From NCBI RefSeq assembly GCF_030551255.1, contig NZ_CP130630.1, forward strand, positions 10,911,001 to 10,975,000: DNA of 64,000 nucleotides. Direction: 5' to 3'. Under the pieces are notes generated by a model. The model was not told where the DNA came from, did not search any database, and was given only the letters and a program-made list of their open reading frames with translations. Positions 1 through 64,000 of this stretch are shown here, in pieces (position 1 is the stretch's first letter; the number at the start of each line of letters is the position of its first letter). The translations under genes were made by a program, and so were the position numbers. The stretch comes from Streptomyces sp. NL15-2K (lineage in GTDB: Bacteria; Actinomycetota; Actinomycetes; Streptomycetales; Streptomycetaceae).

Positions 1-48
1 CCGGTGCTCGGGCAGCGTCCACAGGTCCACCGCCCGCTCGTCGTACAC
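1..48 (-). CDS. Start of an unidentified gene, cut by the window edge
   Basis: A GTG at 46-48 has a good ribosome binding site, AGGAG six bases upstream, and opens a frame that runs off the window. Only 16 codons are visible (MYDERAVDLWTLPEHR), too few to assign a family. It lies 28 bases after the stop of the acyl-CoA dehydrogenase at 77-1879 on the same strand, so it is probably the next gene of the PUFA-synthase-like operon. The start is inferred from the ribosome binding site alone. Confidence 0.45.
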   Translation of the reverse strand, partial: MYDERAVDLWTLPEHR

Positions 49-76
49 GTCGTACTCCTGCTCAGTCAGGCCGGGC

Positions 77-1879
77 TCAGTGGCGGGCGGCGGTCTGGTC
101 GGCGGTGCGGGGTGCGAGCGGGAACTGCCAGTACGAGAAGAGGCGGTCCTCGCGGTGCAGGTGGCGCAGCACCCGCATCGCCTCGTCGATCACGCTCTGG
201 TCGGTGACCGTCTCGTGCGGACGCAGGTGCCCGCGCAGCCGTTCGAGCTGGAGCAGCAGCAGCGCACCGCTCGGCAGCGGCTCCTCCAGCGCCGCGTGCG
301 AGTGGACGAAGGTCAGGACGCACGCGGCGGCGGCGTGCACGAGGCAGTACTCCTTGGCCAGGTCGAACAGCTCGGCGCACTGGCCGAAGTCGCGGCCCAG
401 CCGGGAGCGCAGCTCCTCGCAGCGGGTGGTGAGCGAGCCGAGGTGGTCGAGCAGTTCCGCGGCCACGTCGGCTGCACGCAGCAGCCGTTCGCGCTCGTCG
501 TCGTCCTTGCAGTCCTCCGCGAGGGCACGCAGCCTGCCGATCCCGTCGGGCGCCGCGAGCACCGTGTCGTCCCGCCCCCGGCTGGACAGCTCCTGCTTCC
601 AGGGCTCGTACGCCGGCATGGACCGGGTCATGCCGTACAGGACGGCGGCCCGCTCCTCGGCCGTACGCCGGATGCCGTCGTCCGCCGGTGTGGACGTGGC
701 CGTGGCGAGCAGGGACCGCAGTTGCTGGCCGAGGTTGCGCAGGTTCACCACGGTGTTGCCGTCGGCGAAGTTGGCCACCAGCAGATCGCGCAGCAGCTTC
801 TGGAACATGCCGTAGTGCGGGTGGCCGCGCAGGAAGAAGCGGGCGCCCAGCACCACCGACAGCTGCGACATGCTGCGTTCCATCAGCGTCGGCACGAAGT
901 ACTTGGCCACCGACGACCCGATGCTGACCTGCTCGGGTGTCACCTGAAGGGCGCGCACGGCACCGAGGCTGACCGCGTCGGAGACCATCAGGTCGGCGAA
1001 GCACTCGGTGATCTGGCGTCGGCTGTAGGGGATGTCGCTGACCGGCCGGCCGAACAGGATCCGGCCCTCGGTGAAGTCCAGGGTCAGCCGCAGCCCGGTG
1101 TCGACGGCCGACATGGCAATACCGCTGATCTGGGCACGGGCGATCTGGGTGGCCTTGAGAGCGATCTCCAGCCCCTGGCCCTCGGCACCGATCCGGGCCG
1201 ACTCGGGGACGAACAGCCCGTTCACCCGCAGGCCGCTGATGTCCATGCCGCGCAGTCCGTGCAGCCGCTCGCGGGGCAGCTCCGCCACCGTCCCGACCGG
1301 GGCGGTGCGCTTGTCGAGGACGAAGAGCGAGAAGCCGCCCGGGCCGCCGCGCTCGCTCGTGCGGGCGATCGCGGTCATGCCGTCGGACCAGGTGGCGTTG
1401 CCGATCAGCCACTTCTCGCCGGTCAGCAGATAGCCGCCGTCGACCCGCTCGGCGGTCATCGCGTTGGCCAGCAGGTCACTGCCGTAGGCGCGCTCCGACA
1501 GCCCCCAGGACAGCCGGTAGCCGTGGAGGATGTCGTGGATCATCCGCCGCTTCTGCTCGTCGGTGCCGGCGACCCACAGCGGCATGAAGCCGAGGTTGGT
1601 GATGATCAGGGCGGTGGCGGTGGTCGGATCGCGGCGGGCGACCAGGCGCATCAGGTTGAACTCCGCCTCCACGTCCCCGGACCTGCCGCCCTGCTCGCCG
1701 GGGAGGGCGTACTCGGGGACGCCCCAGGCGCGCAGCGCGCCCACGAAGTCGTACGGGTACGTCTCGCGTTCGTCGTACTCCAGGATCGTGCGGTACGACA
1801 TCGGGCTGTGCGGATCGTGCGGGTCACCGAGGTGTTCCTCGAGCCGCACCGCCAGCTCGGTCAGGTCGGCCTTGGGCAT
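77..1879 (-). CDS. Acyl-CoA dehydrogenase-like flavoprotein (long form, second of a pair)
   Basis: A 600-residue protein of the acyl-CoA dehydrogenase fold. Recognisable family segments are the N-terminal helical domain, the mid-domain run GSDLLA then TGEKWLIGNA (about residues 130-165), the GGPGGFSLFVLD strand, GLRGMDISGL, and a C-terminal helical domain with the R-x-x-FG-type segment ILFGRPVSDIPY. Family members oxidise acyl thioesters to 2,3-enoyl thioesters using FAD. It is about 200 residues longer than ordinary members, the extra length being C-terminal helices. It follows its paralogue (1892-3595) after 12 bases, so the two are probably co-translated and may form a heteromer. In this operon the likely substrate is an ACP- or CoA-bound chain from the PUFA-like synthase, with a desaturation role; that is inference. 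Confidence 0.85.
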   Translation of the reverse strand: MPKADLTELAVRLEEHLGDPHDPHSPMSYRTILEYDERETYPYDFVGALRAWGVPEYALPGEQGGRSGDVEAEFNLMRLVARRDPTTATALIITNLGFMPLWVAGTDEQKRRMIHDILHGYRLSWGLSERAYGSDLLANAMTAERVDGGYLLTGEKWLIGNATWSDGMTAIARTSERGGPGGFSLFVLDKRTAPVGTVAELPRERLHGLRGMDISGLRVNGLFVPESARIGAEGQGLEIALKATQIARAQISGIAMSAVDTGLRLTLDFTEGRILFGRPVSDIPYSRRQITECFADLMVSDAVSLGAVRALQVTPEQVSIGSSVAKYFVPTLMERSMSQLSVVLGARFFLRGHPHYGMFQKLLRDLLVANFADGNTVVNLRNLGQQLRSLLATATSTPADDGIRRTAEERAAVLYGMTRSMPAYEPWKQELSSRGRDDTVLAAPDGIGRLRALAEDCKDDDERERLLRAADVAAELLDHLGSLTTRCEELRSRLGRDFGQCAELFDLAKEYCLVHAAAACVLTFVHSHAALEEPLPSGALLLLQLERLRGHLRPHETVTDQSVIDEAMRVLRHLHREDRLFSYWQFPLAPRTADQTAARH

Positions 1880-1891
1880 GAGCGGGTCTCC

Positions 1892-3595
1892 TCAGAACTC
1901 GGCCGCCACCCGCACCGGGGCGGCGGTGAACAGCAGGCCGCCCTCGCGCAGCGCGGACAGGGCGTCGACGGCGGGCAGCAGGTCGGGGCCGTGGCGGCGC
2001 GGATCGACGCCGTCGGCGCGGGCGAGCAGGAAGGCGAGGGCCGCCCGCAGCCAGCCGGACGCGCCCGCCTCGCCGCCGTACAGCGACCGGTCGCGGTTGT
2101 GCCACCACAGGTGGACGCAGGCGGACGCCGCGTGCAGCCAGGCGTAGCGCTCCGCGAGGTCCACCAGGGCGTTGGGGTCGGCGCCGGGCCGTCGCACGGC
2201 GGCGGCCTCGCAGCCGAACCTGGCGACGGCGCAGGCCAGTTGGTGGACGAGCGCGGCCGTGCGCGGGTCGGCGAGCTGCTCGCAGGCCGCGTCGGCGGCC
2301 TCGGGCAGTCCGCCGAAGACGGGATCCGCGCCCCGCACCACGAGGTCCAGCCGGGTGGGCTCGTACGGCGGAAGCTCCGTGGCGAGGGCGAAGATCCGGT
2401 GCAGGGGGTCCGGGTCGGGCACCTCGTCGCGGGTGACGAGGGTGGGGATCTGGGCCGCGTACGCGCGCAGGTTGGCCAGCGGGCTGGCGTCGATCACCCG
2501 GACCACCGCCGTGTCCCGCTGGAGTTTCTGGAACAGCCCGGCGCCCGGCGCCTGTTCGCGCAGGACCGAGCGGGTGGCGAGCACGGTCGCGCAGCGCCGG
2601 ACCAGCTCGTCGCTCGCCTCCGCCACCACGTGCTTGGCGGCCAGGGCCCACACGCTGAACACCTCGGGTACGACGTGGACGCCTCGCGCTGCGGCCAGCG
2701 CCACCGCGTCCGCCGCCACCAGTGCCGCCGAGGCGACGGCCAGTTCACGGCGGGCGTGGGGCGTCTCGGCCAGGGGCGTTCCGGAGGTGCGCCGCCCTTC
2801 GGTGATACGGCGTTCCTGGGCGAAGCCCAGGGTGAGGCGCAGCGCGCTGTCCGCGATGCCCAGGCTGCCGGCCATGCTCATCACTCGGACGGCCTGCTGG
2901 GCGAGGATCGCCACCTCCAGGCCTTCCCCGACCTTGCCCACCAGGGCGTCCTCGGGCACCGGAAGTCCGGTGAAGCGCAGCCGCGCGGTGTCGACGCCGC
3001 GCATGCCTCCCGTGCGCGGGGCGGGTTCGCGGTGCAGCCCTTCGGCTTCGGGATCCAGCAGATACGCCGAGAAGGCGCCCGGCCCGCGCTCACCGGTGCG
3101 AGCCACCACGTAGACGGCCTCGCAGCGCATGCCGTTGCCGACCATCCACTTCTCGCCGTACAGCCGCCCGTCCTCGTCGAGGCGCACCTCGCCCGCCAGC
3201 AGATCGCTGCCGTGCGCGGCCTCGGTCAGGGCGAACCCCACCGAGCCGCCACGGGTCAGGATCTGAGCCACCCGCCGGCGCTGGTCCTCGGTGCCGTGCA
3301 GCTGGAGGCAGGTCGCGGCGATGATGCTGAACATGGTGCCCGGCATGACGTTCACGTCCCGGCGGGCCGCCGCGCGCACCAGGGTCAGACTGCGGTCGAA
3401 CGAGTCGAACGCACCGCCCCACTCCTCGGGCAGGTAGTTGAGGTGGAAGCCCGCCGAGACCAGCGCGCGGCACAGGTCGTCGGGGTGGGCGTCGGCCTCG
3501 TCCCGTGCCACGGCGGCGGCGAAACCGTACGGGTTGCCCGGGTCCCCGGGAACCCCGAGCAGCTTCTCCACGTCCTCGGGTGTCAGCCCGCTCAT
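1892..3595 (-). CDS. Acyl-CoA dehydrogenase-like flavoprotein (long form, first of a pair)
   Basis: A 567-residue acyl-CoA dehydrogenase-fold protein, paralogous to its downstream neighbour. It has GSDLLAGEVRL, YGEKWMVGNG and RTGERGPGAFSAYLLD in the central beta domain, GGMRGVDTARLRF, and a long C-terminal helical region. The ATG at 3593-3595 overlaps the stop of the PfaD-like gene (ATGA), which fixes the start and implies translational coupling. Family chemistry is FAD-dependent alpha,beta-dehydrogenation of acyl thioesters. A pair of such enzymes beside a fully reducing iterative synthase suggests either post-PKS introduction of double bonds or supply of an unsaturated starter; the sequence does not decide between them. 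The catalytic base could not be placed with confidence by eye. Confidence 0.85.
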   Translation of the reverse strand: MSGLTPEDVEKLLGVPGDPGNPYGFAAAVARDEADAHPDDLCRALVSAGFHLNYLPEEWGGAFDSFDRSLTLVRAAARRDVNVMPGTMFSIIAATCLQLHGTEDQRRRVAQILTRGGSVGFALTEAAHGSDLLAGEVRLDEDGRLYGEKWMVGNGMRCEAVYVVARTGERGPGAFSAYLLDPEAEGLHREPAPRTGGMRGVDTARLRFTGLPVPEDALVGKVGEGLEVAILAQQAVRVMSMAGSLGIADSALRLTLGFAQERRITEGRRTSGTPLAETPHARRELAVASAALVAADAVALAAARGVHVVPEVFSVWALAAKHVVAEASDELVRRCATVLATRSVLREQAPGAGLFQKLQRDTAVVRVIDASPLANLRAYAAQIPTLVTRDEVPDPDPLHRIFALATELPPYEPTRLDLVVRGADPVFGGLPEAADAACEQLADPRTAALVHQLACAVARFGCEAAAVRRPGADPNALVDLAERYAWLHAASACVHLWWHNRDRSLYGGEAGASGWLRAALAFLLARADGVDPRRHGPDLLPAVDALSALREGGLLFTAAPVRVAAEF

Positions 3596-5211
3596 CCGGC
3601 GGCCTCCATGAGAGCGGCCGGCTCCAGCGGAACCGGGCGGTAGTCCGCAGCGGACGCCGGGATGGTCACGCCGGCCGTGGCCAGCTGGGCGATCCGGGTG
3701 TGGAAGGCCGCGCCCCGCATCAGATGGTGGGCGACATCGGCCACCGTCCTGTTCTCGGGCGTCTTGAGGTAACTGCCGGACACCCAGGCGTTGAAGCTGC
3801 CCATCGCCGGGCCGCACCAGATCTGGTAGTCGGCCGTCCGGTCGGACTGCCCGGTCACCGCCCAGCGCGAGGCCATGCCCAGGTACCAGCGGAACACCAG
3901 CGCCATCTTCCGTTTGGGGCTGTCGGAGGCCCGGCGCAGCTGGTCCGGGTCACGCCGGCTGAAGTACTCGACGCACTCCTTCCAGACGTCCTCCAGCGGA
4001 CGCCTAAAGACCTGGGACTCCACCCGCTCGCGCTCCTCGCCGGGCAGCGCGTGCAGGCCGTCGTACGCCTGGTACAGCCGGTACAGCTGCTGCGCCCGCA
4101 TCGCGAACATCGAGCCCCGGCGCAGTACCTGGAGTTCCACGCCCATCTCGAACATGTCGGCCGCCGGCGCCATCACGCAGTCCGTGACGTCCGCCTGCGC
4201 GAGCAGCGCGCGGGCGGCCGAGGAGGTGCCGGACTCCAGGCAGGACTGGTTGACGGAACCCGTCACCACATAGGCGGCGCCCATCGCGAAGGCCGCGGCG
4301 ACGGCGGTCGGAGTGCCGAGGCCGCCGGCCGCCCCGACCCGGATCGGGGTGGCGTAGCGGTGCTCGTGCTGGATCTGGTCGCGCAGCCGCAGGATCACCG
4401 GGAAGAGCGCCGGGAGCGGACGGCGGTCGGTGTGACCGCCGGAGTCCGCCTCCACGGTGATGTCGTCGGCGAGCGGCAGGTGGTGGGCGAGCTGCGCCTG
4501 CTCCTGGGTGATCAGACCGTCCCGCAGCAGGGTGTCGACCAGCGTGGCCGGGGCCGGGCGCATGAACCGCTCGGCGGTCTCGGCCCGGGACACCTTGGCG
4601 ATGACCTTGTGGTCGGCGATGATCCGCCCCGAGGGATCCCGCCTGAGCCCGGCCAGCCGGTAGCGGACCAGATGCGGGGTCAGGCCGAGGAAGGCGGAGG
4701 CCTCCACACAGCGCACGCCGTGCCGCAGGAACAACTCGACCGCCTCCCGCTCCAGCCGTTCCTCGCTGGGGCTGTGGATCAGGTTGACGGCGTACGGCAG
4801 CCCGGGGATCTCGGCGGCGAACCGGGCCAGCGCCTTCTCGATGGTCCGCGGCAGCAGGCCGGCCGCGCCGAAGGAGGCGAGGAAGCCCTGCTCGGCCAGG
4901 GCGATCACCAGGTCGGCGGAGGCGATACCGCCGGCCATCGCGCCGGCCATGTAGGACTGCCGTACTCCGTGCGCGGCGCGGAACTCGGCCGAGCCGAGCC
5001 GGTGCGGGGGCAGGGCGGGGGCGGCGGCCAGGATGCCCGGCCCGTCCCCGGCGGCGGCCGCCGTGCCTCCGGCGGCCGCGCCGACGCCCTGCGCCGTGGA
5101 CACGATGAAGCAGGGCTGCTCCACCTGGCTCAGCACCTGGTGGATCCCGGTCGGATCGACGCTCGGGTACCCGTCTCCGTACCAGCGGAGCGGGGCCTGG
5201 GTCGTGTTCAT
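3592..5211 (-). CDS. pfaD: PfaD-like trans-acting enoyl reductase
   Basis: A 539-residue FMN-dependent TIM-barrel protein of the 2-nitropropane dioxygenase/PfaD family. The N-terminus (RWYGDGYPSV then a QPCFIVST strand), the FMN phosphate-binding segment GAAGGLGTPTAVAAAFAMGA and the C-terminal half with SFNAWVSGSYL are characteristic of PUFA-synthase enoyl reductases. In known systems PfaD acts in trans on the ACP-bound enoyl intermediates of the PfaA/PfaC machinery. The ATG at 5209-5211 is chosen because homology begins there; the frame is open further upstream but reads nothing family-like. It follows the PfaC-like gene by 32 bases and overlaps the next gene by 4 bases. Confidence 0.93.
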   Translation of the reverse strand: MNTTQAPLRWYGDGYPSVDPTGIHQVLSQVEQPCFIVSTAQGVGAAAGGTAAAAGDGPGILAAAPALPPHRLGSAEFRAAHGVRQSYMAGAMAGGIASADLVIALAEQGFLASFGAAGLLPRTIEKALARFAAEIPGLPYAVNLIHSPSEERLEREAVELFLRHGVRCVEASAFLGLTPHLVRYRLAGLRRDPSGRIIADHKVIAKVSRAETAERFMRPAPATLVDTLLRDGLITQEQAQLAHHLPLADDITVEADSGGHTDRRPLPALFPVILRLRDQIQHEHRYATPIRVGAAGGLGTPTAVAAAFAMGAAYVVTGSVNQSCLESGTSSAARALLAQADVTDCVMAPAADMFEMGVELQVLRRGSMFAMRAQQLYRLYQAYDGLHALPGEERERVESQVFRRPLEDVWKECVEYFSRRDPDQLRRASDSPKRKMALVFRWYLGMASRWAVTGQSDRTADYQIWCGPAMGSFNAWVSGSYLKTPENRTVADVAHHLMRGAAFHTRIAQLATAGVTIPASAADYRPVPLEPAALMEAAG

Positions 5212-5243
5212 GGGTAGACGATCTCCTCGGCTCTGCCGGACGG

Positions 5244-8200
5244 TCAGTCGGCTTCGGGGCGGACTTCGATGGCCACGTCGGTGAGTTCGTAGATGCGCAG
5301 GCCCGGCTTCCACAGGTCCGCGTCGGCGATCAGCAGCAGCCGGTCCGCCTCCTTGCGGACCTCCTTGACGTGCACGTCGAAGAACAGCTCGCGGTCGTCG
5401 CGCAGGATCTGCCCCCGGTACTTCCAGGACATCTCCACGTCGGTGGCCATGGCGAAGCGGGGCCGGGGCATGCCCTCGGCGAGGTTCTGTTCCAGGACGA
5501 ACAGGCGCAGCGCCTGCAGCACCGCCTCGACACCCAGCGAGCCGGGCATCACCGGGTCGCGGTGGAAGTGGCAGTCGAAGTACCACTCGTCGGGGCGGAT
5601 GCCGCGGTGCCCGTGCAGGTAGCCCGCGCCGTGGCGGCCTCCGTCCGCGACCAGGTCGACCCGGTCCACCAGGTCGAACCGGCCGCCGGGCAGGTGGAGT
5701 TCGCCGCCCTCGGTGTCCCGGAAGGCGGGGGAGTCCTGGGTCAGGTCGATCCGCCGCACCCGGCCCGCCGCCGGCTGCTCCGCCTCGATCCACGGCTGGA
5801 CGTAGGTGCCGCTGTCGAGGCCCACCTGGTTGGACAGGGCGGCGGCGCTGAAGTACCCGAAGAGCGACTCGCCGGTGTAGAAGACCTCGCCGTCGGCGGA
5901 CAGCTCGTACGAGAAGTTCTGCAGCACCGCTCCGGACACCACGCTCGTCATCAGCAGCTTCGAGTGGTGGCGGATGGTCTTGCCGCGCAGGTCGATGTCC
6001 TTGACCAGCGTGGCGCGGCCGTCGAGGTTGCGGATGGAGTACTCCTCCTGCGGCTCGCGCAGGGTGGCGCCCAGGTAGTAGCCGAGGAAGATGGCTGCCT
6101 GCAGCGAGCTCTCCATGTACACGCAGTTCGGCATGTACGGCGAGGAGTTCTCGCGGTAGTACCAGGCGTCGTCCGGCGAGTCGTACTCGGTGACCATCTC
6201 CGAACCGGGGCTCAGGTCGCCGCGCGTGCCCTTGAGGGACATGACCCGGTCGACGAACTGGAAGTCCCCGTTGGGGATGTAGGGGGCGCGGGAGTCACGG
6301 TAGATCTCGAACTCCGGGCCCATGGCCATGTCCAGCAGGCCCTTGGCGGAGTGGGCCAGGTGCAGCTCGTTGATCATGGCGGGCTCGCCGTCGCGGTTAC
6401 GGCGGCCGAGGAACCGCGGCACCCCGCCGGTCTCCGGCCGGTACGGCGTGCCGGGCTTCTCCACGATCTGCAGGCCGAGGTTCTGCATCCGCACCACCGG
6501 CTTGTCCCCGAGGTAGATCAGGACGTCCGCGATCACCGTGGGCCTCGGCAGCAGGGTCAGCTCGGTGACCTCCACCTCGTAGCGGATCTCGGCGTCCTTC
6601 GGGGTGACCTGGCCGCGCACCTGGACGTCGATGCGCCGGTCGGTCACCGTCTGGAAGCGCGCGTCCGGCAGCGTGAGGTGCATGCCCTGGTGCATCAGGT
6701 AGATCTGCAGCAGTTGGACGGCACCCTCGGCGATCAGGGAGCCGGCGAGTACCGGGTCGTCCGGGAAGTGGCAGGTGAAGTACCAGCCGTCCGGCTGGAG
6801 ATGCTTGACGGCGCTGAGCGAGCCCAGCTCGCACGGCCCGCCCTTGCGGTCGATGGTGACCTCGTCGATCATGCGCAGCCGCTCGTCCGGCAGACGCAGC
6901 GCCGGGTTGATGCCCGGGTCCTGCGCGTGGTCGGGGCCGAAGACCTCGCCGGGCTTGCCCTGCGCGAGCAACTCCAGGTCGGCGGCGTCGAGTTGGTGCT
7001 TGCGGGCGTAGGCGAGGGGCTTGAACGTGCCCTTCGGCAGAGCTGCGCGCCGGGCCCGGTCCTTGTCGGTCAGGACGACGCCGAGCGGGGTGTCCAGCTC
7101 CTGCTTGCTGAAGAAGCCGGCGCAGGCGTCACGGAGTTCGAGGATCAGCTCGTCGTCCGCATAGCAGTCGTAGCTGAAGAAGAAGATCGTGGTGTCGCCC
7201 TGGCGGACGAACCGGTCGATCGAGATCTCGTAGCGCAGAGTCTGCCCGGTCGTGGGCAGCCCCCCGCGGAAGGTCAGCGAGCTGTCGAGCAACCGGTAGA
7301 CCCGCTCGCCCTTGTTGCGGAAGTCGATGCCGAGGTAGCTGACGAGCAGCAGGTCGCACTGGCCCGACTCCACGGTCACCGCGGGCGGCACCCCGCCGTC
7401 CACGGCGTACCAGGCGTCCTCGGGCACGACGTACTCGGTGGTGATGCGAGAGGGCTCCAGGACACCGGGCTTCGCGTCCAGCTCGGTGACCCGGGTGACG
7501 AAGTGGTACGGCGGTGCAGGCAGCCGCACCCGGGCCGCGAAGGTGTCGATCTCGGCGAACTCGGGGCCGAACACGTTGGCCAAAGAACCGGTCGCGAACT
7601 CCAGCAGGTCGGCCTCGTCCCAGATGACGCCCTCGACCACGCCGTCGCGGGCCTTGTCCTGTGGGGGCGTTGCGGGCGGCGGCGGGGGCGTCGTGGGCGT
7701 CGTTGCGGACCCGCTGGGCAGCGCCGCGGGGCGGTCGGCGGCCGGAGGGGATACGGCGGGTGGGGCTGGGCGGTGGACGGTCGCGGGCGGCGCCGGGGCG
7801 GGCCGGGCGCCGGCCGACTGGGCGTCGAGCAGGGCCTCGGCGCGCTCCAGGGTCGCGGACTGCAGTACGCGGTGCGTCTCCATCACGACGCCGTGGGCGG
7901 CCAGCATGCCCTGGCGCAACTCCCGCACCAGGTCGGCGGCGGGCCTTCGGCCGGGGCCGGCCGACGGTCCGGGGGCCGGGGCGGTGGCGGGTGGGGTGGC
8001 GGACGACGGGGTTGCCGGGGGCTGAACGGGCGCGGACGGGGCCGTCGCGGTCGGGGCGCCGGCCACGGATGGCTGCGGGCTGCCCCAGGGAAGGGCCGTG
8101 ATGGGGTCTCCGCCGAAGGTGATCACCTCGGAGACCTCTAGCGTCGGATCGGCGGGCATGGCGGGTGGCTCCTCCGGCGGAACGGACAGGGCGGGGACGG

Positions 8201-11200
8201 GGGTGGAGGTGGGGGTGGGCGTGGGGACGGGTGCGGCGGGATGGGTGGGCCCGGCAGGTGTGGTGGGCCGGGCAGGCGTGGTGGGTCCGACAGGTCCGGT
8301 AGACCCGGTGGGCAGCGCCTTGGCCGACGTGCGGGCGACCGGCTGGGGAGTGGCCGGGGTGGGACGCCCGGTGGTCGGGGGCGGGGCGGTTTCGTGGGGT
8401 GTGCGGTGTGGGGTGGCCGGTTGGGGGTGCCGGATGGTTGGGGGCGTGGTTGTTTCGTGGGATGTGTGGGCCGGGGTGGCCGGTTGGGGGCGGCCGGTGG
8501 TCGGGGTCGCGGTTGTCTTGTGGGGTGTGTGGGCCCGGGTGGTCGTTTCGGGGTGGTCGGTGGTCGGGGCTGCGGGCGTTTCGTGGGGTGTGCCGGCCGG
8601 TTGGGGGCGGCCGGTAGCCGAGGCGGCGGCCGTCTCGTGGGGTGTGTGAGCCCGGGCTGCTGTTTCGGGGCGGCCCGTGGCCAGGGCCGCGGCGGCCTCG
8701 CGGGCGATGCGGTCCGGGATGGGCTCGCCCTGGCCCACCCGGATCGTGGGCAGGCGACGGGCGGCCGGTGCGGTGGCGGGACGCTCGCCCTGGGCCGTCC
8801 CCAGCAGGGCCGTCAGGTCGACCGGCAGCCCGTGCCCGACGAGCCGGGCCATCAGGTGGGCGAGCGGGGTCGTCGCCGGGACGCCGCGGCGGTCCACGCA
8901 GGCGGCCACGTGGGGTGCGTCGCCGAGCGTCTCCCGTATCCACCGGGAGCAGGTGGCGCCCGGCCCCACCTCGATGAAGTAGCGGTAGCCGCGCTCGTAC
9001 GCCGCGTCCACCAGACGGGGGAAGTCGATCGTCGAGCGCAGGGTCGTCGCGATGCGCCGCGGGGACTCGCCGAGCCGCTCGGCGGGCAGCGGCAGGTAGT
9101 CGTAGGCGCTGAACAGCTCCAGGTCCCCGAAGGAACCGGTGGGGTAGTCGTTCAGCCGGGCCAGGCCGTCGAACTCGGCGTCCACCACCGGGCAGTGCAT
9201 GACCACGTTGACCGGGGAGCGGGCCGCGCGGCAGCCCAGTTCCGCGATCAGCGCCCGGCACTGGGCCGGGTCACCTGCGATGACCAGTTCCTGCGGCGTG
9301 TTCACATGGGTGAGGTGGACCCGGTCGTAGCGGGCGAGCGCCTCGCGCACGGGGCCGGCGGGCGAGAGGAGTACGTGGGAGGCCCACACCTCCTCGTCGG
9401 GGACCTCGTCGCCCAGCCCCCACAACTCCCGTACGGTGCGCCGCGGTCCGCACAGCCGGTCCTTGAAGACCGGGCTGTCGCTGATCAGCGAGTCGCTGCG
9501 GCCGGCCGGATCCCAGCCGCCGGTCGCGAACAGCATGCTGGACTCGCCCAGGCTGTAGCCGAACCCGCCGTGCGCCGTGATGCCGAGCACCTCACGCACC
9601 AGCGCGGTGTACAGGATCGCGAAACTGGTGCCGGTGGCGAGCATGAACGGGACGTCGTCGCCGAGCCGCTCCTCCAGCCGCATCAGTCCCCGCCGGTCGA
9701 GGGCCTCGCGGGTGCGCGGATACAGGTGGGCCGCGCGCAGCATCCGGGCCGGCTGGGCGGCCTGTCGCTCGAAGCGGTCGAGCAGGGCGGGGAAGGTCCG
9801 GAAGAGGTCCGCGCCGAGGCCCGGGTAGCTGTTGAAGGCGCCCGGGTAGACCAGGGCGACGCGTCCGTCGGGGCCGATGGGCCGGGGGGTGAAGAAGGAG
9901 CCGGCCGGGGTGGCCCACTCCCTGCCCTCGGCGTGCGCCACCGGCAAGTCCCGTGCAGCCAGCTCCAGTTGCCGGGCCAGCCCCTCGCGGTCCTGGCCGA
10001 CGAGGACGGCGCGCAGGCGCTTGTCGCCGAGTTCACCGGCGGCTTCCCGGGCGAGGGCGTGCGGGTCGGCGCCGTCGTCGAGCAGCGCGCGGTACCGCCC
10101 GGCCTCCGCGGCCAGCCCGTCCGGCGTTCCGGCGCCGAGCGCCAGCAGCACGGGACCGCCCGCCGGGTACCAGTCGGCGCTGCGGCGGGGGCGCTCCGCG
10201 TCCGGCACGGAGGAGAGGACCACATGGGCGTGGGAGCCCGAGGCGCCCAGCATGTCGACGGCGGCATGGCGGCGGCCGTCCGCCTCCTCACGCAGCCAGG
10301 GGCGCGAGGCGTCGGGTACGTAGAGCGCGGAGTCGGCGAAGGCGTCGGCGAGATCGCCCGCGGGGCGCTTCCAGCCGGGGGTGCCGGGCAGGTACGCGTG
10401 CCGTACGCACAGCACGGCCCGGATCAGGCCGGCCAGCCCGGCCGCGCAGCCGGTGTCGCCGATCTGCGCCGCGACGCTGCCCAGCGCGGTGGTGCCGGTA
10501 CCGGAGGCGGCACCGTCGGCGTCCGCCTCGTAGACCCGCGACAGGGCGGTGATCTCGGACCGGTCCGTGTCCTCGGTGCCGGACGCGTGGGCCTCCACAT
10601 AGCCCACGTCGGCGGCGGCGACGCCCGCCTCGTCCAGAGCCGCCCGCGCGGCCTCGGCCAGCTGTCCGGCGGCCGCGGCGGGCATCGAGCCGGTCGCCGG
10701 GGCGGACTTCGAGCCGGTCGCCGGGGCGGACTTCGAGCCAGCCGCCGGGGCGTAGCGCACGGCCACCCCGTCGAGGCGGGCGTACACCTGGCCCCGGGAC
10801 GTGTCGGGACGGGTGACGACCAGGGCGCCGGCGCCCTCGCCCACCCGTCGGCCGCGGTCCCCGTCGTTGAACGACAGCCCCGCTTCGGCCGCGAGCTCGG
10901 GCCCCACGAGGAGGTTCTCCGCCGAGCCGGCCAGATCGACGGCGGTGACCAGCACCGCCTCCAGATCCGGGTCGAGCAGCAGCAGCCGCGCGACCTGAAG
11001 AGCTTCGGCGGTGCCCGCGCCGTCGGAGGAGAGGGTGAACGACGGACCGGTCAGGTTCCACCGGGAGGAGATCCGCCCGGCCATCACATTGCCGATGTAG
11101 CTGAGGACTTCGTTGGCGCCGATCGGGTCCACGACGGCGTCCCGGGCCACCTCGGTGAGCGCCGCCCGCTGCTCCTCGGTCAGTTGGACGCCGGCCTTGT

Positions 11201-13097
11201 CGAACTCTCGGCGCAGGAACGCCCCCAGCCCGTACCGGCTCAGCCTGGCGTGCGTGTACGGCTCGATCTCGGTCACCGCCACCACGGCGACGCGGCGGGG
11301 TTCGGGGGTGTCGCGCGCCCCGGTGCCCAGCCGGTAACCGGCGTCGCGCAGCGCCTCGTCGGCGACCTTGGTCACCAGTGCGTGCTGCGGGTTGTAGATC
11401 CGCAGGTCGGACGGCGGAACCCGGAGCTGGACGGGATCGACCTCCACGCCGTCGACGAACGCGCCGTGCGGCGCGTCGCCGGTGAGCCCGGCCTCCTCGA
11501 GGGTGCCGCCGTCGGTGCGGTCCAGGCCCCGCCACCGCCGCTCGGGCAGCGGCCGCAGGTCGTGCTCGCCCCGGTGGACGGCCCGTTCGAAGGCGTCCAC
11601 GGTCTCCAGCGACCCGAAGTGCGCACCGAGTCCTACGACGTCCAGCGCGGGCAACACGGCGGACTCGGCAGGGGCGGGCAACACGGCCGAGTCGGCAGGC
11701 GCGGGCAGCACGGCCGACTCGGCAGGAGCAGGCGCGCTGACCCCCTCGGGGGACGACAGCACGACGTGCGCGTTGGTCCCGCCGAACCCGAACGCGGAGA
11801 CCGCCGCCCGCCGCGGACCCGGCCTCTCGGGCCAGGCCTGCGCGGAACGCACCAGGGCGTCACCGCCGACCCGGCCGTCCGGGGAGGAGATCGGCTGGTC
11901 CACGCCGATGGTCGGCGCAATCGTGCCGTCGTCCATGGCCAGCACGACCTTGAGCAGACTGCTCAGACCGGCCACGGTCAGCAGATGCCCGATGTTGCCC
12001 TTGACCGAGCCGAGCAGCGGCACCTTGCCGTGCGGACCGAAGAACTCGGCGAGGGACTCGGCCTCGGTCGTGTCCCCGATCGGCGTGCCGGTGGCATGGC
12101 ACTCCACGTAGTCGATGTCCGCCGGGTCCACACCGGCGTCGGCGTAGGCGCGGGCCAGCGCGTCCAGCTGCCCGCTCTTGCGTGGGACGAGCGGGTGGCG
12201 TCCGGCACCGTCGTTGGACAGCCCGATGCCGTCCACCACGGCGTGGATGCGGTCGCCGTCGCGCAGCGCGTCCGCCAGCCGCTTCACCGCGACCATGCCG
12301 GCGCCCTGGCCGGTGACGATGCCGCCGGAGCGGCCGTCGAAGGGCTGGCTGAACCCGTTCTCCGGATAGGCGTGCAGATCGGAGAACGACAGGTGGATCA
12401 GGGTCGGATCGGGGGCGCAGACCCCGCCCGCCAGCACCAGGTCCGCCTGCCCCGAGGCGAGGTGGCCGCAGGCCAGGCCGAGCGCGTACAGCGCCGACGA
12501 GCAGGCGGCGTCCAGGCAGTAGCGGGGGCCGCCCAGGCCGAGCGCGGCGGCGGTGACGGCGGCGGGCGATCCGCTCACCCGCAGGTTCTCCGGGACGACC
12601 GCCTGACGGTCGATCAGCGGGCGCGCACCCGGCAGCGCGGCGAGCTCGGGCAGGCCCGCGCGGCGCAGTCCGGCGAGCACGGCCTCCTGCGCCAGCGGAA
12701 CGCTGACCTCGGCCGAAGTCGGCGTCGGGAAGGAGTAGTTGCCCATCACCAGGCCGGTGCGGGCGAGGGTCTCGGGCCGGTCGGCCAGGCCGCAGTCCCG
12801 CAGCGCTTCCCGGGCCGCGTACATCGACCAGTGGAAGATCCGGTCGAGGCCCGCGAGGTAGCCGGCGTCCAGCCGGTAGCCGCTGGGGTCGAAGTCGAAG
12901 TCGGTGACGAACCCGCCGCGCCGGGAGGTGATGCGGTGGCGGGGGTCGAGGTCACGCTCGTCGAGCGCCGCCCCGAAGACCTCCTCACCGCCGTCCCGGC
13001 GGCTGTCGATGCCGCCGCGCAGGTTCTGCCGGAACTGCTCGGGCGTCCGGGCGTCGGGGAACAGGCAGGAGATCCCGACGATTGCGAACTTGGTCAT
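5244..13097 (-). CDS. pfaC: PfaC-like multidomain synthase: KS-CLF-AT-linker-DH-DH
   Basis: A 2617-residue iterative synthase subunit. The N-terminal ketosynthase has DAACSSAL with Cys199, HATGTPIGD and a GH before LLTVAGL. A second KS-like domain (about 520-1050) reads SSDGAGTA where the active-site Cys should be, the mark of a chain-length factor. Next is an acyltransferase of the PfaB type with GYSLGES (Ser1182). A Pro/Thr/His-rich linker (about 1480-1820) precedes two FabA-like dehydratases with catalytic His in CHFPDDPVLAGS (His2110) and CHFHRDPVMPGS (His2510), each built of two hot-dog halves. The ATG at 13095-13097 is preferred over upstream codons: homology starts at MTKFAIVGIS and GGAGGGACC lies just upstream. 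In Shewanella-type systems the AT is a separate protein, PfaB; here it sits inside PfaC. Confidence 0.93.
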   Translation of the reverse strand: MTKFAIVGISCLFPDARTPEQFRQNLRGGIDSRRDGGEEVFGAALDERDLDPRHRITSRRGGFVTDFDFDPSGYRLDAGYLAGLDRIFHWSMYAAREALRDCGLADRPETLARTGLVMGNYSFPTPTSAEVSVPLAQEAVLAGLRRAGLPELAALPGARPLIDRQAVVPENLRVSGSPAAVTAAALGLGGPRYCLDAACSSALYALGLACGHLASGQADLVLAGGVCAPDPTLIHLSFSDLHAYPENGFSQPFDGRSGGIVTGQGAGMVAVKRLADALRDGDRIHAVVDGIGLSNDGAGRHPLVPRKSGQLDALARAYADAGVDPADIDYVECHATGTPIGDTTEAESLAEFFGPHGKVPLLGSVKGNIGHLLTVAGLSSLLKVVLAMDDGTIAPTIGVDQPISSPDGRVGGDALVRSAQAWPERPGPRRAAVSAFGFGGTNAHVVLSSPEGVSAPAPAESAVLPAPADSAVLPAPAESAVLPALDVVGLGAHFGSLETVDAFERAVHRGEHDLRPLPERRWRGLDRTDGGTLEEAGLTGDAPHGAFVDGVEVDPVQLRVPPSDLRIYNPQHALVTKVADEALRDAGYRLGTGARDTPEPRRVAVVAVTEIEPYTHARLSRYGLGAFLRREFDKAGVQLTEEQRAALTEVARDAVVDPIGANEVLSYIGNVMAGRISSRWNLTGPSFTLSSDGAGTAEALQVARLLLLDPDLEAVLVTAVDLAGSAENLLVGPELAAEAGLSFNDGDRGRRVGEGAGALVVTRPDTSRGQVYARLDGVAVRYAPAAGSKSAPATGSKSAPATGSMPAAAAGQLAEAARAALDEAGVAAADVGYVEAHASGTEDTDRSEITALSRVYEADADGAASGTGTTALGSVAAQIGDTGCAAGLAGLIRAVLCVRHAYLPGTPGWKRPAGDLADAFADSALYVPDASRPWLREEADGRRHAAVDMLGASGSHAHVVLSSVPDAERPRRSADWYPAGGPVLLALGAGTPDGLAAEAGRYRALLDDGADPHALAREAAGELGDKRLRAVLVGQDREGLARQLELAARDLPVAHAEGREWATPAGSFFTPRPIGPDGRVALVYPGAFNSYPGLGADLFRTFPALLDRFERQAAQPARMLRAAHLYPRTREALDRRGLMRLEERLGDDVPFMLATGTSFAILYTALVREVLGITAHGGFGYSLGESSMLFATGGWDPAGRSDSLISDSPVFKDRLCGPRRTVRELWGLGDEVPDEEVWASHVLLSPAGPVREALARYDRVHLTHVNTPQELVIAGDPAQCRALIAELGCRAARSPVNVVMHCPVVDAEFDGLARLNDYPTGSFGDLELFSAYDYLPLPAERLGESPRRIATTLRSTIDFPRLVDAAYERGYRYFIEVGPGATCSRWIRETLGDAPHVAACVDRRGVPATTPLAHLMARLVGHGLPVDLTALLGTAQGERPATAPAARRLPTIRVGQGEPIPDRIAREAAAALATGRPETAARAHTPHETAAASATGRPQPAGTPHETPAAPTTDHPETTTRAHTPHKTTATPTTGRPQPATPAHTSHETTTPPTIRHPQPATPHRTPHETAPPPTTGRPTPATPQPVARTSAKALPTGSTGPVGPTTPARPTTPAGPTHPAAPVPTPTPTSTPVPALSVPPEEPPAMPADPTLEVSEVITFGGDPITALPWGSPQPSVAGAPTATAPSAPVQPPATPSSATPPATAPAPGPSAGPGRRPAADLVRELRQGMLAAHGVVMETHRVLQSATLERAEALLDAQSAGARPAPAPPATVHRPAPPAVSPPAADRPAALPSGSATTPTTPPPPPATPPQDKARDGVVEGVIWDEADLLEFATGSLANVFGPEFAEIDTFAARVRLPAPPYHFVTRVTELDAKPGVLEPSRITTEYVVPEDAWYAVDGGVPPAVTVESGQCDLLLVSYLGIDFRNKGERVYRLLDSSLTFRGGLPTTGQTLRYEISIDRFVRQGDTTIFFFSYDCYADDELILELRDACAGFFSKQELDTPLGVVLTDKDRARRAALPKGTFKPLAYARKHQLDAADLELLAQGKPGEVFGPDHAQDPGINPALRLPDERLRMIDEVTIDRKGGPCELGSLSAVKHLQPDGWYFTCHFPDDPVLAGSLIAEGAVQLLQIYLMHQGMHLTLPDARFQTVTDRRIDVQVRGQVTPKDAEIRYEVEVTELTLLPRPTVIADVLIYLGDKPVVRMQNLGLQIVEKPGTPYRPETGGVPRFLGRRNRDGEPAMINELHLAHSAKGLLDMAMGPEFEIYRDSRAPYIPNGDFQFVDRVMSLKGTRGDLSPGSEMVTEYDSPDDAWYYRENSSPYMPNCVYMESSLQAAIFLGYYLGATLREPQEEYSIRNLDGRATLVKDIDLRGKTIRHHSKLLMTSVVSGAVLQNFSYELSADGEVFYTGESLFGYFSAAALSNQVGLDSGTYVQPWIEAEQPAAGRVRRIDLTQDSPAFRDTEGGELHLPGGRFDLVDRVDLVADGGRHGAGYLHGHRGIRPDEWYFDCHFHRDPVMPGSLGVEAVLQALRLFVLEQNLAEGMPRPRFAMATDVEMSWKYRGQILRDDRELFFDVHVKEVRKEADRLLLIADADLWKPGLRIYELTDVAIEVRPEAD
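8290..8665 (-). repeat. Degenerate tandem repeat encoding the AT-DH linker
   Basis: About six imperfect copies of an 18- to 21-codon unit lie in the PfaC-like gene, each ending near TPHET (variants TPHKT, TSHET) and containing TGRPQPATP-type text. They cover roughly residues 1478-1600 of the protein. The low-complexity, Pro/Thr-rich composition suggests a flexible interdomain tether. Two smaller repeats occur in the same gene: 24-bp units around 10681-10755 (APATGSKS) and 27-bp units around 11640-11735 (PAPAESAVL). Confidence 0.8.
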
Positions 13098-13180
13098 GGA
13101 ACTTGGTCCCTCCAGGGTTCCGGGGGCCCGGCGGGGGCCTCGATGAGGCCCCCGCCGGGCCCGCCAGTCCAGCCGTCGGC

Positions 13181-16100
13181 TCAGCGGCTCGCGAACTTGG
13201 CGGCCAGCTGCGGGGTGGACACGAGGGACAGCCCCGCGAACCGGAGCAGCACGCGGCCGTCCGGGGCGCAGGCCGAGACGTCGACCGTGGCGGACGCACC
13301 GTTCGCCGAGACCGGCTCCACGACCACGACGAACGGCTCGCCGTCCGGCAGCGCCTCGTACAACTCGGCCCGCGCCACCGACATCGGCAGGCTCGCCGTG
13401 TCGCGGTGCCGGCGCATCCACACCAGCGCGGCCTGCAGCAGCAGGTCGGCGGTGCCGGGTGCGTACCGGCTGCTCGCGAACGCACCGCCCGCGGGCCGGT
13501 GTTCCGGCAGCGCGCACTCGATCACCAGGCGCGACTCGTCGTCCCGCAGCACCCGGCGCAGACCGCGCAGCGACTCGCCGTGGAAGAGGGTGCCGTCGGA
13601 GTAGCAGGCCTGCGCGTCGCTGCCGTCGCCCAGGGCGGGCAGCCCGGTCACGCGCTGCGGCTGCGGCCGTGCGCCGCCGCCGAGGAGCACCCGCGCCGCG
13701 TAGTGCGGACGGACCGTCCCGTCAGCAGTGGTCGAGCGGATCGCCACGTCGGCCTCGGCGCCGTCGGGTGTCGGGTCGAAGGAGAGCTGGAACCGGCTGC
13801 CGTCGAGCGAGTCGTCGAAGATCACACCCTTGTGGACCGCGAAGTCCCGGATCTCCGCGACGCCGCCGCCGGTCAGCCGCTCGACGGCGCCCGCCGCCCA
13901 GCCCAGGGCCGCTGCGGCGGGCAGCACGGGCGCGTCCCCGATGACATGGTCGGCGACGAGCGGCTCGCCGACGAGGGACGCCAGGTCCCGCTCCAGGACG
14001 ACCGGCGAGGCGGGCGCGGCCTGCTCGCGCTCGGACAGGGGCGTGGTCGGTCCGAGGACCGTGACCACGTCACCGCCGCGCTCGGGCGCGAACTGCTCGG
14101 CGAAGAACCGGACTCCGGTGTCCTCGGGGATGAGGCTGATCCCGCGCTCCTTGAAGACCGCCTTGATCTGCGGCGACACCATGCCGCTGTCCCAGGCGCC
14201 CCAGTTGAGGGATGTCACGTGGCTCTGCGGGTGGCTCCGCTTCCAGGCGGCAGCCCAGGAGTTGAGCACCTCGTTGGCCATGGCGTAGTCCGACTGGCCG
14301 CGGTTGCCGAAGAATCCGGCGACCGACGAGAACAGCACTACGTGCCGCAGCCGATCGGCGGGCAGCGCCGCGACGACCGAGCGCAGACCGCCCAGCTTGA
14401 CGGAGAAGACACGATCGATCTCGGCCGCCTTCTTCGCGGAGATCAGCTGGTCCGCGAGGACGCCCGCGCCGTGCACCACACCGGTGATCCGCTCCCGGTA
14501 CGGCGCCAGGGCCGCGGCGGTCGCGGCGGCGTCGGTGATGTCCACCGCCAGGTACTCGACCTCGCTGCCCGCAGTCCGGATCGCGGCCAGAGTCTCCCGC
14601 ACCTCGCGTTCGCCGACGACCGCCTGGTAGAGCTGCTCCACCCGCTTGGGGGTCGGCTTCTCGCCCGCCTGCTTCAGCTGGTCGACGGCGGCGGCCTTCA
14701 GTGCGCCCTGGTCGGTCAGCCCGCGGGCCCACTCCGGCTCCTCACCCAGTGCCGTACGGCCCAGGAGCAGCACCCCCGGACGGTGCGCGGCGGCGAGGGC
14801 CTCGGCGCAGCGGGCGGTGATGCCGCGTCCGCCGCCGGTGACGACCAGCAGGTCGTCGGAGGTGAGCGGTACGGCGTCCGCGCTCGGTGCGGCCGGCTCC
14901 TCGCCGAGGGTCAGCGCGACCCGGCGGACGCCGTCACGGCCCACCTGCACCGGCCCGGCCGCGGCGTCGTACACCTCCTCCAGCACCAGATCGGCGGCCT
15001 CCCCTGCACCGAGGGCGGGCGTCAGGTCCAGGGCCCGGCAGAAGAGTTCGGGCGCCTCCACCGCGAGGGTCTTCAGCAGACCGCCGACGCCTCCGGCGGG
15101 CACCGCCTCCTCGGCGACCCCGCCGAGACCGAAGGCCCCGTCCAGCTGGGTGACCGTGACGAAAGCGGCCCGCTCACCCGTTTCCGCGGCGGCCGTCAGC
15201 GGGCCCACCACGTGCTTGGCGATCAGCAGGGTGTGCGCGAGCCTGCGCACGCCCTCGGCCCAGGCGAGAGAGTCCGCGGCGGCGAAGCCGAGGACGAGGT
15301 GCACTCGGTCCGTGCCCAGCTCCTCGAGGCGCGAGGCGAGTTCATTGGCGCCCCAGCTCGAGAGCGCGCCGTCCGCGCCGCCGCTGATCCGCTGCGGCAC
15401 GCCGGGCAGCCGCAGCACGCGCAGCTGCCAGCCGGCGGCGACGAGCCGGCCCGCCGCGGCCTCGGCGACCGCACTGCCGTCGTCGACGACGATCGCGGCC
15501 GCGCCCTGCGGATACGCCCCCACCAGCCGGTCCGGCACGGGCAGGTCCACCAGCGCGGCCTGGCCCCGGCCGAGCGCGGCGGTGACGGGAGCCGCGGCGG
15601 GGGCCGGCTCGGTGGCGGCAGATCCGATGGCGGTCGTCTCGGCGGCGGTCGGCTCGGTGACGGCCGACTCGGCGGTGGTCGCCTCAGGAGCAGGCCGCTC
15701 CCCGGACGCGGCACCGGAGAGCCCGGTGACGAAGCCGACGATGTCGCTCAGGGTGCGCAGTTCGGCGAGTTGTTCGGGGCCGACGGGGGTGGGGCTGGGG
15801 AAGTTTTCTTGGAGGACGCCCATGATTTCGACGCGTTTGATGGAGTCGATGCCGAGGTCGGCCTCGACGTCCATCCCCAGGTCGAGCATGTCGGCGGGGT
15901 AGCCGGTCTTGGTGGCGACGACGTCGAGGAGGACGGCGCGTACGTCGTCGGCGGAGGGCGCGGCTGCCGGCGCCGGGCCGGGTTCGGCGGCGGCCGTGGT
16001 GCTTGGGTCGGACGCGGGGGCAGGGGCGGGGGCGGCGCCCGGCTCGCGGAGTTCGAGGACGAAGCCGACGATCTCGTTCAGGGTGCGGAGTTCGGCGAGT

Positions 16101-19100
16101 TGTTCGGGGCCGACGGGGGTGGGGCTGGGGAAGTTTTCTTGGAGGACGCCCATGATTTCGACGCGTTTGATGGAGTCGATGCCGAGGTCGGCCTCGACGT
16201 CCATCCCCAGGTCGAGCGTCTCGGCCGGGTAGCCGGTCTTCTCCGACACGATGCCGAGCAGTGCGGCAGCGACGTCCTCCGTGTTGACGACCTGGACCGG
16301 GGCGGTCTGCGTCGCCGTCGCGGTGGCCGAGGCCTGCGTACGGGCGCTCTCCCCGCCGAGACTCAGGACGAAGCCGACGATCTCGCTCAGCGTCCGCAGC
16401 TCGGCGAGTTGTTCGGGGCCGACGGGGGTGGGGCTGGGGAAGCGTTCCTGGAGGACGCCCATGATTTCGACGCGCTTGATGGAGTCGATACCCAAGTCCG
16501 CCTCCAGGTCCATGCCGAGGTCGAGCATTTCCGCCGGGTAGCCGGTCTTTTCCGAGACGACCGCGAGCAGCGCGCCCTCCACGTCGGCGGCAGATGCCCC
16601 GGACGACGGCGGCGGCTCGGGGGCGGGGGCGGCAGATTCGTCCGGCGCGGGACCGGCCGGGGGCATCCCGGCCGCGGTCTCCTCCGGGCGGGCCGGAGCG
16701 GGCGGCTCGACGGCCGGAACCGCCGGAGCGGGCGGGACTGCCGGCGCGGTCAAAGCAGTCAAAGCGGGCGGAGCGGGCGGCACGGCCGGAGCAGCCGGGG
16801 CCACGGGCGACGCGGGAGCCGCCGGCGCGGCCGGAGTCACCGGCTCGGTGGGAGCCACCGGCGTGGACGGTGCCGTCGGCGCCGACGTGCCCAGCTCCAT
16901 GGCCGCCAGGTCCCGCAGGATCTCGTTGGCCCGCAGATGCGTGCGGCCGATGGCAAGGCCGTGCTCCTTGACGGTGGCCACGCCGGGGAACACCTCATGG
17001 ACACGGCCCTGCTCGTCGGCCCGCTCGAGGATCCCCATCAGGCGCTGCGCGCCCGCCAGTTGACCGTTGAGGTAGTCGTCGTGCAGGGCCAGGTGATCGG
17101 CGATCACCTCGGACAGCCGGTCGTTGCCGGGGGCGGGTGTCGGCTGGCGTTCTTCTTCCACGAGTTCGCTCTCCAGGACGTCTTCGGTAACGGGCGGCGC
17201 CGCGGGCACCACCTCCGGTACGGCGGGCCGCACGGCGACAGCGGTCGCGGCGGTCACCGGGACCGGCGCGGACGAGGCTGCCGCCGTCGGCGCGGGCGAC
17301 ACCTCGGCCGCGGGCGCGCCGGCGGCCACCGCCGGAGCGGTCTCGGCCACCGCGGTCTTTGCGACTGCGGTCTCGGCCACTGCGGGTACCGCCTCGGCGG
17401 CCTCCGGCCGAGCCACCCGGTAGCCGTTCTCCAGCGCCTCGCGGTACGCCGCCTCACGTGCCTCCGGCACGTGGTTGATGCCGTTCAGCGGTACGGTCAT
17501 GCCCTTGACCGGCTCGGTGACCGGCGGCGCGGCCACGTAACGGTCCTCGGTGGTCAACGGCAGGCCCAGCACCGCGAGTTGGGCCACCGCACGCTTCAGC
17601 GAGAGCTCGGCGTCACCCTTGGGGCCCGGGTCGAGCTGCACGGCGAAGTGCTCGCGGTCGCCGAGGATGCGGCGCACCAGCTGGGTCAGCACGCCCTTCG
17701 GCCCGAACTCCACGAACGTGCGGAAGCCCGCCGCGTACATCTCCTCGACCCGCTCGGCGAACTGCACCGGCTTGACGAGCTGGTCGACCAGGGTCCGCCG
17801 GTTGGCGTCGACGTCCGAACCGTACGAGGCACCGGGCGAGTTGGCGTACACCGGCTGCCGCGGCTCGCGGATCTCCGCGTCGGCCACGCGCCGCCCGAAC
17901 GCCTCCACCGCGTGGGCCACGAACGGCGTGTGGAACGCCGCCGAGACCGGCAGCCGCACCGCCCGTACGCCGGCCGCGTCCGCCGCCCGGACCAGCCGCT
18001 CCACGGCGTCGGTGGCCCCGCCGAGCACGACCTGGTCGGGGGCGTTGCGGTTGCAGACCGTCAGCTCGGGGTGCTCGGCGAGCAGGCGCTCGACCTGCTC
18101 CGCGGAAGCGGTGACCGCGGCCATCGCCCCGGCGTCGAAGTCCGGGTCGGCGGGCGGTGCCATGGCGGCACCCCTCGCCCGGGCCAGAGCGACGTACGTG
18201 TCGTCGTCGATCGCGCCGGCGGCCCACAGGGCGGCCAGCTCACCGAAGCTGTGCCCGAGGAAACCGTCGGCGGCGAAGCCCAGTTCGCTCAGGTACCGGA
18301 AGTGGCCGGCCGCCAGGGCGCCGATCGCGGGCTGGGCGTACTCGGTGCGGCGCAGCTCGGTCTCGTACGCCGCGCGCGTGTCCTCGTCGAAGGCGGGCGG
18401 CGGGAACGCGACGCGGGACAGGGGGAGTTCGTGGTCCGCGAAAGCCGCGTTCGCCCGGTCGAAGGCCGCCCGCAGGGGAGGCAGCGCGAGCACCGCGGTC
18501 CGGCCGGGCTCGACGTACTGGCTGCCCTGGCCCGCGAAGAGCGCGCCCACCTTGCCGGTGGGGGCGGCCGAGCGGCGGAAGTAGACGCCCTTGGGGTGGG
18601 ACCAGGCCTCCTCGGCGGGCTTCGCGCGCAGTTCGGTCACGGCGAGGGCGCGCAGCTCGGCGAGCTCGGCGTCGGAGCGGGCGACGAGAGCGAGCCGGGG
18701 ATGGCCGGCCGGAGCGGGCTCGGTGCGCGGCTCCGCGCCGCTTTCCAGCGCCCGCACCAGGCCGTTCATGTCAGGTTCATGCCATACATATACCTGGCTC
18801 ACAGGAGACATGACCCGCAGATCGTCCCCGTCGCCGTGCTCCTGAAGCACCACATGGAAGTTGGTGCCGCCGAAGCCGAACGACGAGACGGCCGCGCGCC
18901 GTTCGGGCCGGTGCGGGTCGCGGATCCACGGGCGGGCCTGTGCGCTGACGTAGAACGGGCTCTCGGCCCAGTCGATCGCCGGGTTCGGCCGCTCCACGTT
19001 GATGGTGGGCGGCAGCACCTTGTGGTGCAGGGCCAGCGCCAGTTTGATCATGCCGGCCGCGCCCGCGGCCGCCTTGGTGTGGCCGATCTGCGACTTCACG

Positions 19101-20251
19101 CTGCCGACCGCGGCGAACTGCCGCTCCTTCGAGTACTCCGACACCACCTCCGTCAGCGCCGACAGCTCGGTCGCCTCGCCGACCGCCGTGCCGGTGCCGT
19201 GCGCCTCGAACAGCTCGATCGAGTCGGGGGAGACGTCGGCGTCCTCGTACGCGCGGCGCAGGGCCGTCATCTGCCCCTCCTTGCGCGGGGCGTAGATGGA
19301 CTTGAACCGGCCGTCGCTGGAGGAGCCGATGCCGCGCAGCACCGCGTAGATCCGGTTGCCGTCCCGCTCGGCGTCGGAGAGCCGGCGCAGCGCCAGCATG
19401 CCGATGCCCTCACCGATGAGGGTGCCGTCGGCACTCTCGTCGAAGGGGCGGATGCGGCCGGTCTTGGAGAACGCGGGCGTCTTGCTGAAGCACATGTACA
19501 TGAAGATGGTGTTCTCGGCGTCGCAGCCGCCCACCAGCATCGTGTCGGAGCGCCCCTCCAGCAGATCGCTGACCGCCGACTTCACCGCGCCCAGCGAACT
19601 GGCGCAGGCCGCGTCGATGGTCATGTTGGTGCCGCCGAGGTCGAGGCGGTTGGCGATGCGGCCGGCGACGACGTTGCCCAGCATGCCCGGGAAGGAGTTC
19701 TCCTCCCAGGGCGCGAAGGCCAGCTTGAACTTCTCCGCGATCTCCTCGGCGTCCCGCTGCGTGAGGCCGCAGGAACGCACGACCTCCTTCAGGACAGGGG
19801 TCTGCAGGCGGGCGGTCAGCGGCTGGGTGAGCTGGTTGGCGCCGGTCACACCGAGGACCACGCCGGTGCGGGAGGGGTCGTACCAGTCCTGGTCGGCACC
19901 GGCGTCCTTCAGCAGGTCGCGGGCCACGACGAGGCTCAGCAGCTGCAGGACGTCGGTGACTTCGAGGGTGTTCGGGGGCAGCCCGAACTCGAGCGGGTTG
20001 AAGGGGACGGTGGGGATGAAACCGCCGCGCTTGGAGTACGTCTTGTCGGGAGCGGCGGGGTCGGAGTCGTAGTGCTCCGACACGTCCCAGTGGGTGGCCG
20101 GGACGTCCTCGATGCAGTCGGCGGCGGAGACCACGTTCGCCCAGAACTCGCGCAGATCACGCGACTTGGGGTAGAGGGCGGACAGCCCGACGATGGCGAT
20201 GGGGTCTCGGGCGAGCCGGCGGTCGAGGTCGGACGGGGACGAAGCGTTCAC
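13181..20251 (-). CDS. pfaA: PfaA-like multidomain synthase: KS-AT-ACP-ACP-ACP-KR-DH
   Basis: A 2356-residue subunit. The ketosynthase (about 15-470) has DAACASSL (Cys216), EAHGTGTAVGE and GHTKAAAG. The acyltransferase (about 575-870) has LFAGQGSQY and GHSFGE (Ser668). Three tandem ACPs carry DSIKRVEIMG with phosphopantetheine serines at 1257, 1360 and 1470, separated by Ala/Pro-rich linkers. The ketoreductase (about 1560-2070) has VVTGGGRGI and Tyr1989 in YAMANEVLNSW. The C-terminal hot-dog dehydratase has DHVIGDAPVLP (His2102), where the usual Gly of HxxxGxxxxP is Asp. This is the PfaA domain order. Start is GTG at 20249-20251 with GAGAG upstream. Chain extension, ketoreduction and first dehydration happen here; CLF, DH-DH and enoyl reduction come from the two following genes. 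Confidence 0.95.
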   Translation of the reverse strand: MNASSPSDLDRRLARDPIAIVGLSALYPKSRDLREFWANVVSAADCIEDVPATHWDVSEHYDSDPAAPDKTYSKRGGFIPTVPFNPLEFGLPPNTLEVTDVLQLLSLVVARDLLKDAGADQDWYDPSRTGVVLGVTGANQLTQPLTARLQTPVLKEVVRSCGLTQRDAEEIAEKFKLAFAPWEENSFPGMLGNVVAGRIANRLDLGGTNMTIDAACASSLGAVKSAVSDLLEGRSDTMLVGGCDAENTIFMYMCFSKTPAFSKTGRIRPFDESADGTLIGEGIGMLALRRLSDAERDGNRIYAVLRGIGSSSDGRFKSIYAPRKEGQMTALRRAYEDADVSPDSIELFEAHGTGTAVGEATELSALTEVVSEYSKERQFAAVGSVKSQIGHTKAAAGAAGMIKLALALHHKVLPPTINVERPNPAIDWAESPFYVSAQARPWIRDPHRPERRAAVSSFGFGGTNFHVVLQEHGDGDDLRVMSPVSQVYVWHEPDMNGLVRALESGAEPRTEPAPAGHPRLALVARSDAELAELRALAVTELRAKPAEEAWSHPKGVYFRRSAAPTGKVGALFAGQGSQYVEPGRTAVLALPPLRAAFDRANAAFADHELPLSRVAFPPPAFDEDTRAAYETELRRTEYAQPAIGALAAGHFRYLSELGFAADGFLGHSFGELAALWAAGAIDDDTYVALARARGAAMAPPADPDFDAGAMAAVTASAEQVERLLAEHPELTVCNRNAPDQVVLGGATDAVERLVRAADAAGVRAVRLPVSAAFHTPFVAHAVEAFGRRVADAEIREPRQPVYANSPGASYGSDVDANRRTLVDQLVKPVQFAERVEEMYAAGFRTFVEFGPKGVLTQLVRRILGDREHFAVQLDPGPKGDAELSLKRAVAQLAVLGLPLTTEDRYVAAPPVTEPVKGMTVPLNGINHVPEAREAAYREALENGYRVARPEAAEAVPAVAETAVAKTAVAETAPAVAAGAPAAEVSPAPTAAASSAPVPVTAATAVAVRPAVPEVVPAAPPVTEDVLESELVEEERQPTPAPGNDRLSEVIADHLALHDDYLNGQLAGAQRLMGILERADEQGRVHEVFPGVATVKEHGLAIGRTHLRANEILRDLAAMELGTSAPTAPSTPVAPTEPVTPAAPAAPASPVAPAAPAVPPAPPALTALTAPAVPPAPAVPAVEPPAPARPEETAAGMPPAGPAPDESAAPAPEPPPSSGASAADVEGALLAVVSEKTGYPAEMLDLGMDLEADLGIDSIKRVEIMGVLQERFPSPTPVGPEQLAELRTLSEIVGFVLSLGGESARTQASATATATQTAPVQVVNTEDVAAALLGIVSEKTGYPAETLDLGMDVEADLGIDSIKRVEIMGVLQENFPSPTPVGPEQLAELRTLNEIVGFVLELREPGAAPAPAPASDPSTTAAAEPGPAPAAAPSADDVRAVLLDVVATKTGYPADMLDLGMDVEADLGIDSIKRVEIMGVLQENFPSPTPVGPEQLAELRTLSDIVGFVTGLSGAASGERPAPEATTAESAVTEPTAAETTAIGSAATEPAPAAAPVTAALGRGQAALVDLPVPDRLVGAYPQGAAAIVVDDGSAVAEAAAGRLVAAGWQLRVLRLPGVPQRISGGADGALSSWGANELASRLEELGTDRVHLVLGFAAADSLAWAEGVRRLAHTLLIAKHVVGPLTAAAETGERAAFVTVTQLDGAFGLGGVAEEAVPAGGVGGLLKTLAVEAPELFCRALDLTPALGAGEAADLVLEEVYDAAAGPVQVGRDGVRRVALTLGEEPAAPSADAVPLTSDDLLVVTGGGRGITARCAEALAAAHRPGVLLLGRTALGEEPEWARGLTDQGALKAAAVDQLKQAGEKPTPKRVEQLYQAVVGEREVRETLAAIRTAGSEVEYLAVDITDAAATAAALAPYRERITGVVHGAGVLADQLISAKKAAEIDRVFSVKLGGLRSVVAALPADRLRHVVLFSSVAGFFGNRGQSDYAMANEVLNSWAAAWKRSHPQSHVTSLNWGAWDSGMVSPQIKAVFKERGISLIPEDTGVRFFAEQFAPERGGDVVTVLGPTTPLSEREQAAPASPVVLERDLASLVGEPLVADHVIGDAPVLPAAAALGWAAGAVERLTGGGVAEIRDFAVHKGVIFDDSLDGSRFQLSFDPTPDGAEADVAIRSTTADGTVRPHYAARVLLGGGARPQPQRVTGLPALGDGSDAQACYSDGTLFHGESLRGLRRVLRDDESRLVIECALPEHRPAGGAFASSRYAPGTADLLLQAALVWMRRHRDTASLPMSVARAELYEALPDGEPFVVVVEPVSANGASATVDVSACAPDGRVLLRFAGLSLVSTPQLAAKFASR
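15741..16571 (-). repeat. Three tandem ACP-coding repeats, two with an identical 129-bp block
   Basis: The three ACP domains of the PfaA-like gene recur with spacings of 330 and 309 bp. The second and third (15759-15887 and 16089-16217) share a 129-bp block with no difference that I can see, while the first ACP (around 16400-16530) differs at scattered silent and other positions. Identity at the DNA level, including synonymous sites, points to recent duplication or gene conversion. Confidence 0.85.
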
Positions 20252-20349
20252 GGCGAGGCTCTCTTGTTCGGACGGCGGGGCCTGGTTTCGGCCCGGGTCG
20301 GTTCGGGGGCCCTTCGGGTGACGCGCAGGGGGGAGTGGGCAACGGCCGT

Positions 20350-21207
20350 TCAGGCCGCGTTGAGCAACGGGGCGATCACTCCGAGGGAGTCGGGGCGGCT
20401 GAGCATCGTGTAGTGGTCACCGGGGCATCTGTGCAGGGTCAGGCCCTGTGGGGCGAGCGGCCGCCAGCCGAGCGTGGGGTCGTCGGGGATCAGGCTCCGC
20501 TCGGCCGTGACCAGCACCAGGGGCAGTGGTGCGGGGCCGGGCCGGTGCGGGGCCGTCAGGCGGTTGTTGCGCAGCAGCCCGTCCACGTACGTGTCGTAGA
20601 GCTTGCGCAGCCCCGGCAGCGGGGTGTCCGGGTGCAGGGCCCCGGCCGCGACCGCCGTGTCGAGTACGACGGTGAGGCCGTCGTCGACCCCGCGCCCGGC
20701 GAGCCGGCCGGGGGCCAGTCCGATCGGGCGACCCCGCTTGGCCCCCAGGTACATGGCGAACCAGCCGAGGAGCAGATCGGGTTCGAGGGCGTCATCGGGC
20801 TGCTGGTACTCCTCGGTGGGCGCGATGCTGTCGAGGAGCACCAGGCGCTCGGGACACCGCACGGCGGGTGTCTTGTGGCTCATCGCGAGCGCCAGTACTC
20901 CGCCGAAGGACCAACCGGCGAGGGTGTACGGGCCTGTGACCGGCCCCATCGCGGTGAGCAGCCGGTCGGCCAGGGCCTCGACGGTCGTCGCCGCCCTGCC
21001 CCCGGTCAGCGCCGCCTCCGCGTACTCGGGGACCGATGCCAGATCCAGCACGGTCAGTCCGTCGCCCTCCGGCAGCGCGTCGGCCAGACCCCGGTGGACC
21101 TGGGCCGGGAGCGCGCCGGGGTGGACGAGGTACACGGTCCGCCGGCCGGGCGCCGCTGTCCGGAACGGCTGGGCCACCGGCGGCCGTGCGTCACGCGGCG
21201 GCCGCAC
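20350..21207 (-). CDS. Alpha/beta-hydrolase thioesterase
   Basis: A 285-residue alpha/beta hydrolase of the PKS/NRPS thioesterase type. The nucleophile elbow GWSFGG follows YTLA at about residue 95-100, and the catalytic His is in CPGDHYTML near the C-terminus. The VYLVHPG strand near the N-terminus is also typical. Such enzymes hydrolyse or transfer acyl chains from carrier proteins. Start is GTG at 21205-21207, inside the end of the ACP gene (17-bp overlap), with GAGGAGAG about nine bases upstream. A discrete thioesterase instead of the C-terminal acyltransferase seen in some PUFA synthases suggests release as free acid or transfer to a small acceptor; this is inference. Confidence 0.88.
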   Translation of the reverse strand: MRPPRDARPPVAQPFRTAAPGRRTVYLVHPGALPAQVHRGLADALPEGDGLTVLDLASVPEYAEAALTGGRAATTVEALADRLLTAMGPVTGPYTLAGWSFGGVLALAMSHKTPAVRCPERLVLLDSIAPTEEYQQPDDALEPDLLLGWFAMYLGAKRGRPIGLAPGRLAGRGVDDGLTVVLDTAVAAGALHPDTPLPGLRKLYDTYVDGLLRNNRLTAPHRPGPAPLPLVLVTAERSLIPDDPTLGWRPLAPQGLTLHRCPGDHYTMLSRPDSLGVIAPLLNAA

Positions 21208-21457
21208 GTCGATCGCTCTCCTCGGCCAGGTAGGCCGCCAGGTCCTTGACCGTCGGGTGGTACCAGAGGGTCGTCGTGCTCAGCTCGAAGCCGAGCCAGT
21301 TCTCCAACTCGCCCGCGAGGATGAGCGCTTCGGTCGAGTCCAGGTCCAGCTCGTCGAAGTACACCTCGCGCGAGACCTCTGTGGTCGCCACGCCCAGGCG
21401 GTGGGCGATCTTTTCGATCAGCCAGTCCTCGGCCTCACGAGTGGTCACTTTGGGCAT
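21191..21457 (-). CDS. Stand-alone acyl carrier protein
   Basis: An 88-residue acyl carrier protein. The phosphopantetheine attachment motif is DLDSTEAL (Ser about residue 41), flanked by the usual helices (EKIAHRLGV upstream, LENWLGFEL downstream). ATG at 21455-21457 is preceded by AGGAAGGACG, a good ribosome binding site. It is the first gene of the minus-strand operon and overlaps the thioesterase gene. The three ACPs in the PfaA-like protein read DSIKRVE instead, so this free ACP is of a different type. It could carry a starter unit, shuttle the product to the acyl-CoA dehydrogenase-like enzymes, or serve the thioesterase. Confidence 0.92.
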   Translation of the reverse strand: MPKVTTREAEDWLIEKIAHRLGVATTEVSREVYFDELDLDSTEALILAGELENWLGFELSTTTLWYHPTVKDLAAYLAEESDRRAAAA

Positions 21458-21757
21458 GGTGCGTCGTCCTTCCTTGGGGAGGGTGTGCGCAGACCGTCGC
21501 AGCCAGGCCCGGGCAGGCGGGCGGCGGACATCTCGGCGACGGTCTGTCCCGGCTGACGTGCGACATCGCACGGGGAGTCAGGCGGGGCGAAGAGGGTGGG
21601 AGTGAGCCGGATTCCGTTCTTGGTCATCGGCGCCGGGCGTGGCGCCCGAACAACTGTCGTGCCTTCGGAGTGGCCGCCCGAAGCACGCGGGTCACAGTCT
21701 TGCCACGTGGAGTAATCCTGGACAACCGCTCTTCCGCAGAGTGGAAAGAAAATTGCG
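21458..21757 (-). promoter_or_regulatory. Untranslated leader/promoter region of the PUFA-like operon
   Basis: This 300-bp stretch between the ACP start and the repeat block shows no convincing gene. A minus-strand frame of about 130 codons crosses it, but its composition is not protein-like and it overlaps the ACP start. On the minus strand just downstream of the repeats TTGTCC occurs around 21717-21722 and could act as a -35 element, but no clear -10 follows. The promoter is therefore probably activator-dependent and weak on its own. Confidence 0.5.
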
Positions 21758-21815
21758 TTGACAGGCCTTGACCTAGTCTTGACGGGCCTTGTCCTGGTGT
21801 TGACAGGCCTTGACC
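21758..21815. promoter_or_regulatory. Six helically phased TTGAC half-sites (likely activator operator)
   Basis: TTGAC-type pentamers begin at 21758, 21768, 21779, 21789 (TTGTC), 21800 and 21810. The alternation of 10 and 11 bp averages 10.5 bp, one helical turn. Viewed as larger units these are three direct repeats of TTGACAGGCCTTGACCT with an exact 21-bp period. AraC-family proteins have two helix-turn-helix motifs that read adjacent major grooves, and dimers use sites 21 bp apart, so the AraC-type protein encoded at 21880-22776 is the obvious candidate. SARP activators also bind heptamers in roughly 11-bp register; none is encoded in this window. Confidence 0.75.
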
Positions 21816-21831
21816 TTTGTGGAGAAAACGT

Positions 21832-21866
21832 CACGGAGCCGGTGAGGTGACCTCACCGGCTCCGTG
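21832..21866 (-). terminator. Rho-independent terminator of the AraC-type gene
   Basis: A perfect 16-bp inverted repeat (CACGGAGCCGGTGAGG and its complement) closes on a 3-base loop. On the minus strand it is followed by ACGTTTTCTCC, giving a short T-run. It starts 13 bases after the AraC-type stop codon, so it should insulate the regulator transcript from the operon downstream. Confidence 0.88.
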
Positions 21867-21879
21867 CTGTCTGGTCGCC

Positions 21880-22776
21880 TTACGGCTGCTTGCGTGCCTT
21901 TTCCGACTGCCGGAACGCACCGGGTGACATGCTGACGCGGCGTGTGAAGAACTTGCCGAAGTTGGTGGCCTCGGAGAATCCCAGCTGACGGGCGATCGCG
22001 CTGATGGGCAGGTCGGTGTGGGCGAGCAGCCGGCGGGCCTCCAGCGCGACCCGGGCGTCGATCAGGTCCTTGGCGGAGGTGTCGGCGACGGCGCGGCAGG
22101 CGCGGGACAGGGCGCGAGGACTGCAGTTCAGCGCGGCGGCATAGTCCTCCACCAGCCGGGTGGAGTGGAAGGAGCGGTCCAGTTCGCGGCGGAAGCGAAG
22201 GAAGAGCTCGTCGTTCTTGTCGCTGAGGGCGGGGGCCGCGGTGTCCTTGTGGCGCAGACGGCACATCTGGTCGATGCGCAGGAGAGCCACGGCCAGCAGA
22301 TGCTTGAGTACTTCCTCGCCCCGACCGTCGTCGGGCCGCTGGAACTCCACGTGCAGCAGGTCGACGACTCTTCGGAACGAGCGCAGTTCATGGTGGGAGA
22401 GCTGCCAGTGGGACGCGCGCAGCACATCGTCCAGCATTCCCGTGCGGGCGCTCATCCGCAGGGGAAACGCCTCGGTGAACATGATGATCTCGGCGTCCAT
22501 GTGGGGCCGGGGGAACGACTGGACCACCTGATTGGGCCGGGTCCACACCAGCGTGCCGGGACGGCACGGGAACGGGCCGGAGTCGACCGAATAACGGCCG
22601 GTTCCCTTCGTGACCAGCATGATCTGGTGGAAGTCGAGCCGGTGCGGCGCGGCAAGGAAGTCCCGGGAGACGCGCTCGATCAGTTCCCCCAGGGTCGCCA
22701 TCGCCAGACCGACGTCCCGCCCACAGGTGGGGCTGTAGGGGACGACGGGGATCGGTAACGATGCGAAATCGACCAT
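21880..22776 (-). CDS. AraC-family transcriptional regulator
   Basis: A 298-residue protein with an AraC-type cupin sensor domain (about 1-160, with HQIMLVTKGTGRYSVD and PGTLVWTRPNQV) and a C-terminal double helix-turn-helix (about 195-295). The second helix-turn-helix ends in LPISAIARQLGFSEATNFGKFFTRRVSMSPGAFR, the family signature. It lies directly upstream of the PUFA-like operon on the same strand, separated by its own terminator and the 21-bp repeat block at 21758-21815. It is most likely the pathway activator responding to a small ligand. Which ligand cannot be read from the sequence. Confidence 0.92.
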   Translation of the reverse strand: MVDFASLPIPVVPYSPTCGRDVGLAMATLGELIERVSRDFLAAPHRLDFHQIMLVTKGTGRYSVDSGPFPCRPGTLVWTRPNQVVQSFPRPHMDAEIIMFTEAFPLRMSARTGMLDDVLRASHWQLSHHELRSFRRVVDLLHVEFQRPDDGRGEEVLKHLLAVALLRIDQMCRLRHKDTAAPALSDKNDELFLRFRRELDRSFHSTRLVEDYAAALNCSPRALSRACRAVADTSAKDLIDARVALEARRLLAHTDLPISAIARQLGFSEATNFGKFFTRRVSMSPGAFRQSEKARKQP

Positions 22777-22904
22777 GAGCGTTCCGGAACTAACCTTTCA
22801 GTTGCCGCTTGATTCTTCAATCATAGAGGTGGCCGCCCGTCACCAGAGTGCTTCTGGTGCATGCACGAGACCCCATGCCCCCCGCATCGAAGGGATCCGA
22901 CGGG

Positions 22905-23693
22905 ATGACCACTCCGCACTCCGCCGCTCCGGAGCGCTCCGTCGTCGACCGGACGCTCAGCATCCTCGGCGTCTTCGACCGTGAGAGTCCCACGCTGACG
23001 CTGAGCGACATCAGCCGGCGCGCAGGGCTGCCCGTCGCCACGGCTCACCGCATCGTCACCAAACTGCACGGCTGGGGAGCCCTGGAACGGTCCGCCGACG
23101 GCGGCTACAGCATCGGGCTGCGCCTGTGGCAGACGGCCGTCCTGGCACCGCGCATCGCGCTGACCGAGGCCGCGCAGCCGCACCTGCTCGAACTGCACCG
23201 GCAGACGGGGGCCGCGGCGATCCTCGCGATCCGTGACGGTGTCGAGAGCGTCTGCCTGGCCTACGTCCCCCACGACGCGCAACCGGAACCCCGCACCGGC
23301 GATCCGGGCAGCCGGCTGCCGTTGCACGTCACCTCGTTGGGCCTGGTCCTGCTCGCCCACGCGAGCGAGCGCGTGCGGGACGAGGTCTGCTCGGGTCCAC
23401 TGCGTGGCTACACGCCTGCCACGATCACGGACGCCGGCATGCTCAAGCGCGCCCTCGCCAGGATCAGAAGGGAGGGGTGCGCACGCGTCCACGGCACCCT
23501 GAACCCCGGAATAGGCGCGGTGGCGTTCCCCGTGCGCGACAGCCGCGGCGCCGTGGTCGCGGCCCTGGGCGTCGCGGCGCCCGGCGAGGTCACCCTGCCG
23601 GCGCGGCTGATGCCGCAGGTGCGCGCCGCCGCTGACGCCGTCTCCCGGTGCGTCCGGACGGAGGGATGGCGACTGACGGAGGTCGGCGCGTGA
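22905..23693 (+). CDS. IclR-family transcriptional regulator
   Basis: A 262-residue IclR-type regulator. The N-terminal winged helix has RTLSILGVFDRES then LTLSDISRRAGLPVATAHRIVTKL (about residues 13-50), and the C-terminal effector domain includes SRLPLHVTSLGLVLLAHA and IGAVAFPVRD. ATG at 22905 is chosen because AAGGGA lies nine bases upstream; in-frame ATGs at 22875 and 22848 are alternatives with poorer sites. It diverges from the AraC-type gene. Its target is not clear: the gene directly downstream is only a TetR stub, and the FAD oxidoreductase is on the other strand. Confidence 0.88.
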   Translation: MTTPHSAAPERSVVDRTLSILGVFDRESPTLTLSDISRRAGLPVATAHRIVTKLHGWGALERSADGGYSIGLRLWQTAVLAPRIALTEAAQPHLLELHRQTGAAAILAIRDGVESVCLAYVPHDAQPEPRTGDPGSRLPLHVTSLGLVLLAHASERVRDEVCSGPLRGYTPATITDAGMLKRALARIRREGCARVHGTLNPGIGAVAFPVRDSRGAVVAALGVAAPGEVTLPARLMPQVRAAADAVSRCVRTEGWRLTEVGA

Positions 23694-23827
23694 CCGGCGG
23701 ACCGGTGGACGCCGGCTACGCACGGACACGCCCTTACCACCACGGAGAGCTCGGCCGTTCCTTACTGGCGGCCGCCCTCGACGTCATCCGCGCCGACGGC
23801 CGTCCGGGCGGAGTCCGCGGAACCTAG
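23690..23827 (+). pseudogene. Stub of a TetR-family regulator gene
   Basis: A GTG overlapping the IclR stop codon (GTGA) opens a 45-codon frame ending at TAG 23825-23827. Its core YHHGELGRSLLAAALDVIRADGR is the classic start of a TetR DNA-binding domain, where YHHG-x-L then LL-x-AAL is normal. The recognition helix and the whole ligand domain are missing, and the next 130 bp show no continuation. It is best read as the remaining 5' end of a deleted gene once coupled to the IclR gene. Confidence 0.75.
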
Positions 23828-23959
23828 CTGTTCCGGGGAAGGTCATCCCGCCCCCACGCCGCTCAGCCCGCCGGGCGGGTGTCTCGCACGCGGCACCGGC
23901 CCACCACGTCCGCTCGGCCCCTCGGTCCGGCCGGGACCATCTACCGGGTGGGACCGCCG

Positions 23960-25399
23960 TCAGCCCGCCGCCGGTACACCGGCACGCAGGCGCGCGCCCT
24001 GCCGGAGCAGCTCCTGCTGGACGAGGGCGTGCGGTAGCTCCCGCGGGGCGCGGCCCAGGCGCACGGCCAGGGCCGCGCACGCGCCTGCCGCCTGGCCGGT
24101 CGCCATGGCGATGGGCATGACCCGGTAGGAGGAGTGCGCCACGTGCGTGCCCGAGATGCAGCGGCCGGCCACCAGCAGCCGCTCGGTCCCGCGGGGCAGC
24201 AGACAGCGCAGCGGGATGTCGTAGAAGCGGCCCGCCGGCACCCGCTTGAGGACGGTGCCGCTGCCGCGCGGGTTGTGGATGTCGACCGGGTAGGCGCCGT
24301 GCGCGATCACGTCCGGGAAGGCGCTCGCGGCCAGGATGTCGTGCCCGGTCAGCCGGTAGTCGCCGAGCACGCGACGGGATTCGCGTACGCCGATGTGGCT
24401 GCCGCTCTGCACGACGTACGCCTCCTCGAACCCCGGTACGTGCGTGCGCAGGAAGTGGTCGATCTGCGCCAGCTGGCGGCGGGCCGTGTACTCGGCGCGG
24501 GTGAGGTCCCAGACGTCCGTGCCGAGCACCCTGGTAACCCGCGTGCTGTTCACGCTGAGTTCACGCGGATGCGGGGTGCCGAAGAACAGCACGTCCTCGC
24601 GCGGCAGCTTGAGCTCGCCGTCCGCCGTCGCCTCGCGTACGAGATCCCACAGGCCGTGCACGCCGCGCCACTGGTCGGGGTGCGCCCGCACGTACTCGGC
24701 GAACCGCGGCTGGGAGAAGTCCGCGACGCGGAACATCAGCGTCATCGGCTGCACCAGCCCGTCCTCCGGCCGGCCGATCTCGTACGGCGCCCCGCACGCG
24801 GCGGCGACATCGCCGTCCCCCGTGCCGTCCACCACCACGTCGGCGTCGATCACCACCGGACCGGACTTGGTCTCGAACACCACCCGCCAGCCGTCGTCGA
24901 GCGGCAGCGCGTCGGAGGCGAAGGCATGGCACAGCATCCGTACCCCCGCCTCGTCCAGCAGGTCGAGCAGGACCAGCTTGAAGACCTCCGGGTCGAACGG
25001 CACCGTGTAGCCGGTCTCCAGCGAGGGCGGTACGCAGCCACCGCGTTCCGTGAGCCGGTCCAGCAGCCGCCACAGCACGCCGGCGACCACCGGCTCGCCC
25101 TCGCCGTGGTCGGTGGGCAGCAGCCGGGTGTCCTCGCCGGACTCGGTGAACGCGGCCTGCCGGTGCTCGTTGTGGAACGACATCAGCGGCATCACCAGGG
25201 CGACGGTGGCGTTGCCGCCGAGGAAGCCGTAACGCTCGACGAGGACGACCTCGGCGCCGGCGTCGGCCGCGGCGACCGCCGCGGCGCATCCGGCGGGGCC
25301 GCCGCCGACCACGAGGACGTCGGTGCGGCCGCCGTACCGGGCGGCCCGCGGGGGCAGCGTGACTGTACTGGTCTCTCGGGGTTTTTCGAGGATCGGCAT
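23960..25399 (-). CDS. FAD-dependent oxidoreductase
   Basis: A 479-residue flavoprotein. The dinucleotide-binding motif VLVVGGGPAGCAAAVAAADAG is at about residues 28-48, followed by ERYGFLGGNATVALVMPL, typical of the FAD_oxidored (PF12831) group. Further FAD-contact segments are VVVDGTGDGDVAAACGAPYE and RLLVAGRCISGTHVAHSSYRVM near the C-terminus. Substrate is unknown; members of this group are uncharacterised or act on small organic substrates. ATG at 25397-25399 is chosen because the upstream in-frame ATG has no family sequence. It lies 82 bp after the pyruvyl transferase-like gene on the same strand and may share its transcript. Confidence 0.82.
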   Translation of the reverse strand: MPILEKPRETSTVTLPPRAARYGGRTDVLVVGGGPAGCAAAVAAADAGAEVVLVERYGFLGGNATVALVMPLMSFHNEHRQAAFTESGEDTRLLPTDHGEGEPVVAGVLWRLLDRLTERGGCVPPSLETGYTVPFDPEVFKLVLLDLLDEAGVRMLCHAFASDALPLDDGWRVVFETKSGPVVIDADVVVDGTGDGDVAAACGAPYEIGRPEDGLVQPMTLMFRVADFSQPRFAEYVRAHPDQWRGVHGLWDLVREATADGELKLPREDVLFFGTPHPRELSVNSTRVTRVLGTDVWDLTRAEYTARRQLAQIDHFLRTHVPGFEEAYVVQSGSHIGVRESRRVLGDYRLTGHDILAASAFPDVIAHGAYPVDIHNPRGSGTVLKRVPAGRFYDIPLRCLLPRGTERLLVAGRCISGTHVAHSSYRVMPIAMATGQAAGACAALAVRLGRAPRELPHALVQQELLRQGARLRAGVPAAG

Positions 25400-25481
25400 C
25401 CTTGTTCGTCTCCCGAAGGCTTCGTCTCCAAGCCTCTTCTGTGTGGGCTTCACGCGCTGTGGGCTGCACACGCCCCGGGTC

Positions 25482-26678
25482 TTACGCGCTGAGCCGGCGG
25501 ACCTCCGACACGGTGTCCGGGTCGGGGCTGCCTCCGATCTCGTCGAGGAGGGCTCCGCACCGGGCGCAGGTCTCCCCGGCGAGCCCGCACAGCTCGCGCA
25601 CCCGGGACCGCAGGTCCGCGCGGCGCTGCGGATACTCGTCCCAGAGCCGGTCCACCTCGGCCAGCAGCAGCCCGGCCTGCTCCCGCGCCACCCCCACCAG
25701 GGCGGGAGCGCCGATGCGGCGGGCGAAGTCGAAGACCTTGCCGGAGTAGGGCAGCGGCAGGACCGGCAGGCCGGACAGCGCCGCGAAGATCACGAAGTGC
25801 AGACGCATGCCGACGGCGAGATCCAGGTGGCGCATGAAACCGAGGAGCTGTCCCGGGCTGTAGGCGCCGTGCAGGATCCGTCCCCGGTCGGGTGCGCTCA
25901 TGTGGGACAGCACGGCGTGGGCGTGCCGCACGTCGTGGCGTTCCATGGGCAGGAACACCACGTGCGCGTCGAGGCGGCGGACGAGGAAGTCCGCGACGTC
26001 GGCGAGCAGCGCGTGGTAGTCGCCCTCGTCCAGCTTCTCGGCCGCCCGGCCCGGCTCCCGCACCGACATGCCCACCAGCCGGCCGTGGGCGGGCACGCCC
26101 TCGTTGCGCATCATCCGGTCGGTGAACGGCTCCGGCTCCAGCAGCAGCGCCGGATCGGCGGTGACCGTGATCTCGCGCTCGACCCCGACCTCCTCCAGGA
26201 CGAGCCGGGATTCCTCGTCCCGGACCACGACGTCGTCCATCTCCGCCAGCACCGTGCGCACTGTCTCCCGGTCCTCCGGCTCCCCCAGCGGGCCGGCGCC
26301 GACGGCATAGGCGAAGGTGCGGACGCCGCGTTCCTGCGCGGCGCGCACCAGTCGCAGGTAGCGGCGCGCCTCGCCGTCGTAGAGGATGCCGCCGCCGCCC
26401 AGCACGAGCACGTCCAGGGAGGCCAGCGTGTCATGCACCCGGTTGCGGCTGACGCCCTCCCAGTCGACCACCTCGTCGGCCTCGCGGACGTGGGCGCGGG
26501 TGTGCGCGGCGTCGCGGCTGAGAACGACCAGCCGGGCCTGCGGGCGCTGGGCGCGCAGACAGCCGAGGACGGAGGTCAGGATCGACTCGTCGCCGATATT
26601 GAAGCCGCCGTACGAACCGAGCACGCCGATGCGCGGATGCGGCCCGGCGGGGGGCGGATGCGGTGGGGCAGATGTCAT
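25482..26678 (-). CDS. Polysaccharide pyruvyl transferase family protein
   Basis: A 398-residue protein of the polysaccharide pyruvyl transferase (PS_pyruv_trans) family, related to CsaB. It shows RIGVLGSYGGFNIGDESIL at the N-terminus, LDVLVLGGGGILYD in the middle, FAYAVGAGPLG and, in the C-terminal half, GMRLHFVIFAALSGLPVLPLPY. Family members transfer pyruvate ketals to cell-envelope glycans. A C-terminal CARCG motif could bind a metal. ATG at 26676-26678 has GGGAG eight bases upstream. No glycosyltransferases are nearby, so the acceptor is unknown. It diverges from the sigma factor gene. Confidence 0.85.
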   Translation of the reverse strand: MTSAPPHPPPAGPHPRIGVLGSYGGFNIGDESILTSVLGCLRAQRPQARLVVLSRDAAHTRAHVREADEVVDWEGVSRNRVHDTLASLDVLVLGGGGILYDGEARRYLRLVRAAQERGVRTFAYAVGAGPLGEPEDRETVRTVLAEMDDVVVRDEESRLVLEEVGVEREITVTADPALLLEPEPFTDRMMRNEGVPAHGRLVGMSVREPGRAAEKLDEGDYHALLADVADFLVRRLDAHVVFLPMERHDVRHAHAVLSHMSAPDRGRILHGAYSPGQLLGFMRHLDLAVGMRLHFVIFAALSGLPVLPLPYSGKVFDFARRIGAPALVGVAREQAGLLLAEVDRLWDEYPQRRADLRSRVRELCGLAGETCARCGALLDEIGGSPDPDTVSEVRRLSA

Positions 26679-26757
26679 CCGTGAGCTCCCGTCATGTGGG
26701 GGTCTCATCCCTCAGTAGACCCTTGTCGAACGATCATTCGCAATTCAGGGCGATACG

Positions 26758-26823
26758 TCAGGGAAGCGGCGTCCCGCCCCTCGCGTTGACGATCTCCGCG
26801 GTGATGAAGGACGCCTCCCCATG
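26758..26823 (-). pseudogene. 3' relic of a short-chain dehydrogenase gene
   Basis: On the minus strand this stretch reads GEASFITAEIVNARGG then TPLP and a stop. The EASFIT-x-E-x-V-N-x-x-GG pattern is the usual C-terminal end of SDR-family reductases. Upstream on the same strand the sequence stops looking like an SDR at once, so only about 20 codons survive. The match is short but highly characteristic. Confidence 0.55.
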
Positions 26824-27039
26824 GTCCGGGGGCGGGTCCATGGGCCCGGTCCAGCCGGGATGCGGCTGGTCCTGGGCCGGGAACTCGGGGCGCGGGTGGC
26901 GTTCGGCGGGGTGCTGTGGTGCGGTCACGGCTCTGCTCCCTCTGCGTCGCGGTCCCACCGTGTGCGCGGCCCACGGGGCGCACGGTTCGTTCGTCGAGCC
27001 CCCGGGTACCCGTGGTTCCGGGTACGAGGCTTCGGCGCA

Positions 27040-27121
27040 GAAGGAAGAAGAAGAGCAGAAGAAAGAAGAAAGAGGCAGAAGAAAGAAGGAGAAGGAAGAA
27101 GAGGACGGGGGACGGAGGAAC
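27040..27121 (+). other. Purine-rich leader tract before the sigma factor gene
   Basis: About 80 bases consisting almost only of A and G (GAAGAAGAA- and AGAAAG-type runs) precede the sigma factor start and include its ribosome binding site. In a genome of about 70% GC such a strand-asymmetric tract is conspicuous. It may form unusual DNA structure or keep the mRNA leader unfolded for strong translation. The mechanism is inference. Confidence 0.7.
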
Positions 27122-27127
27122 ACGAAC

Positions 27128-28147
27128 ATGTCTCCCCAGGCACGGACCCGTGAGGCGGCCCCCCAGGAGGACCGCCGCGCTCCCGCCCGCACCGCGCGGC
27201 TGCGCAGCCGGATCCCCGAGCCCGACGAGGAGCCCGACCTGCTCGGCCAGTACCTGGCGCAGATCGCGGCCACGCCCCTGCTGACCGCCGAGGACGAGGT
27301 CCGCCTCGCCCAGCGCCTGGAGGCCGGCGTGCACGCCCTGACGGAGCTGGAGGAGGCCGACGCCGGCGAGCGGACGCTGTCGCCACGACGCCGCCGCGAG
27401 CTGGAGGAGACGGCCCGGGACGGCCTGGCGGCCAAGGACCACATGGTCCGGGCCAACCTGCGGCTCGTGGTCGCGATGGCCAAGCGGCACGCCCATCGCG
27501 GACTGCCTCTCCTCGACGTCATCCAGGAGGGCAATCTGGGCCTGATCCGGGCCGTGGAGAAGTTCGACCACACCAAGGGGTTCAAGTTCTCCACGTACGC
27601 CACGTGGTGGATCCGGCAGGCCATCGAGCGCGGCCTCGCGGCGCACGCGCGGTCCGTGCGGCTGCCCATGCACGTGGTGGAACGCCTGCAGAAGCTCGCC
27701 AAGGTCGAACGGCGCCTGCAACTGACCCTGGACCGCGAGCCCACCGCCGAAGAGGTCGCCGAGGACAGCGGCTTCGCCGTCGAGAAGGTCATCTGGCTGC
27801 GTCGCGTCGGACGGCATGCGGTCAGCCTGGACACCCCCGTGGACGACACCGGTGAGACGGTCGTGGGGGACCTCATCCCCGACACGGAGGTGCTCCAGGC
27901 CCCGGAGGTCGCCGAATACCGCGCGCTCGCCGAGGAGTTGAGGCAGGCCGTCGGCACCCTGCCACCCCGCGAGGCCATGATCCTCAGCCTCCGCTACGGC
28001 CTGCACGACGGCCGTTCGCGCACCCTCCAGGAGGTGGCGCAGCAGGTCGGTCTGACCCGGGAGCGGGTACGCCAGCTGGAGAAGGAGTCCCTCACCCGGC
28101 TCCGGGCGTCCGGGATCGGGGAGCGTCTGGTGGAGTGGGCGAGCTGA
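27128..28147 (+). CDS. Principal-like (group 2) RNA polymerase sigma factor
   Basis: A 339-residue sigma-70 factor. Region 1.2 is DLLGQYLAQIAATPLLTAEDEVRLAQRLE; regions 2.1-2.4 include ANLRLVVAMAKRH, LLDVIQEGNLGLIRAVEKFD and FSTYATWWIRQAIERGL; region 3 follows; region 4.2 is TLQEVAQQVGLTRERVRQLEKESLTRLR. This is the RpoD/Hrd pattern without the long acidic N-terminus of HrdB, so a non-essential paralogue of the HrdA/HrdC/HrdD class is likely. ATG at 27128 has GGAGG nine bases upstream; the long open frame further upstream encodes only Lys/Glu-rich text from the purine tract. Region 2.4 resembles HrdB, so its promoters may be similar to housekeeping ones. Confidence 0.93.
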   Translation: MSPQARTREAAPQEDRRAPARTARLRSRIPEPDEEPDLLGQYLAQIAATPLLTAEDEVRLAQRLEAGVHALTELEEADAGERTLSPRRRRELEETARDGLAAKDHMVRANLRLVVAMAKRHAHRGLPLLDVIQEGNLGLIRAVEKFDHTKGFKFSTYATWWIRQAIERGLAAHARSVRLPMHVVERLQKLAKVERRLQLTLDREPTAEEVAEDSGFAVEKVIWLRRVGRHAVSLDTPVDDTGETVVGDLIPDTEVLQAPEVAEYRALAEELRQAVGTLPPREAMILSLRYGLHDGRSRTLQEVAQQVGLTRERVRQLEKESLTRLRASGIGERLVEWAS

Positions 28148-28176
28148 CACCTCGGTGGGATGGTAGAAGCAGGCAT

Positions 28177-28215
28177 ATGACCAACTCGCTCATCACCCTG
28201 GCAGGTGCCCGATGA
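28177..28215 (+). CDS. Twelve-codon leader ORF upstream of the Nudix gene
   Basis: ATG at 28177 with AGAAGCAGG upstream opens MTNSLITLAGAR and stops at TGA 28213-28215, overlapping the Nudix start in an ATGA arrangement. The size and overlap suggest translational coupling rather than a functional peptide. It could be fortuitous; conservation of the overlap in relatives would settle it. Confidence 0.45.
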   Translation: MTNSLITLAGAR

Positions 28216-28880
28216 CCGCCGGCATCGACACCCCGGACAGCCGCGGCCGCACCGGACTCGACCGCACCGGCCTGGACCTGACACGAAACCCCCGGGTCAA
28301 GGTCCGGGACGTGGAACTCCTGTCCAGCCACTGGTACGTCGAGCGCGCCACCACCTTCGACCTCCAGCACGCCGACGGCACCTGGAGCACCCAGCAGCGC
28401 GAGACCCACGACCGCGGCAACGGGGCCACCATGCTGCTGTACGACGCCGAACGCGAAACCGTGCTGCTCACCCGCCAGTTCCGCTTCCCGGTGTACGTCA
28501 ACGGACACCCCGACGGGATGCTGATCGAGACACCGGGCGGCGTGCTCGACGACGAGGACGAGCACCCGGAGATCGCGGTACGGCGCGAGGTCGTCGAGGA
28601 GACCGGGCACACCATCGGCGAGGTCCGGCACGTCTTCGACGTCTACATGAGCCCAGGCTCGGTCACCGAACGCGTCAGCTTCTACGCCGCCGCCTACGGC
28701 CCCTCGACCCACACCCACGAAGGGGGCGGCCTGGACGAGGAGGGCGAGGACATCGAGATCCTCGAACTGCCCTTCCGCCGCGCCCTGGAGATGATCCGCA
28801 CCGGGGAGATCGCCGACGCGAAGACCATCATGCTGCTGCAATGGGCGGCCCTGGAGGGGCCGTTCGCCCGCGGGACGTGA
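28212..28880 (+). CDS. Nudix hydrolase (ADP-ribose/GDP-mannose pyrophosphatase type)
   Basis: A 222-residue Nudix protein of the NudF/NudK-like group. The Nudix box is recognisable as ETPGGVLDDED followed by REVVEETGHTIGE (about residues 112-142), with the catalytic Glu pair intact. VLLTRQFRFPVYVNG before it, and MSPGSVTERVSFYAA after it, are typical of the NDP-sugar/ADP-ribose pyrophosphatase subgroup. Such enzymes hydrolyse nucleoside diphosphates linked to another moiety, using Mg2+. ATG at 28212 overlaps the stop of a short leader ORF. Exact substrate cannot be assigned. Confidence 0.88.
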   Translation: MTAGIDTPDSRGRTGLDRTGLDLTRNPRVKVRDVELLSSHWYVERATTFDLQHADGTWSTQQRETHDRGNGATMLLYDAERETVLLTRQFRFPVYVNGHPDGMLIETPGGVLDDEDEHPEIAVRREVVEETGHTIGEVRHVFDVYMSPGSVTERVSFYAAAYGPSTHTHEGGGLDEEGEDIEILELPFRRALEMIRTGEIADAKTIMLLQWAALEGPFARGT

Positions 28881-28892
28881 AGTCCCTTGACT

Positions 28893-28906
28893 TGAAGTGC
28901 ACTTCA
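28893..28906. promoter_or_regulatory. Palindromic operator with TTGACT, upstream of the broken aldo/keto reductase
   Basis: A perfect 14-bp palindrome TGAAGTGCACTTCA lies just after TTGACT (28888-28893), which could be a -35 element, 50 bp before the aldo/keto reductase start. A palindrome placed between -35 and -10 is typical of MerR-family sites; aldo/keto reductases are often controlled that way in Streptomyces. No MerR gene is in this window. Confidence 0.5.
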
Positions 28907-28959
28907 GCATGAAGACTCCCGTGCGTGCCCCGAGCGTGGGCACGCATGGAAGGAGCATC

Positions 28960-29983
28960 ATGAAGTACCGCACGATCGGCAGTGACCCGAACAACCGCCG
29001 CGAGGTGAGCGTGCTCGCCCTCGGCGCGATGCTGTTCGGCTCCCGGACGGACGAGGAGACCTCCTTCGCCGTACTCGACCGGTACGTCGAGGCCGGCGGG
29101 AACTTCATCGACACGTCCGACAACTACGCCTTCTGGATCGACGGCGGCCAGGGCGGGCAGAGCGAGGAACTCCTCGGACGCTGGCGCAGGAGCCGCGGCA
29201 TCCGCGACGAGATCGTCATCGCCACCAAGCTCGGCGCCCGCCCCCTCGCCCCCGGCACCAGCTACGTCGACAACCCGGAGGGCCTGTCCGCGAAGGTGAT
29301 CCGCGAGTCCGCCGAACGCAGCCGGATGGGGGTACCGCCCGCGCGAGCGTAGCCGAGCGTGGGGGAGGCTCGGGGTCGACAAGCTGGACCTGCTGTACGC
29401 GCACATCGAGGACCACACCGTCCCCCTGCGCGAGACCGTCGAGGGCTTCGCCGAACTCGTCGCCGAGGGCACCGTCGGTCTGCTCGGCGTCAGCAACCAC
29501 GCCGTCTGGCGGGTGGAGCGGGCCCGCGCCCTCGCGTCCGCCGCGGGGCTGCCGGGCTATGAGGTACTCCAGTACCAGCACAGCTACCTGCGGCCACGTA
29601 TCGACGTGCCGAGCGACCTCTTCCCGGACGGCAGCCTCGGCCACGCCGGCCCCGATCTCCTCGGCTACCTGCGCGAAGAGCCCACCCTGACCCTGGTCGC
29701 CTACTCACCCCTGCTGACCGGCGCCTACGTACGCGACGACAAGCCGCTCCCACCGGACTACGACCACCCGGGCACCCCGCCCCGCCTCGCGGCCCTGCGC
29801 GAGGTGGCGCGCGAGACCGGCGCGACCGTCAACCAGGTCGTCCTGGCCTGGCAGATCGGCGGCGAACTGCCGGTCGTCCCGCTGGCCGGAGCCTCGTCGG
29901 TGGCGCAACTGGAGGAGAACCTGGCGGCGGTGGACCTGGAGCTGACCGCGGAGCAGCGGGCCCGGCTCGACGGGGCACACTGA
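28960..29983 (+). pseudogene. Aldo/keto reductase, interrupted by a small repeat insertion
   Basis: The 5' part (MKYRTIGS, LALGAMLFGSRTDEETS, FIDTSDNYAFW) and the 3' part (LGVDKLDLLYAHIED, EGTVGLLGVSNHAVWR, TLVAYSPLLTGAY, VNQVVLAWQIGG) together make a full-length aldo/keto reductase of the family that reduces carbonyls with NADPH. Between codon 122 (29323-29325) and the LGVDKLDL segment, which restarts in another frame at 29369, sit 43 bases where an intact gene would have about six. The first frame reaches TAG at 29350-29352. The enzyme is therefore split. ATG at 28960 has AAGGAG upstream. The catalytic Asp-Tyr pair is in the first fragment. Confidence 0.85.
29326..29368. repeat. Short palindromic repeat inserted in the aldo/keto reductase gene
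   Basis: The interrupting segment contains GGGGGTACC at its left and GTGGGGGAG at its right, with CGCGCGAGCG and GCCGAGCG between, giving partial dyad symmetry. Closely similar GGGGGTACC...GGGGGAG cassettes recur in Streptomyces chromosomes, usually between genes (from memory of the genus). Net gain is about 37 bp, which shifts the reading frame, and the insert also supplies an in-frame TAG. Confidence 0.7.
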
Positions 29984-30042
29984 ACGCGCCGGTCGTACAC
30001 CGCCGCAGTACGCTCCAGACGGAACCGAAGGAGAGTGGATCC

Positions 30043-30846
30043 ATGACCACTTTGCCCACCGGGCGATCCGTCCGGAGCACGCCCGAAGGCCTGCTGTGGG
30101 AGCCCAGCGAACGCTGGGTGCGCGGGTACAAGGGCGAGGTCGCCGTCGTCGACAGCCGGCACCCCGTCCTCGTCTGGGAGCCGGACCTGCCCGTCCCGCA
30201 GTACGCCTTCCCGAGCGGCGAGGTCCGCACGGACCTCCTCCGCCCGGCCAAGAACCCCCCGACCGGCACCCACACCGGATCGCAGATCTTCCACGACCTC
30301 GAAGTGGACGGGGAGCTGCGGGAGAACGCGGCCTGGACGTTCCCCGCCGCCGACCTGGCCGACCACATCGCCTTCGAGTGGTTCCGGCGCCGGGACACCG
30401 GCCTCGACCGCTGGTACGAGGAGGAGGAAGAGATCTTCATCCACCCGCGCGACCCGCACAAACGGGTCGACGCGCTGCCCAGCAGCCGCCACGTGAGGGT
30501 CGAGGTCGCCGGCACGGTCGTCGCGGACACCCGCCGGCCGGTGCTGCTCTTCGAGACCGGCCTGCCGACGCGGTACTACATCCCCCGCGAGGACGTCCGC
30601 CTCGACCTGTTCGAGTCCACCGACCACCGCACGGGCTGCCCCTACAAGGGCAGGGCCCAGTACTGGAACTGGCGGGGCGGGGCGGACGTACCCCGGAACA
30701 TCGTCTGGAGCTACCCGGACCCGCTGGCCCCGGTGGCCGCCGTGAAGGGGCTGCTGGCCTTCTACAACGAGGCCGTGGACATCATCGTGGACGGCGTACG
30801 CGTGGAGCGGCCGGTCACGCCGTTCACCGCGAGCCTCAAGGCCTGA
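30043..30846 (+). CDS. DUF427 domain protein (two tandem domains)
   Basis: A 267-residue protein made of two DUF427 units: residues about 25-115 (VRGYKGEVAVVDSRHPVLVWEP, then YAFPSGEVRTDLL) and about 145-255 (VRVEVAGTVVADTRRPVLLFETGLPTRYYIPREDVRLDLF, then YWNWRGG and FYNEAVDIIVDGVRVERP). The family is widespread in actinobacteria and has no established function. ATG at 30043 has AAGGAG upstream. The last 11 bp overlap the convergent GntR-family gene. Confidence 0.88.
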   Translation: MTTLPTGRSVRSTPEGLLWEPSERWVRGYKGEVAVVDSRHPVLVWEPDLPVPQYAFPSGEVRTDLLRPAKNPPTGTHTGSQIFHDLEVDGELRENAAWTFPAADLADHIAFEWFRRRDTGLDRWYEEEEEIFIHPRDPHKRVDALPSSRHVRVEVAGTVVADTRRPVLLFETGLPTRYYIPREDVRLDLFESTDHRTGCPYKGRAQYWNWRGGADVPRNIVWSYPDPLAPVAAVKGLLAFYNEAVDIIVDGVRVERPVTPFTASLKA

Positions 30847-31621
30847 CCAGCAGCTGGAAGTCGAAGGTGTAGCGGGCCGCGCGGTAGATGTGCGTCCCGT
30901 ACTCCACCGGCCGTCCCGTGTCGTCGTACGCCGTGCGCTGCATGGTCAGCAGCGCCGCACCCGCCGGCTCGTCGAGGAGGTCCGCCTCCTCGGTGGCGGC
31001 GCCGCGGGCGCCGATGGTCTGGCGGGCGCTGTGCAGGGTGATGCCGGCGGAGCGCAGCATCCGGTACAGGCCGGTCGACTCCAGTCGCGCGGTGTCGAGG
31101 TCGAGCAGGGTCGCGGGCAGGTGGTTGCAGAGGAAGGCCACGGGCTGGCCGTGCGTGGAGCGCAGCCGCTCCAGGACCGTGACCTCGCTGCCCTCCGCGA
31201 CCCCGAGGGCGGCCGCGACGTCGGCGGTCGCCGGGACGACCTCGTTGCGCACGACCCGGGTGGCCGGTCCCTGCCCGGCCGCCTCCAGGTCGTCGTACAG
31301 ACTGCTGAGCTCCAGCGGGCGCTTGACCTGACTGTGCACCACCTGCGTGCCGACGCCGCGACGCCGGACCAGGAGCCCCTTGTCGACCAGGGACTGGATG
31401 GCCTGGCGGACCGTCGGCCGGGACAGCCCGAGACGTACGGACAGGTCGATCTCGTTGCCCAGGAGGTTGCCGGGGGCGAGCACACCGTGCTCGATCGCCG
31501 CCTCCAGCTGCTGGGCGAGCTGGTAGTACAGCGGCACCGGGCTGGCGCGGTCCAGGGCGAAGTCCAGAGAGCTGAGCGCGGGGGCGGTCACGGAACGCGA
31601 GTGGTTGCCGGTCTTCGCCAT
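30836..31621 (-). CDS. GntR/HutC-family regulator (likely inositol operon regulator)
   Basis: A 261-residue regulator. The winged helix at about 25-90 includes PLYYQLAQQLEAAIEHG, LPNEIDLS-like text (LLGNEIDLSVRLGLSRPTVRQAIQSLVDKGLLVRRRGVGTQVV) and is followed by a UTRA ligand domain (about 110-255). HutC-group proteins sense small sugars or amino acids. Its gene is downstream of iolD (49 bp after the iolD stop) on the same strand, so it probably belongs to the iolC-to-iolD operon. The divergent site at 36452-36515 is a candidate target. ATG at 31619-31621 has GGGAGG upstream. Confidence 0.88.
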   Translation of the reverse strand: MAKTGNHSRSVTAPALSSLDFALDRASPVPLYYQLAQQLEAAIEHGVLAPGNLLGNEIDLSVRLGLSRPTVRQAIQSLVDKGLLVRRRGVGTQVVHSQVKRPLELSSLYDDLEAAGQGPATRVVRNEVVPATADVAAALGVAEGSEVTVLERLRSTHGQPVAFLCNHLPATLLDLDTARLESTGLYRMLRSAGITLHSARQTIGARGAATEEADLLDEPAGAALLTMQRTAYDDTGRPVEYGTHIYRAARYTFDFQLLVRP

Positions 31622-31670
31622 GGACGTACCTCCCTCAATGGGTCGGGGGCGGGCTGCGGACGTGGGGGCG

Positions 31671-33557
31671 TCACAGGTGGCGGCGCCGGGTGGCGGCCTC
31701 GCGTTCGTACGTCTCCCGGGCGCTCGACGCGGCCTCGCGTGAGGCCACCTCGGCCACCGGCACGTCCCACCAGGCTTCGGCCGGGGGAGCGGTCGGCGTC
31801 GGATCGGTCTCGACGTACACACAGGTCGGCCGGTCCGAGGCACGGGCCGCGGCCAGCGCCTCGCGCAGCTCCCGCACGGTCTTGGCACGCAGCACGTCCA
31901 TGCCGAGGCTGGCCGCGTTGGCGGCGAGGTCGACCGGGAGCGGGGCGCCGGTGAACGTGCCGTCGGCGGCCCGGTGGCGGTAGGCGGTGCCGAAGCGCTC
32001 GCCGCCGACCGTCTCGGACAGACCGCCGATGGAGGCGTAGCCGTGGTTCTGGATCAGGACCATGTTGACCGGCAGGCCCTCCTGGACGGCCGTGACGATC
32101 TCCGTCGGCATCATCAGGTACGTGCCGTCGCCGACCAGCGCCCACACGGGCGTGCCGGGCGCGGCCTGCTGGACGCCGATCGCGGCCGGGATCTCGTAGC
32201 CCATGCAGGAGTAGCCGTACTCCAGGTGGTACTGGCGCGGACCGCGGGCCCGCCACAGCTTGTGCAGGTCGCCGGGGAGCGAGCCGGCCGCGTTGATCAC
32301 CACGTCGTCCTCACCCACGACCGCGTCCAGCGCGCCGAGCAGCTGGGTCTGGGTCGGGACGGCGCTGTCGTCGTCCGCGCGGTAGACGGTCTCGACGACC
32401 TGCTCCCAGCGCTCCTTGCCGGCGCGGTACTCGGACGCGTACGCGGGGTCCACACGGTGGCCTTCGAGGGCCGTGGCGAGGGCCTCAAGGCCCGCCCTGG
32501 CGTCGCAGACCAAGGTGCGGGCCGCCAGCTTGTGGGCGTCGAAGGCGGTGACGTTGAGGTTCAGGAAGCGGACGTCCGGGTTCTGGAAGAGGGTGCCGGA
32601 GGCGGTCGTGAAGTCGGTGTACCGCGTCCCGACCCCGATGATCAGGTCCGCGCCCCGGGCGAGGTCGTCGCTCGCCGCCGTGCCGGTGTGGCCGATGCCG
32701 CCGAGGTCGGCCGGGTGGTCGTGGCGCAGCGAACCCTTGCCCGCCTGGGTGGCGGCGACCGGGATGCCGGTGGCGTCCACCAGCGCCTTCAGGGCCTGCT
32801 CGGCCTCGCTGTGGTGCACTCCGCCGCCCGCGACGATCAGCGGGCGTGCGGCGGCCCGGATCACGCGGACGGCCTCGGCCAGCTCCACCGGGTCGGGCGC
32901 GGGACGCCGTACGCGCCACACCCGCTCGGCGAAGAACTCCTCGGGCCAGTCGAAGGCCTCCGCCTGCACGTCCTGCGGCAGCGCGAGGGTGACGGCGCCG
33001 GTCTCGGCGGGGTCGGCGAGGACGCGCATGGCGTTCAGCGCGGACGGGATGAGCGCCTCGGGGCGGGTGACACGGTCGAAGTATCTGGACACCGGGCGCA
33101 GGGTGTCGTTGACCGACACATCGGCCTCGGTCGGGTGCTCCAGCTGCTGGAGCAGCGGGTCGGCGGGTCGGGTGGCGAAGTAGTCGCCGGGCAGCAGGAG
33201 GACCGGCAGCCGGTTGATCGTCGCGAGGGCCGCGCCGGTGACCAGGTTGGTGGCACCCGGGCCGATCGAGGTGGTGACCGCCTGCGCGGACAGGCGGTTG
33301 AGCTGGCGGGCGTACCCCACCGCCGCGTGCACCATCGCCTGCTCGTTGCGGCCCTGGTGGTACGGCATCGTGGCGTCCTCCCCGATGCCTGCCTCGATGA
33401 GCGCCTGGCCGACGCCCGCCACGTTGCCGTGGCCGAAGATGCCCCAGGTGCCGGCGATCAGCCGGTGCCGTACGCCGTCCCGCTCGGTGTACTGGGCGGA
33501 CAGGAACCGCACCAGTGCCTGGGCGACGGTCAGGCGGATGGTGGTCGGGTGGCTCAT
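31671..33557 (-). CDS. iolD: 3D-(3,5/4)-trihydroxycyclohexane-1,2-dione acylhydrolase
   Basis: A 628-residue thiamine-diphosphate enzyme. It reads TVAQALVRFLSAQY at the N-terminus, GIFGHGNVAGVGQAL in the TPP-binding alpha domain, and VGDGTYLMMPTEIVTAVQEGLPVNMVLIQNHGY, which holds the Mg/TPP motif (GDG with the downstream N). IolD opens the six-membered ring of the diketone made from myo-inositol, giving 5-deoxyglucuronate. ATG at 33555-33557 follows GTGAGG. It is nine bases downstream of the iolB stop. Confidence 0.95.
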   Translation of the reverse strand: MSHPTTIRLTVAQALVRFLSAQYTERDGVRHRLIAGTWGIFGHGNVAGVGQALIEAGIGEDATMPYHQGRNEQAMVHAAVGYARQLNRLSAQAVTTSIGPGATNLVTGAALATINRLPVLLLPGDYFATRPADPLLQQLEHPTEADVSVNDTLRPVSRYFDRVTRPEALIPSALNAMRVLADPAETGAVTLALPQDVQAEAFDWPEEFFAERVWRVRRPAPDPVELAEAVRVIRAAARPLIVAGGGVHHSEAEQALKALVDATGIPVAATQAGKGSLRHDHPADLGGIGHTGTAASDDLARGADLIIGVGTRYTDFTTASGTLFQNPDVRFLNLNVTAFDAHKLAARTLVCDARAGLEALATALEGHRVDPAYASEYRAGKERWEQVVETVYRADDDSAVPTQTQLLGALDAVVGEDDVVINAAGSLPGDLHKLWRARGPRQYHLEYGYSCMGYEIPAAIGVQQAAPGTPVWALVGDGTYLMMPTEIVTAVQEGLPVNMVLIQNHGYASIGGLSETVGGERFGTAYRHRAADGTFTGAPLPVDLAANAASLGMDVLRAKTVRELREALAAARASDRPTCVYVETDPTPTAPPAEAWWDVPVAEVASREAASSARETYEREAATRRRHL

Positions 33558-33565
33558 CGGGGACC

Positions 33566-34444
33566 TCACTGGGAAGGGGCGGTGTAGAGGGGCAGACGGG
33601 GGTCGACGGGCTGCTCGGGCCAGGTGTCGCGGATCCACGCGTGATCGGGATGGTCGCAGATCAGCCAGGCCCGCTCGGGCTCCGGACCCGCCATGACGTT
33701 CAGGTAGTACATGTGGTGGCCGGGCGCGGCCATGGAGGGCCCGTGCCAGCCGTCGGGGATCAGCACGACGTCGCCGCCGTGCACCTCGGCCAGGACGTCG
33801 GTACCCCGGCCCTGTCCGGACGGGGAGACGCGCTGATAGCCGAAACCGTTCGGGCCGTCGATCTCGAAGTAGTAGATCTCCTCGAGGACGGACTCCTCGC
33901 CGGGGCGGTGCTCGTCGTGCTTGTGCGGCGGGAAGGACGACCAGTTGCCGGCCGGGGTGAGCACCTCGACCGCGATGAGCTTGTCGCACTCGAACGATCC
34001 CGCGGCACCGAAGTTGTTGACCTGCCGGGAGCAGTTCCCGGTCCCGCGCAGTTCCACCGGCACCGACGAAGCCGGTCCGTAGCGGGCCGGCAGCCGGCGG
34101 GTGCAGCGGGCGCCGGTCAGCGCGAAGCGTCCGCCCTCGGGGGCCAGGACGGTCGTACGGGCGTCGCGCGGCGCGTACGCGAAGTCGCTGACGGCGCCGA
34201 ACACGCTGTCGCGGCCGATCAGTTCGAAGGCCGAGTGGCCGAAGTCGTCGGTGCTCGCCACCGTGCAGCCGCCGGTGAGCGGGAGGACGATCCACTCGCT
34301 GTCGCCGGTGTCGAAGGTGTGCGAGCCGCCCGGCGGCAGTTCCAGGATCCGCAGGCTGGAGTGGCCCCAGCCGGCCTTCTCGGGCGTGACGTCCACGACG
34401 TACGGGCCGCCGAGCGCCTTTCCCGCGGGAAGGTGATACGTCAT
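33566..34444 (-). CDS. iolB: 5-deoxy-glucuronate isomerase
   Basis: A 292-residue bicupin protein. The metal-site cupin has FPPHKHDEHRPGEESVLEEIYYFEI, with the His-His-Glu cluster expected for IolB, and the second His further on in DGWHGPSMAAPGHHMYYLNVMAG. It converts 5-deoxyglucuronate into 2-deoxy-5-keto-gluconate, the substrate of IolC. The ATG at 34442-34444 is preceded by GGAGG six bases upstream, so longer upstream forms are rejected. Gaps to the neighbours are 8 and 14 bases. Confidence 0.95.
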   Translation of the reverse strand: MTYHLPAGKALGGPYVVDVTPEKAGWGHSSLRILELPPGGSHTFDTGDSEWIVLPLTGGCTVASTDDFGHSAFELIGRDSVFGAVSDFAYAPRDARTTVLAPEGGRFALTGARCTRRLPARYGPASSVPVELRGTGNCSRQVNNFGAAGSFECDKLIAVEVLTPAGNWSSFPPHKHDEHRPGEESVLEEIYYFEIDGPNGFGYQRVSPSGQGRGTDVLAEVHGGDVVLIPDGWHGPSMAAPGHHMYYLNVMAGPEPERAWLICDHPDHAWIRDTWPEQPVDPRLPLYTAPSQ

Positions 34445-34458
34445 CGTGTGCCTCCGTG

Positions 34459-35337
34459 TCACAACAGGCTTACGGCGGTGTCCACGGCCGTGGCCACATC
34501 GCCCTCGGCCGGGTAGAGCAGCGACCGGCCGACCACCAGACCTCGCACGGTGGGCAGCCCGAGGGTCTTGCGCCAGCGCTCGTACGCCGCCTGCTGGTCG
34601 TCGCCGACCTCGCCGCCGAGCAGCACGGCGGGCAGCGTCGAGGCCGACAGCACCTCGGCCATGTCGTCGGGGTCCTCGGTGACCGGGAGCTTCAGCCACG
34701 TGTGGGCGGAGGTGCCGCCCAGACCCGAGGCGATGGCGATGGAACGGGTGACGGCCTCGGCGGACAGGTCGTTGCGGACCGTACCGTCGATCCGGCGGGA
34801 GATGAACGGCTCGACGAACAGGGGGAGTCGGCGTGCGGCCATGTCGTCGACGGCGCGGGCGGTGGCCTCCAGGGTGGCCAGCGAACCCGGGTCGTCGTAG
34901 TCGATGCGCAGCAGTAGCTTGCCCGCGTCGAAGCGGAGCCGGACGAGGTCCTCGGCGCGGTGGCCGGTGAAGCGGTCGTCCATCTCGAACGCGGCGCCCG
35001 CCAGGCCGCCGCGGTTCATCGATCCCATGACAACCTTGTCATCCAGCGCTCCGAGCAGCAGCAGGTCCTCCAGGATGTCGGCGGTGGCGAGCACCCCGTC
35101 GACACCGGGCCGGGACAGCGCGACGCACAGACGTTCCAGCAGGTCCGCGCGGTCGGCCATGGCGAGCCGCCGGCCGCCGACGCCCAGGGCGCCGCGCGCC
35201 GGATGGTCGGCGGCCACGATCATCAGTCGGCCGCTGTCGCCGATCAGCGGGCGGCGCACCCGGCGCGCGGCGGCCTCGGCGATCGCCTCCGGATGCCGGG
35301 CCCGGACCCTGGTGAGGTCGGGGATGCTGATGCTCAA
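34459..35337 (-). CDS. Class I aldolase-like protein (Cgl0159 family), probable DKGP aldolase
   Basis: A 292-residue TIM-barrel protein. It has LMIVAADHPARGALG at the start, then DGVLATADILEDLLLLGALDDKVVMGSMNRGGL, KLLLRIDYDD, PLFVEPFIS and WLKLPV. This resembles the actinobacterial aldolase family first noted as Cgl0159 in the Corynebacterium inositol cluster. The expected job is cleavage of 2-deoxy-5-keto-gluconate 6-phosphate to malonate semialdehyde and dihydroxyacetone phosphate, as IolJ does in Bacillus. The Lys in LKLPV is a candidate Schiff-base residue. It lies between iolC and iolB. Confidence 0.82.
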   Translation of the reverse strand: MSISIPDLTRVRARHPEAIAEAAARRVRRPLIGDSGRLMIVAADHPARGALGVGGRRLAMADRADLLERLCVALSRPGVDGVLATADILEDLLLLGALDDKVVMGSMNRGGLAGAAFEMDDRFTGHRAEDLVRLRFDAGKLLLRIDYDDPGSLATLEATARAVDDMAARRLPLFVEPFISRRIDGTVRNDLSAEAVTRSIAIASGLGGTSAHTWLKLPVTEDPDDMAEVLSASTLPAVLLGGEVGDDQQAAYERWRKTLGLPTVRGLVVGRSLLYPAEGDVATAVDTAVSLL

Positions 35338-35349
35338 GACAAACTCCGT

Positions 35350-36372
35350 TCAGGCAGTCGTGCTCGGCGCCGGGGCGCTCGGCTCCGCGGCCCGCGTTTG
35401 CGGGGCGCCCGCGAGGAGGTCCTCCACCTCGGACCCGGTCGGCATCGCGGAGGAGCAGGCGAGACGCGAGGCGACGAGGGCACCGGCAGCGTTCGCGTAC
35501 CGCACCGTCCGGTCCAACTCCCAGCCGGAGAGCAGGCCGTGGCACAGCGCTCCGCCGAACGCGTCGCCCGCGCCGAGGCCGTTCACCACCTCGACCGGCA
35601 CCGGCGGTACTTCGGCGGCGGTGCCGTCGCGGCGCACGGCGAGTACCCCCTTCGGCCCCTGCTTCACCACGGCCAGTTCCACACCCGCCGCCAGCAGCGC
35701 CTCGGCGCAGGCGCGCGGTTCGCGGACGCCGGTGGCGACCTCGCACTCGTCGAGGTTGCCGACCGCCACGGTCGTGTGGCGCAGGGCCTCGGCGTAGTAG
35801 GGCCGGGCCTCCTCGGGGTCCTTCCAGGCCGCGTTGCTCCACAGCGCCGGGCGCCAGTCGAGATCGAAGACCGTGATGCCCGACTTGTCGCGTGCCTTGA
35901 GGGCGGCGAGTGTGGCGGACCGGCTCGGCTCCTCGCTCAGACCGGTGCCGGTGATCCAGAAGATCCGGGCCGCGCGGATGGCGAAGTAGTCCAGCTCGTC
36001 GGTGTGTATCTCCAGGTCGGGCGCTTTGGGGCGGCGGTAGAAGTACAGCGGGAAGTCGTCCGGAGGGAAGATCTCGCAGAACGTCACCGGGGTCGGGTAG
36101 GCGTCCACTGGTGTCACCCAGCGGTTGTCGACGCCGAACTCCGTGAGGGTTTCGTGCAGGTAGGCGCCGAAGGGGTCGGCGCCGGTACGGGTGATGACGG
36201 CCGTGGAGCGGCCGAGCCGGGCGGCGGCGACCGCCACGTTCGCGGCCGAGCCCCCGAGAAACTTCCCGAAGGACTCCACGCGCGCCAAGGGCACGTCGGA
36301 CTGCAGCGGGTAGAGATCAACTCCGATCCGGCCCATACTGATCAAGTCGAAGTGCTGGACTGACTCGGCCAT
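35350..36372 (-). CDS. iolC: 5-dehydro-2-deoxygluconokinase (PfkB family)
   Basis: A 340-residue PfkB-type kinase. It starts with DLISMGRIGVDLYPLQSDVPL, has GGSAANVAVAAARLG (substrate-side glycines), and ends with the family motif EVVNGLGAGDAFGGALCHGLL (about residues 265-285), where the Asp of GAGDAF is the catalytic base. It phosphorylates 2-deoxy-5-keto-gluconate for the following aldolase. First gene of the minus-strand iol operon; its -35 (TTGACA at 36457-36452) and -10 (TACACC at 36433-36428) are 18 bp apart. Confidence 0.95.
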   Translation of the reverse strand: MAESVQHFDLISMGRIGVDLYPLQSDVPLARVESFGKFLGGSAANVAVAAARLGRSTAVITRTGADPFGAYLHETLTEFGVDNRWVTPVDAYPTPVTFCEIFPPDDFPLYFYRRPKAPDLEIHTDELDYFAIRAARIFWITGTGLSEEPSRSATLAALKARDKSGITVFDLDWRPALWSNAAWKDPEEARPYYAEALRHTTVAVGNLDECEVATGVREPRACAEALLAAGVELAVVKQGPKGVLAVRRDGTAAEVPPVPVEVVNGLGAGDAFGGALCHGLLSGWELDRTVRYANAAGALVASRLACSSAMPTGSEVEDLLAGAPQTRAAEPSAPAPSTTA

Positions 36373-36671
36373 GCGCGACGCTCCTCGATCCGGGCTGGGT
36401 GCGGGCCCCAGGGCCTGCCGCCTCCCAGGTGTAGGGCGCGGAGGGCGACCGTGTCAATAGTTTGTACTTACATTCGGACCTGCTTGTGAAATGATGTCTT
36501 AACAAAGTATTGACAGCGGGCGCGGCAAGGGATTGGATCCCGTCCCAACGCACAACAGTCGCGTTTGCGGCACAAGACCCGGCCCGCTTAAGCTCCCGGG
36601 CCCCCGGATCCCCGTGATCCCCGCCCCCTTTCCCGACGATTTCACGTCGCACAGTGAGGTGCAGGAACAGA
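36373..36671. promoter_or_regulatory. Divergent promoter of the inositol locus
   Basis: TGTCAATAGTTTGT at 36452-36465 and ACAAAGTATTGACA at 36502-36515 are inverted copies matching at 13 of 14 positions, with centres 50 bp apart. Each carries a consensus TTGACA -35 element: one for iolC (minus, -10 at 36433-36428) and one for the ABC transporter (plus, TTGACA 36510-36515, 17-bp spacer, TTGGAT 36533-36538). The AT-rich core between the arms is unusual for this DNA. The rest of the gap shows nothing clear. Confidence 0.75.
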
Positions 36672-37691
36672 ATGGACCGCTCTTCTCGCTTCCACTCCCG
36701 CGGAGTCGCCCCGGTTGTGGCTCTGGCCGCGGCAGCGGCCCTGACCCTCGCAGGCTGCTCCAGCAGCTCCGGCGGCAAGAAATCCGAGGAGGGGGAAGCG
36801 GGAGCCTCCGCAGGCAAGGCCACCACCCCCCGGATGACCGTCGCCCTGGTCACTCACCAGTCGCCCGGTGACACCTTCTGGGACATCGTTCGCAAGGGCG
36901 CGGAGGCCGCCGCCGCCAAGGACAACATCAAGCTCATCTACTCCGCCGACCCGAACGCGGGCAACCAGGCCAACCTGGTGCAGAACGCGATCGACCAGAA
37001 GGTCGACGGCATCGCGATCACGCTGGCCAAGCCGGACGCCCTGAAGGGCGTCGTGGCCAAGGCGAAGTCCGCGAACATACCCGTGGTCGGCCTCAACTCC
37101 GGTGTGAGCGACTGGCAGAAGCTCGGCCTCATGGAGTTCTTCGGGCAGGACGAGACCGTGGCGGGCGAGGCCCTGGGCAAGCGGCTGAACGAGTCCGGCG
37201 CCAAGAACGCCGTCTGTGTCATCCAGGAGCAGGGCAACATCGGCCTCACCCAGCGCTGCGACGGCGTGAAGAAGACCTTCTCGGGCAAGCTGCAGACGCT
37301 CTTCGTCGACGGCAAGGACATGCCGTCCGTGAAGTCGACGATCACCGCCAAGCTCAGCCAGGACAAGTCCATCGACTACGTCGTCACCCTCGGCGCCCCC
37401 TTCGCGCTGACGGCGGTGCAGTCGCTGTCCGACGCCGGCAGCAAGGCCAAGGTCGCGACCTTCGACCTCAACAAGGACCTGACCAGCGCCATCGAGCAGG
37501 GCACGATCCAGTTCGCCGTCGACCAGCAGCCCTACCTCCAGGGCTACCTGGCGATCGACTCCCTCTGGCTGTACAAGAACAACGGCAACTACAGCGGCGG
37601 TGGTGAGCAGCCGGTGCTGACCGGCCCGGCCTTCGTCGACAAGTCCAATGTCGACGCGGTGGCCAAGTTCGCCGCGAAGGGCACTCGGTGA
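36672..37691 (+). CDS. Sugar ABC transporter substrate-binding lipoprotein
   Basis: A 339-residue periplasmic-binding-protein-like lipoprotein. Signal peptide: SRFHSRGVAPVVALAAAAALTLAGC, lipobox LAGC with Cys at about residue 31. The mature part has the sugar-binding (RbsB-like) fold: ALVTHQSPGDTFWDIVRKG, LIYSADPNAGNQANLVQNAIDQKVDGIAITLA, FGQDETVAGEALG and VATFDLNKDLTSAI. In this context the ligand is probably myo-inositol or a related cyclitol. ATG at 36672 has GCAGGAACAG upstream. It overlaps the permease gene by 4 bases. Confidence 0.92.
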   Translation: MDRSSRFHSRGVAPVVALAAAAALTLAGCSSSSGGKKSEEGEAGASAGKATTPRMTVALVTHQSPGDTFWDIVRKGAEAAAAKDNIKLIYSADPNAGNQANLVQNAIDQKVDGIAITLAKPDALKGVVAKAKSANIPVVGLNSGVSDWQKLGLMEFFGQDETVAGEALGKRLNESGAKNAVCVIQEQGNIGLTQRCDGVKKTFSGKLQTLFVDGKDMPSVKSTITAKLSQDKSIDYVVTLGAPFALTAVQSLSDAGSKAKVATFDLNKDLTSAIEQGTIQFAVDQQPYLQGYLAIDSLWLYKNNGNYSGGGEQPVLTGPAFVDKSNVDAVAKFAAKGTR

Positions 37692-38767
37692 TGAGTATGA
37701 CCCAGCAGGCTGCGCCGGCGGTTGACACGCCGCCGGCTCCCGAACCGAAGGAAACCGACGGCCGCACCTCACAACGCTCCCTGGCGCTGAGGTTGCTCGC
37801 CCGGCCCGAGGTGGGTGTCTTCCTCGGTGCCGTCGCGGTGTACATCTTCTTCCTGATCTCGGCGCCGCCGGTACGTGACGGCAGCTCGATGGCCAACATC
37901 CTCTACCAGTCGTCGACGCTCGGGATCGTGACCATTCCCGTGGCGCTGCTGATGATCGGCGGGGAGTTCGACCTGTCCGCCGGTGTCGGGGTGATCACCT
38001 CGGCGCTCACCGCGAGCATGATCAGCTATCAGCTGACCATGAACGTGTGGATCGGTGTGCTCGTCGCGCTGATCGTGTCGCTGGCGGTCGGTTTCCTCAA
38101 CGGGTGGCTGGTCGTGAAAACCGGGCTGCCGAGCTTCCTGATCACCCTGGGTATGTTCCTGACCTTGCAGGGCGTGAACCTGGCCGTGACCAAGCTGGTC
38201 ACGGGCAACGTGGCCACCGACGACATCAGCGACATGGACGGCTTCGCCCAGGCGCAGAACATCTTCGCCTCGTCGTTCGACATCGGCGGTGTCCAGGTGA
38301 AGATCACGGTCTTCTACTGGCTGGTCTTCGCCGCCCTGGCGACCTGGGTGCTGCTGCGCACCAAGTACGGCAACTGGATCTTCGCCGTCGGCGGCAACAA
38401 GGACAGCGCCCGCGCCGTCGGTGTGCCGGTGGCCTTCACCAAGATCTCCCTGTTCATGCTGGTCGGCGTCGGCGCCTGGTTCGTCGGCATGCACCAGCTG
38501 TTCTCCTTCAACACCGTGCAGTCCGGCGAAGGCGTCGGTATCGAGCTGATCTACATCTCGGCGGCGGTGATCGGCGGCTGTCTGCTGACCGGCGGCGCCG
38601 GCTCGGCGATCGGCCCGGTCTTCGGCGCGTTCATGTTCGGCCTGGTGCAGCAGGGCATCGTCTACGCCGGCTGGAACCCGGACTGGTTCAAGGCCTTCCT
38701 CGGCGTGATGCTCCTCGGCGCCGTCCTCATCAATCAATGGGTCCGGCGCACGGCGACCCGGAGGTGA
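37688..38767 (+). CDS. Sugar ABC transporter permease
   Basis: A 359-residue membrane protein of the RbsC/BPD_transp_2 type. After a Pro-rich cytoplasmic N-terminus come about eight to ten hydrophobic segments, including [55 protein letters not shown] and [20 protein letters not shown] and [14 protein letters not shown] are family marks. The start overlaps the binding-protein stop (ATGA). A second ATG two codons on is equally possible. Confidence 0.93.
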
Positions 38768-38772
38768 CTGGA

Positions 38773-39690
38773 ATGACAAGCAAGGAAACCGGCACCCATG
38801 GCGCCGTCCTCGCGGACGACGCACCCGTGGCCGACAAGGATGCGGCGATCGTCGAGCTGCGTGGAACGGGCAAGTCGTACGGCAACATCCGTGCCCTGCA
38901 CGGTGTGGACCTGAAGGTCTTCGCCAATCAGGTCAGCTGCGTGCTCGGCGACAACGGCGCCGGCAAGTCGACCCTGATCAAGATCATCTCGGGGTTGCAC
39001 CAGCACACCGAGGGCGACTTCCTCGTCGACGGCGAACCGGTGCGTTTCTCCACCCCGCGTGAGGCCCTCGACAAGGGCATCGCCACCGTCTACCAGGACC
39101 TGGCGGTCGTGCCGCTGATGCCGGTGTGGCGCAACTTCTTCCTCGGCTCGGAGAAGACCAAGGGCCCCTGGCCGGTGCGCCGCCTGGACATCGACTGGAT
39201 GAAGAAGACCGCGGACGAAGAGCTGCGCAACATGGGCATCGTCCTCGATGACATGGAGCAGCCGATCGGCACCCTGTCGGGCGGCCAGCGCCAGTGTGTG
39301 GCGATCGCCCGCGCGGTGTACTTCGGCGCCCGGGTGCTGATCCTGGACGAGCCGACCGCCGCCCTGGGCGTGAAGCAGTCGGGCGTGGTGCTGAAGTACA
39401 TCGCCGCCGCCCGCGAGCGCGGTCTCGGGGTCATCTTCATCACCCACAACCCCCACCACGCCTACATGGTCGGCGACCACTTCAGCGTGCTGCGCCTGGG
39501 CACGATGGAGCTGTCCGCCGCCCGTGACCAGATCACGCTGGAGGAGCTGACCAACCACATGGCCGGCGGCACCGAACTCGCCGCCCTCAAGCACGAGCTG
39601 GCACAGGTCCGGGGCGTGGACGTCGAGGAACTCCCCGAAGCGGAAGACCTCACCGTGCCCGCGGCGAGCACCGGCGAAGGGAAGTCCTGA
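38773..39690 (+). CDS. Sugar ABC transporter ATP-binding protein (single ABC domain)
   Basis: A 305-residue ABC ATPase. Walker A is GDNGAGKST (about residue 60), the signature LSGGQRQ, Walker [13 protein letters not shown] and the switch His in FITHNPHH. Many transporters of this sugar class use a fused double ATPase of about 500 residues; this one has a single domain, like FrcA. It starts five bases after the permease stop and energises import of the sugar or cyclitol captured by the lipoprotein. Confidence 0.93.
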
Positions 39691-39691
39691 G

Positions 39692-40594
39692 ATGACCCCT
39701 GCGCTGGACCGCATCCGGGTCGGGTCGGCTCCCGACTCGTGGGGCGTCTGGTTCCCCGACGACCCGCGGCAGGTGCCCTGGGAACGCTTCCTGGACGAGG
39801 TCACCGAGGCCGGCTACCCCTGGATCGAGCTGGGCCCGTACGGCTACCTGCCGACGGACCCGGCCCGGCTCACCGACGAGGTGACCAGGCGGAACCTGAA
39901 GGTCTCCGCGGGCACGGTCTTCACCGGCCTGCACCGCGGCCCCTCGGTCTGGGAGTCCACCTGGGAGCACGTCAGCCAGGTCGCCGCGCTCACCCAGGCC
40001 ATGGGCGCGCGGCACCTGGTGGTGATCCCCTCCTTCTGGCGGGACGACAAGACCGCCGAGATCCTGGAGCCGCCGGAGCTCACCGGCGAGCAGTGGGCCC
40101 ACCTGACCAAGGGCATGGAGCGGCTCGGGCACGAGGTGAAGGAGGCGTACGGCCTCGACATCGTCGTGCACCCGCACGCCGACACCCACATCGACACCGA
40201 GGACCACGTCGAGCGCTTCCTCGACTCGACCGACTCCGACCTGGTCAACCTGTGCCTGGACACCGGGCACTACGCCTACTGCGGCGGGGACAGCGTCAAG
40301 CTCATCGAGACGTACGGCGAACGCATCGGCTATCTGCACCTCAAGCAGGTCGACCCGGAGATCCTCGCCGACGTCGTCAAGAACGAGGTGCCGTTCGGCC
40401 CCGCCGTGCAGCGCGGAGTGATGTGCGAACCGCCGTCCGGCGTACCGGAACTGGAGCCGGTGCTGGTCGCGGCCCAGAAGCTCGGTGTGGACCTGTTCGC
40501 GATCGTCGAGCAGGACATGTACCCCTGCGAGCCGGACAAGCCGCTGCCGATCGCGGTGCGCACCCGCAAGTTCCTGAGGTCCTGCGGCGCCTGA
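39692..40594 (+). CDS. IolE/IolI-like sugar isomerase or inosose dehydratase
   Basis: A 300-residue AP-endonuclease 2-like TIM barrel. [17 protein letters not shown] and [11 protein letters not shown] at the N-terminus resemble inosose dehydratase IolE, and metal ligands are likely in [23 protein letters not shown] and YLHLKQVD. IolE converts 2-keto-myo-inositol to the diketone cleaved by IolD. IolI-type isomerases have the same fold, so the exact reaction is not proven. Starts one base after the ATPase stop. Confidence 0.85.
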
Positions 40595-40616
40595 CGACCC
40601 GAAAGGACGGACGGCC

Positions 40617-41639
40617 ATGACTGAGCGCGCCACCCTGGGAGTCGCAGTCATCGGTACCGGAAGAATGGGCGCCGACCACGTGCGCCGTATCCATCAGGTC
40701 ACCAGCGGAGCCCGGGTGGCCGCCGTCGTGGACGTCGACGCGGAACGCGCCAAACAGGTCGCGGCCCGCGTCGACGGCTGCACCGCCTACACCGACCCGG
40801 CCGCCGCGATGGCGGCGGCCGACGTCGACGCCCTCCTGGTCGCTTCCCCGGGCCCGGCCCACGAGGCCACCCTGCTGGCGGCCTTCGAGCACGACCTGCC
40901 GGTGCTGTGCGAGAAGCCGCTCACCCCCGACGCGGCCTCCGCGCTGCGGGTGCTGGAGGCCGAGCGGAAGCTGGGCCGGCGGCGCGTGCAGGTCGGCTTC
41001 ATGCGGCGCTACGACGCCGAGTACGTCAAGCTCAAGTCCCTCCTGGAGACAGGCCAGTTGGGCAGGCCGCTGATGGTGCACAACCGGCACCGCAACGTGG
41101 CCAGCCCGCCCTTCTTCACCAGCGACATGCTCATCAGCGACTCCGTGGCGCACGAGACGGACGTGACCCGATGGCTGCTCGGCCAGGAGATCACGGCCGT
41201 CACCGTGCTGCGCCCGAGAGCGTCCGCGAACGCGCCGGACGCCTTGCAGGACCCGCAGTTCGTCATCTTCGAGACGGACGGCGGCGCGGTCGTCGACGTG
41301 GAGATCTTCGTCAACTGCGGCTTCGGCTACCAGGTCCAGGCCGAGGTGGTCTGCGAACGCGGCACCGCCCGCATCGGCGACGGCCACGCCCTGGTCACCA
41401 ACATGGCCGGCCGCTGGGGCGGCACCATCGCCCAGGACTTCACCGAGCGCTTCGCCGACGCCTACGACCGCGAGGTCCAGGCCTGGGTCGACGCCACCCG
41501 CGCCGGCGAGGTCACCGGCCCGAGCGTGTGGGACGGCTACGCCGCGGCGGCCGTGTGCGAGGCGGGAGTGCGGGCGCTGGAGGACGGCGGGCGGGTGGCG
41601 GTGGAGCTGGTCGACAAGCCCGCACTGTATGGAGCTTGA
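40617..41639 (+). CDS. Gfo/Idh/MocA oxidoreductase, probable inositol 2-dehydrogenase
   Basis: A 340-residue NAD(P)-dependent oxidoreductase. The Rossmann motif is [17 protein letters not shown], with the family EKP motif in [12 protein letters not shown] (Lys of the catalytic set) and the catalytic Asp/His segment [14 protein letters not shown]. IolG oxidises myo-inositol to 2-keto-myo-inositol, which fits its place after the IolE-like gene and the transporter. Last gene of the plus-strand operon. Substrate range across this family is wide, so scyllo- or other inositols are possible. Confidence 0.85.
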
Positions 41640-41664
41640 CGGACATCAGTCAGGCGACAGTGCC

Positions 41665-41692
41665 GAGGGCCGGGGGATGGCACCCGGCCCTC
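41665..41692. terminator. Bidirectional terminator between convergent Gfo/Idh genes
   Basis: A perfect 10-bp inverted repeat (GAGGGCCGGG and CCCGGCCCTC) with an 8-base loop lies in the 69-bp gap between two convergent genes. A short pyrimidine run (TCTTC) follows on the plus strand. It is placed to end transcripts from both sides. Confidence 0.75.
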
Positions 41693-41708
41693 TCTTCATG
41701 CCCGCCCG

Positions 41709-42734
41709 TCAGCCCGCGAGTGTCGTGCGCGGTCGCGGCTCGAACCCGGCCGCGCGGTAGCTGTCGTCGATCAGCGACATCGTCGCCAGCGCGTCGTCCG
41801 CGTCCAGCGGCAGCGGGCTGCCTCCGCGCACCCGGTCCGCGAACGCCTCCAACTGGTAGGTGTACGACGACCGCGTACCGAGCCGCTCCGTCCGCTCACC
41901 CTGCTCCTCCGTACGCACCACGACCCGGTCGTCCAGCTGCGGCAGCACGAAGTTCGGCGCGCTCGCCTCACCCCGGGAGCCGATGATCCGGCAGCTCATC
42001 TCCAGTTCGCCGTACGCCATGTGACAGCGCGCGGAACCGGTTGCCCCGTCCGGGAACGCCAGCTCGGCGTCCAGCCATTCGTCGAGCCCCGGCGCCCCCG
42101 CCCGCTCCCCGCCCCGCGCGGAGACGAGCCGCGGTGCGCCGCCCGCCCACGGCGCGAGCATCCGCACCGCGTGCAAGCTGTAGCAGCCGAGATCCATCAG
42201 GGCGCCGCCGGCCAGCGGCAGCGACCAGCGCGGGTCGGAGTCCTCAGGCGCGGGAATCGCCACCAGGGCCTCCATCCGCCGCAACTCCCCGAGTTCGCCC
42301 GAGGCCGCAATCTCGTGCAGGCGCCGGGTGACGGGGTGGAAGAGGTAGTGGAAGCCCTCCATGAAGACGGTGCCCGCCTTCGCGGCCGCCTCCCGCACCT
42401 CGGCGGCCTCCTCGGCGTTGCTCGCCGACGGCTTCTCCGACAGGACGTGCTTGCCCGCCGCGAGCGCGGCGAGGTTCCACGGCCCGTGCAGGCCGTTGGC
42501 GAGCGGGTTGTAGACGGCCTCGACCTCGGGATCGGCGAGCAGATCGGCGTAACTGGCGGCCACCCGCTCCACGCCGTGCGCCGCCGCGAAGGCCTCGGCG
42601 CGGGACCGGTCGCGGGCGGCCACCGCGACGAGGCGATGGCCGCCCGCCCGGGCCGGGTCCACGAGGGCGCGTTCGGTGATGCGTGCCGCGCCCAGTATTC
42701 CTATGCGCAGCGGTTCCCGGTCCGGTTCGCTCAT
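41709..42734 (-). CDS. Gfo/Idh/MocA oxidoreductase (glucose-fructose oxidoreductase-like)
   Basis: A 341-residue oxidoreductase with RIGILGAARITERALVDPA at the N-terminus, VYNPLANGLHGPWNLAALAAGKHVLSEKPSASNA containing the EKP motif, and FMEGFHYLFHPVTRRL, as in dihydrodiol- or xylose-dehydrogenase-like members. The catalytic segment reads GGALMDLGCYSLHAVRML. ATG at 42732-42734 overlaps the stop of the preceding IolG-like gene, so both are co-translated. It is the last gene of a four-gene minus-strand operon beginning with the dioxygenase at 45804. Substrate is unknown. Confidence 0.88.
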   Translation of the reverse strand: MSEPDREPLRIGILGAARITERALVDPARAGGHRLVAVAARDRSRAEAFAAAHGVERVAASYADLLADPEVEAVYNPLANGLHGPWNLAALAAGKHVLSEKPSASNAEEAAEVREAAAKAGTVFMEGFHYLFHPVTRRLHEIAASGELGELRRMEALVAIPAPEDSDPRWSLPLAGGALMDLGCYSLHAVRMLAPWAGGAPRLVSARGGERAGAPGLDEWLDAELAFPDGATGSARCHMAYGELEMSCRIIGSRGEASAPNFVLPQLDDRVVVRTEEQGERTERLGTRSSYTYQLEAFADRVRGGSPLPLDADDALATMSLIDDSYRAAGFEPRPRTTLAG

Positions 42735-43735
42735 GCCTGCCGTACCTCCTGGATCGTCACGGGGCGGTGCTCCTGAAGCGACAGTGTGCACGCGTCCGCG
42801 ATCCAGCCCGCCTCCAGGGCGTCCTCGATCGTGCACGGGGAGGGCCGGGTGCCGGCCACGACCTCGGTGAACGCGGTGAGTTCGGCGCGGTAGGCCTCGG
42901 TGAAGCGGTCCATGAAGAAGTCGTGCGGGGTGCCCGCCGGGAAGGTCACCCCGGGCTCCACGGAGCGCAGCGGCAGCTTGTCCTCCAGACCGACGGCGAT
43001 GGAGTCCGTGAAGCCGTGGATCTCCATACGGACGTCGTAACCCCGGGCGTTGTGGCGGGAGTTGGAGATCACCGCGATGGTGCCGTCGTCGAGGGTGAGG
43101 AGCGCGCCGGTGGTGTCGGCGTCGCCCGCCTCCTTGATGTACTCCGCGCCGCGGTTGCCGCCGACGGCGTACACCTCGGTCACCTCGCGGCCGGTCACCC
43201 AGCGGATGATGTCGAAGTCGTGCACCGAGCAGTCCCGGAAGATGCCCCCGGACGCGGCGATGTACGCGGCCGGCGGCGGCGCCGGGTCCAGCGTGGTCGA
43301 CCGTACGGTGTGCAGCTTGCCCAGCTCACCGCTCCGCACGGCGGCCCGGGCGGCGACGAAACCGGCGTCGAAGCGGCGGTTGTAGCCGATCTGGATCGGC
43401 ACGCCCCTGCCCTCGACGGCCTTGAGCACCTCCACACCCTCGGTCATGGTCTTGGCGACGGGCTTCTCACAGAAGACGGGGATGCCCGCCTCGACCCCGG
43501 CAAGGATCAGCCCGGGGTGGGCGTCCGTCGCCGCCGCGACCACGATGCCGTCCACCCCGGCGGCCAGCAGGGCCTCGGGCGAGTCCACGACCTCGCCGCC
43601 GAACCGCTCCGCGGCGGTCTTGGCGGCGTCCGCGAACGGGTCGGTGAGCACGAGCGACTCGACCGCGTCGAGTCCGGAGAGGGTCTCGGCGTGGAAGGCG
43701 CCGATGCGGCCGAGGCCGAGGATTCCGATACGCAT
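42731..43735 (-). CDS. Gfo/Idh/MocA oxidoreductase, IolG-like
   Basis: A 334-residue enzyme close to inositol 2-dehydrogenases: RIGILGLGRIGAFHAETL at the N-terminus, PVFCEKPVAKTMTEG with the catalytic Lys, IQIGYNRRFDAGF, and GGIFRDCSVHDFDIIRWVTGREV with the Asp and His of the active site. The last segment is diagnostic of IolG. Together with the downstream Gfo/Idh gene it may interconvert inositol stereoisomers through keto intermediates. ATG at 43733-43735 has GCGGAG upstream. Confidence 0.85.
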   Translation of the reverse strand: MRIGILGLGRIGAFHAETLSGLDAVESLVLTDPFADAAKTAAERFGGEVVDSPEALLAAGVDGIVVAAATDAHPGLILAGVEAGIPVFCEKPVAKTMTEGVEVLKAVEGRGVPIQIGYNRRFDAGFVAARAAVRSGELGKLHTVRSTTLDPAPPPAAYIAASGGIFRDCSVHDFDIIRWVTGREVTEVYAVGGNRGAEYIKEAGDADTTGALLTLDDGTIAVISNSRHNARGYDVRMEIHGFTDSIAVGLEDKLPLRSVEPGVTFPAGTPHDFFMDRFTEAYRAELTAFTEVVAGTRPSPCTIEDALEAGWIADACTLSLQEHRPVTIQEVRQA

Positions 43736-43774
43736 GAGCTCCGCTGCTTTCCTGTGTGTGGTTGCTGTCCGTTG

Positions 43775-43837
43775 CTGGGGCTGCGCCCCAGACCCCGATC
43801 GCCCTTCGGGCTCGTCCTCAAGCGCCGGACGGGCTTG
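43775..43837. repeat. Streptomyces-type intergenic palindromic repeat
   Basis: CTGGGGCTGCGCCCCAG forms a 7-bp stem with a 3-base loop, followed by GCCCTTCGGGC and a segment CAAGCGCCGGACGGGC. Elements of the form 'GGGGCTGCGCCCC...CGCCGGACGGGC' are frequent between genes in Streptomyces (from memory of the genus). It fills most of the 113-bp gap between the SDR and the IolG-like gene and may attenuate or stabilise the operon mRNA. Confidence 0.7.
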
Positions 43838-43848
43838 TATTGCTGAGC

Positions 43849-44625
43849 TCAGTCCAACCCGCCCAGGACGTTCTGGTCCCAGTCGATCACCGAACCGGTG
43901 ACCACGCCGGACCGGTCCGACAGCAGAAAGACGACGAAGTCGGCGATCTCGTCCGGCTGGCCCAGCTTGCCCATCGGCAGCCGGGCGGCCGCCTGCTCAC
44001 GCCAGTCGTCCCCCGCGCCGTGGAAGGCCTTCTGCGTCGCGTCCTCGCCCTCGGTCGCGGTCCAGCCGATGTTCAGGCCGTTGATGCGGACCCGGTCGAA
44101 GCGGTGCGCGTGCGCCGCGTTGCGGGTCAGGCCGACGAGCCCGGCCTTGGCGGCGACGTACGGGGCCAGGAACGACTGCCCGCCGTGCGCCGAGGACGTG
44201 ATGATGTTGACGACCGTGCCCGGCTCCTTCCGCGCCACCATGTCCGCGACGGCGGCCTGCATGGCGAAGAACGGCGCCTTGAGGTTGATCGCGATGTGCT
44301 GGTCGAACAGCTCGGGCGTGGTGTCGAGCAGCGTGCCCCGGGAGGTGAGGCCCGCCGAGTTGACCAGGCAGTCGATCCGGCCGTAGGCGTCGACCACCTC
44401 GGCCACGGAGGCCTTGGCCTGCTCGGCGTCCGCCAGGTCGGCCTGAACGAACATCGCCTTGCCGCCGGACGCGGCCAGCTCGGCCACGAGCGCCTCGCCC
44501 GGCTCCGGGCGCCGCCCGGTGACGGCGACCCGCGCCCCCTCGCGGACCGCGGCCCGGGCGATCGCCGCGCCCACACCCTGGCTGCCGCCGTTGACGAGGA
44601 CGACCTTGTCGTCGAGAAGTCCCAT
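43849..44625 (-). CDS. Short-chain dehydrogenase/reductase
   Basis: A 258-residue classical SDR. The cofactor motif is VVLVNGGSQGVGAAIARAA, the NAG motif reads NSAG, and the active site has SS upstream of YVAAK (Tyr and Lys, with Ser in the IITSSAHGG run). It ends with GSVIDWDQNVLGG, the usual C-terminal strand. The ATG at 44623-44625 is preferred to a TTG nine bases earlier, which is too close to AAAGGG. It lies 15 bases after the dioxygenase stop, so substrate is probably a sugar or cyclitol of that pathway. Confidence 0.88.
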   Translation of the reverse strand: MGLLDDKVVLVNGGSQGVGAAIARAAVREGARVAVTGRRPEPGEALVAELAASGGKAMFVQADLADAEQAKASVAEVVDAYGRIDCLVNSAGLTSRGTLLDTTPELFDQHIAINLKAPFFAMQAAVADMVARKEPGTVVNIITSSAHGGQSFLAPYVAAKAGLVGLTRNAAHAHRFDRVRINGLNIGWTATEGEDATQKAFHGAGDDWREQAAARLPMGKLGQPDEIADFVVFLLSDRSGVVTGSVIDWDQNVLGGLD

Positions 44626-44640
44626 GAGTTGCAAGCCCTT

Positions 44641-45804
44641 TCAGCTCTCGCGCCGTACGGTGGCGGCCCGCAGTTCGTCCCGCAGAGCCCGCGGGGTCCA
44701 GTCCTCGTGCAGCGCCCGCCGTACGACGTCCGCCTGTGAGGGCGGGGCCAGGCCGTCCACCGGCGGGTCACTGTCGAGGTTGGTGGGGAACGGGTAGCCC
44801 TCGGCGCTCGCGGCGATCACATGCTCCAGCCACTCCTCGCCGACGCCCTCGGCCCGGCGCCTGCGCAGCACCGGGAAGACCGCGTTCGCCACCGCCTCCC
44901 GGTCCACCGTCTCCATGGCTCGCCCGAACGCCGAGGACACCTGGAGCAGATTGGCGACGCGCCGCACGTCCAGCGTGCGGTTGGTGCCGGCCGCGTGGAA
45001 CACAGCCGGGTTGAAGAAGACGGCATCACCCTTCGCCAGCGGGAGCTGGACGTGGTGCGCCTTGAAGTACGCCTGGAACTCCGGCAGCCGCCAGGCCAGG
45101 TAGCCGGGCTCGTACGTCTGTGAGTACGGCAGGTAGAGCGTCGGGCCCGACTCGACGGGCATGTCGCAGTGCGCCACCGCGCCCTGGAGCGTGAGCACGG
45201 GGGAGAGGCGGTGCACGTGCGCCGGATAGGCGGCCGCCGCCTCGTTGGAGAGGAACCCCAGGTGGTAGTCGCGGTGCGCGGTCTGCGCGGCGCCGCCCGG
45301 GTTGACCACGTTGACCTGCGAGGTCACCTGGTAGCCGGGCCCCAGCCAGGCGGCCGAGACCAGAGCCAGTACATCGCTCGCGTAGTAGTCGGCGAACACC
45401 TCGGGGTCGTAGAGGGCCGCCTTCTCCAGCGCGTTCCACACCCGGTCGTTCGCGCCCGGGGTGGCGAAGTGGTCACCGGCGTCCGCGCCCGAGGCACGCT
45501 GCTCGCCCATCAGGGCCTCGAAGACGCCGGTGAGCCGGTCGACCGCCGCTTCCGGGAAGGCGCCCCGGAAGACCGCGATGCCGGGTCCGTCGGTGAGCGC
45601 GCGGACCAGTTCGGCCCGCACGTCACGGCCCGCTCCGGCCGCGCGGAGCCGCTCGCTGTCGTAGACGAGGATGTTGCTCTCGACCGTCGAGGCGTGCGGG
45701 TAGGCGGTGATGTCCGTCGTGCGCTCGACGAGCGAGCGGAGGACGCCGAGGTCGCAGTCCTGCTCGGTCAGCCAGGCACGGTGCTGGGCGGCGGTGAGGG
45801 ACAT
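44641..45804 (-). CDS. Phytanoyl-CoA dioxygenase family (Fe(II)/2-oxoglutarate) enzyme
   Basis: A 387-residue PhyH-type protein. The iron facial triad is visible as AHRDYHLGF (His and Asp of HxD) and, about 90 residues on, VFFNPAVFHAAGTNRTLDVRRV (distal His, then Arg for 2-oxoglutarate). The family hydroxylates many small molecules besides phytanoyl-CoA, so the name says little about substrate. It leads the minus-strand operon with an SDR and two Gfo/Idh enzymes, diverging from a LacI gene. A hydroxylated or dealkylated sugar or cyclitol ether is a reasonable substrate guess; it is inference. Confidence 0.85.
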   Translation of the reverse strand: MSLTAAQHRAWLTEQDCDLGVLRSLVERTTDITAYPHASTVESNILVYDSERLRAAGAGRDVRAELVRALTDGPGIAVFRGAFPEAAVDRLTGVFEALMGEQRASGADAGDHFATPGANDRVWNALEKAALYDPEVFADYYASDVLALVSAAWLGPGYQVTSQVNVVNPGGAAQTAHRDYHLGFLSNEAAAAYPAHVHRLSPVLTLQGAVAHCDMPVESGPTLYLPYSQTYEPGYLAWRLPEFQAYFKAHHVQLPLAKGDAVFFNPAVFHAAGTNRTLDVRRVANLLQVSSAFGRAMETVDREAVANAVFPVLRRRRAEGVGEEWLEHVIAASAEGYPFPTNLDSDPPVDGLAPPSQADVVRRALHEDWTPRALRDELRAATVRRES

Positions 45805-45817
45805 CCTCGTCCTCTTT

Positions 45818-45889
45818 CGGTCACGGGGAGCGACACGCTCTCGGTCACAGGGAGCGACGCGCTTGCGGTCACGGGGAGCGACACGGCTC
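45818..45889. promoter_or_regulatory. Three 24-bp direct repeats, probable LacI-family operator array
   Basis: Units of 24 bp begin at 45818, 45842 and 45866, each opening with CGGTCACGGGGAG-type text. Inside each is an inverted repeat: GAGCG-ACA-CGCTC in unit 1, GAGCG-ACG-CGCTT in unit 2, GAGC-GACACG-GCTC in unit 3. They occupy the gap between the dioxygenase start (45804) and the divergent LacI gene (45962). An exact 24-bp period and internal dyads fit a multi-site operator. Confidence 0.65.
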
Positions 45890-45961
45890 TGCCATTCTTG
45901 TCAGCACAAACCCCTCGAACAACCAGCAGCGAGCCATCAAAAACCCCTCAAGGAGCCTGCT

Positions 45962-46987
45962 GTGGGCCATCCCTACCCGATCCGGGAGATCGCACGTCAG
46001 GCGGGCCTGAGCGAGGCCACCGTCGACCGGGTCCTCAACGGCCGGGGCGGGGTGCGCGAGAGCACCGCCCGGGAGGTCCACCAGGCCATCGCCGACCTGG
46101 ACCGGCAGCGCACCCAGGTCCGGCTGGTCGGCCGCACCTTCATGATCGACATCGTGATGCAGACGCCGGAACGGTTCTCCACCGCCGTCCGCGCCGCCCT
46201 GGAGGCCGAACTTCCGGCCCTGCACCCGGCCGTCGTGCGCTCGCGCTTCCACTTCCGGGAGACCGGTCCGGTCCAGGAGCTGACCAGGACGCTGGACCGG
46301 ATAGCCCGGCGCGGCTCGCAGGGCGTGGTCCTCAAGGCCCCGGACGTCCCCGAGGTCACGGCCGCCGTCGACCGGCTCGCCGAGGCGGGCATCCCCGTGG
46401 TGACCCTGGTGACCGACCTGCCCTCCACCGCACGGCTCGCCTACGTCGGCATCGACAACCGGGCGGCGGGCGCGACCGCCGCGTACCTCATGGGCCAGTG
46501 GCTGGGCGAACGCCCCGGCAATGTGCTCACCAGCCTCAGCAGCGGCTTCTTCCGCAACGAGGAGGAGCGCGAGATGGGCTTCCGCAGCGCCATGCGCGCC
46601 CGGCACCCCGATCGCACGCTCGTCGAGATCGCCGAGGGCCAGGGCCTGGACGCCACCCAGTACGACCTCGTCCGGGCCGCGCTGAAGCGTGACCCGGACA
46701 TCCGCGCGGTCTACTCGATCGGCGGCGGCAACATCGCCACCCTGCGCGCCTTCGAGGACGCCGGGCGGGAGTGCGCGGTCTTCGTCGCCCACGACCTCGA
46801 CCACGACAACACCCGGCTGCTGCGCGAGCACCGCCTGTCCGCCGTGCTCCACCACGACCTGCGCCAGGACATGCGCGAGGCCTGCCACATCGTGATGCGC
46901 GCCCACGGCGCCCTGCCGCCCGCGGGACCCACGCTGCCCTCCGCGATCCAGGTCGTGACGCCCTACAACATGCCTACGCCCTTGTGA
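45962..46987 (+). CDS. LacI-family transcriptional regulator
   Basis: A 341-residue LacI-type protein. The N-terminal helix-turn-helix is YPIREIARQAGLSEATVDRVLNGRGGVRE, and the effector domain resembles sugar-binding proteins (DIVMQTPERFSTAVRAALEAEL, VTLVTDLPSTARLAYVGIDNRAAGATAAYLMGQWL, FVAHDLDHDN). Members with a long 'substrate-binding' C-domain bind sugars or cyclitols. Start is GTG at 45962 with AAGGAG six bases upstream; the open frame continues upstream without family sequence. It diverges from the dioxygenase operon and probably controls it through the repeats at 45818-45889. Confidence 0.9.
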   Translation: MGHPYPIREIARQAGLSEATVDRVLNGRGGVRESTAREVHQAIADLDRQRTQVRLVGRTFMIDIVMQTPERFSTAVRAALEAELPALHPAVVRSRFHFRETGPVQELTRTLDRIARRGSQGVVLKAPDVPEVTAAVDRLAEAGIPVVTLVTDLPSTARLAYVGIDNRAAGATAAYLMGQWLGERPGNVLTSLSSGFFRNEEEREMGFRSAMRARHPDRTLVEIAEGQGLDATQYDLVRAALKRDPDIRAVYSIGGGNIATLRAFEDAGRECAVFVAHDLDHDNTRLLREHRLSAVLHHDLRQDMREACHIVMRAHGALPPAGPTLPSAIQVVTPYNMPTPL

Positions 46988-46997
46988 CACCGCATGC

Positions 46998-48158
46998 CTA
47001 CGCCTCTGAGACCTCGACCCAGGCGCCGCTCTCGGTGGACCGCACCATCGCCTCCAGTACGGCGGCACTGTGCACGGCGTCCGCGAGGGTGGCCCCCTGG
47101 GGCTCGCCCTCGGCGATCGAGCGCAGGAAGCGGTATGCCTCGACGACCTTCAGGTCGTCGTAGCCCATGGCGTTCGCCGCGCCCGGCTGGAAGGCCCCGA
47201 ACTCGCCGTCGCCAGGACCGACGTACACCGTGCTGACCGGCTGGTCCTGGTACGTCGTGCCCCGGCTGACGCGCAGCTCGTTCATCCGGCGGAAGTCCCA
47301 GAACACCGCCCCCTTGGTGCCGTGCACCTCGAAGCCGTAGTTGTTCTGCTCGCCCACCGAGACCCGGCAGGCCTCCAGGACGCCGCGCGCGCCGGAGGCG
47401 AAGCGCAGCAGACAGTTGACGTAGTCCTCGTTCTCGACGGGGCCGAGTTCGCCGCCAAAGGCGCGGCTGTGGCCGGCCGTGGCGCCGGTGGGGCGGGCCC
47501 GCTCCGGCAGGAAGATCGCGGTGTCGGCGGTCAGGGACGCGATGTCGCCGAGCAGGTACCGGGCCAGGTCCGCGCCGTGCGAGGCGAGGTCGCCCAGCAC
47601 GCCGCTGCCGCCGCGCTCCCGCTCGTACCGCCAGGTCAGGGCGCCCTCAGGATGCGCCGCGTAGTCGCTGAACAGCCGGATCCGGACGTGCGTGACCGCG
47701 CCCAGGTCGCCGGAGGCGATCAGCTCGCGGGCCGTCTCGACGGCGGGCGCGTTGCGGTAGTTGAAGCCGACGGCGCTCTGGACGCCGGCCTTGGCGACCG
47801 CGTCGGCGACCGCCCGGGCGTCCGCCAGGGTCAGCCCGACCGGCTTCTCGATCCAGATGTGCTTGCCGGCCTCGGCCATCGCGACGCCGATCTCGCGGTG
47901 CAGGAAGTTCGGAGCGGTGATGCTGACCGCCCGCACGCGTGGGTCGGCCGCCACCTCGCGCCAGTCGCGGGTCGTCGAGGCGAAGCCGAACTGCGCGGCG
48001 GCCTCCTCGGCCCGTCCGGGCACCTCCTCGGCGACGGTGACGAGCTTCGGCCGCAGCGGGAGCTTCGGATAGTGGTGCGGGACCCGGGCGTACGCCTGGG
48101 TGTGCACCCGCCCCATCCAGCCGAAACCGACGACGGCGACACCCAGCGCATCCACCAT
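46998..48158 (-). CDS. Gfo/Idh/MocA oxidoreductase
   Basis: A 386-residue oxidoreductase: VAVVGFGWMGRVHTQAY at the N-terminus, HIWIEKPVGLTLADA with the EKP motif, and GGSGVLGDLASHGADLARYLLG at the active site (Asp and His). Length and LGVAVVGFGWMG fit the longer Gfo/Idh group that acts on sugars. ATG at 48156-48158 has AAGGGAG upstream and overlaps no other gene. The stop is 10 bases from the end of the first LacI gene. It diverges from the second LacI gene across the operator pair at 48168-48260, so it is probably its target. Confidence 0.88.
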   Translation of the reverse strand: MVDALGVAVVGFGWMGRVHTQAYARVPHHYPKLPLRPKLVTVAEEVPGRAEEAAAQFGFASTTRDWREVAADPRVRAVSITAPNFLHREIGVAMAEAGKHIWIEKPVGLTLADARAVADAVAKAGVQSAVGFNYRNAPAVETARELIASGDLGAVTHVRIRLFSDYAAHPEGALTWRYERERGGSGVLGDLASHGADLARYLLGDIASLTADTAIFLPERARPTGATAGHSRAFGGELGPVENEDYVNCLLRFASGARGVLEACRVSVGEQNNYGFEVHGTKGAVFWDFRRMNELRVSRGTTYQDQPVSTVYVGPGDGEFGAFQPGAANAMGYDDLKVVEAYRFLRSIAEGEPQGATLADAVHSAAVLEAMVRSTESGAWVEVSEA

Positions 48159-48167
48159 GAGCTCCCT

Positions 48168-48179
48168 TGGACCGGTCCA
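48168..48179. promoter_or_regulatory. LacI-type operator 1 (TGGACCGGTCCA)
   Basis: A perfect 12-bp palindrome TGGACCGGTCCA centred on CG, the classic LacI/GalR-family layout. It lies 10 bp upstream of the Gfo/Idh start codon at 48158, close to its ribosome binding site. A related copy is at 48249-48260. Confidence 0.75.
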
Positions 48180-48248
48180 TTCCTTGTCCAAGCCACCCTG
48201 AGCGGCATCATGCCAGGTGTCAACCCTTTGACAGGCCCGCGGAACTCA

Positions 48249-48260
48249 TGGAACGGTCCA
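48249..48260. promoter_or_regulatory. LacI-type operator 2 (TGGAACGGTCCA)
   Basis: A one-mismatch copy of the palindrome at 48168, three bases before the LacI start codon at 48264. The centres are 81 bp apart. A site overlapping its own translation start points to autoregulation, and pairing with site 1 could allow looping over the divergent promoters. Between the two, TGTCAACCCTTTGACA (48219-48234) forms a further dyad that may belong to the promoters. Confidence 0.7.
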
Positions 48261-48263
48261 TCC

Positions 48264-49412
48264 ATGAGGCAGCCGACGATCCGGGACGTGGCCGAGCGGG
48301 CCGGTGTCTCCAAGTCGCTGGTCTCGCTGGTGCTGCGCGGCTCCGACCAGGTACGGCCGGAGAAGCGGGAGGCCGTACTGAGGGCTGTGCGGGAACTCGG
48401 CTACCGGCCCAACGCTGCCGCGCGCAGCCTCAGCGAGCAGCGCACCCGCACCGTCGGCGTGCTCCTGAACGACCTGCGCAACCCGTGGTTCGTCGACCTG
48501 CTCGACGGCCTGAACCCGCCGCTGCACGAGCACGGCCTGCACATGCTGCTGGGCGACGCCCGCCTCAACCGCCGCACCGGCCAGGACCTCGCCCGGCCCT
48601 TCCTGGACCTCCAGGTCGACGGACTGGTCGTGGTCGGCACCCTGCCCGACCCCGCCGCCCTCGGCGCGGTCGCCGCACGCATACCGGTCGTGGTCGCGGG
48701 CGCCCGCGAGGCGGTGCCGCCCGGCGTGGACGTCGTCGCGGGCGACGACGAGAAGGGGGCGCGGCTGGTCACCGAGCACCTGATCGGCCTCGGGCACAGC
48801 CGGATCGCGCACCTCGCGGGGTACGGAGCCGTCGGCGACCTGCGCCGGCACAGCTTCGAGGCGGCCATGCGCGCCCACGGCCTCGCGGACCGGGCGCTCG
48901 TCGAACCCACCGACATGACGGAGGAGGGCGGCTTTCGCACCGCAGTCCGGCTGCTGAGCCGCCCCGAACGGCCCACCGCCCTGGTCGCCGTCAACGACAT
49001 CGCCGCCGTCGGCGCGCTGTCGGCCGCCGAGGAGCTGGGCCTGCGCGTCCCCCACGACCTGTCCGTCACGGGATACGACAACACGAGCATCTCCCGGCTG
49101 CGCCACCTGTGGCTCACCACCGTCGACAACGCCGGCCACGAGGTCGGCCGCCGCGCCGCCCGCCGCCTCCTCGACCGCTTCGCGGGACACGGGGGAGAGG
49201 GCCGAGTCGAACTCGCCATGCCGACCCTGGAGATCCGGGGGACGACGGGGGCGCCGCGCGGGGATGGAGACGGCAGACCCGGGCGGGATCCAGCCGGTGC
49301 GCACGGCGGTCGGGCGGGGATGCCCGCAGGCGGTCGTGCGGGGATGCCCGCACCGGGCGGTCAGGTGGGCGCGCCCGCGCCCGGTGGTCGTGCGGGGCCG
49401 CCCCGTACTTGA
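48264..49412 (+). CDS. LacI-family regulator with repeat-encoded C-terminal extension
   Basis: A 382-residue LacI/GalR-type repressor. The DNA-binding part is TIRDVAERAGVSKSLVSLVLRGSDQVRPEKREAVLRAVRELGYRPNAAARSLSEQRT, and the effector part has TRTVGVLLNDLRNPWFVDLLDGL, VAVNDIAAVGALSAAEELGLRVPHDLSVTGYDNTSISR and ends normally near LEIRGTTG. The last 45 or so codons (GGRAGMPAPGGQVGAPAPGG) come from the 27-bp tandem array at 49298-49990 and are not part of the family fold. ATG at 48264 is the family start; operator 2 lies three bases before it. Confidence 0.9.
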   Translation: MRQPTIRDVAERAGVSKSLVSLVLRGSDQVRPEKREAVLRAVRELGYRPNAAARSLSEQRTRTVGVLLNDLRNPWFVDLLDGLNPPLHEHGLHMLLGDARLNRRTGQDLARPFLDLQVDGLVVVGTLPDPAALGAVAARIPVVVAGAREAVPPGVDVVAGDDEKGARLVTEHLIGLGHSRIAHLAGYGAVGDLRRHSFEAAMRAHGLADRALVEPTDMTEEGGFRTAVRLLSRPERPTALVAVNDIAAVGALSAAEELGLRVPHDLSVTGYDNTSISRLRHLWLTTVDNAGHEVGRRAARRLLDRFAGHGGEGRVELAMPTLEIRGTTGAPRGDGDGRPGRDPAGAHGGRAGMPAGGRAGMPAPGGQVGAPAPGGRAGPPRT

Positions 49413-49990
49413 CGGCCGTGGGGGGACGCCCGCGCCTGGCGGCTGTGCGGGGACGCCCGTACCCGGCGGTCACGGGCCCGCCCGCTCCCGACGGCCGCGC
49501 GGGGGTCCCCGCACCCGGCGGTCGTGCGGGGACCCCCGTATCTGACGGCCGTGTGGACCGGCAGACTCCCCGCCGTGCGCCCGGGCCTGACGTCCGCCCC
49601 TGGCGGTTATGCCCGGGCCTGACGTCCGCCCCTGGCGGTTATGTGGGCGCGTCCGCGCCCGGTGGTCGTGCGGGGCCGCCTCGTACCTGACAGCCGTGTG
49701 GGGACGTCCGCGCCCGGTGGTCACGTGGGCGCGTCCGCCCCTGGCGGTTATGCGGGACGTCCGCACCCGGCGGTCAGGCGGAACCCCCGTACCTGACGGC
49801 CGCATGGGGGCACCTGCACCTGGCGGTTATCCCGGGATGTTCGCACCCGGCGGTCAGGCGGAACCCCCGTATCTGACGGCCGTGTGGGGACGCCCGCACC
49901 CCGCGCTCACGCGGGCCCGTCCGCACCCGGCGCTCAAGCGGGCCCGCCCGCACCTGGCGACCAACGAGTCCGCCCGCACCCGGCCCCGCG
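49298..49990. repeat. Degenerate 27-bp tandem array (about 25 units)
   Basis: From about 49298 to 49990 the sequence is a run of imperfect units of 27 bp (occasionally 24-26), each with a GGCGGTC- or GACGGCC-type core, then GTGCGGGGACG or a variant, then CCCGCACC or CCCGTATCT. Example core positions: 49330, 49357, 49384, 49412, 49439, 49466, 49491, 49518, 49545. A 27-bp period is nine codons, so frames through it read as nonapeptides (GGRAGMPAP). Units are too diverged and too short for a CRISPR, and no spacers are seen. The start lies inside the second LacI gene. Confidence 0.8.
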
Positions 49991-50015
49991 GGCACGTCGG
50001 GGTCCGGCGCTGAGC

Positions 50016-50568
50016 GTCGTTGGCCTTGGCCTTGGCCGAGGTGCGAGGGCGCCGCTCACCGAAACGTGGCCGTTGATCACCATGGCCCGGGCGGCGTCTG
50101 TCCCACCAGGGGCGTCCGCCTGGGAACGGACATCGACGGTGCGGTCGAGAGGCATGCGGCAGGCAGGTCGTGTCCGATCCCGTCGGCCGTCCGTGCCCGG
50201 TCGGGACCACGACGCCTGGGAGTGCCTGTTCGGGGTACGCGGGACGGGCGATGTGGAACGACCTCTCTTCGCCGACCGCGGGCTGCCGGACGACGTCTCG
50301 GATCCGGTACGGGAGACGGGCGTCGGCGACCACCGGCACGGCCACACCCACGCCACTCGGCCCGAGGTCCGGGCCCGCCCGGTCGCGGGCGGTTCGCCGG
50401 GAGACGGGCGACGACGGCCGACCCGCCCAGGTTCGTGTCCTATCGGCGACGCCCCGCTCGGCAGAGGCTGTCCGGGCCACGACGCGCGAGTTCGCGACCG
50501 GCCTCGGGGCCGACGCCGTACGTCTGCCGCCCGGTTCGGCTGACCGGTGTACCGGGGAAGGAGCGCGC
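50016..50568. other. No supported gene between the 27-bp array and the dioxygenase
   Basis: About 550 bp with several overlapping open frames on both strands, none with recognisable domains, a good start or the expected codon bias. It may hold the dioxygenase promoter and decayed coding sequence. Nothing more specific could be supported. Confidence 0.5.
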
Positions 50569-51440
50569 ATGATCAGCCACGCCACCGACGCCACCGACAG
50601 CACGGTCACGGACGAGGCGCTGCGCAGTCTGAGCGGCACCGCCGACCCGCGCCTGCGCGACCTGCTGACCGCACTGATCCGCCATCTGCACGCCTTCGCC
50701 CGCGAGACCCGGCTGACCCGGGAGGAATGGGAGCGGGCGATCGGTTTCCTGACGGCGACCGGACAGGCCTGCACGGACACCCGGCAGGAGTTCATCCTCC
50801 TGTCGGACGTGCTCGGACTGTCGATGCTCGTCGAGGAGATCAACGGCCACCAGGTCCCCGGTGCCACCGAGTCGACCGTCCTCGGCCCGTTCCACATGAC
50901 CGCGTCCCCGGCCCGCGAACTCGGCGCGACCATCGACCTGGTGGGCGACGGCGAACCGTGCGTGGTCAGCGGCCGGGTCCTGTCCCAGGACGGCACCCCG
51001 CTGCCCGGCGCCACCGTCGACGTCTGGCAGGCCGACCGGCACGGCTTCTACGACGTCCAGCGCCCCGACGTCCAGCCCCCCGGCAACGGCCGCGGCCTGT
51101 TCACCGCGGACCCGGAAGGCCGCTTCCGATTCCGCACCTGCGTGCCGAGCCCGTATCCGATCCCCACCGACGGCCCCGTGGGCGAGCTCCTCGCGGCCAC
51201 CGGACGCCACCCCTACCGGCCCGCCCACATCCACTTCATCGCCTCGGCCGCCGGCCACGCGCCGGTGACCACGCACATCTTCGTCGCGGGCGGTGACTAC
51301 CTCGACTCGGACGCGGTCTTCGCCGTGAAGGACAGCCTCGTACGGGACTTCGCCGAGACCGACGACCCTGTCCTGGCGCAGGAGTGGGGCGTCGCCAACC
51401 CCTTCCGGCACGCACACGTCGACCTCGTACTGGAGCGATC

Positions 51441-51444
<4 letters not shown>
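50569..51444 (+). CDS. Hydroxyquinol/catechol 1,2-dioxygenase (intradiol)
   Basis: A 291-residue intradiol dioxygenase. An N-terminal helical domain of the catechol dioxygenase type (about 30-105, with SDVLGLSMLVEEINGH) is followed by the catalytic beta domain: GATVDVWQADRHGFYDVQ gives one iron Tyr, and YRPAHIHFIASAAGHAPVTTHIFV gives the second Tyr and both His ligands. Such enzymes cleave aromatic 1,2-diols between the hydroxyls using Fe(III). Followed immediately by a maleylacetate reductase, so hydroxyquinol is the likely substrate (product maleylacetate). ATG at 50569 has GGAAGGAG upstream. Confidence 0.9.
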
Positions 51445-52544
<1,100 letters not shown>

Positions 52545-52708
52545 GCAAGTCGGTCGTCGGGAAGCAGACGGCTGCCGCCCGACTCCCCTTATTACTCGCC
52601 CGGCTTGGCCTCCTTGGGGTGGCAGCGCGAACGGCGGGACCCTTCCCGGACCCCGGATGGCAGGGTGACCGGTGTGACGAGATGGCGCATCCGTGGGAGG
52701 GGCCTGGA

Positions 52709-55700
52709 GTGACGCGGGATTGGTCGTTCTTCCGGCTGAGGCGGAGCCGATCCAGGGACGGGGATGGGGCGGGGGCCGGGGCCGCGGACGGGTGGGGGAC
52801 GGAGGCGGGACGAGCCGTCCGCGACCCCGGATCGGTCGTGGCGCAGGCGTATGAGGTCGGTGAGCTCATGAGCACCGACGCCACCGGGGAGTGGCACCGC
52901 GTGTTTCACCGGGGATGGCGGCGGGAGCTCGCCATGAAGAGCCCGCCGAGCGTGCCGCGCAAGGGCTCGGCGGGGGACGAGGCGCTGCTCGACGAGGCCC
53001 GGGCCTGGCTGGAGGTGCCCCCGCATCCGCACCTGCTCGGATGCCACTTCGTCCACGCCCTGGACGGGCGGCCGCGCCTCTTCGCCGAGTACGCGCCGGG
53101 CGGAGACCTCGCCGAGGCGCTGCGCGGGGGCCGCTTCACGGCGGTCGAGGAGATCCTCGATGTGGCCGTGCAGACGGCCTGGGGCCTGGAAGCCCTGCAC
53201 GGGGCGGGTCGCGTGCACGGGGACGTGCGGGCGTCGGCGGTGGTGTTCGCCGCCGACGGCACCGCGAAGCTCGCCGGCTTCGGATCGCCGCGGCGGGAGC
53301 CGGCGGACGACATGGGGCAATGGTCCGCGCTGCTGGTGGAGATGTTCACCGGGGGGCGGGACCTGGAGGCGGCGGTCCGACAGGAGCCGCTGCCCGGCCG
53401 GCCGACGCCGCCCGGGGCCGTGGTGGCGCTGCTGCGTGCGTGTCTCGACCCCGATCCGGCCGTACGGCCCGCCGGCATGGGCGTCGTGGCGGAACGCCTG
53501 GCCGCGCTGTACGAGCAGGAACTGGGCCGTCCGTATCCCCGGCAAGGCCCGCCTTCGGCCGTTCCTCGCGCGGACGGGTGGAACAACAAGGCGTTGTCCC
53601 TGCTCGCGCTGGATGAGGAGGAGCGAGCCGAAGCCTGTTGGGAACAGGCACTGCGGGACGACCCCCGCCACGCGGACGCGACCTTCAACCTGGGCGTGAG
53701 GCACTGGCGCTCCGGCCGTATCACCGACGACGAGTTGATGCGCCGCCTGGAGGCGGTGGGACAGGCCGACGCGGCGAGCGGTGCGCCGGAGGCGCGTATC
53801 CCGTACCTGTCGGGGCTGGCGCACCTGGAACGCGGGGATGCCGCGGCCTCCGTCGCACGGCTGACGGAGGCCGCCCGGCTCGCGCCCGAGGACCCGGAGA
53901 TCGCCTCCGCCCTGGAGGCCGCGGCCGCCGGCGCGGAGGCGGGTCACGATACGACGTTGTCCGCCAGGTCCGACCCCGGCTGGATCTGGTCGGTGGCGGT
54001 GACGCCGGACGGCGGGCACGCCCTGTGGGGCTCGGAGGACGGTGCACTGCGCTGGTGGGACGTACACGCGGGCCGACATCTGGCCACCCTCACCGGCCAC
54101 ACCGGGCCCATGTGGAGCGTCGTGCTGACCCCCGACGGCCGGCACGCCCTCTCCGGGTCGGAAGACGGCACGGTGCGGTGGTGGGACCTGGCCGCCCGTC
54201 GCTGTCTGCGCACGCTGACCGGCCACACCCGGGCCGTGCGCGGGGTGGCGGTGACACCGGACGGCCGATACGCGCTCTCGGGGTCGGCGGACGGCACGGT
54301 CCGCCGCTGGGACCTGCGCGACGGCCGGTGTCTGGCCACGTTCACCGACGAAGTCGCCGTCCTCGCGGTGGCGTCGACGCCGGACGGCAGGTATGCGATG
54401 GCGGGCGGAAACAAGGGCCTGCTGCGGTGGTGGGACCTGCGCCGCCGCCAGGCGCGCACCCTCCCCGGCCACACCGACGCGGTCCGCTCGGTGGCGATGA
54501 CCTCCGACGGCCGGTATGCCCTGTCCGTGAGCAAGGACAGTGAGGTGCGGTGGTGGGATCTGGAGAAGGGCGACTGCCTGCGCACCTTCACCGAGCACGC
54601 CGGGACGGTCTGTTCGGTGGCGGTGACGCCCGACGGCCGTATCGGCGTGTCGGGGGGCCTGGACCGCACGGTGCGGTGCTGGGACCTGACCACCGGCCGT
54701 TGCCTGCGCACGATCCGCCATGACTACCTGGTCCTTGGGGTCACGGTGACACCGGACGGGCGCCGGGTGTTCTCCAGCGCTTCGGACCGCAAGGTGCGCG
54801 CCTGGAGCCTCACGGAGCGGTCACCAGCTCCGTGGATCCCCAGCCGCCCCGGCGACGCGGCCGAACTGGCGACCAGGGCACGTGAGTTCCGGTCCCGATT
54901 GGACGAAGCGCGGGACCTGCTGAGGAGCGGGCAGGTCACCGGCGCGGCCGAGCGGCTGCGGCAGGCGCGAGCCGTGCCGGGCCATGCTCGCGACCCCGAG
55001 CTGCTGCGGCTGTGGGCGCAGGCCGGCCGGCGTGGTCGGCGGACCGCGTTCCTCGACATCCGGCCGGTCCGGACGCTCGACGTCCCGTCCGGCATCACCT
55101 CGCTGGCGCTCGCCCCCGACGGAGCGCACGCGGTGACCGCCGGCTGGGACAACGCGGTGCGCTGGTGGGATCTGACCACCGGCGAGTGCCCGCGGGAACT
55201 GTCCGGTCACACCGACGCCGTCACCTCGCTGGCCCTGACGTCCGACGGGCGCAGGGCGTTGTCCGGCAGTGCCGATCACACGCTGCGCTGGTGGGACCTC
55301 AACACGGGGGAGTGCCTGAGGACGCTGTCCGGCCACGCCGACGCGGTCACCTCGGCAGCGCTCACCTCCGACGGCGGCCACGTCCTGTCCGCGGGGGCCG
55401 ATCACACGCTCCGCTGGTGGGATCTGGCCACGGGCGAGTGCGTGAGCGTGCTGACCGGCCACACCGGCACCGTCACGTCTCTGGCGCTGACGCCCGACGG
55501 GCGCCACGCCGTGTCGGGCAGCGCCGACGCCACCATGCGGTGGTGGGACGTGAACTCCGGCGCGTGCCTGAAGTCCTTCCCCAGCCATGGATGTTCGGTG
55601 GACGCCGTGGCGGTGGCCCCGGACGGCCGCCACGCGCTGGCCGGTGAGGACTGCGGCAACATGCAGTGGGTGCGGTTGGAGCACGGGCGGACCCTGACCG

Positions 55701-55957
55701 AACTGAACGGGCACGTGGGATCGGTGGCAGCCGCCGCGGTGACCTCCGACGGCGGCCACGCACTGTCCGCGGGCCTGGACGGCACACTTCGCTGGTGGGA
55801 CCTGGGCTCGGGGGAGTGCCGCCGCCTGATCACCGTGCACGGCGACGAGGTCTGCGCGACGACGGTCACCTCGGACGCCTGTCATGCCCTCTCGGGCAGC
55901 AGAGACGGCACCGTCGTGCTGTGGGCCCTGGACTGGGACTACACGTTCTCCCACTGA
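52709..55957 (+). CDS. Pseudokinase-TPR protein with two seven-bladed WD40 propellers
   Basis: A 1082-residue protein. Residues about 45-275 match a Ser/Thr kinase, but the Gly-rich loop is absent, the Asn of HRDxKxxN is Ala (HGDVRASAV) and DFG reads GFG, so it is probably catalytically dead; the ATP Lys (Lys77 in AMKSP) remains. A TPR-like segment (about 290-350) and a spacer follow. Then come fourteen WD40 repeats in two groups of seven, about 419-700 and 794-1082, each unit with a TPDGRxALSGS strand and a WWDL ending. No membrane segment is evident, unlike many bacterial receptor kinases. GTG at 52709 is chosen for GGGAGGGG upstream; ATG at 52682 is an alternative. Confidence 0.88.
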   Translation: MTRDWSFFRLRRSRSRDGDGAGAGAADGWGTEAGRAVRDPGSVVAQAYEVGELMSTDATGEWHRVFHRGWRRELAMKSPPSVPRKGSAGDEALLDEARAWLEVPPHPHLLGCHFVHALDGRPRLFAEYAPGGDLAEALRGGRFTAVEEILDVAVQTAWGLEALHGAGRVHGDVRASAVVFAADGTAKLAGFGSPRREPADDMGQWSALLVEMFTGGRDLEAAVRQEPLPGRPTPPGAVVALLRACLDPDPAVRPAGMGVVAERLAALYEQELGRPYPRQGPPSAVPRADGWNNKALSLLALDEEERAEACWEQALRDDPRHADATFNLGVRHWRSGRITDDELMRRLEAVGQADAASGAPEARIPYLSGLAHLERGDAAASVARLTEAARLAPEDPEIASALEAAAAGAEAGHDTTLSARSDPGWIWSVAVTPDGGHALWGSEDGALRWWDVHAGRHLATLTGHTGPMWSVVLTPDGRHALSGSEDGTVRWWDLAARRCLRTLTGHTRAVRGVAVTPDGRYALSGSADGTVRRWDLRDGRCLATFTDEVAVLAVASTPDGRYAMAGGNKGLLRWWDLRRRQARTLPGHTDAVRSVAMTSDGRYALSVSKDSEVRWWDLEKGDCLRTFTEHAGTVCSVAVTPDGRIGVSGGLDRTVRCWDLTTGRCLRTIRHDYLVLGVTVTPDGRRVFSSASDRKVRAWSLTERSPAPWIPSRPGDAAELATRAREFRSRLDEARDLLRSGQVTGAAERLRQARAVPGHARDPELLRLWAQAGRRGRRTAFLDIRPVRTLDVPSGITSLALAPDGAHAVTAGWDNAVRWWDLTTGECPRELSGHTDAVTSLALTSDGRRALSGSADHTLRWWDLNTGECLRTLSGHADAVTSAALTSDGGHVLSAGADHTLRWWDLATGECVSVLTGHTGTVTSLALTPDGRHAVSGSADATMRWWDVNSGACLKSFPSHGCSVDAVAVAPDGRHALAGEDCGNMQWVRLEHGRTLTELNGHVGSVAAAAVTSDGGHALSAGLDGTLRWWDLGSGECRRLITVHGDEVCATTVTSDACHALSGSRDGTVVLWALDWDYTFSH

Positions 55958-55988
55958 GCGTTGCGGGGAGAGCGAGGTGGGGAAGCCG

Positions 55989-56738
55989 ATGACACGCGGA
56001 GACGGTCTGTTATCCAGGATGCGGAACCGGCGCGCCGCGTCGGCCGCCCGCGGAGCGGACGCGCCGCCGCTCCGGGACGGGACGCCGCCGGAGCCGTATG
56101 CCGAGACCGACGACGGGGTCGTGCGGCGCACCGGCGAGACCGTGCTCGGGACCTACCGCATCGGTGAGCAACTCGGCGCCGGTGGTATGGGCGTGGTCCA
56201 CCGGATTCGTCACCGTGGCCGGAACGAGGACCTCGCCGTGAAAAGCCCGCGGCCCGAGCTGTGGGCGTCCGCGTCCGGGATCACGGCGTTCGTGGACGAG
56301 GCCGAGGTCTGGGTGGGCCTGCCGCCGCATCCGCATCTGTGCACCTGCCACTACGTCCGGGAGCTGGGCGGGGTGCCGCGGCTCTTCGCCGAGTTCGTCG
56401 AGGGCGGCACCGTCGCCCAGGCACTGGCAGCGGGGCGGCTGGTCGGGCTGCCGGAGATCCTGGAAGTGGCGATCCAGATGGCGTGGGGCCTTCGGGCCTG
56501 CGCGGGCAGCACGGTCAACTCGGTGACGGTGGCTCCGGACGGCCGGACCGCCCTGTCCAGCGGCTTCGACAAGACCGTGCGCCGGTGGGATCTCCTGACG
56601 GGGCCTGCCGCCCCCCGCAGCTACAGCCGACCCCGTTCCGCGCTCGACCTGGGAGCGCATGCGGAGGAGTTCCAGCACGAGATCAGTCCGCCGGGCCACT
56701 CCTCGCGCTGCGGCGGGGTGCTGATCGGGCGGCCGTAG
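55989..56738 (+). pseudogene. Collapsed Ser/Thr kinase-WD40 gene
   Basis: ATG at 55989 (GAGGTGGGGAAG upstream) opens an N-lobe that is better preserved than its neighbour's: LGTYRIGEQLGAGGMGVVHRI (intact Gly-rich loop) and LAVKSPRPE (ATP Lys). At about 56490-56510 the C-lobe ends at QMAWGL and the frame jumps straight into one WD40 blade (STVNSVTVAPDGRTALSS, KTVRRWDLLTG). The catalytic loop and almost all blades are missing. The remaining 44 codons (from about 56605) are out of any family frame and run into the antisense methyltransferase gene. It looks like an internal deletion between repeat-like segments of a gene paralogous to 52709-55957. Confidence 0.8.
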
Positions 56739-57514
56739 GCGGCAGCGCGCTCGCGCAGGGTGTGGCTGTCGGCCTGCCAGCCGTGCCCGGCCAGCCAGCC
56801 CACCGGGTCGTCGGGCATCTCCGAGACCCACATGGACGCCGCCGATCCCGGCGCTGCGTCCGCGCCGAAGCGCTCGATCACACCGCGCGAGCCCAATGTC
56901 AGCCCCATCCGACTGCCTGCCGCCGACTGCGCACTGATCCGGGCCAGCAGCAGCTCCACCGCGTCCTCGGGCAGATAGATCAGCAGTCCTTCGGCGATCC
57001 ACGCGGTCGGCACGGCCGGGTCGTGCCCTGCGGCGGCCAGCGCGCCTGGCCAGTCCTCACGCAGATCCACCGCGACGGTGATCCGCTCGCAGCGTGCGAC
57101 GGCCCGCTCCTGGCGCAGCACCGAAGCCTTGAAGTCCAGTGGAGCGGCGGTGTCGACCTCGAACAGCCGGGTGCCCTCGGGCCAGTCCATCCGGAAGGCC
57201 CGGCTGTCCATGCCGGCGCCGAGCAGCACGACCTGCCGGACCCCGGACGCGGAGGCCTGCTGCAACAGGTCGTCGAGGAACTTCGTCCTGATGACGATGG
57301 AGAACGACACGGCCAGCCGGCGGCGTTGCGCGGCCTCGTCATCGGGCAGCGGCGGCGAGGAGGGCCACAGGCCGCCGGCGGTGGCGAAGGCCTGTGCCAG
57401 TGGATCGCGGAACAGCGCGTTCTCCCGCTCGGTCTCCAGCGCCCGCACCCTGGCCACCCCCACCGCCGTGGCCCACACTCCGGACGGCTGCACCCGCTCC
57501 TGCTCACCAGTCAC
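56621..57514 (-). CDS. SAM-dependent methyltransferase (PF04072 family), possibly disabled
   Basis: A 297-residue protein of the leucine carboxyl methyltransferase-like family common in actinobacteria. It reads VARVRALETERENALFRDPLA, then the SAM motif VVLLGAGMDSRAFR, DLREDW and AWIAEGLLIYLP. The C-terminus normally ends near GGLISAR; here the last 15 or so residues run through sequence shared with the broken kinase gene. Start is GTG at 57512-57514, ten bases from the end of the IS element, so its original promoter and ribosome binding site have been displaced. Whether it is still expressed is doubtful; transcription from inside the IS would have to provide it. Confidence 0.72.
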   Translation of the reverse strand: MTGEQERVQPSGVWATAVGVARVRALETERENALFRDPLAQAFATAGGLWPSSPPLPDDEAAQRRRLAVSFSIVIRTKFLDDLLQQASASGVRQVVLLGAGMDSRAFRMDWPEGTRLFEVDTAAPLDFKASVLRQERAVARCERITVAVDLREDWPGALAAAGHDPAVPTAWIAEGLLIYLPEDAVELLLARISAQSAAGSRMGLTLGSRGVIERFGADAAPGSAASMWVSEMPDDPVGWLAGHGWQADSHTLRERAAAYGRPISTPPQREEWPGGLISCWNSSACAPRSSAERGRL

Positions 57515-57527
57515 CGCGCCAGCCTAG

Positions 57528-59228
57528 AAGATCACTGAAAATGTTGCGGGTTCTGGCCCCGGCCCGGTAGGGCCGGGGTCAGTCTTGTAGGCATGCAGGG
57601 GGAATGGGCCGGGGAGATGGTCGGGCCGGATGTGTGGGAGACCTGCCGGGAGTTGATCCCGGCCGGGAGCGTATTTGCGTTTCTGGCCGAGCACCGGGAG
57701 GCACTGTTCCCGCCGTCGATGTTCGCGGACATGTACCCGTCGTCCAACGGCCGTCCGAGTCTGCCGCCGCAGGTCCTGGCCGCCACCGTGGTGCTGCAGA
57801 GCCTGCAGGGGCTGTCGGACTTCGAGACGGTCCAGGAACTGCGGTGTGATCTGCGGTGGAAAGCGGCCTGTGGGCTGGGCTTGTACGACATGGCGTTCGA
57901 TCCGTCGCTGCTGACGTACTTCAGGCGCCGGCTGCGCCACTCGGCCGAGCCGATGCGGATTTTCACCAAGGTCAAGGAGGTCGTGGCCGCGACCGGGGTG
58001 CTCAAGGGCAAGCAGCGGCGTGCTGTGGACTCCACCGTCCTCGATGACGCGGTGGCCACCCAGGACACCGTCACCCAGATCGTCTCCGCGATCCGCCGGG
58101 TGATCCGTGATGTCCCTGGAGCCCAGGAGGCCGCCGCGGAGCACTGCCGCGCGCACGACTACACCGACCCGGGCAAACCGAAGATCGCCTGGAACGACGA
58201 GCAGGCGCGCGCTGCGCTGGTGGATGCGCTGGTCACCGACGCCCTCAACCTGCTCGGGCGCCTGCCCGATCGTGAGCTGGGCGAGAAGGCCGCGAACGCG
58301 ATGGGCCTGCTGGCCCTGGTCGCCGGGCAGGATGTGGAACCGGCCGAGGACTCCGACGGACGCGATGGCCGCTGGCGCATCGCCCGGCGCACCGCGCCCG
58401 ACCGGACGGTGTCCACCGTCGATCCCGACGCCCGGCACATCCACAAAAACCGCACCCGCCACCAGGACGGATTCAAAGGACACGTCTCCTTCGAGCCGGA
58501 GAGCGGGCTGTTCACCGCCGTCGCTGTCACCGGCGGCTATGGTCCCGGCAACCACGAAGCGGCCGTTGCCCGTGATCTGCTGGACGGGGAGGACGGCGAG
58601 TTAACCGTGCTCGGCGACTCCGCCTACGGCACCGGCGAGCTGCGCGAACAGTTGCAGGCCGCGGGCCACACCCTGGTCATCAAGCCACCGCCGCTGCGGC
58701 AGGTGATCCCCGGCGGCTTCACCATCGACGACTTCCGCATCGACCCAGCCGCCGGCACCGCGACCTGCCCAGCCGGACGAACCGCCAACTTCGGCCAGAT
58801 CAAAGCCGACGGGGCCCGCACCGCCCAGTTCAAACGCCTCTGCGTCGGCTGCCCCCTGCGCGAGCGCTGCACCACATCCAAGACCGGACGCACCCTCAAC
58901 ATCCACCCCCAGCATGAACTGCTGACCGCCGCCCGCCGAGACGCCGCCGACCCGGCCTGGCAGGCCGAATACCGCAGATGGCGGCCCCCGGTCGAACGCG
59001 CCATCGCCTGGCTGGTCGCCAAGGGCAACCGACGCGTCCCGCACCGCGGCGTCATCGCCAACAACCTCTGGCTGCACCACCGCGCCGCCGCCCTCAACCT
59101 CCGCCGACTGATCAACCTCGGACTCACCCGGACCGGCACCACCTGGCACCTCACCCCGGCCACCACATAGCGAAAAGGGCCGCCCGGCCCACGGCCGGAC
59201 AGCCCTCAACAAGATTTTCAGTGATCTT
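57528..59228 (+). mobile_element. Complete IS1182-family insertion sequence
   Basis: Length 1701 bp. Terminal inverted repeats match at 18 of 19 positions: AAGATCACTGAAAAT then G or C then TTG. Both ends are flanked by CTAG (57524-57527 and 59229-59232), a 4-bp palindromic target duplication as expected for this family. One intact transposase gene fills it. Just inside the left end a stem GACCCCGGCCC/GGGCCGGGGTC (57553-57580) could block transcription entering the element. Confidence 0.93.
57593..59170 (+). CDS. IS1182-family DDE transposase
   Basis: A 525-residue transposase. The N-terminal helix-turn-helix type region is PSSNGRPSLPPQVLAATVVLQSLQGLSD and YFRRRLRHS; the DDE core has RRAVDSTVLDDA, then the segment with HQDGFKGHVSFEPESGLFTAVAVTGG and LGDSAYGTGELREQL, and a Cys-rich CVGCPLRERCTTSKTGRTLNIHPQHELL insert; the last acidic residue is in RPPVERAIAWLVAKGNRRVPHRG. 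The frame is complete, so the element may be active. Confidence 0.93.
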   Translation: MQGEWAGEMVGPDVWETCRELIPAGSVFAFLAEHREALFPPSMFADMYPSSNGRPSLPPQVLAATVVLQSLQGLSDFETVQELRCDLRWKAACGLGLYDMAFDPSLLTYFRRRLRHSAEPMRIFTKVKEVVAATGVLKGKQRRAVDSTVLDDAVATQDTVTQIVSAIRRVIRDVPGAQEAAAEHCRAHDYTDPGKPKIAWNDEQARAALVDALVTDALNLLGRLPDRELGEKAANAMGLLALVAGQDVEPAEDSDGRDGRWRIARRTAPDRTVSTVDPDARHIHKNRTRHQDGFKGHVSFEPESGLFTAVAVTGGYGPGNHEAAVARDLLDGEDGELTVLGDSAYGTGELREQLQAAGHTLVIKPPPLRQVIPGGFTIDDFRIDPAAGTATCPAGRTANFGQIKADGARTAQFKRLCVGCPLRERCTTSKTGRTLNIHPQHELLTAARRDAADPAWQAEYRRWRPPVERAIAWLVAKGNRRVPHRGVIANNLWLHHRAAALNLRRLINLGLTRTGTTWHLTPATT

Positions 59229-59232
59229 CTAG

Positions 59233-59496
59233 ATGATCGATTCCGACCAGTACGGCATCCTCGTCGAAGCCGAGGCAGCCGCCCAGATCGTCCAAGCCGC
59301 CGGCCTACCCGCCGGCCCGCTCTTCGGCCCCTCCAACGCCCAGTGCCTGGCCCGCATCGAGACACTGCCCATCGAAGACCAGCAAACACTCGTCCGCGCA
59401 GCGGCCCGCCGATACGCCACCACCGCGCCCTCACCTCGCCCGGCCCGTTATGCACCAGCCGCCCGACCGGCCCAGCCACCGCGCCGTACCCGCTGA
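59233..59496 (+). CDS. Small hypothetical protein
   Basis: An 87-residue frame starting at the base after the CTAG target duplication: MIDSDQYGILVEAEAAAQIV, an amphipathic first half, then an Ala/Pro/Arg-rich tail. I recognise no family. The IS has removed whatever promoter it had. Both its reality and its expression are uncertain; it could be a remnant of the same genomic island as the integrase relics downstream. Confidence 0.4.
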   Translation: MIDSDQYGILVEAEAAAQIVQAAGLPAGPLFGPSNAQCLARIETLPIEDQQTLVRAAARRYATTAPSPRPARYAPAARPAQPPRRTR

Positions 59497-59499
59497 CCG

Positions 59500-59852
59500 G
59501 CTTGGGTCTGCGCCGCAGCGACTGCCATCTGCAGCCGGACTCGGGGGCGTTGGGTTGTGAGGTGGAGGGCGCGCACGTGCATGTGCGGCGCCGGGCGAAT
59601 GTGAACCGGGCGTGGTCGAAGTCGAAGCTGGCGGTCGCCGACTACGTGGAGAACGTCCGGCCGCGGTTCGGCTGCGAGTACCCCGCGTTGTGGGTGACCG
59701 AGCCGGGCGGCCGGGTCAAGCCGGCGGAGATCAACGCACGGCTCGTCGCCTACCGCGACGCCCTGAAGCTCCCGAAGGAGCTGACCGTCCACTCCGCTCG
59801 CCACGCCTACGTCACCCAGCTCACGGAGGAGGGGGTCGACCGGCGGTTTCTG
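59500..59852 (+). pseudogene. Tyrosine integrase relic 1
   Basis: In one frame the segment reads GLGLRRSD, HVHVRRRANVNRAWSKSK, VADYVENVRPRFGCEYPALWVTEPGGRVKPAEINARLVAYRDAL and LTVHSARHAYVTQLTEEGVDRRFL. These are the arm and core of a Streptomyces tyrosine recombinase including the HxxR motif (HSARH). The N-terminal domain and the C-terminal catalytic Tyr are missing. Downstream it is joined directly to the oxidoreductase relic. Confidence 0.75.
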
Positions 59853-60346
59853 ACGAGACGGTGGTCATCGACACCTCGAACTACTACCCCGGCATGCTCA
59901 GCGAGCCGATCGAGGCGGTGGACAACGGCCAGGTGGAGAGCGTGTACACCGCCGAGCTGCTCGGCCGCCCCGTGGTCAAGGCGTGGAACGCCGCGCTGGC
60001 CGAAACCCAGCGGACCAAGGGTGTTCCGGCCGGAACGCCCGGCCGCCTAGCCATCCCCGTCGCCGGCGACTTCGAGGAGGCGCGGAAGGTGGCCATGAGC
60101 CTGGTGGACGACACCGGCTTCGACGCCTACGACGCCGGCACGCTGGCCGACTCCTGGCGCCAGCAGCCGAACAGCCCCGCCTACTGCACCGAACTGACCC
60201 TCGACGAGCTGCCGGCGGCCCTGGCCGCGGCCGACCGCGTCAAGGACGCGGCCATCCGCGACAGCGTCCCAGAACGCTTGGCCACCCTCCCGGCCACGGC
60301 CACCCTGGAGGACGTCGTCGAGATGAACCGCGCCGCCCACCGCTGA
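59850..60346 (+). pseudogene. C-terminal part of an F420/NADP-type oxidoreductase
   Basis: Frame starting within the integrase relic: TVVIDTSNYYPGMLSEPIE, then VVKAWNAALAETQRTKGVPAG, GRLAIPVAGDFEEARKVAMSLVDDTGFDAYDAGTLADSW and a helical tail. It matches the C-terminal two-thirds of the NADPH-dependent F420 reductase-like family. The N-terminal Rossmann segment is absent, so the cofactor site is incomplete and the fragment is dead. Ends at TGA 60344-60346. Confidence 0.72.
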
Positions 60347-60617
60347 GTCACCCGACGCGGCTCTCGTGCACGTAACGGCGCGAGGGCGGCCGCGTCGGCA
60401 CGCCACGAACACACAAGACGAACACGAAGAGCGCACAGTCCCCCGCGCTGCGACCTGCAGTCTCGGCACGCCACTGCCCGCGAGCATCCGCATGCCTGCC
60501 GGTACCCGCAAGGCACATCCTGCACCCGGCCCTTACGCCGGCTGCCTCCTTGCACGGCCTGCCGTACTGCGCCGCGGCCGCCGTGGCGGTGACTGCGCGC
60601 CATGGAGAGGAACCACC
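60347..60617. other. Leader of the nitroreductase gene, no gene seen
   Basis: About 270 bp between the oxidoreductase relic and the nitroreductase. It contains the ribosome binding site for the TTG start (GGAGAGGAACC) and no other recognisable feature. Confidence 0.5.
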
Positions 60618-61316
60618 TTGCCCGGCACCGCATCACCCTTCACCGACATCGCACTCGCCCGACGCTCCCCCCGACGGTTCCTGCCCACCGCCCTGTCCCC
60701 CGCGGACATCCGCGGCGTGCTGGAAGACGCGCAGACGGCCCCTTCGAACAGCAACACCCAGCCGTGGACGGTGCACGTCGTCTCGGGTGCGGCACGAGAC
60801 ACCCTGGGCAAGGAACTGCTCCGCGCCGAGGAGGAGGGACGGACATCCCCGTATTTCACCGATGGCTACGGCGAAGGCCTCTACCTCGAGCGGTCACAGA
60901 CGCTGGGCGCGAGTGTCTACCGGGCCCTGGGCGTCGAGCGCTCGGACCGGGACGGCAGGAGGGCGGCGGTCCGCGAGAACCTGGAGTTCTACGGCGCTCC
61001 CCATGCCGCCTTCCTGTTCATGCCGGCACTCGGCGACGGGGTGCGTACGGCCGGCGACATCGGCATGTACGCGCAGAACTTCCTGCTCTCGCTGGCGGCC
61101 CGGGGGCTGGCCGGCATCCCGCAGACCATACTCGGCGTCTACGCCGACACCGTCCGCGAGTTCCTGGGTGTCCCCGCGGAGCTCAAGCTGCTGTTCGGCA
61201 TCTCCTTCGGCATGGCTGACCCGACGGCACCGGTGAACACGCTCCGCACGGAGCGGGTTCCGCTGCAGCGGAGCGTGGTCCTGCATGACACCCCGGGAGT
61301 CCTCGACAGGCCGTAG
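60618..61316 (+). CDS. Nitroreductase family protein
   Basis: A 232-residue FMN-dependent nitroreductase. The family N-terminus is IALARRSPRRFLPTALSPADIRGVLEDAQTAPSNSNTQPWTVHVVSG (FMN site), later YAQNFLLSLAARGLAGIPQTILGVY. Reduces nitro groups or quinones with NAD(P)H in characterised relatives; natural substrate unknown. No ATG is in frame near the family start; TTG at 60618 with GAGAGGAACCACC upstream fits the alignment. Confidence 0.85.
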   Translation: MPGTASPFTDIALARRSPRRFLPTALSPADIRGVLEDAQTAPSNSNTQPWTVHVVSGAARDTLGKELLRAEEEGRTSPYFTDGYGEGLYLERSQTLGASVYRALGVERSDRDGRRAAVRENLEFYGAPHAAFLFMPALGDGVRTAGDIGMYAQNFLLSLAARGLAGIPQTILGVYADTVREFLGVPAELKLLFGISFGMADPTAPVNTLRTERVPLQRSVVLHDTPGVLDRP

Positions 61317-61415
61317 TTCTTCCGCCCGCAGGGCCATCCGACGCCTGGGCCGGGCCGCCACTCGACCGGCTCGGGCCCGGCGCCCGCGGCTTTTGACAAT
61401 CTGGAGGATCCCTCC

Positions 61416-61432
61416 ACCTTCTCGGAGAAGGT
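61416..61432. promoter_or_regulatory. MerR-like palindrome without an obvious gene
   Basis: ACCTTCTC-G-GAGAAGGT, a perfect 8-bp dyad, follows TTGACA (61393-61398) and the smaller dyad GGAGG-ATC-CCTCC. With a 17-bp spacer the -10 region would fall inside the palindrome, as in MerR-regulated promoters. The gene downstream is only a monooxygenase relic, so this may be an orphaned promoter. Confidence 0.45.
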
Positions 61433-61468
61433 AAACGGAGGCATCCTCCCGGCGCGACGATCCCGCCG

Positions 61469-61671
61469 CGCACGGAGAAGTGCGAGCGTGCCCACGAGGT
61501 CATCCAGATCGTCCAGGCACTGTGGGGCAGCTGGGAGAAGGGCGCCTGGCTGCTCGACGTCACCGGCGAGCGGTTCGCCGACATGGGCAAGATCCAGCCG
61601 GTCAACCTGCAGGGCAAGCAACGCGCCGCCTCCCGCGGCCCGCCGCCCATCCCTCCGTCCGAGCGGGGGAT
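61469..61671 (+). pseudogene. Relic of a luciferase-like flavin monooxygenase (NtaA type)
   Basis: One frame reads RTEKCERAHEVIQIVQALWGSWEKGAWLLDVTGERFADMGKIQPVNLQGK then SRGPPPIPPSERG. This is the middle of the nitrilotriacetate monooxygenase/LLM flavoprotein family, in which RAHE-x-IQIVQALW, WEKGAW and RGPLPIPPS are usual. Both ends are missing. Confidence 0.7.
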
Positions 61672-61710
61672 GCTTGACCTTTCGGGTGGTGTCGTCACCG
61701 CAGGCAAAGA

Positions 61711-61895
61711 GTGGACGGACGGCGGCTCGGTGCACGAGGCGCACTCCCTCAAGCGCCGCGCGGCTACCGCGACCCCGCCTGTGCCCATCCCGCCGCAGTT
61801 CGTCGGAAGTACGTCCTGACCCGTACGGAACTCGCCTCCAAGCGGGCCAAGCGGCCCTACGATCTCCGGCACGCCGGGATCTCGTTCTGGCTGTG
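61711..61895 (+). pseudogene. Tyrosine integrase relic 2 (frameshifted)
   Basis: Two frames joined near 61800: first VHEAHSLKRRAATATPPVPIPPQFV, then RKYVLTRTELASKRAKRPYDLRHAGISFWL. The second includes the YDLRHAGISFW segment of a tyrosine recombinase. This is a different integrase subfamily from relic 1. N-terminus and terminal Tyr are missing and the frame is broken. Confidence 0.72.
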
Positions 61896-62446
61896 CTCCG
61901 CGCAAATCGTTCCTTGCTTTTCGTGCCTCTGGCAGAACCCCAGCTTCCTCGGCGAATACGACACCAGAAGGTTCTTGGTCTGCTGGTGGTACGCCGTCAG
62001 CATGTCTCTGACCAGCGGCGATGCGGGACACGGAAGGTGCGCGGCAGACGTCGGCCCGGGCATGGTCCGGATCTTGATCGTCTCTTCGGCGCCCGCGTGA
62101 TGGCGGCTGTCAACGAACCACGCGACGACGGCGAACGCACGGACACGCATGGGATCCCCCGCGGGTCGAAGGTGGGCCGCGTGGACGGTTGTCGTGGCCG
62201 TGGGTCCCCCTCACCCTCGGCCCTGTCTGACAAGCGGACGGCAGGGGGCTGACGACACCTACCGATTCCAGGTCGGGAAGACGTGGGGGTTCGCGATTGA
62301 TGCGCCGGTTCGCATGACCCGGGCCCACAGCGGTTCGGTGCTGTGATGAGCTGTTGCCTCGCGTCGGCCGGCCGGATCGAAAGAGATGGCCGGCCCGACC
62401 CGAACCTGGGATCGGTAGGAGTCCCCGGCAGCGAGAGCCTCGCGGC
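61896..62446. other. No gene recognised
   Basis: About 550 bp between the second integrase relic and the DUF3592 gene. Open frames exist on both strands but none has a family match, a good start or the usual codon bias. Parts may be further decayed mobile-element DNA. Confidence 0.5.
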
Positions 62447-63322
62447 ATGGACCTGCAGAAGATGCTCGGGCTGTGGTGGATGGTGCCCGCTGGGCTGGCG
62501 TTGGTGGGTTATGCGTGTTCGCTGGCCGGGCTGACCCGGCCGCAGCGGGCGGTGTGGGTGACGGCTCGGGTCGTGGAGGTGGATCCGCCGGGACACGGTG
62601 AGTCGGGGAAGCACGGGATACCGGTGACGATCGTGTACCAGGACCCCGGCACCGGGCGGGAGTTCAGGCTGCGGCACGAGAACAAGCGGGGCGACCGGGT
62701 GCAAGTGGCCTGGGTGGGGCAGGAGTTCCCGGTCCGGTTTCCGCGGCGGCGGCCGGAGCGGTTCTACCTCATGCTGGACAGCGAGGGGCGGACCTCCGGG
62801 GTCGGCGGGCCGAACTGCATGGTGATCCTGCTGGTGTTGGGACTGGTCGTCCAGTCGTTCTTCGCGTGGGGCTGGCAGTGGGGGCTGATCTGCGTCGGTG
62901 GCCTGCTGCTCCTCGTCGTCGCGTTGAGCCGGGACGGCGAGTACGCACGCGCCCGCGCCGCTCAACTGGCCGAGGGCGTCACCGTCCAGGGTCGCGTGGT
63001 CGCCGTCACCAGGGATGTCTATTCCGACGGCGAAGGCAGCGAGAGCGTCAGCCACGCTTCCGTCGTCGCCTTCACCACCCACGAGGGCGTCGAGGTGACC
63101 GCGCTGTGCACACAGGGCATCCGGGACATCGCCAAGTCCCTCGGCCGTGACATCCCCCTCCGTTACGCGCCCGCCGACCCGTCCCTCCTCACCGCCGACC
63201 CCGACCACGAACGCCGTGAGCGCACGTGGAACATCAGGTTCGTCGCCACCCTGCTGGTCACCGGGATCGCCGCGATCGGGGTGGGCGGTTACTGCCTCCA
63301 CCACCCCTGGCCCTTCACCTGA
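62447..63322 (+). CDS. DUF3592 membrane protein
   Basis: A 291-residue membrane protein. TM1 at about 7-27 (WWMVPAGLALVGYACSLAGL), a beta-rich extracytoplasmic or cytoplasmic domain (VWVTARVVEVDPPG, typical of DUF3592), two TM segments at about 122-165 (VILLVLGLVVQSFFAWGW, GLICVGGLLLLVVAL), a second DUF3592-like unit (VTVQGRVVAVTRDVY, VEVTALCTQG) and TM4 at about 258-282. Function of the family is unknown. ATG at 62447 has a weak ribosome binding site. Its 3' end overlaps the convergent CHAT gene by 8 bases. Confidence 0.82.
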   Translation: MDLQKMLGLWWMVPAGLALVGYACSLAGLTRPQRAVWVTARVVEVDPPGHGESGKHGIPVTIVYQDPGTGREFRLRHENKRGDRVQVAWVGQEFPVRFPRRRPERFYLMLDSEGRTSGVGGPNCMVILLVLGLVVQSFFAWGWQWGLICVGGLLLLVVALSRDGEYARARAAQLAEGVTVQGRVVAVTRDVYSDGEGSESVSHASVVAFTTHEGVEVTALCTQGIRDIAKSLGRDIPLRYAPADPSLLTADPDHERRERTWNIRFVATLLVTGIAAIGVGGYCLHHPWPFT

Positions 63323-64000
63323 CGATGCAGGTCAGGGCCGCCCAGAGGAGGGGTGAGTGCTCGATCCGGCCGTCGGCGCGCCACTGGTCGAGCTGCTGTC
63401 GCTGCCAGGCGCCGAGACGGCGGACCGGGTCGTGGTCCTCGTGGGCCGCGTCCACGGCGACCACGGCCTCAGTGAGCGGTCGTGCGGACTCCGGCAGACC
63501 GGCCAGGCGGTGGAAGGCGAAGCTGGTGGGGAGCACCCAGCGGGTGGCGGTGACCAGTTGGGCGCCGTTGTGGATCATCGCCGTCGCCAGGCCGAAGGAC
63601 TCGGCGAAGCGGAGATCGCCGCCGCTCTCGCAGGCGATCAGCGCGACGCGCGGCGGCGCGGGCCAGAGTCGAGCGCCCGGCACACCGTCCGCGCGCAGCG
63701 GGAGCGTGCCCAGGAGAAGATCCTTGGCGGACAACGGGCGGTGGGTGCGCACCGGTTCGGTCATCCCCGTGGTCTCCGGGCCGCAGCACAGGTGGAGGGT
63801 GACGTCCTCGCTCTGCCCGCCCTCGACGGGGGCGCCGCTGACGTGACCGACGTACATCAGTCGACGGGCACCCTTGCGCAGCGCCTCGCCCAGCCAGTCG
63901 CGGTCGAGGTCGGTGCGGCGGAAGGCCTCGGCGGGGGTGGCGACGGACGGTACGACGGTGCCCGCGTCGAGCCTCCGCCGTACGAGGGACAGCAGTGCCG
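63315..64000 (-). CDS. CHAT-domain (caspase-like) protein, 5' end cut by window edge
   Basis: The frame runs through the right edge, so at least 228 residues are visible and the N-terminus is outside. RLMYVGHVSGAPVEGG gives the catalytic His and RVALIACESGGDLRFAESFGLATAMIHNGA the Cys of a CHAT peptidase dyad, with 50-60 residues between. FLL-type strand DWLGEALRKGARR precedes it. CHAT proteases act on partner proteins or themselves in bacterial stress and immunity contexts. The stop is at 63315-63317. Any TPR or WD40 extension would be on the missing side. Confidence 0.85.
   Translation of the reverse strand, partial: ALLSLVRRRLDAGTVVPSVATPAEAFRRTDLDRDWLGEALRKGARRLMYVGHVSGAPVEGGQSEDVTLHLCCGPETTGMTEPVRTHRPLSAKDLLLGTLPLRADGVPGARLWPAPPRVALIACESGGDLRFAESFGLATAMIHNGAQLVTATRWVLPTSFAFHRLAGLPESARPLTEAVVAVDAAHEDHDPVRRLGAWQRQQLDQWRADGRIEHSPLLWAALTCIVR

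Follow-up and report, generated by a model that had tools for sequence, protein, structure and literature searches.

Actinobacterial clusters for synthases of the polyunsaturated fatty acid (PUFA) type were listed in 2011, in the available part of that survey without demonstrated products (PMC3098273). Among the subunits of such systems, PfaB has been described as a terminal acyltransferase (AT) in the accessible portion of PMC12895367. Double bonds in acyl chains are also the subject of work on lipopeptides, whose acyl-CoA dehydrogenase-like proteins (ACADs) are credited with introducing the double bonds of the lipid tail, one or two genes standing for one or two bonds; according to Baltz, in the available sections of the same paper, no mechanistic studies exist for these enzymes (PMC9113097). 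For rotihibin, two ACADs and a cis-2-decenoyl tail have been reported, the second ACAD being thought possibly not essential (PMC8552735, available portion), and two ACADs therefore need not mean two double bonds. PUFA-type machinery has further been described in hybrid clusters: the main text of PMC13291983, as far as available, uses the word dehydrogenase once, for a lactate dehydrogenase, and describes its Streptomyces clade V as a hybrid of the metallophore type. Our search of open-licence PMC papers yielded no paper on the cluster described here.

Results

An earlier note, made from the sequence alone, had described a PUFA-synthase-like operon with a free acyl carrier protein (ACP), a thioesterase (TE) and two long ACADs in the window, the 64,000-nucleotide stretch of DNA analysed here. 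Gene calls and profile matches demonstrated that this operon is real; it lies on the minus strand with the order, 5′ to 3′, ACP, thioesterase, PfaA-like, PfaC-like, PfaD-like, ACAD1 and ACAD2. The features are as follows, negative numbers counting leftward with 0 as the base before window base 1.

21880..22776, minus strand: AraC-family regulator upstream of the operon (HTH_18, 77.3 bits)
21665..21755, minus strand: non-coding stretch upstream of the ACP gene, putative promoter/operator region
21191..21457, minus strand: free ACP, 88 aa, FAAL/ACAD lipopeptide-initiation type (PF00550, 44.9 bits on the longer ORF 21194-21571)
20350..21207, minus strand: stand-alone thioesterase, serine motif GWSFG (PF00975, 54.3 bits)
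13181..20251, minus strand: PfaA-like subunit KS-AT-ACP-ACP-ACP-KR-DH, 2356 aa (TIGR02813, Pfam domains, motifs)
5244..13097, minus strand: PfaC-like subunit with fused PfaB-type AT, KS-CLF-AT-DH-DH, 2617 aa (Pfam and NCBIfam matches, taken on the longer ORF from 13517)
3592..5211, minus strand: PfaD-like enoyl reductase, 539 aa (TIGR02814)
1892..3595, minus strand: ACAD1, long acyl-CoA/ACP dehydrogenase-like protein, 567 aa (PF02770, PF00441, PF02771)
77..1879, minus strand: ACAD2, second long acyl-CoA/ACP dehydrogenase-like protein, 600 aa (PF00441, PF02770, PF02771)
48 to -635 (1..48 in the window), minus strand: PfaE-like phosphopantetheinyl transferase (PPTase), 227 aa, GTG at 48
-645 to -1946, left of the window: UfaD-like flavoprotein
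-1954 to -2610, left of the window, opposite strand: MerR
-2710 to -3138, left of the window: DUF3291 protein
-3182 to -4630, left of the window: MFS transporter

The ACAD1 gene overlaps the stop codon of pfaD. A plus-strand reading of the long ORFs was rejected, as the seven tested gave no Pfam match and appear to be shadows of the minus-strand genes.

An ACAD1 homologue was detected in 30 out of 392 sampled genomes (one genus, taken to be Streptomyces from its named relatives; own genome included). It was located in a PUFA-type cluster in 27 of the 30, and in a FkbH/AMP-ligase/ACAD/ACAD/ACP/PKS cluster in the remaining three. The arrangement recurs in 26 other genomes, with varying order and content. 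Apart from missing TE, missing PPTase or cut ends, a nine-gene core was found in a single order in 21 of the 27 clusters, and five of the six clusters with deviating order have the flavoprotein gene 5′ of the ACP gene. A search with ACAD1 as query also revealed the core on plasmids of S. globosus, Streptomyces sp. NBC_00503 and S. albogriseolus, the PPTase gene not being at that place. We conclude that the operon is part of a conserved actinobacterial cluster. The family extends beyond one genus: two genomes from a different family (L017, L019) carry ACAD1 relatives beside PfaD, and Kribbella, Kitasatospora and Actinacidiphila have ACAD1 homologues. A class-wide census of ACAD2 at E ≤ 1e-100, with three candidates scored per genome, returned our genome alone among 394. 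In the PfaD tree, the proteins of ACAD-bearing clusters formed one side of a branch supported at 99/98, a topology that fits one gain of the ACP-ACAD-ACAD set. This tree was calculated without L132 and L134 (stop in the extracted frame), L015 was left unlabelled (contig ends), and the label "no ACAD seen" (13 rows) was mostly judged on about 1.5 kb on each side, wider flanks being examined for G092, G045, G035 (cut by the contig end), G048 and G069 only. Five other PUFA-type clusters contained no free ACP, ACADs, flavoprotein or DUF3291 protein within the stretches examined.

The earlier statement that the PfaA/PfaC/PfaD core is complete with its catalytic motifs kept was corroborated. PfaA reached 1900.9 bits against TIGR02813 (cut-off 1010.1) and shows the Pfa-type architecture KS-AT-tandem ACP-KR-DH with three ACPs, and PfaD reached 646.9 bits against the enoyl reductase family TIGR02814 (cut-off 449.25; score taken on the longer ORF from 5793). 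PfaC carries KS-CLF followed by two FabA-type dehydratases with two CHF..DPV motifs; its best PDB chain was 6riw ORF10 (550.8 bits over residues 2-897), and its likely start is the ATG at 13097 behind GGAGGGA. Motif checks identified the expected residues in both KSs, the AT, the three ACPs, the KR, the PfaB-like AT and the two FabA-type dehydratases. Two further PfaD copies of the genome were rejected as parts of PUFA clusters: among many KS-type matches at 27-39%, no stretch was best matched by PfaC.

Two other statements, that accessory genes stand in place of PfaB and PfaE and that no PPTase is seen, had to be revised. Residues 1200-1571 of the PfaC ORF matched the PfaB family TIGR02816 with 102.7 bits, below the cut-off of 144.3, and the GYSLGE serine motif of this fused AT was present in 26 of the 27 clusters, the exception (G110) being a stretch of sequence that is cut off. 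A PPTase gene (L007:6368-7048) has its start at position 48 of the window and extends beyond the left edge; its product matched AASDHPPT_N with 30.3 bits (cut-off 27), further scores being 22.7 bits for ACPS (below the cut-off of 25) and 62.1 bits for HetI-like proteins (below 370), so that a PfaE-type PPTase is nearby. Judged from the sequence, PfaB and PfaE are not replaced: PfaB appears fused into PfaC, and PfaE just outside the window.

The free ACP was 31-37% identical to five ACPs from lipopeptide cassettes and 19% identical to one type II ACP, and it matched the N-terminal ACP of Pks13. Compared with the PfaA ACPs, no BLAST match was obtained at E ≤ 10, with 13-14% identity in a poorly matching alignment. 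The free ACP is of the type found in cassettes with the order FAAL-ACAD-ACAD-ACP, which occur with NRPS genes and contain relatives, and the paired long ACADs are likewise related to those of the cassettes. All 11 cassette ACADs matched ACAD1/ACAD2 at 145-310 bits with 31-38% identity, compared to at most 96.7 bits for 30 other ACADs of the own genome. A tree of ACAD1 and ACAD2 from 13 of the 27 clusters, two plasmid copies and the 11 cassette ACADs resolved ACAD1, ACAD2, cassette-first and cassette-second ACADs as four separate branches with support of 99-100. By these similarities, the free ACP and the two ACADs are relatives of the ACAD-ACAD-ACP set located between a fatty acyl-AMP ligase (FAAL) and an NRPS.

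The catalytic-base column contained Asp in all 26 ACAD1 homologues aligned (without G208, an over-long ORF) and in all 27 ACAD2 homologues, demonstrating that an acid is retained in both ACADs, Asp rather than Glu. Asp as a unique hallmark had to be dismissed, as among the 30 best other ACADs of the genome (54 matches in all, ACAD1 and ACAD2 included) Glu occurs in 12, Asp in three and a different residue in 15. In the CDA pathway, HxcO is an acyl-ACP oxidase/epoxidase, and the ACAD pair could likewise yield an epoxy or hydroxy lipid instead of a diene. The altered base in both ACADs would agree with such chemistry, as would the His found at this column in all five cassette-second ACADs. However, owing to the three other ACADs with Asp, this residue alone is no epoxidase marker, and in the available part of PMC9113097 ACADs in this position are tied to double bonds; we therefore consider oxidation of this kind quite improbable and favour desaturation by the pair.

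The UfaD-like flavoprotein, the thioesterase and the MFS transporter recur with the cluster. The thioesterase was present in 19 of the 27 clusters, each with the GWSFG motif, and was not found in five clusters in which the ACP-PfaA junction is covered (G270, G325, G105, G264, G027); the PPTase was not found in two of the 27 (G135, G289). Both proteins are thus dispensable or replaced. It may be argued that the cluster encodes an ordinary PUFA (secondary lipid) synthase for a membrane or storage lipid, with ACADs, TE and flavoprotein serving turnover or editing, since the core domain set is that of EPA/DHA synthases and the TE could free acids for re-esterification. Nevertheless, the accessory block recurs together with a transporter and is missing, within the stretches examined, from five further clusters of the PUFA type, and the ACADs and the ACP are closest to biosynthetic cassettes, which makes this explanation unlikely. 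A specific, released and desaturated lipid is the better-supported product on present gene evidence.

The flavoprotein has full-length relatives in R. johnstonii (36% identity) and A. thermophilum (39%), the genes of which adjoin cfa-like or methyltransferase, DUF1365 and ChrR/sigma genes. This setting is that of UfaD in the available part of PMC7380195. The UfaD-likeness of our protein was judged by comparison with the proteins from such UfaD-type operons. Genes for the partners UfaM, a methylase, and UfaO, which we take to be a DUF1365 protein, were not among the genes scanned in our cluster. Among PDB chains, the flavoprotein matched the amine oxidase LkcE best (E 2.3e-24), and it may therefore do other chemistry. 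The DUF3291 protein was assigned via its homologue in G301 (PF11695, 23.7 bits, cut-off 23.5), to which it is 86% identical over 133 residues; L083 and L107 were excluded from the alignment of DUF3291 proteins. An AF2 model, compared with the 1000 chains ranked highest by Foldseek, predicted an ABM-like fold, with polyketide cyclases and oxygenases among the matches. Homology to the af470/Fma-ABM oxygenases (PF13826-type) was not detected with hhalign (probability 1.3%); only the fold class agrees. The LkcE match and the cyclases among the fold matches might indicate that the two proteins cyclise or rearrange the chain, resulting in a carbocyclic or heterocyclic product and not a linear polyene. 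On the other hand, the relatives of the flavoprotein occur in UfaD-type surroundings, and no amine-source-like gene was present among the annotated cluster genes. We assign cyclisation a low probability and retain desaturation as the presumed role of the flavoprotein.

The AraC-family regulator was present in only seven of the 27 clusters, ours included. The stretch 21665..21755 appeared similar on visual inspection across the AraC-type clusters (eight clusters compared), is single-copy in the genome and gave no Rfam match at gathering score. An upstream triple direct repeat has a core pattern that occurred in our cluster only, and was therefore not taken for a regulatory signature. Chitinimine suggested that the upstream pyruvyl transferase (25482-26708) and FAD-dependent oxidoreductase (23960-25471) might take part. 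This was also dismissed: in the upstream comparison, which covered our cluster up to window position 26000 and hence the pyruvyl transferase only in part, neither of the two showed a family common to at least three clusters.

Discussion

We consider it fairly probable that the locus encodes a PUFA-type iterative lipid synthase combined with a block for post-synthase desaturation and export, and the cluster probably makes an exported, highly unsaturated lipid. PfaA, PfaBC and PfaD would build a long, partly unsaturated chain, which the fused PfaB-type acyltransferase might pass to the free ACP when finished. On this carrier, ACAD1 and ACAD2 would dehydrogenate the chain at the alpha,beta and perhaps the gamma,delta position, and the flavoprotein may, in the manner of UfaD, introduce another double bond adjacent to one already present; the double bonds introduced by the ACAD pair and the flavoprotein are perhaps conjugated. 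The TE would then release the acid, a step that something else must perform where the TE is absent, followed by putative oxygenation or cyclisation by the DUF3291 protein and export by the MFS transporter. The earlier note had expected a specific secreted lipid or polyene and not a membrane PUFA. A specific, released and desaturated lipid in place of a membrane PUFA gained support from the recurring relatives of tail-desaturation modules, UfaD-like flavoprotein, TE and transporter; the terms polyene and secreted remain inferences.

We tentatively propose, as a possibility somewhat short of an even chance, that a PUFA synthase lineage captured a lipopeptide acyl-ACP dehydrogenase module (ACP and two catalytic, Asp-based ACADs) together with a flavin desaturase of the UfaD type. 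Desaturation of the synthase-made chain on a stand-alone ACP, and not the retention of double bonds during elongation, would then yield an exported conjugated polyene lipid. The cluster is conserved and compact, occurs on plasmids as well and is linked to an ACAD module. Its about eleven defined genes offer an entry to a new unsaturated lipid and to the action of paired ACADs on ACP-bound chains.

Compared with the Pfa/PUFA synthases classified by Shulse and Allen as types A-T (PMC3098273, available part), the cluster shares the PfaA with tandem ACPs, the PfaC-type KS-CLF with two FabA-like dehydratases, PfaD, a PPTase and apparently the PfaB-type AT, and its PfaBC order KS-CLF-AT-DH-DH is that of Type D. 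It is not of Type L, described there for S. coelicolor, in which pfaD is at the 5′ end and the fused pfaBC has the order KS-CLF-DH2-AT, whereas here pfaD lies 3′ of pfaC. Beyond these synthases, it adds the free ACP, the TE, two ACADs, the UfaD-like flavoprotein, the DUF3291 protein and the MFS transporter. With UfaD, the furan fatty acid desaturase (PMC7380195, available part), our FAD protein is connected through two proteins from operons of the UfaD type, to which it is 36-39% identical, but the UfaM/UfaO partners are absent from the scanned cluster genes. The zeamine, fabclavine, megapolipeptin and chitinimine systems likewise employ PUFA-type machinery for a specialised lipid. They have a TE as a separate protein, and most members of the Burkholderiales clade also carry a PPTase gene; unlike our cluster, they join NRPS/PKS lines (PMC13291983, available text). 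The lipopeptide cassettes of taromycin, malacidin, rotihibin and, as cited in these papers, ramoplanin (PMC9113097 and PMC8552735, available portions) have in common with it the adjacent long ACAD pair and the type of free ACP. They differ in that here a PUFA-type synthase is the source of the chain, a TE serves as the exit and Asp occupies the base column of both ACADs, compared to His in all five cassette-second ACADs; neither a fatty acyl-AMP ligase nor an NRPS condensation domain was found among the scanned cluster genes or in the annotated block on two plasmids. What is new here is the apparent joining of a PUFA-type synthase to a desaturation module that is otherwise seen in lipopeptide clusters.

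Organization of the operon

The PUFA-type operon of Streptomyces sp. NL15-2K (12.4 Mb genome, three contigs) is encoded entirely on the minus strand, with the genes arranged in the following 5′ to 3′ order (window coordinates):

22776-21880, minus strand, AraC regulator
21457-21191, minus strand, free ACP
21207-20350, minus strand, thioesterase (TE)
20251-13181, minus strand, PfaA
13097-5244, minus strand, PfaC
5211-3592, minus strand, PfaD
3595-1892, minus strand, ACAD1, long acyl-CoA/ACP dehydrogenase-like protein
1879-77, minus strand, ACAD2, its partner
GTG start at base 48, minus strand, phosphopantetheinyl transferase (PPTase), body past the left edge

Leftward of that edge lie, in this order, genes for a UfaD-like FAD flavoprotein, a MerR regulator (encoded on the other strand), a small DUF3291-type protein and an MFS transporter. 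An earlier note had correctly recognized the PfaA/PfaC/PfaD core with ACP, TE and two ACADs, but its report that PfaB and a PPTase were absent did not hold: the PPTase gene is cut by the window edge, and a PfaB-type acyltransferase fused into PfaC, scoring 102.7 bits against the PfaB profile and thus under the cut-off of 144.3, had been overlooked.

PfaA comprises KS, AT, three ACPs, KR and a PKS-type dehydratase and scored 1900.9 bits against the PfaA family profile (cut-off 1010.1); PfaD reached 646.9 bits against its own (cut-off 449.25). The PfaC KS keeps the motifs DAACSS, HATGT and NIGH, and the second KS-like domain, in which the active cysteine is absent as judged by eye, is predicted to be a chain-length factor (CLF). 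Together with the PfaB-like AT and two FabA-type dehydratases, these matches point to PfaC as a fused PfaBC of the order KS-CLF-AT-DH-DH, which Shulse and Allen (PMC3098273) assign to their Type D and which differs from the Type L order given there for the S. coelicolor cluster. Two more PfaD-like proteins are encoded in the same genome (L132-L135; G000:C1, 9.57 and 0.69 Mb) amid many KS-type matches, in surroundings that look like multimodular synthases; one of them adjoins a PPTase.

Two non-coding elements precede the ACP gene:

21665-21755, putative promoter or operator stretch (CTTTCCACTCT.CGGAAGAG ... GGCAAGACTGTG.CCTGCGTGCTTCGGGCGGCCACTC)
21757-21816, 18-base direct repeat, three copies, 21-base spacing

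The first, similar by eye among the compared clusters with an upstream AraC-family regulator gene, occurs once in the genome and had no match in Rfam. The repeat copies are possible regulator binding sites; their core pattern was found in none of the other clusters compared.

Conservation and distribution

ACAD1 homologues (E ≤ 1e-80) were detected in 30 of the 392 genomes sampled from the genus, our strain counted. In 27 of these the gene lies within a PUFA-type cluster and in three (genomes G406, G178 and G335) outside one. Named species with an ACAD1 homologue include S. calvus, S. galbus, S. toxytricini, S. coffeae, S. fungicidicus and S. graminofaciens. Among the 27 clusters the flavoprotein was present in 26, PPTase in 25, the DUF3291 protein in 25 (one partial), free ACP in 24 (the remaining three cut by the compared stretch), MerR in 21, TE in 19 (three cut, five without detectable TE) and the MFS transporter, at ≥ 71% identity, in 17. 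The flavoprotein gene is located 3′ of ACAD2 or PPTase in 21 clusters and 5′ of ACP in five (G253, G168, G011, G394, G308), that side of the G110 cluster lying outside the compared stretch. A second cluster group (L116, L119, L121, L123 and L125 from G110, G168, G011, G394 and G308) carries downstream aldehyde dehydrogenase and af470-like oxygenase genes, in part with additional glutamate-mutase-like and B12-binding proteins (Pfam assignments made on the G394 members).

The core is also plasmid-borne in S. globosus, Streptomyces sp. NBC_00503 and S. albogriseolus, and on these three plasmids no PPTase gene was found in its usual place. The S. globosus cluster (L144, 32408-41686) has an IS3 transposase and type I-E CRISPR-associated genes in its vicinity. 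In a class-wide sample searched with ACAD2 (E ≤ 1e-100), our strain was the one positive among 394 genomes, with few candidates scored per genome; an ACAD1 relative adjoins PfaD in two genomes of another family (L017, L019).

Relationship to lipopeptide cassettes

The non-PUFA relatives of ACAD1 and ACAD2 examined are encoded side by side, flanked by a fatty acyl-AMP ligase (FAAL) and a free ACP with NRPS genes alongside, as in Burkholderia glumae and Streptomyces NBC_01244 and NBC_00963; another setting is an FkbH/AMP-ligase/PKS cluster. A cluster unlike the PUFA type is common to G335 (L130/L131), G406 (L126/L127) and G178 (L128/L129); annotated in G335, it encodes FkbH, DUF6059, an AMP ligase, two long ACADs, ACP, a KS-AT-ACP synthase, a KASIII-like protein, a further ACP, PPTase and an FrsA-like hydrolase.

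Eleven cassette ACADs scored 145-310 bits against ACAD1/ACAD2; among 30 other ACADs encoded by our strain the top score was 96.7 bits. PMC9113097 credits such ACADs with the double bonds of lipopeptide tails, one or two according to the number of genes. The free ACP shares 31-37% identity with five cassette ACPs and 19% with a type II ACP; with the ACPs inside PfaA it aligned poorly (13-14%), and BLAST gave no match to them at E ≤ 10. Among known proteins it is also related to the N-terminal ACP of Pks13, which takes its chain from a FAAL. Given these cassette relatives, in which the pair stands next to an ACP, the free ACP and ACAD pair look like a single inherited unit without FAAL and NRPS.

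In a maximum likelihood tree of 41 ACADs, ACAD1, ACAD2 and the first and second cassette ACADs formed four separate branches (support 99-100). In a PfaD tree of 32 rows, a branch with support 99/98 separates the 18 ACAD-associated rows from 13 rows with no ACADs seen, most of the latter judged from ~1.5 kb each side. Five other PUFA-type clusters, viewed over wider stretches (G092, G045, G048, G069 and G035, the last ending at a contig end), showed no relative of the ACP, the ACADs, the flavoprotein or the DUF3291 protein. The simplest reading would be a single gain of the block, and the PfaD tree leaves room for others.

Proposed function

Gene set, conservation and the family of each part are established from sequence; for the mechanism we infer the following steps. 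PfaA/BC/D would build the chain, which the PfaB-type domain would hand to the free ACP; PMC12895367 portrays PfaB as a terminal acyltransferase. ACAD1/2 would then dehydrogenate the chain, the flavoprotein may add further unsaturation, TE would free the product, the DUF3291 protein, with its predicted ABM-like fold, may modify it, and the MFS transporter would carry it out. The earlier proposal of a specific secreted lipid or polyene is supported in part and sharpened. Full-text searches of open PMC papers listed none on this cluster.

In the rotihibin report (PMC8552735), a passage credits desaturation to the two ACADs, citing ramoplanin; the tail is cis-2-decenoyl and the second step is considered non-essential there, so a pair of ACAD genes does not necessarily imply two double bonds. 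Where the catalytic base is usually glutamate, the aligned column has Asp in ACAD1 (26/26) and ACAD2 (27/27), and Glu at the alternative helix-G site is absent from the aligned homologues of both. The best 30 other ACADs of our strain have Glu (12), Asp (3) or another residue (15). First cassette ACADs, the top-scoring cassette proteins for both ACAD1 and ACAD2, carry Asp (6/6), whereas the second carry His (5/5). Since the PUFA-linked pair retains the acidic group in each member, ACAD1 and ACAD2 could both be active, contrary to what the cassette pairs suggest. The operon combines a PUFA-type synthase and an acyl-ACP desaturation module of the kind seen in lipopeptide clusters.
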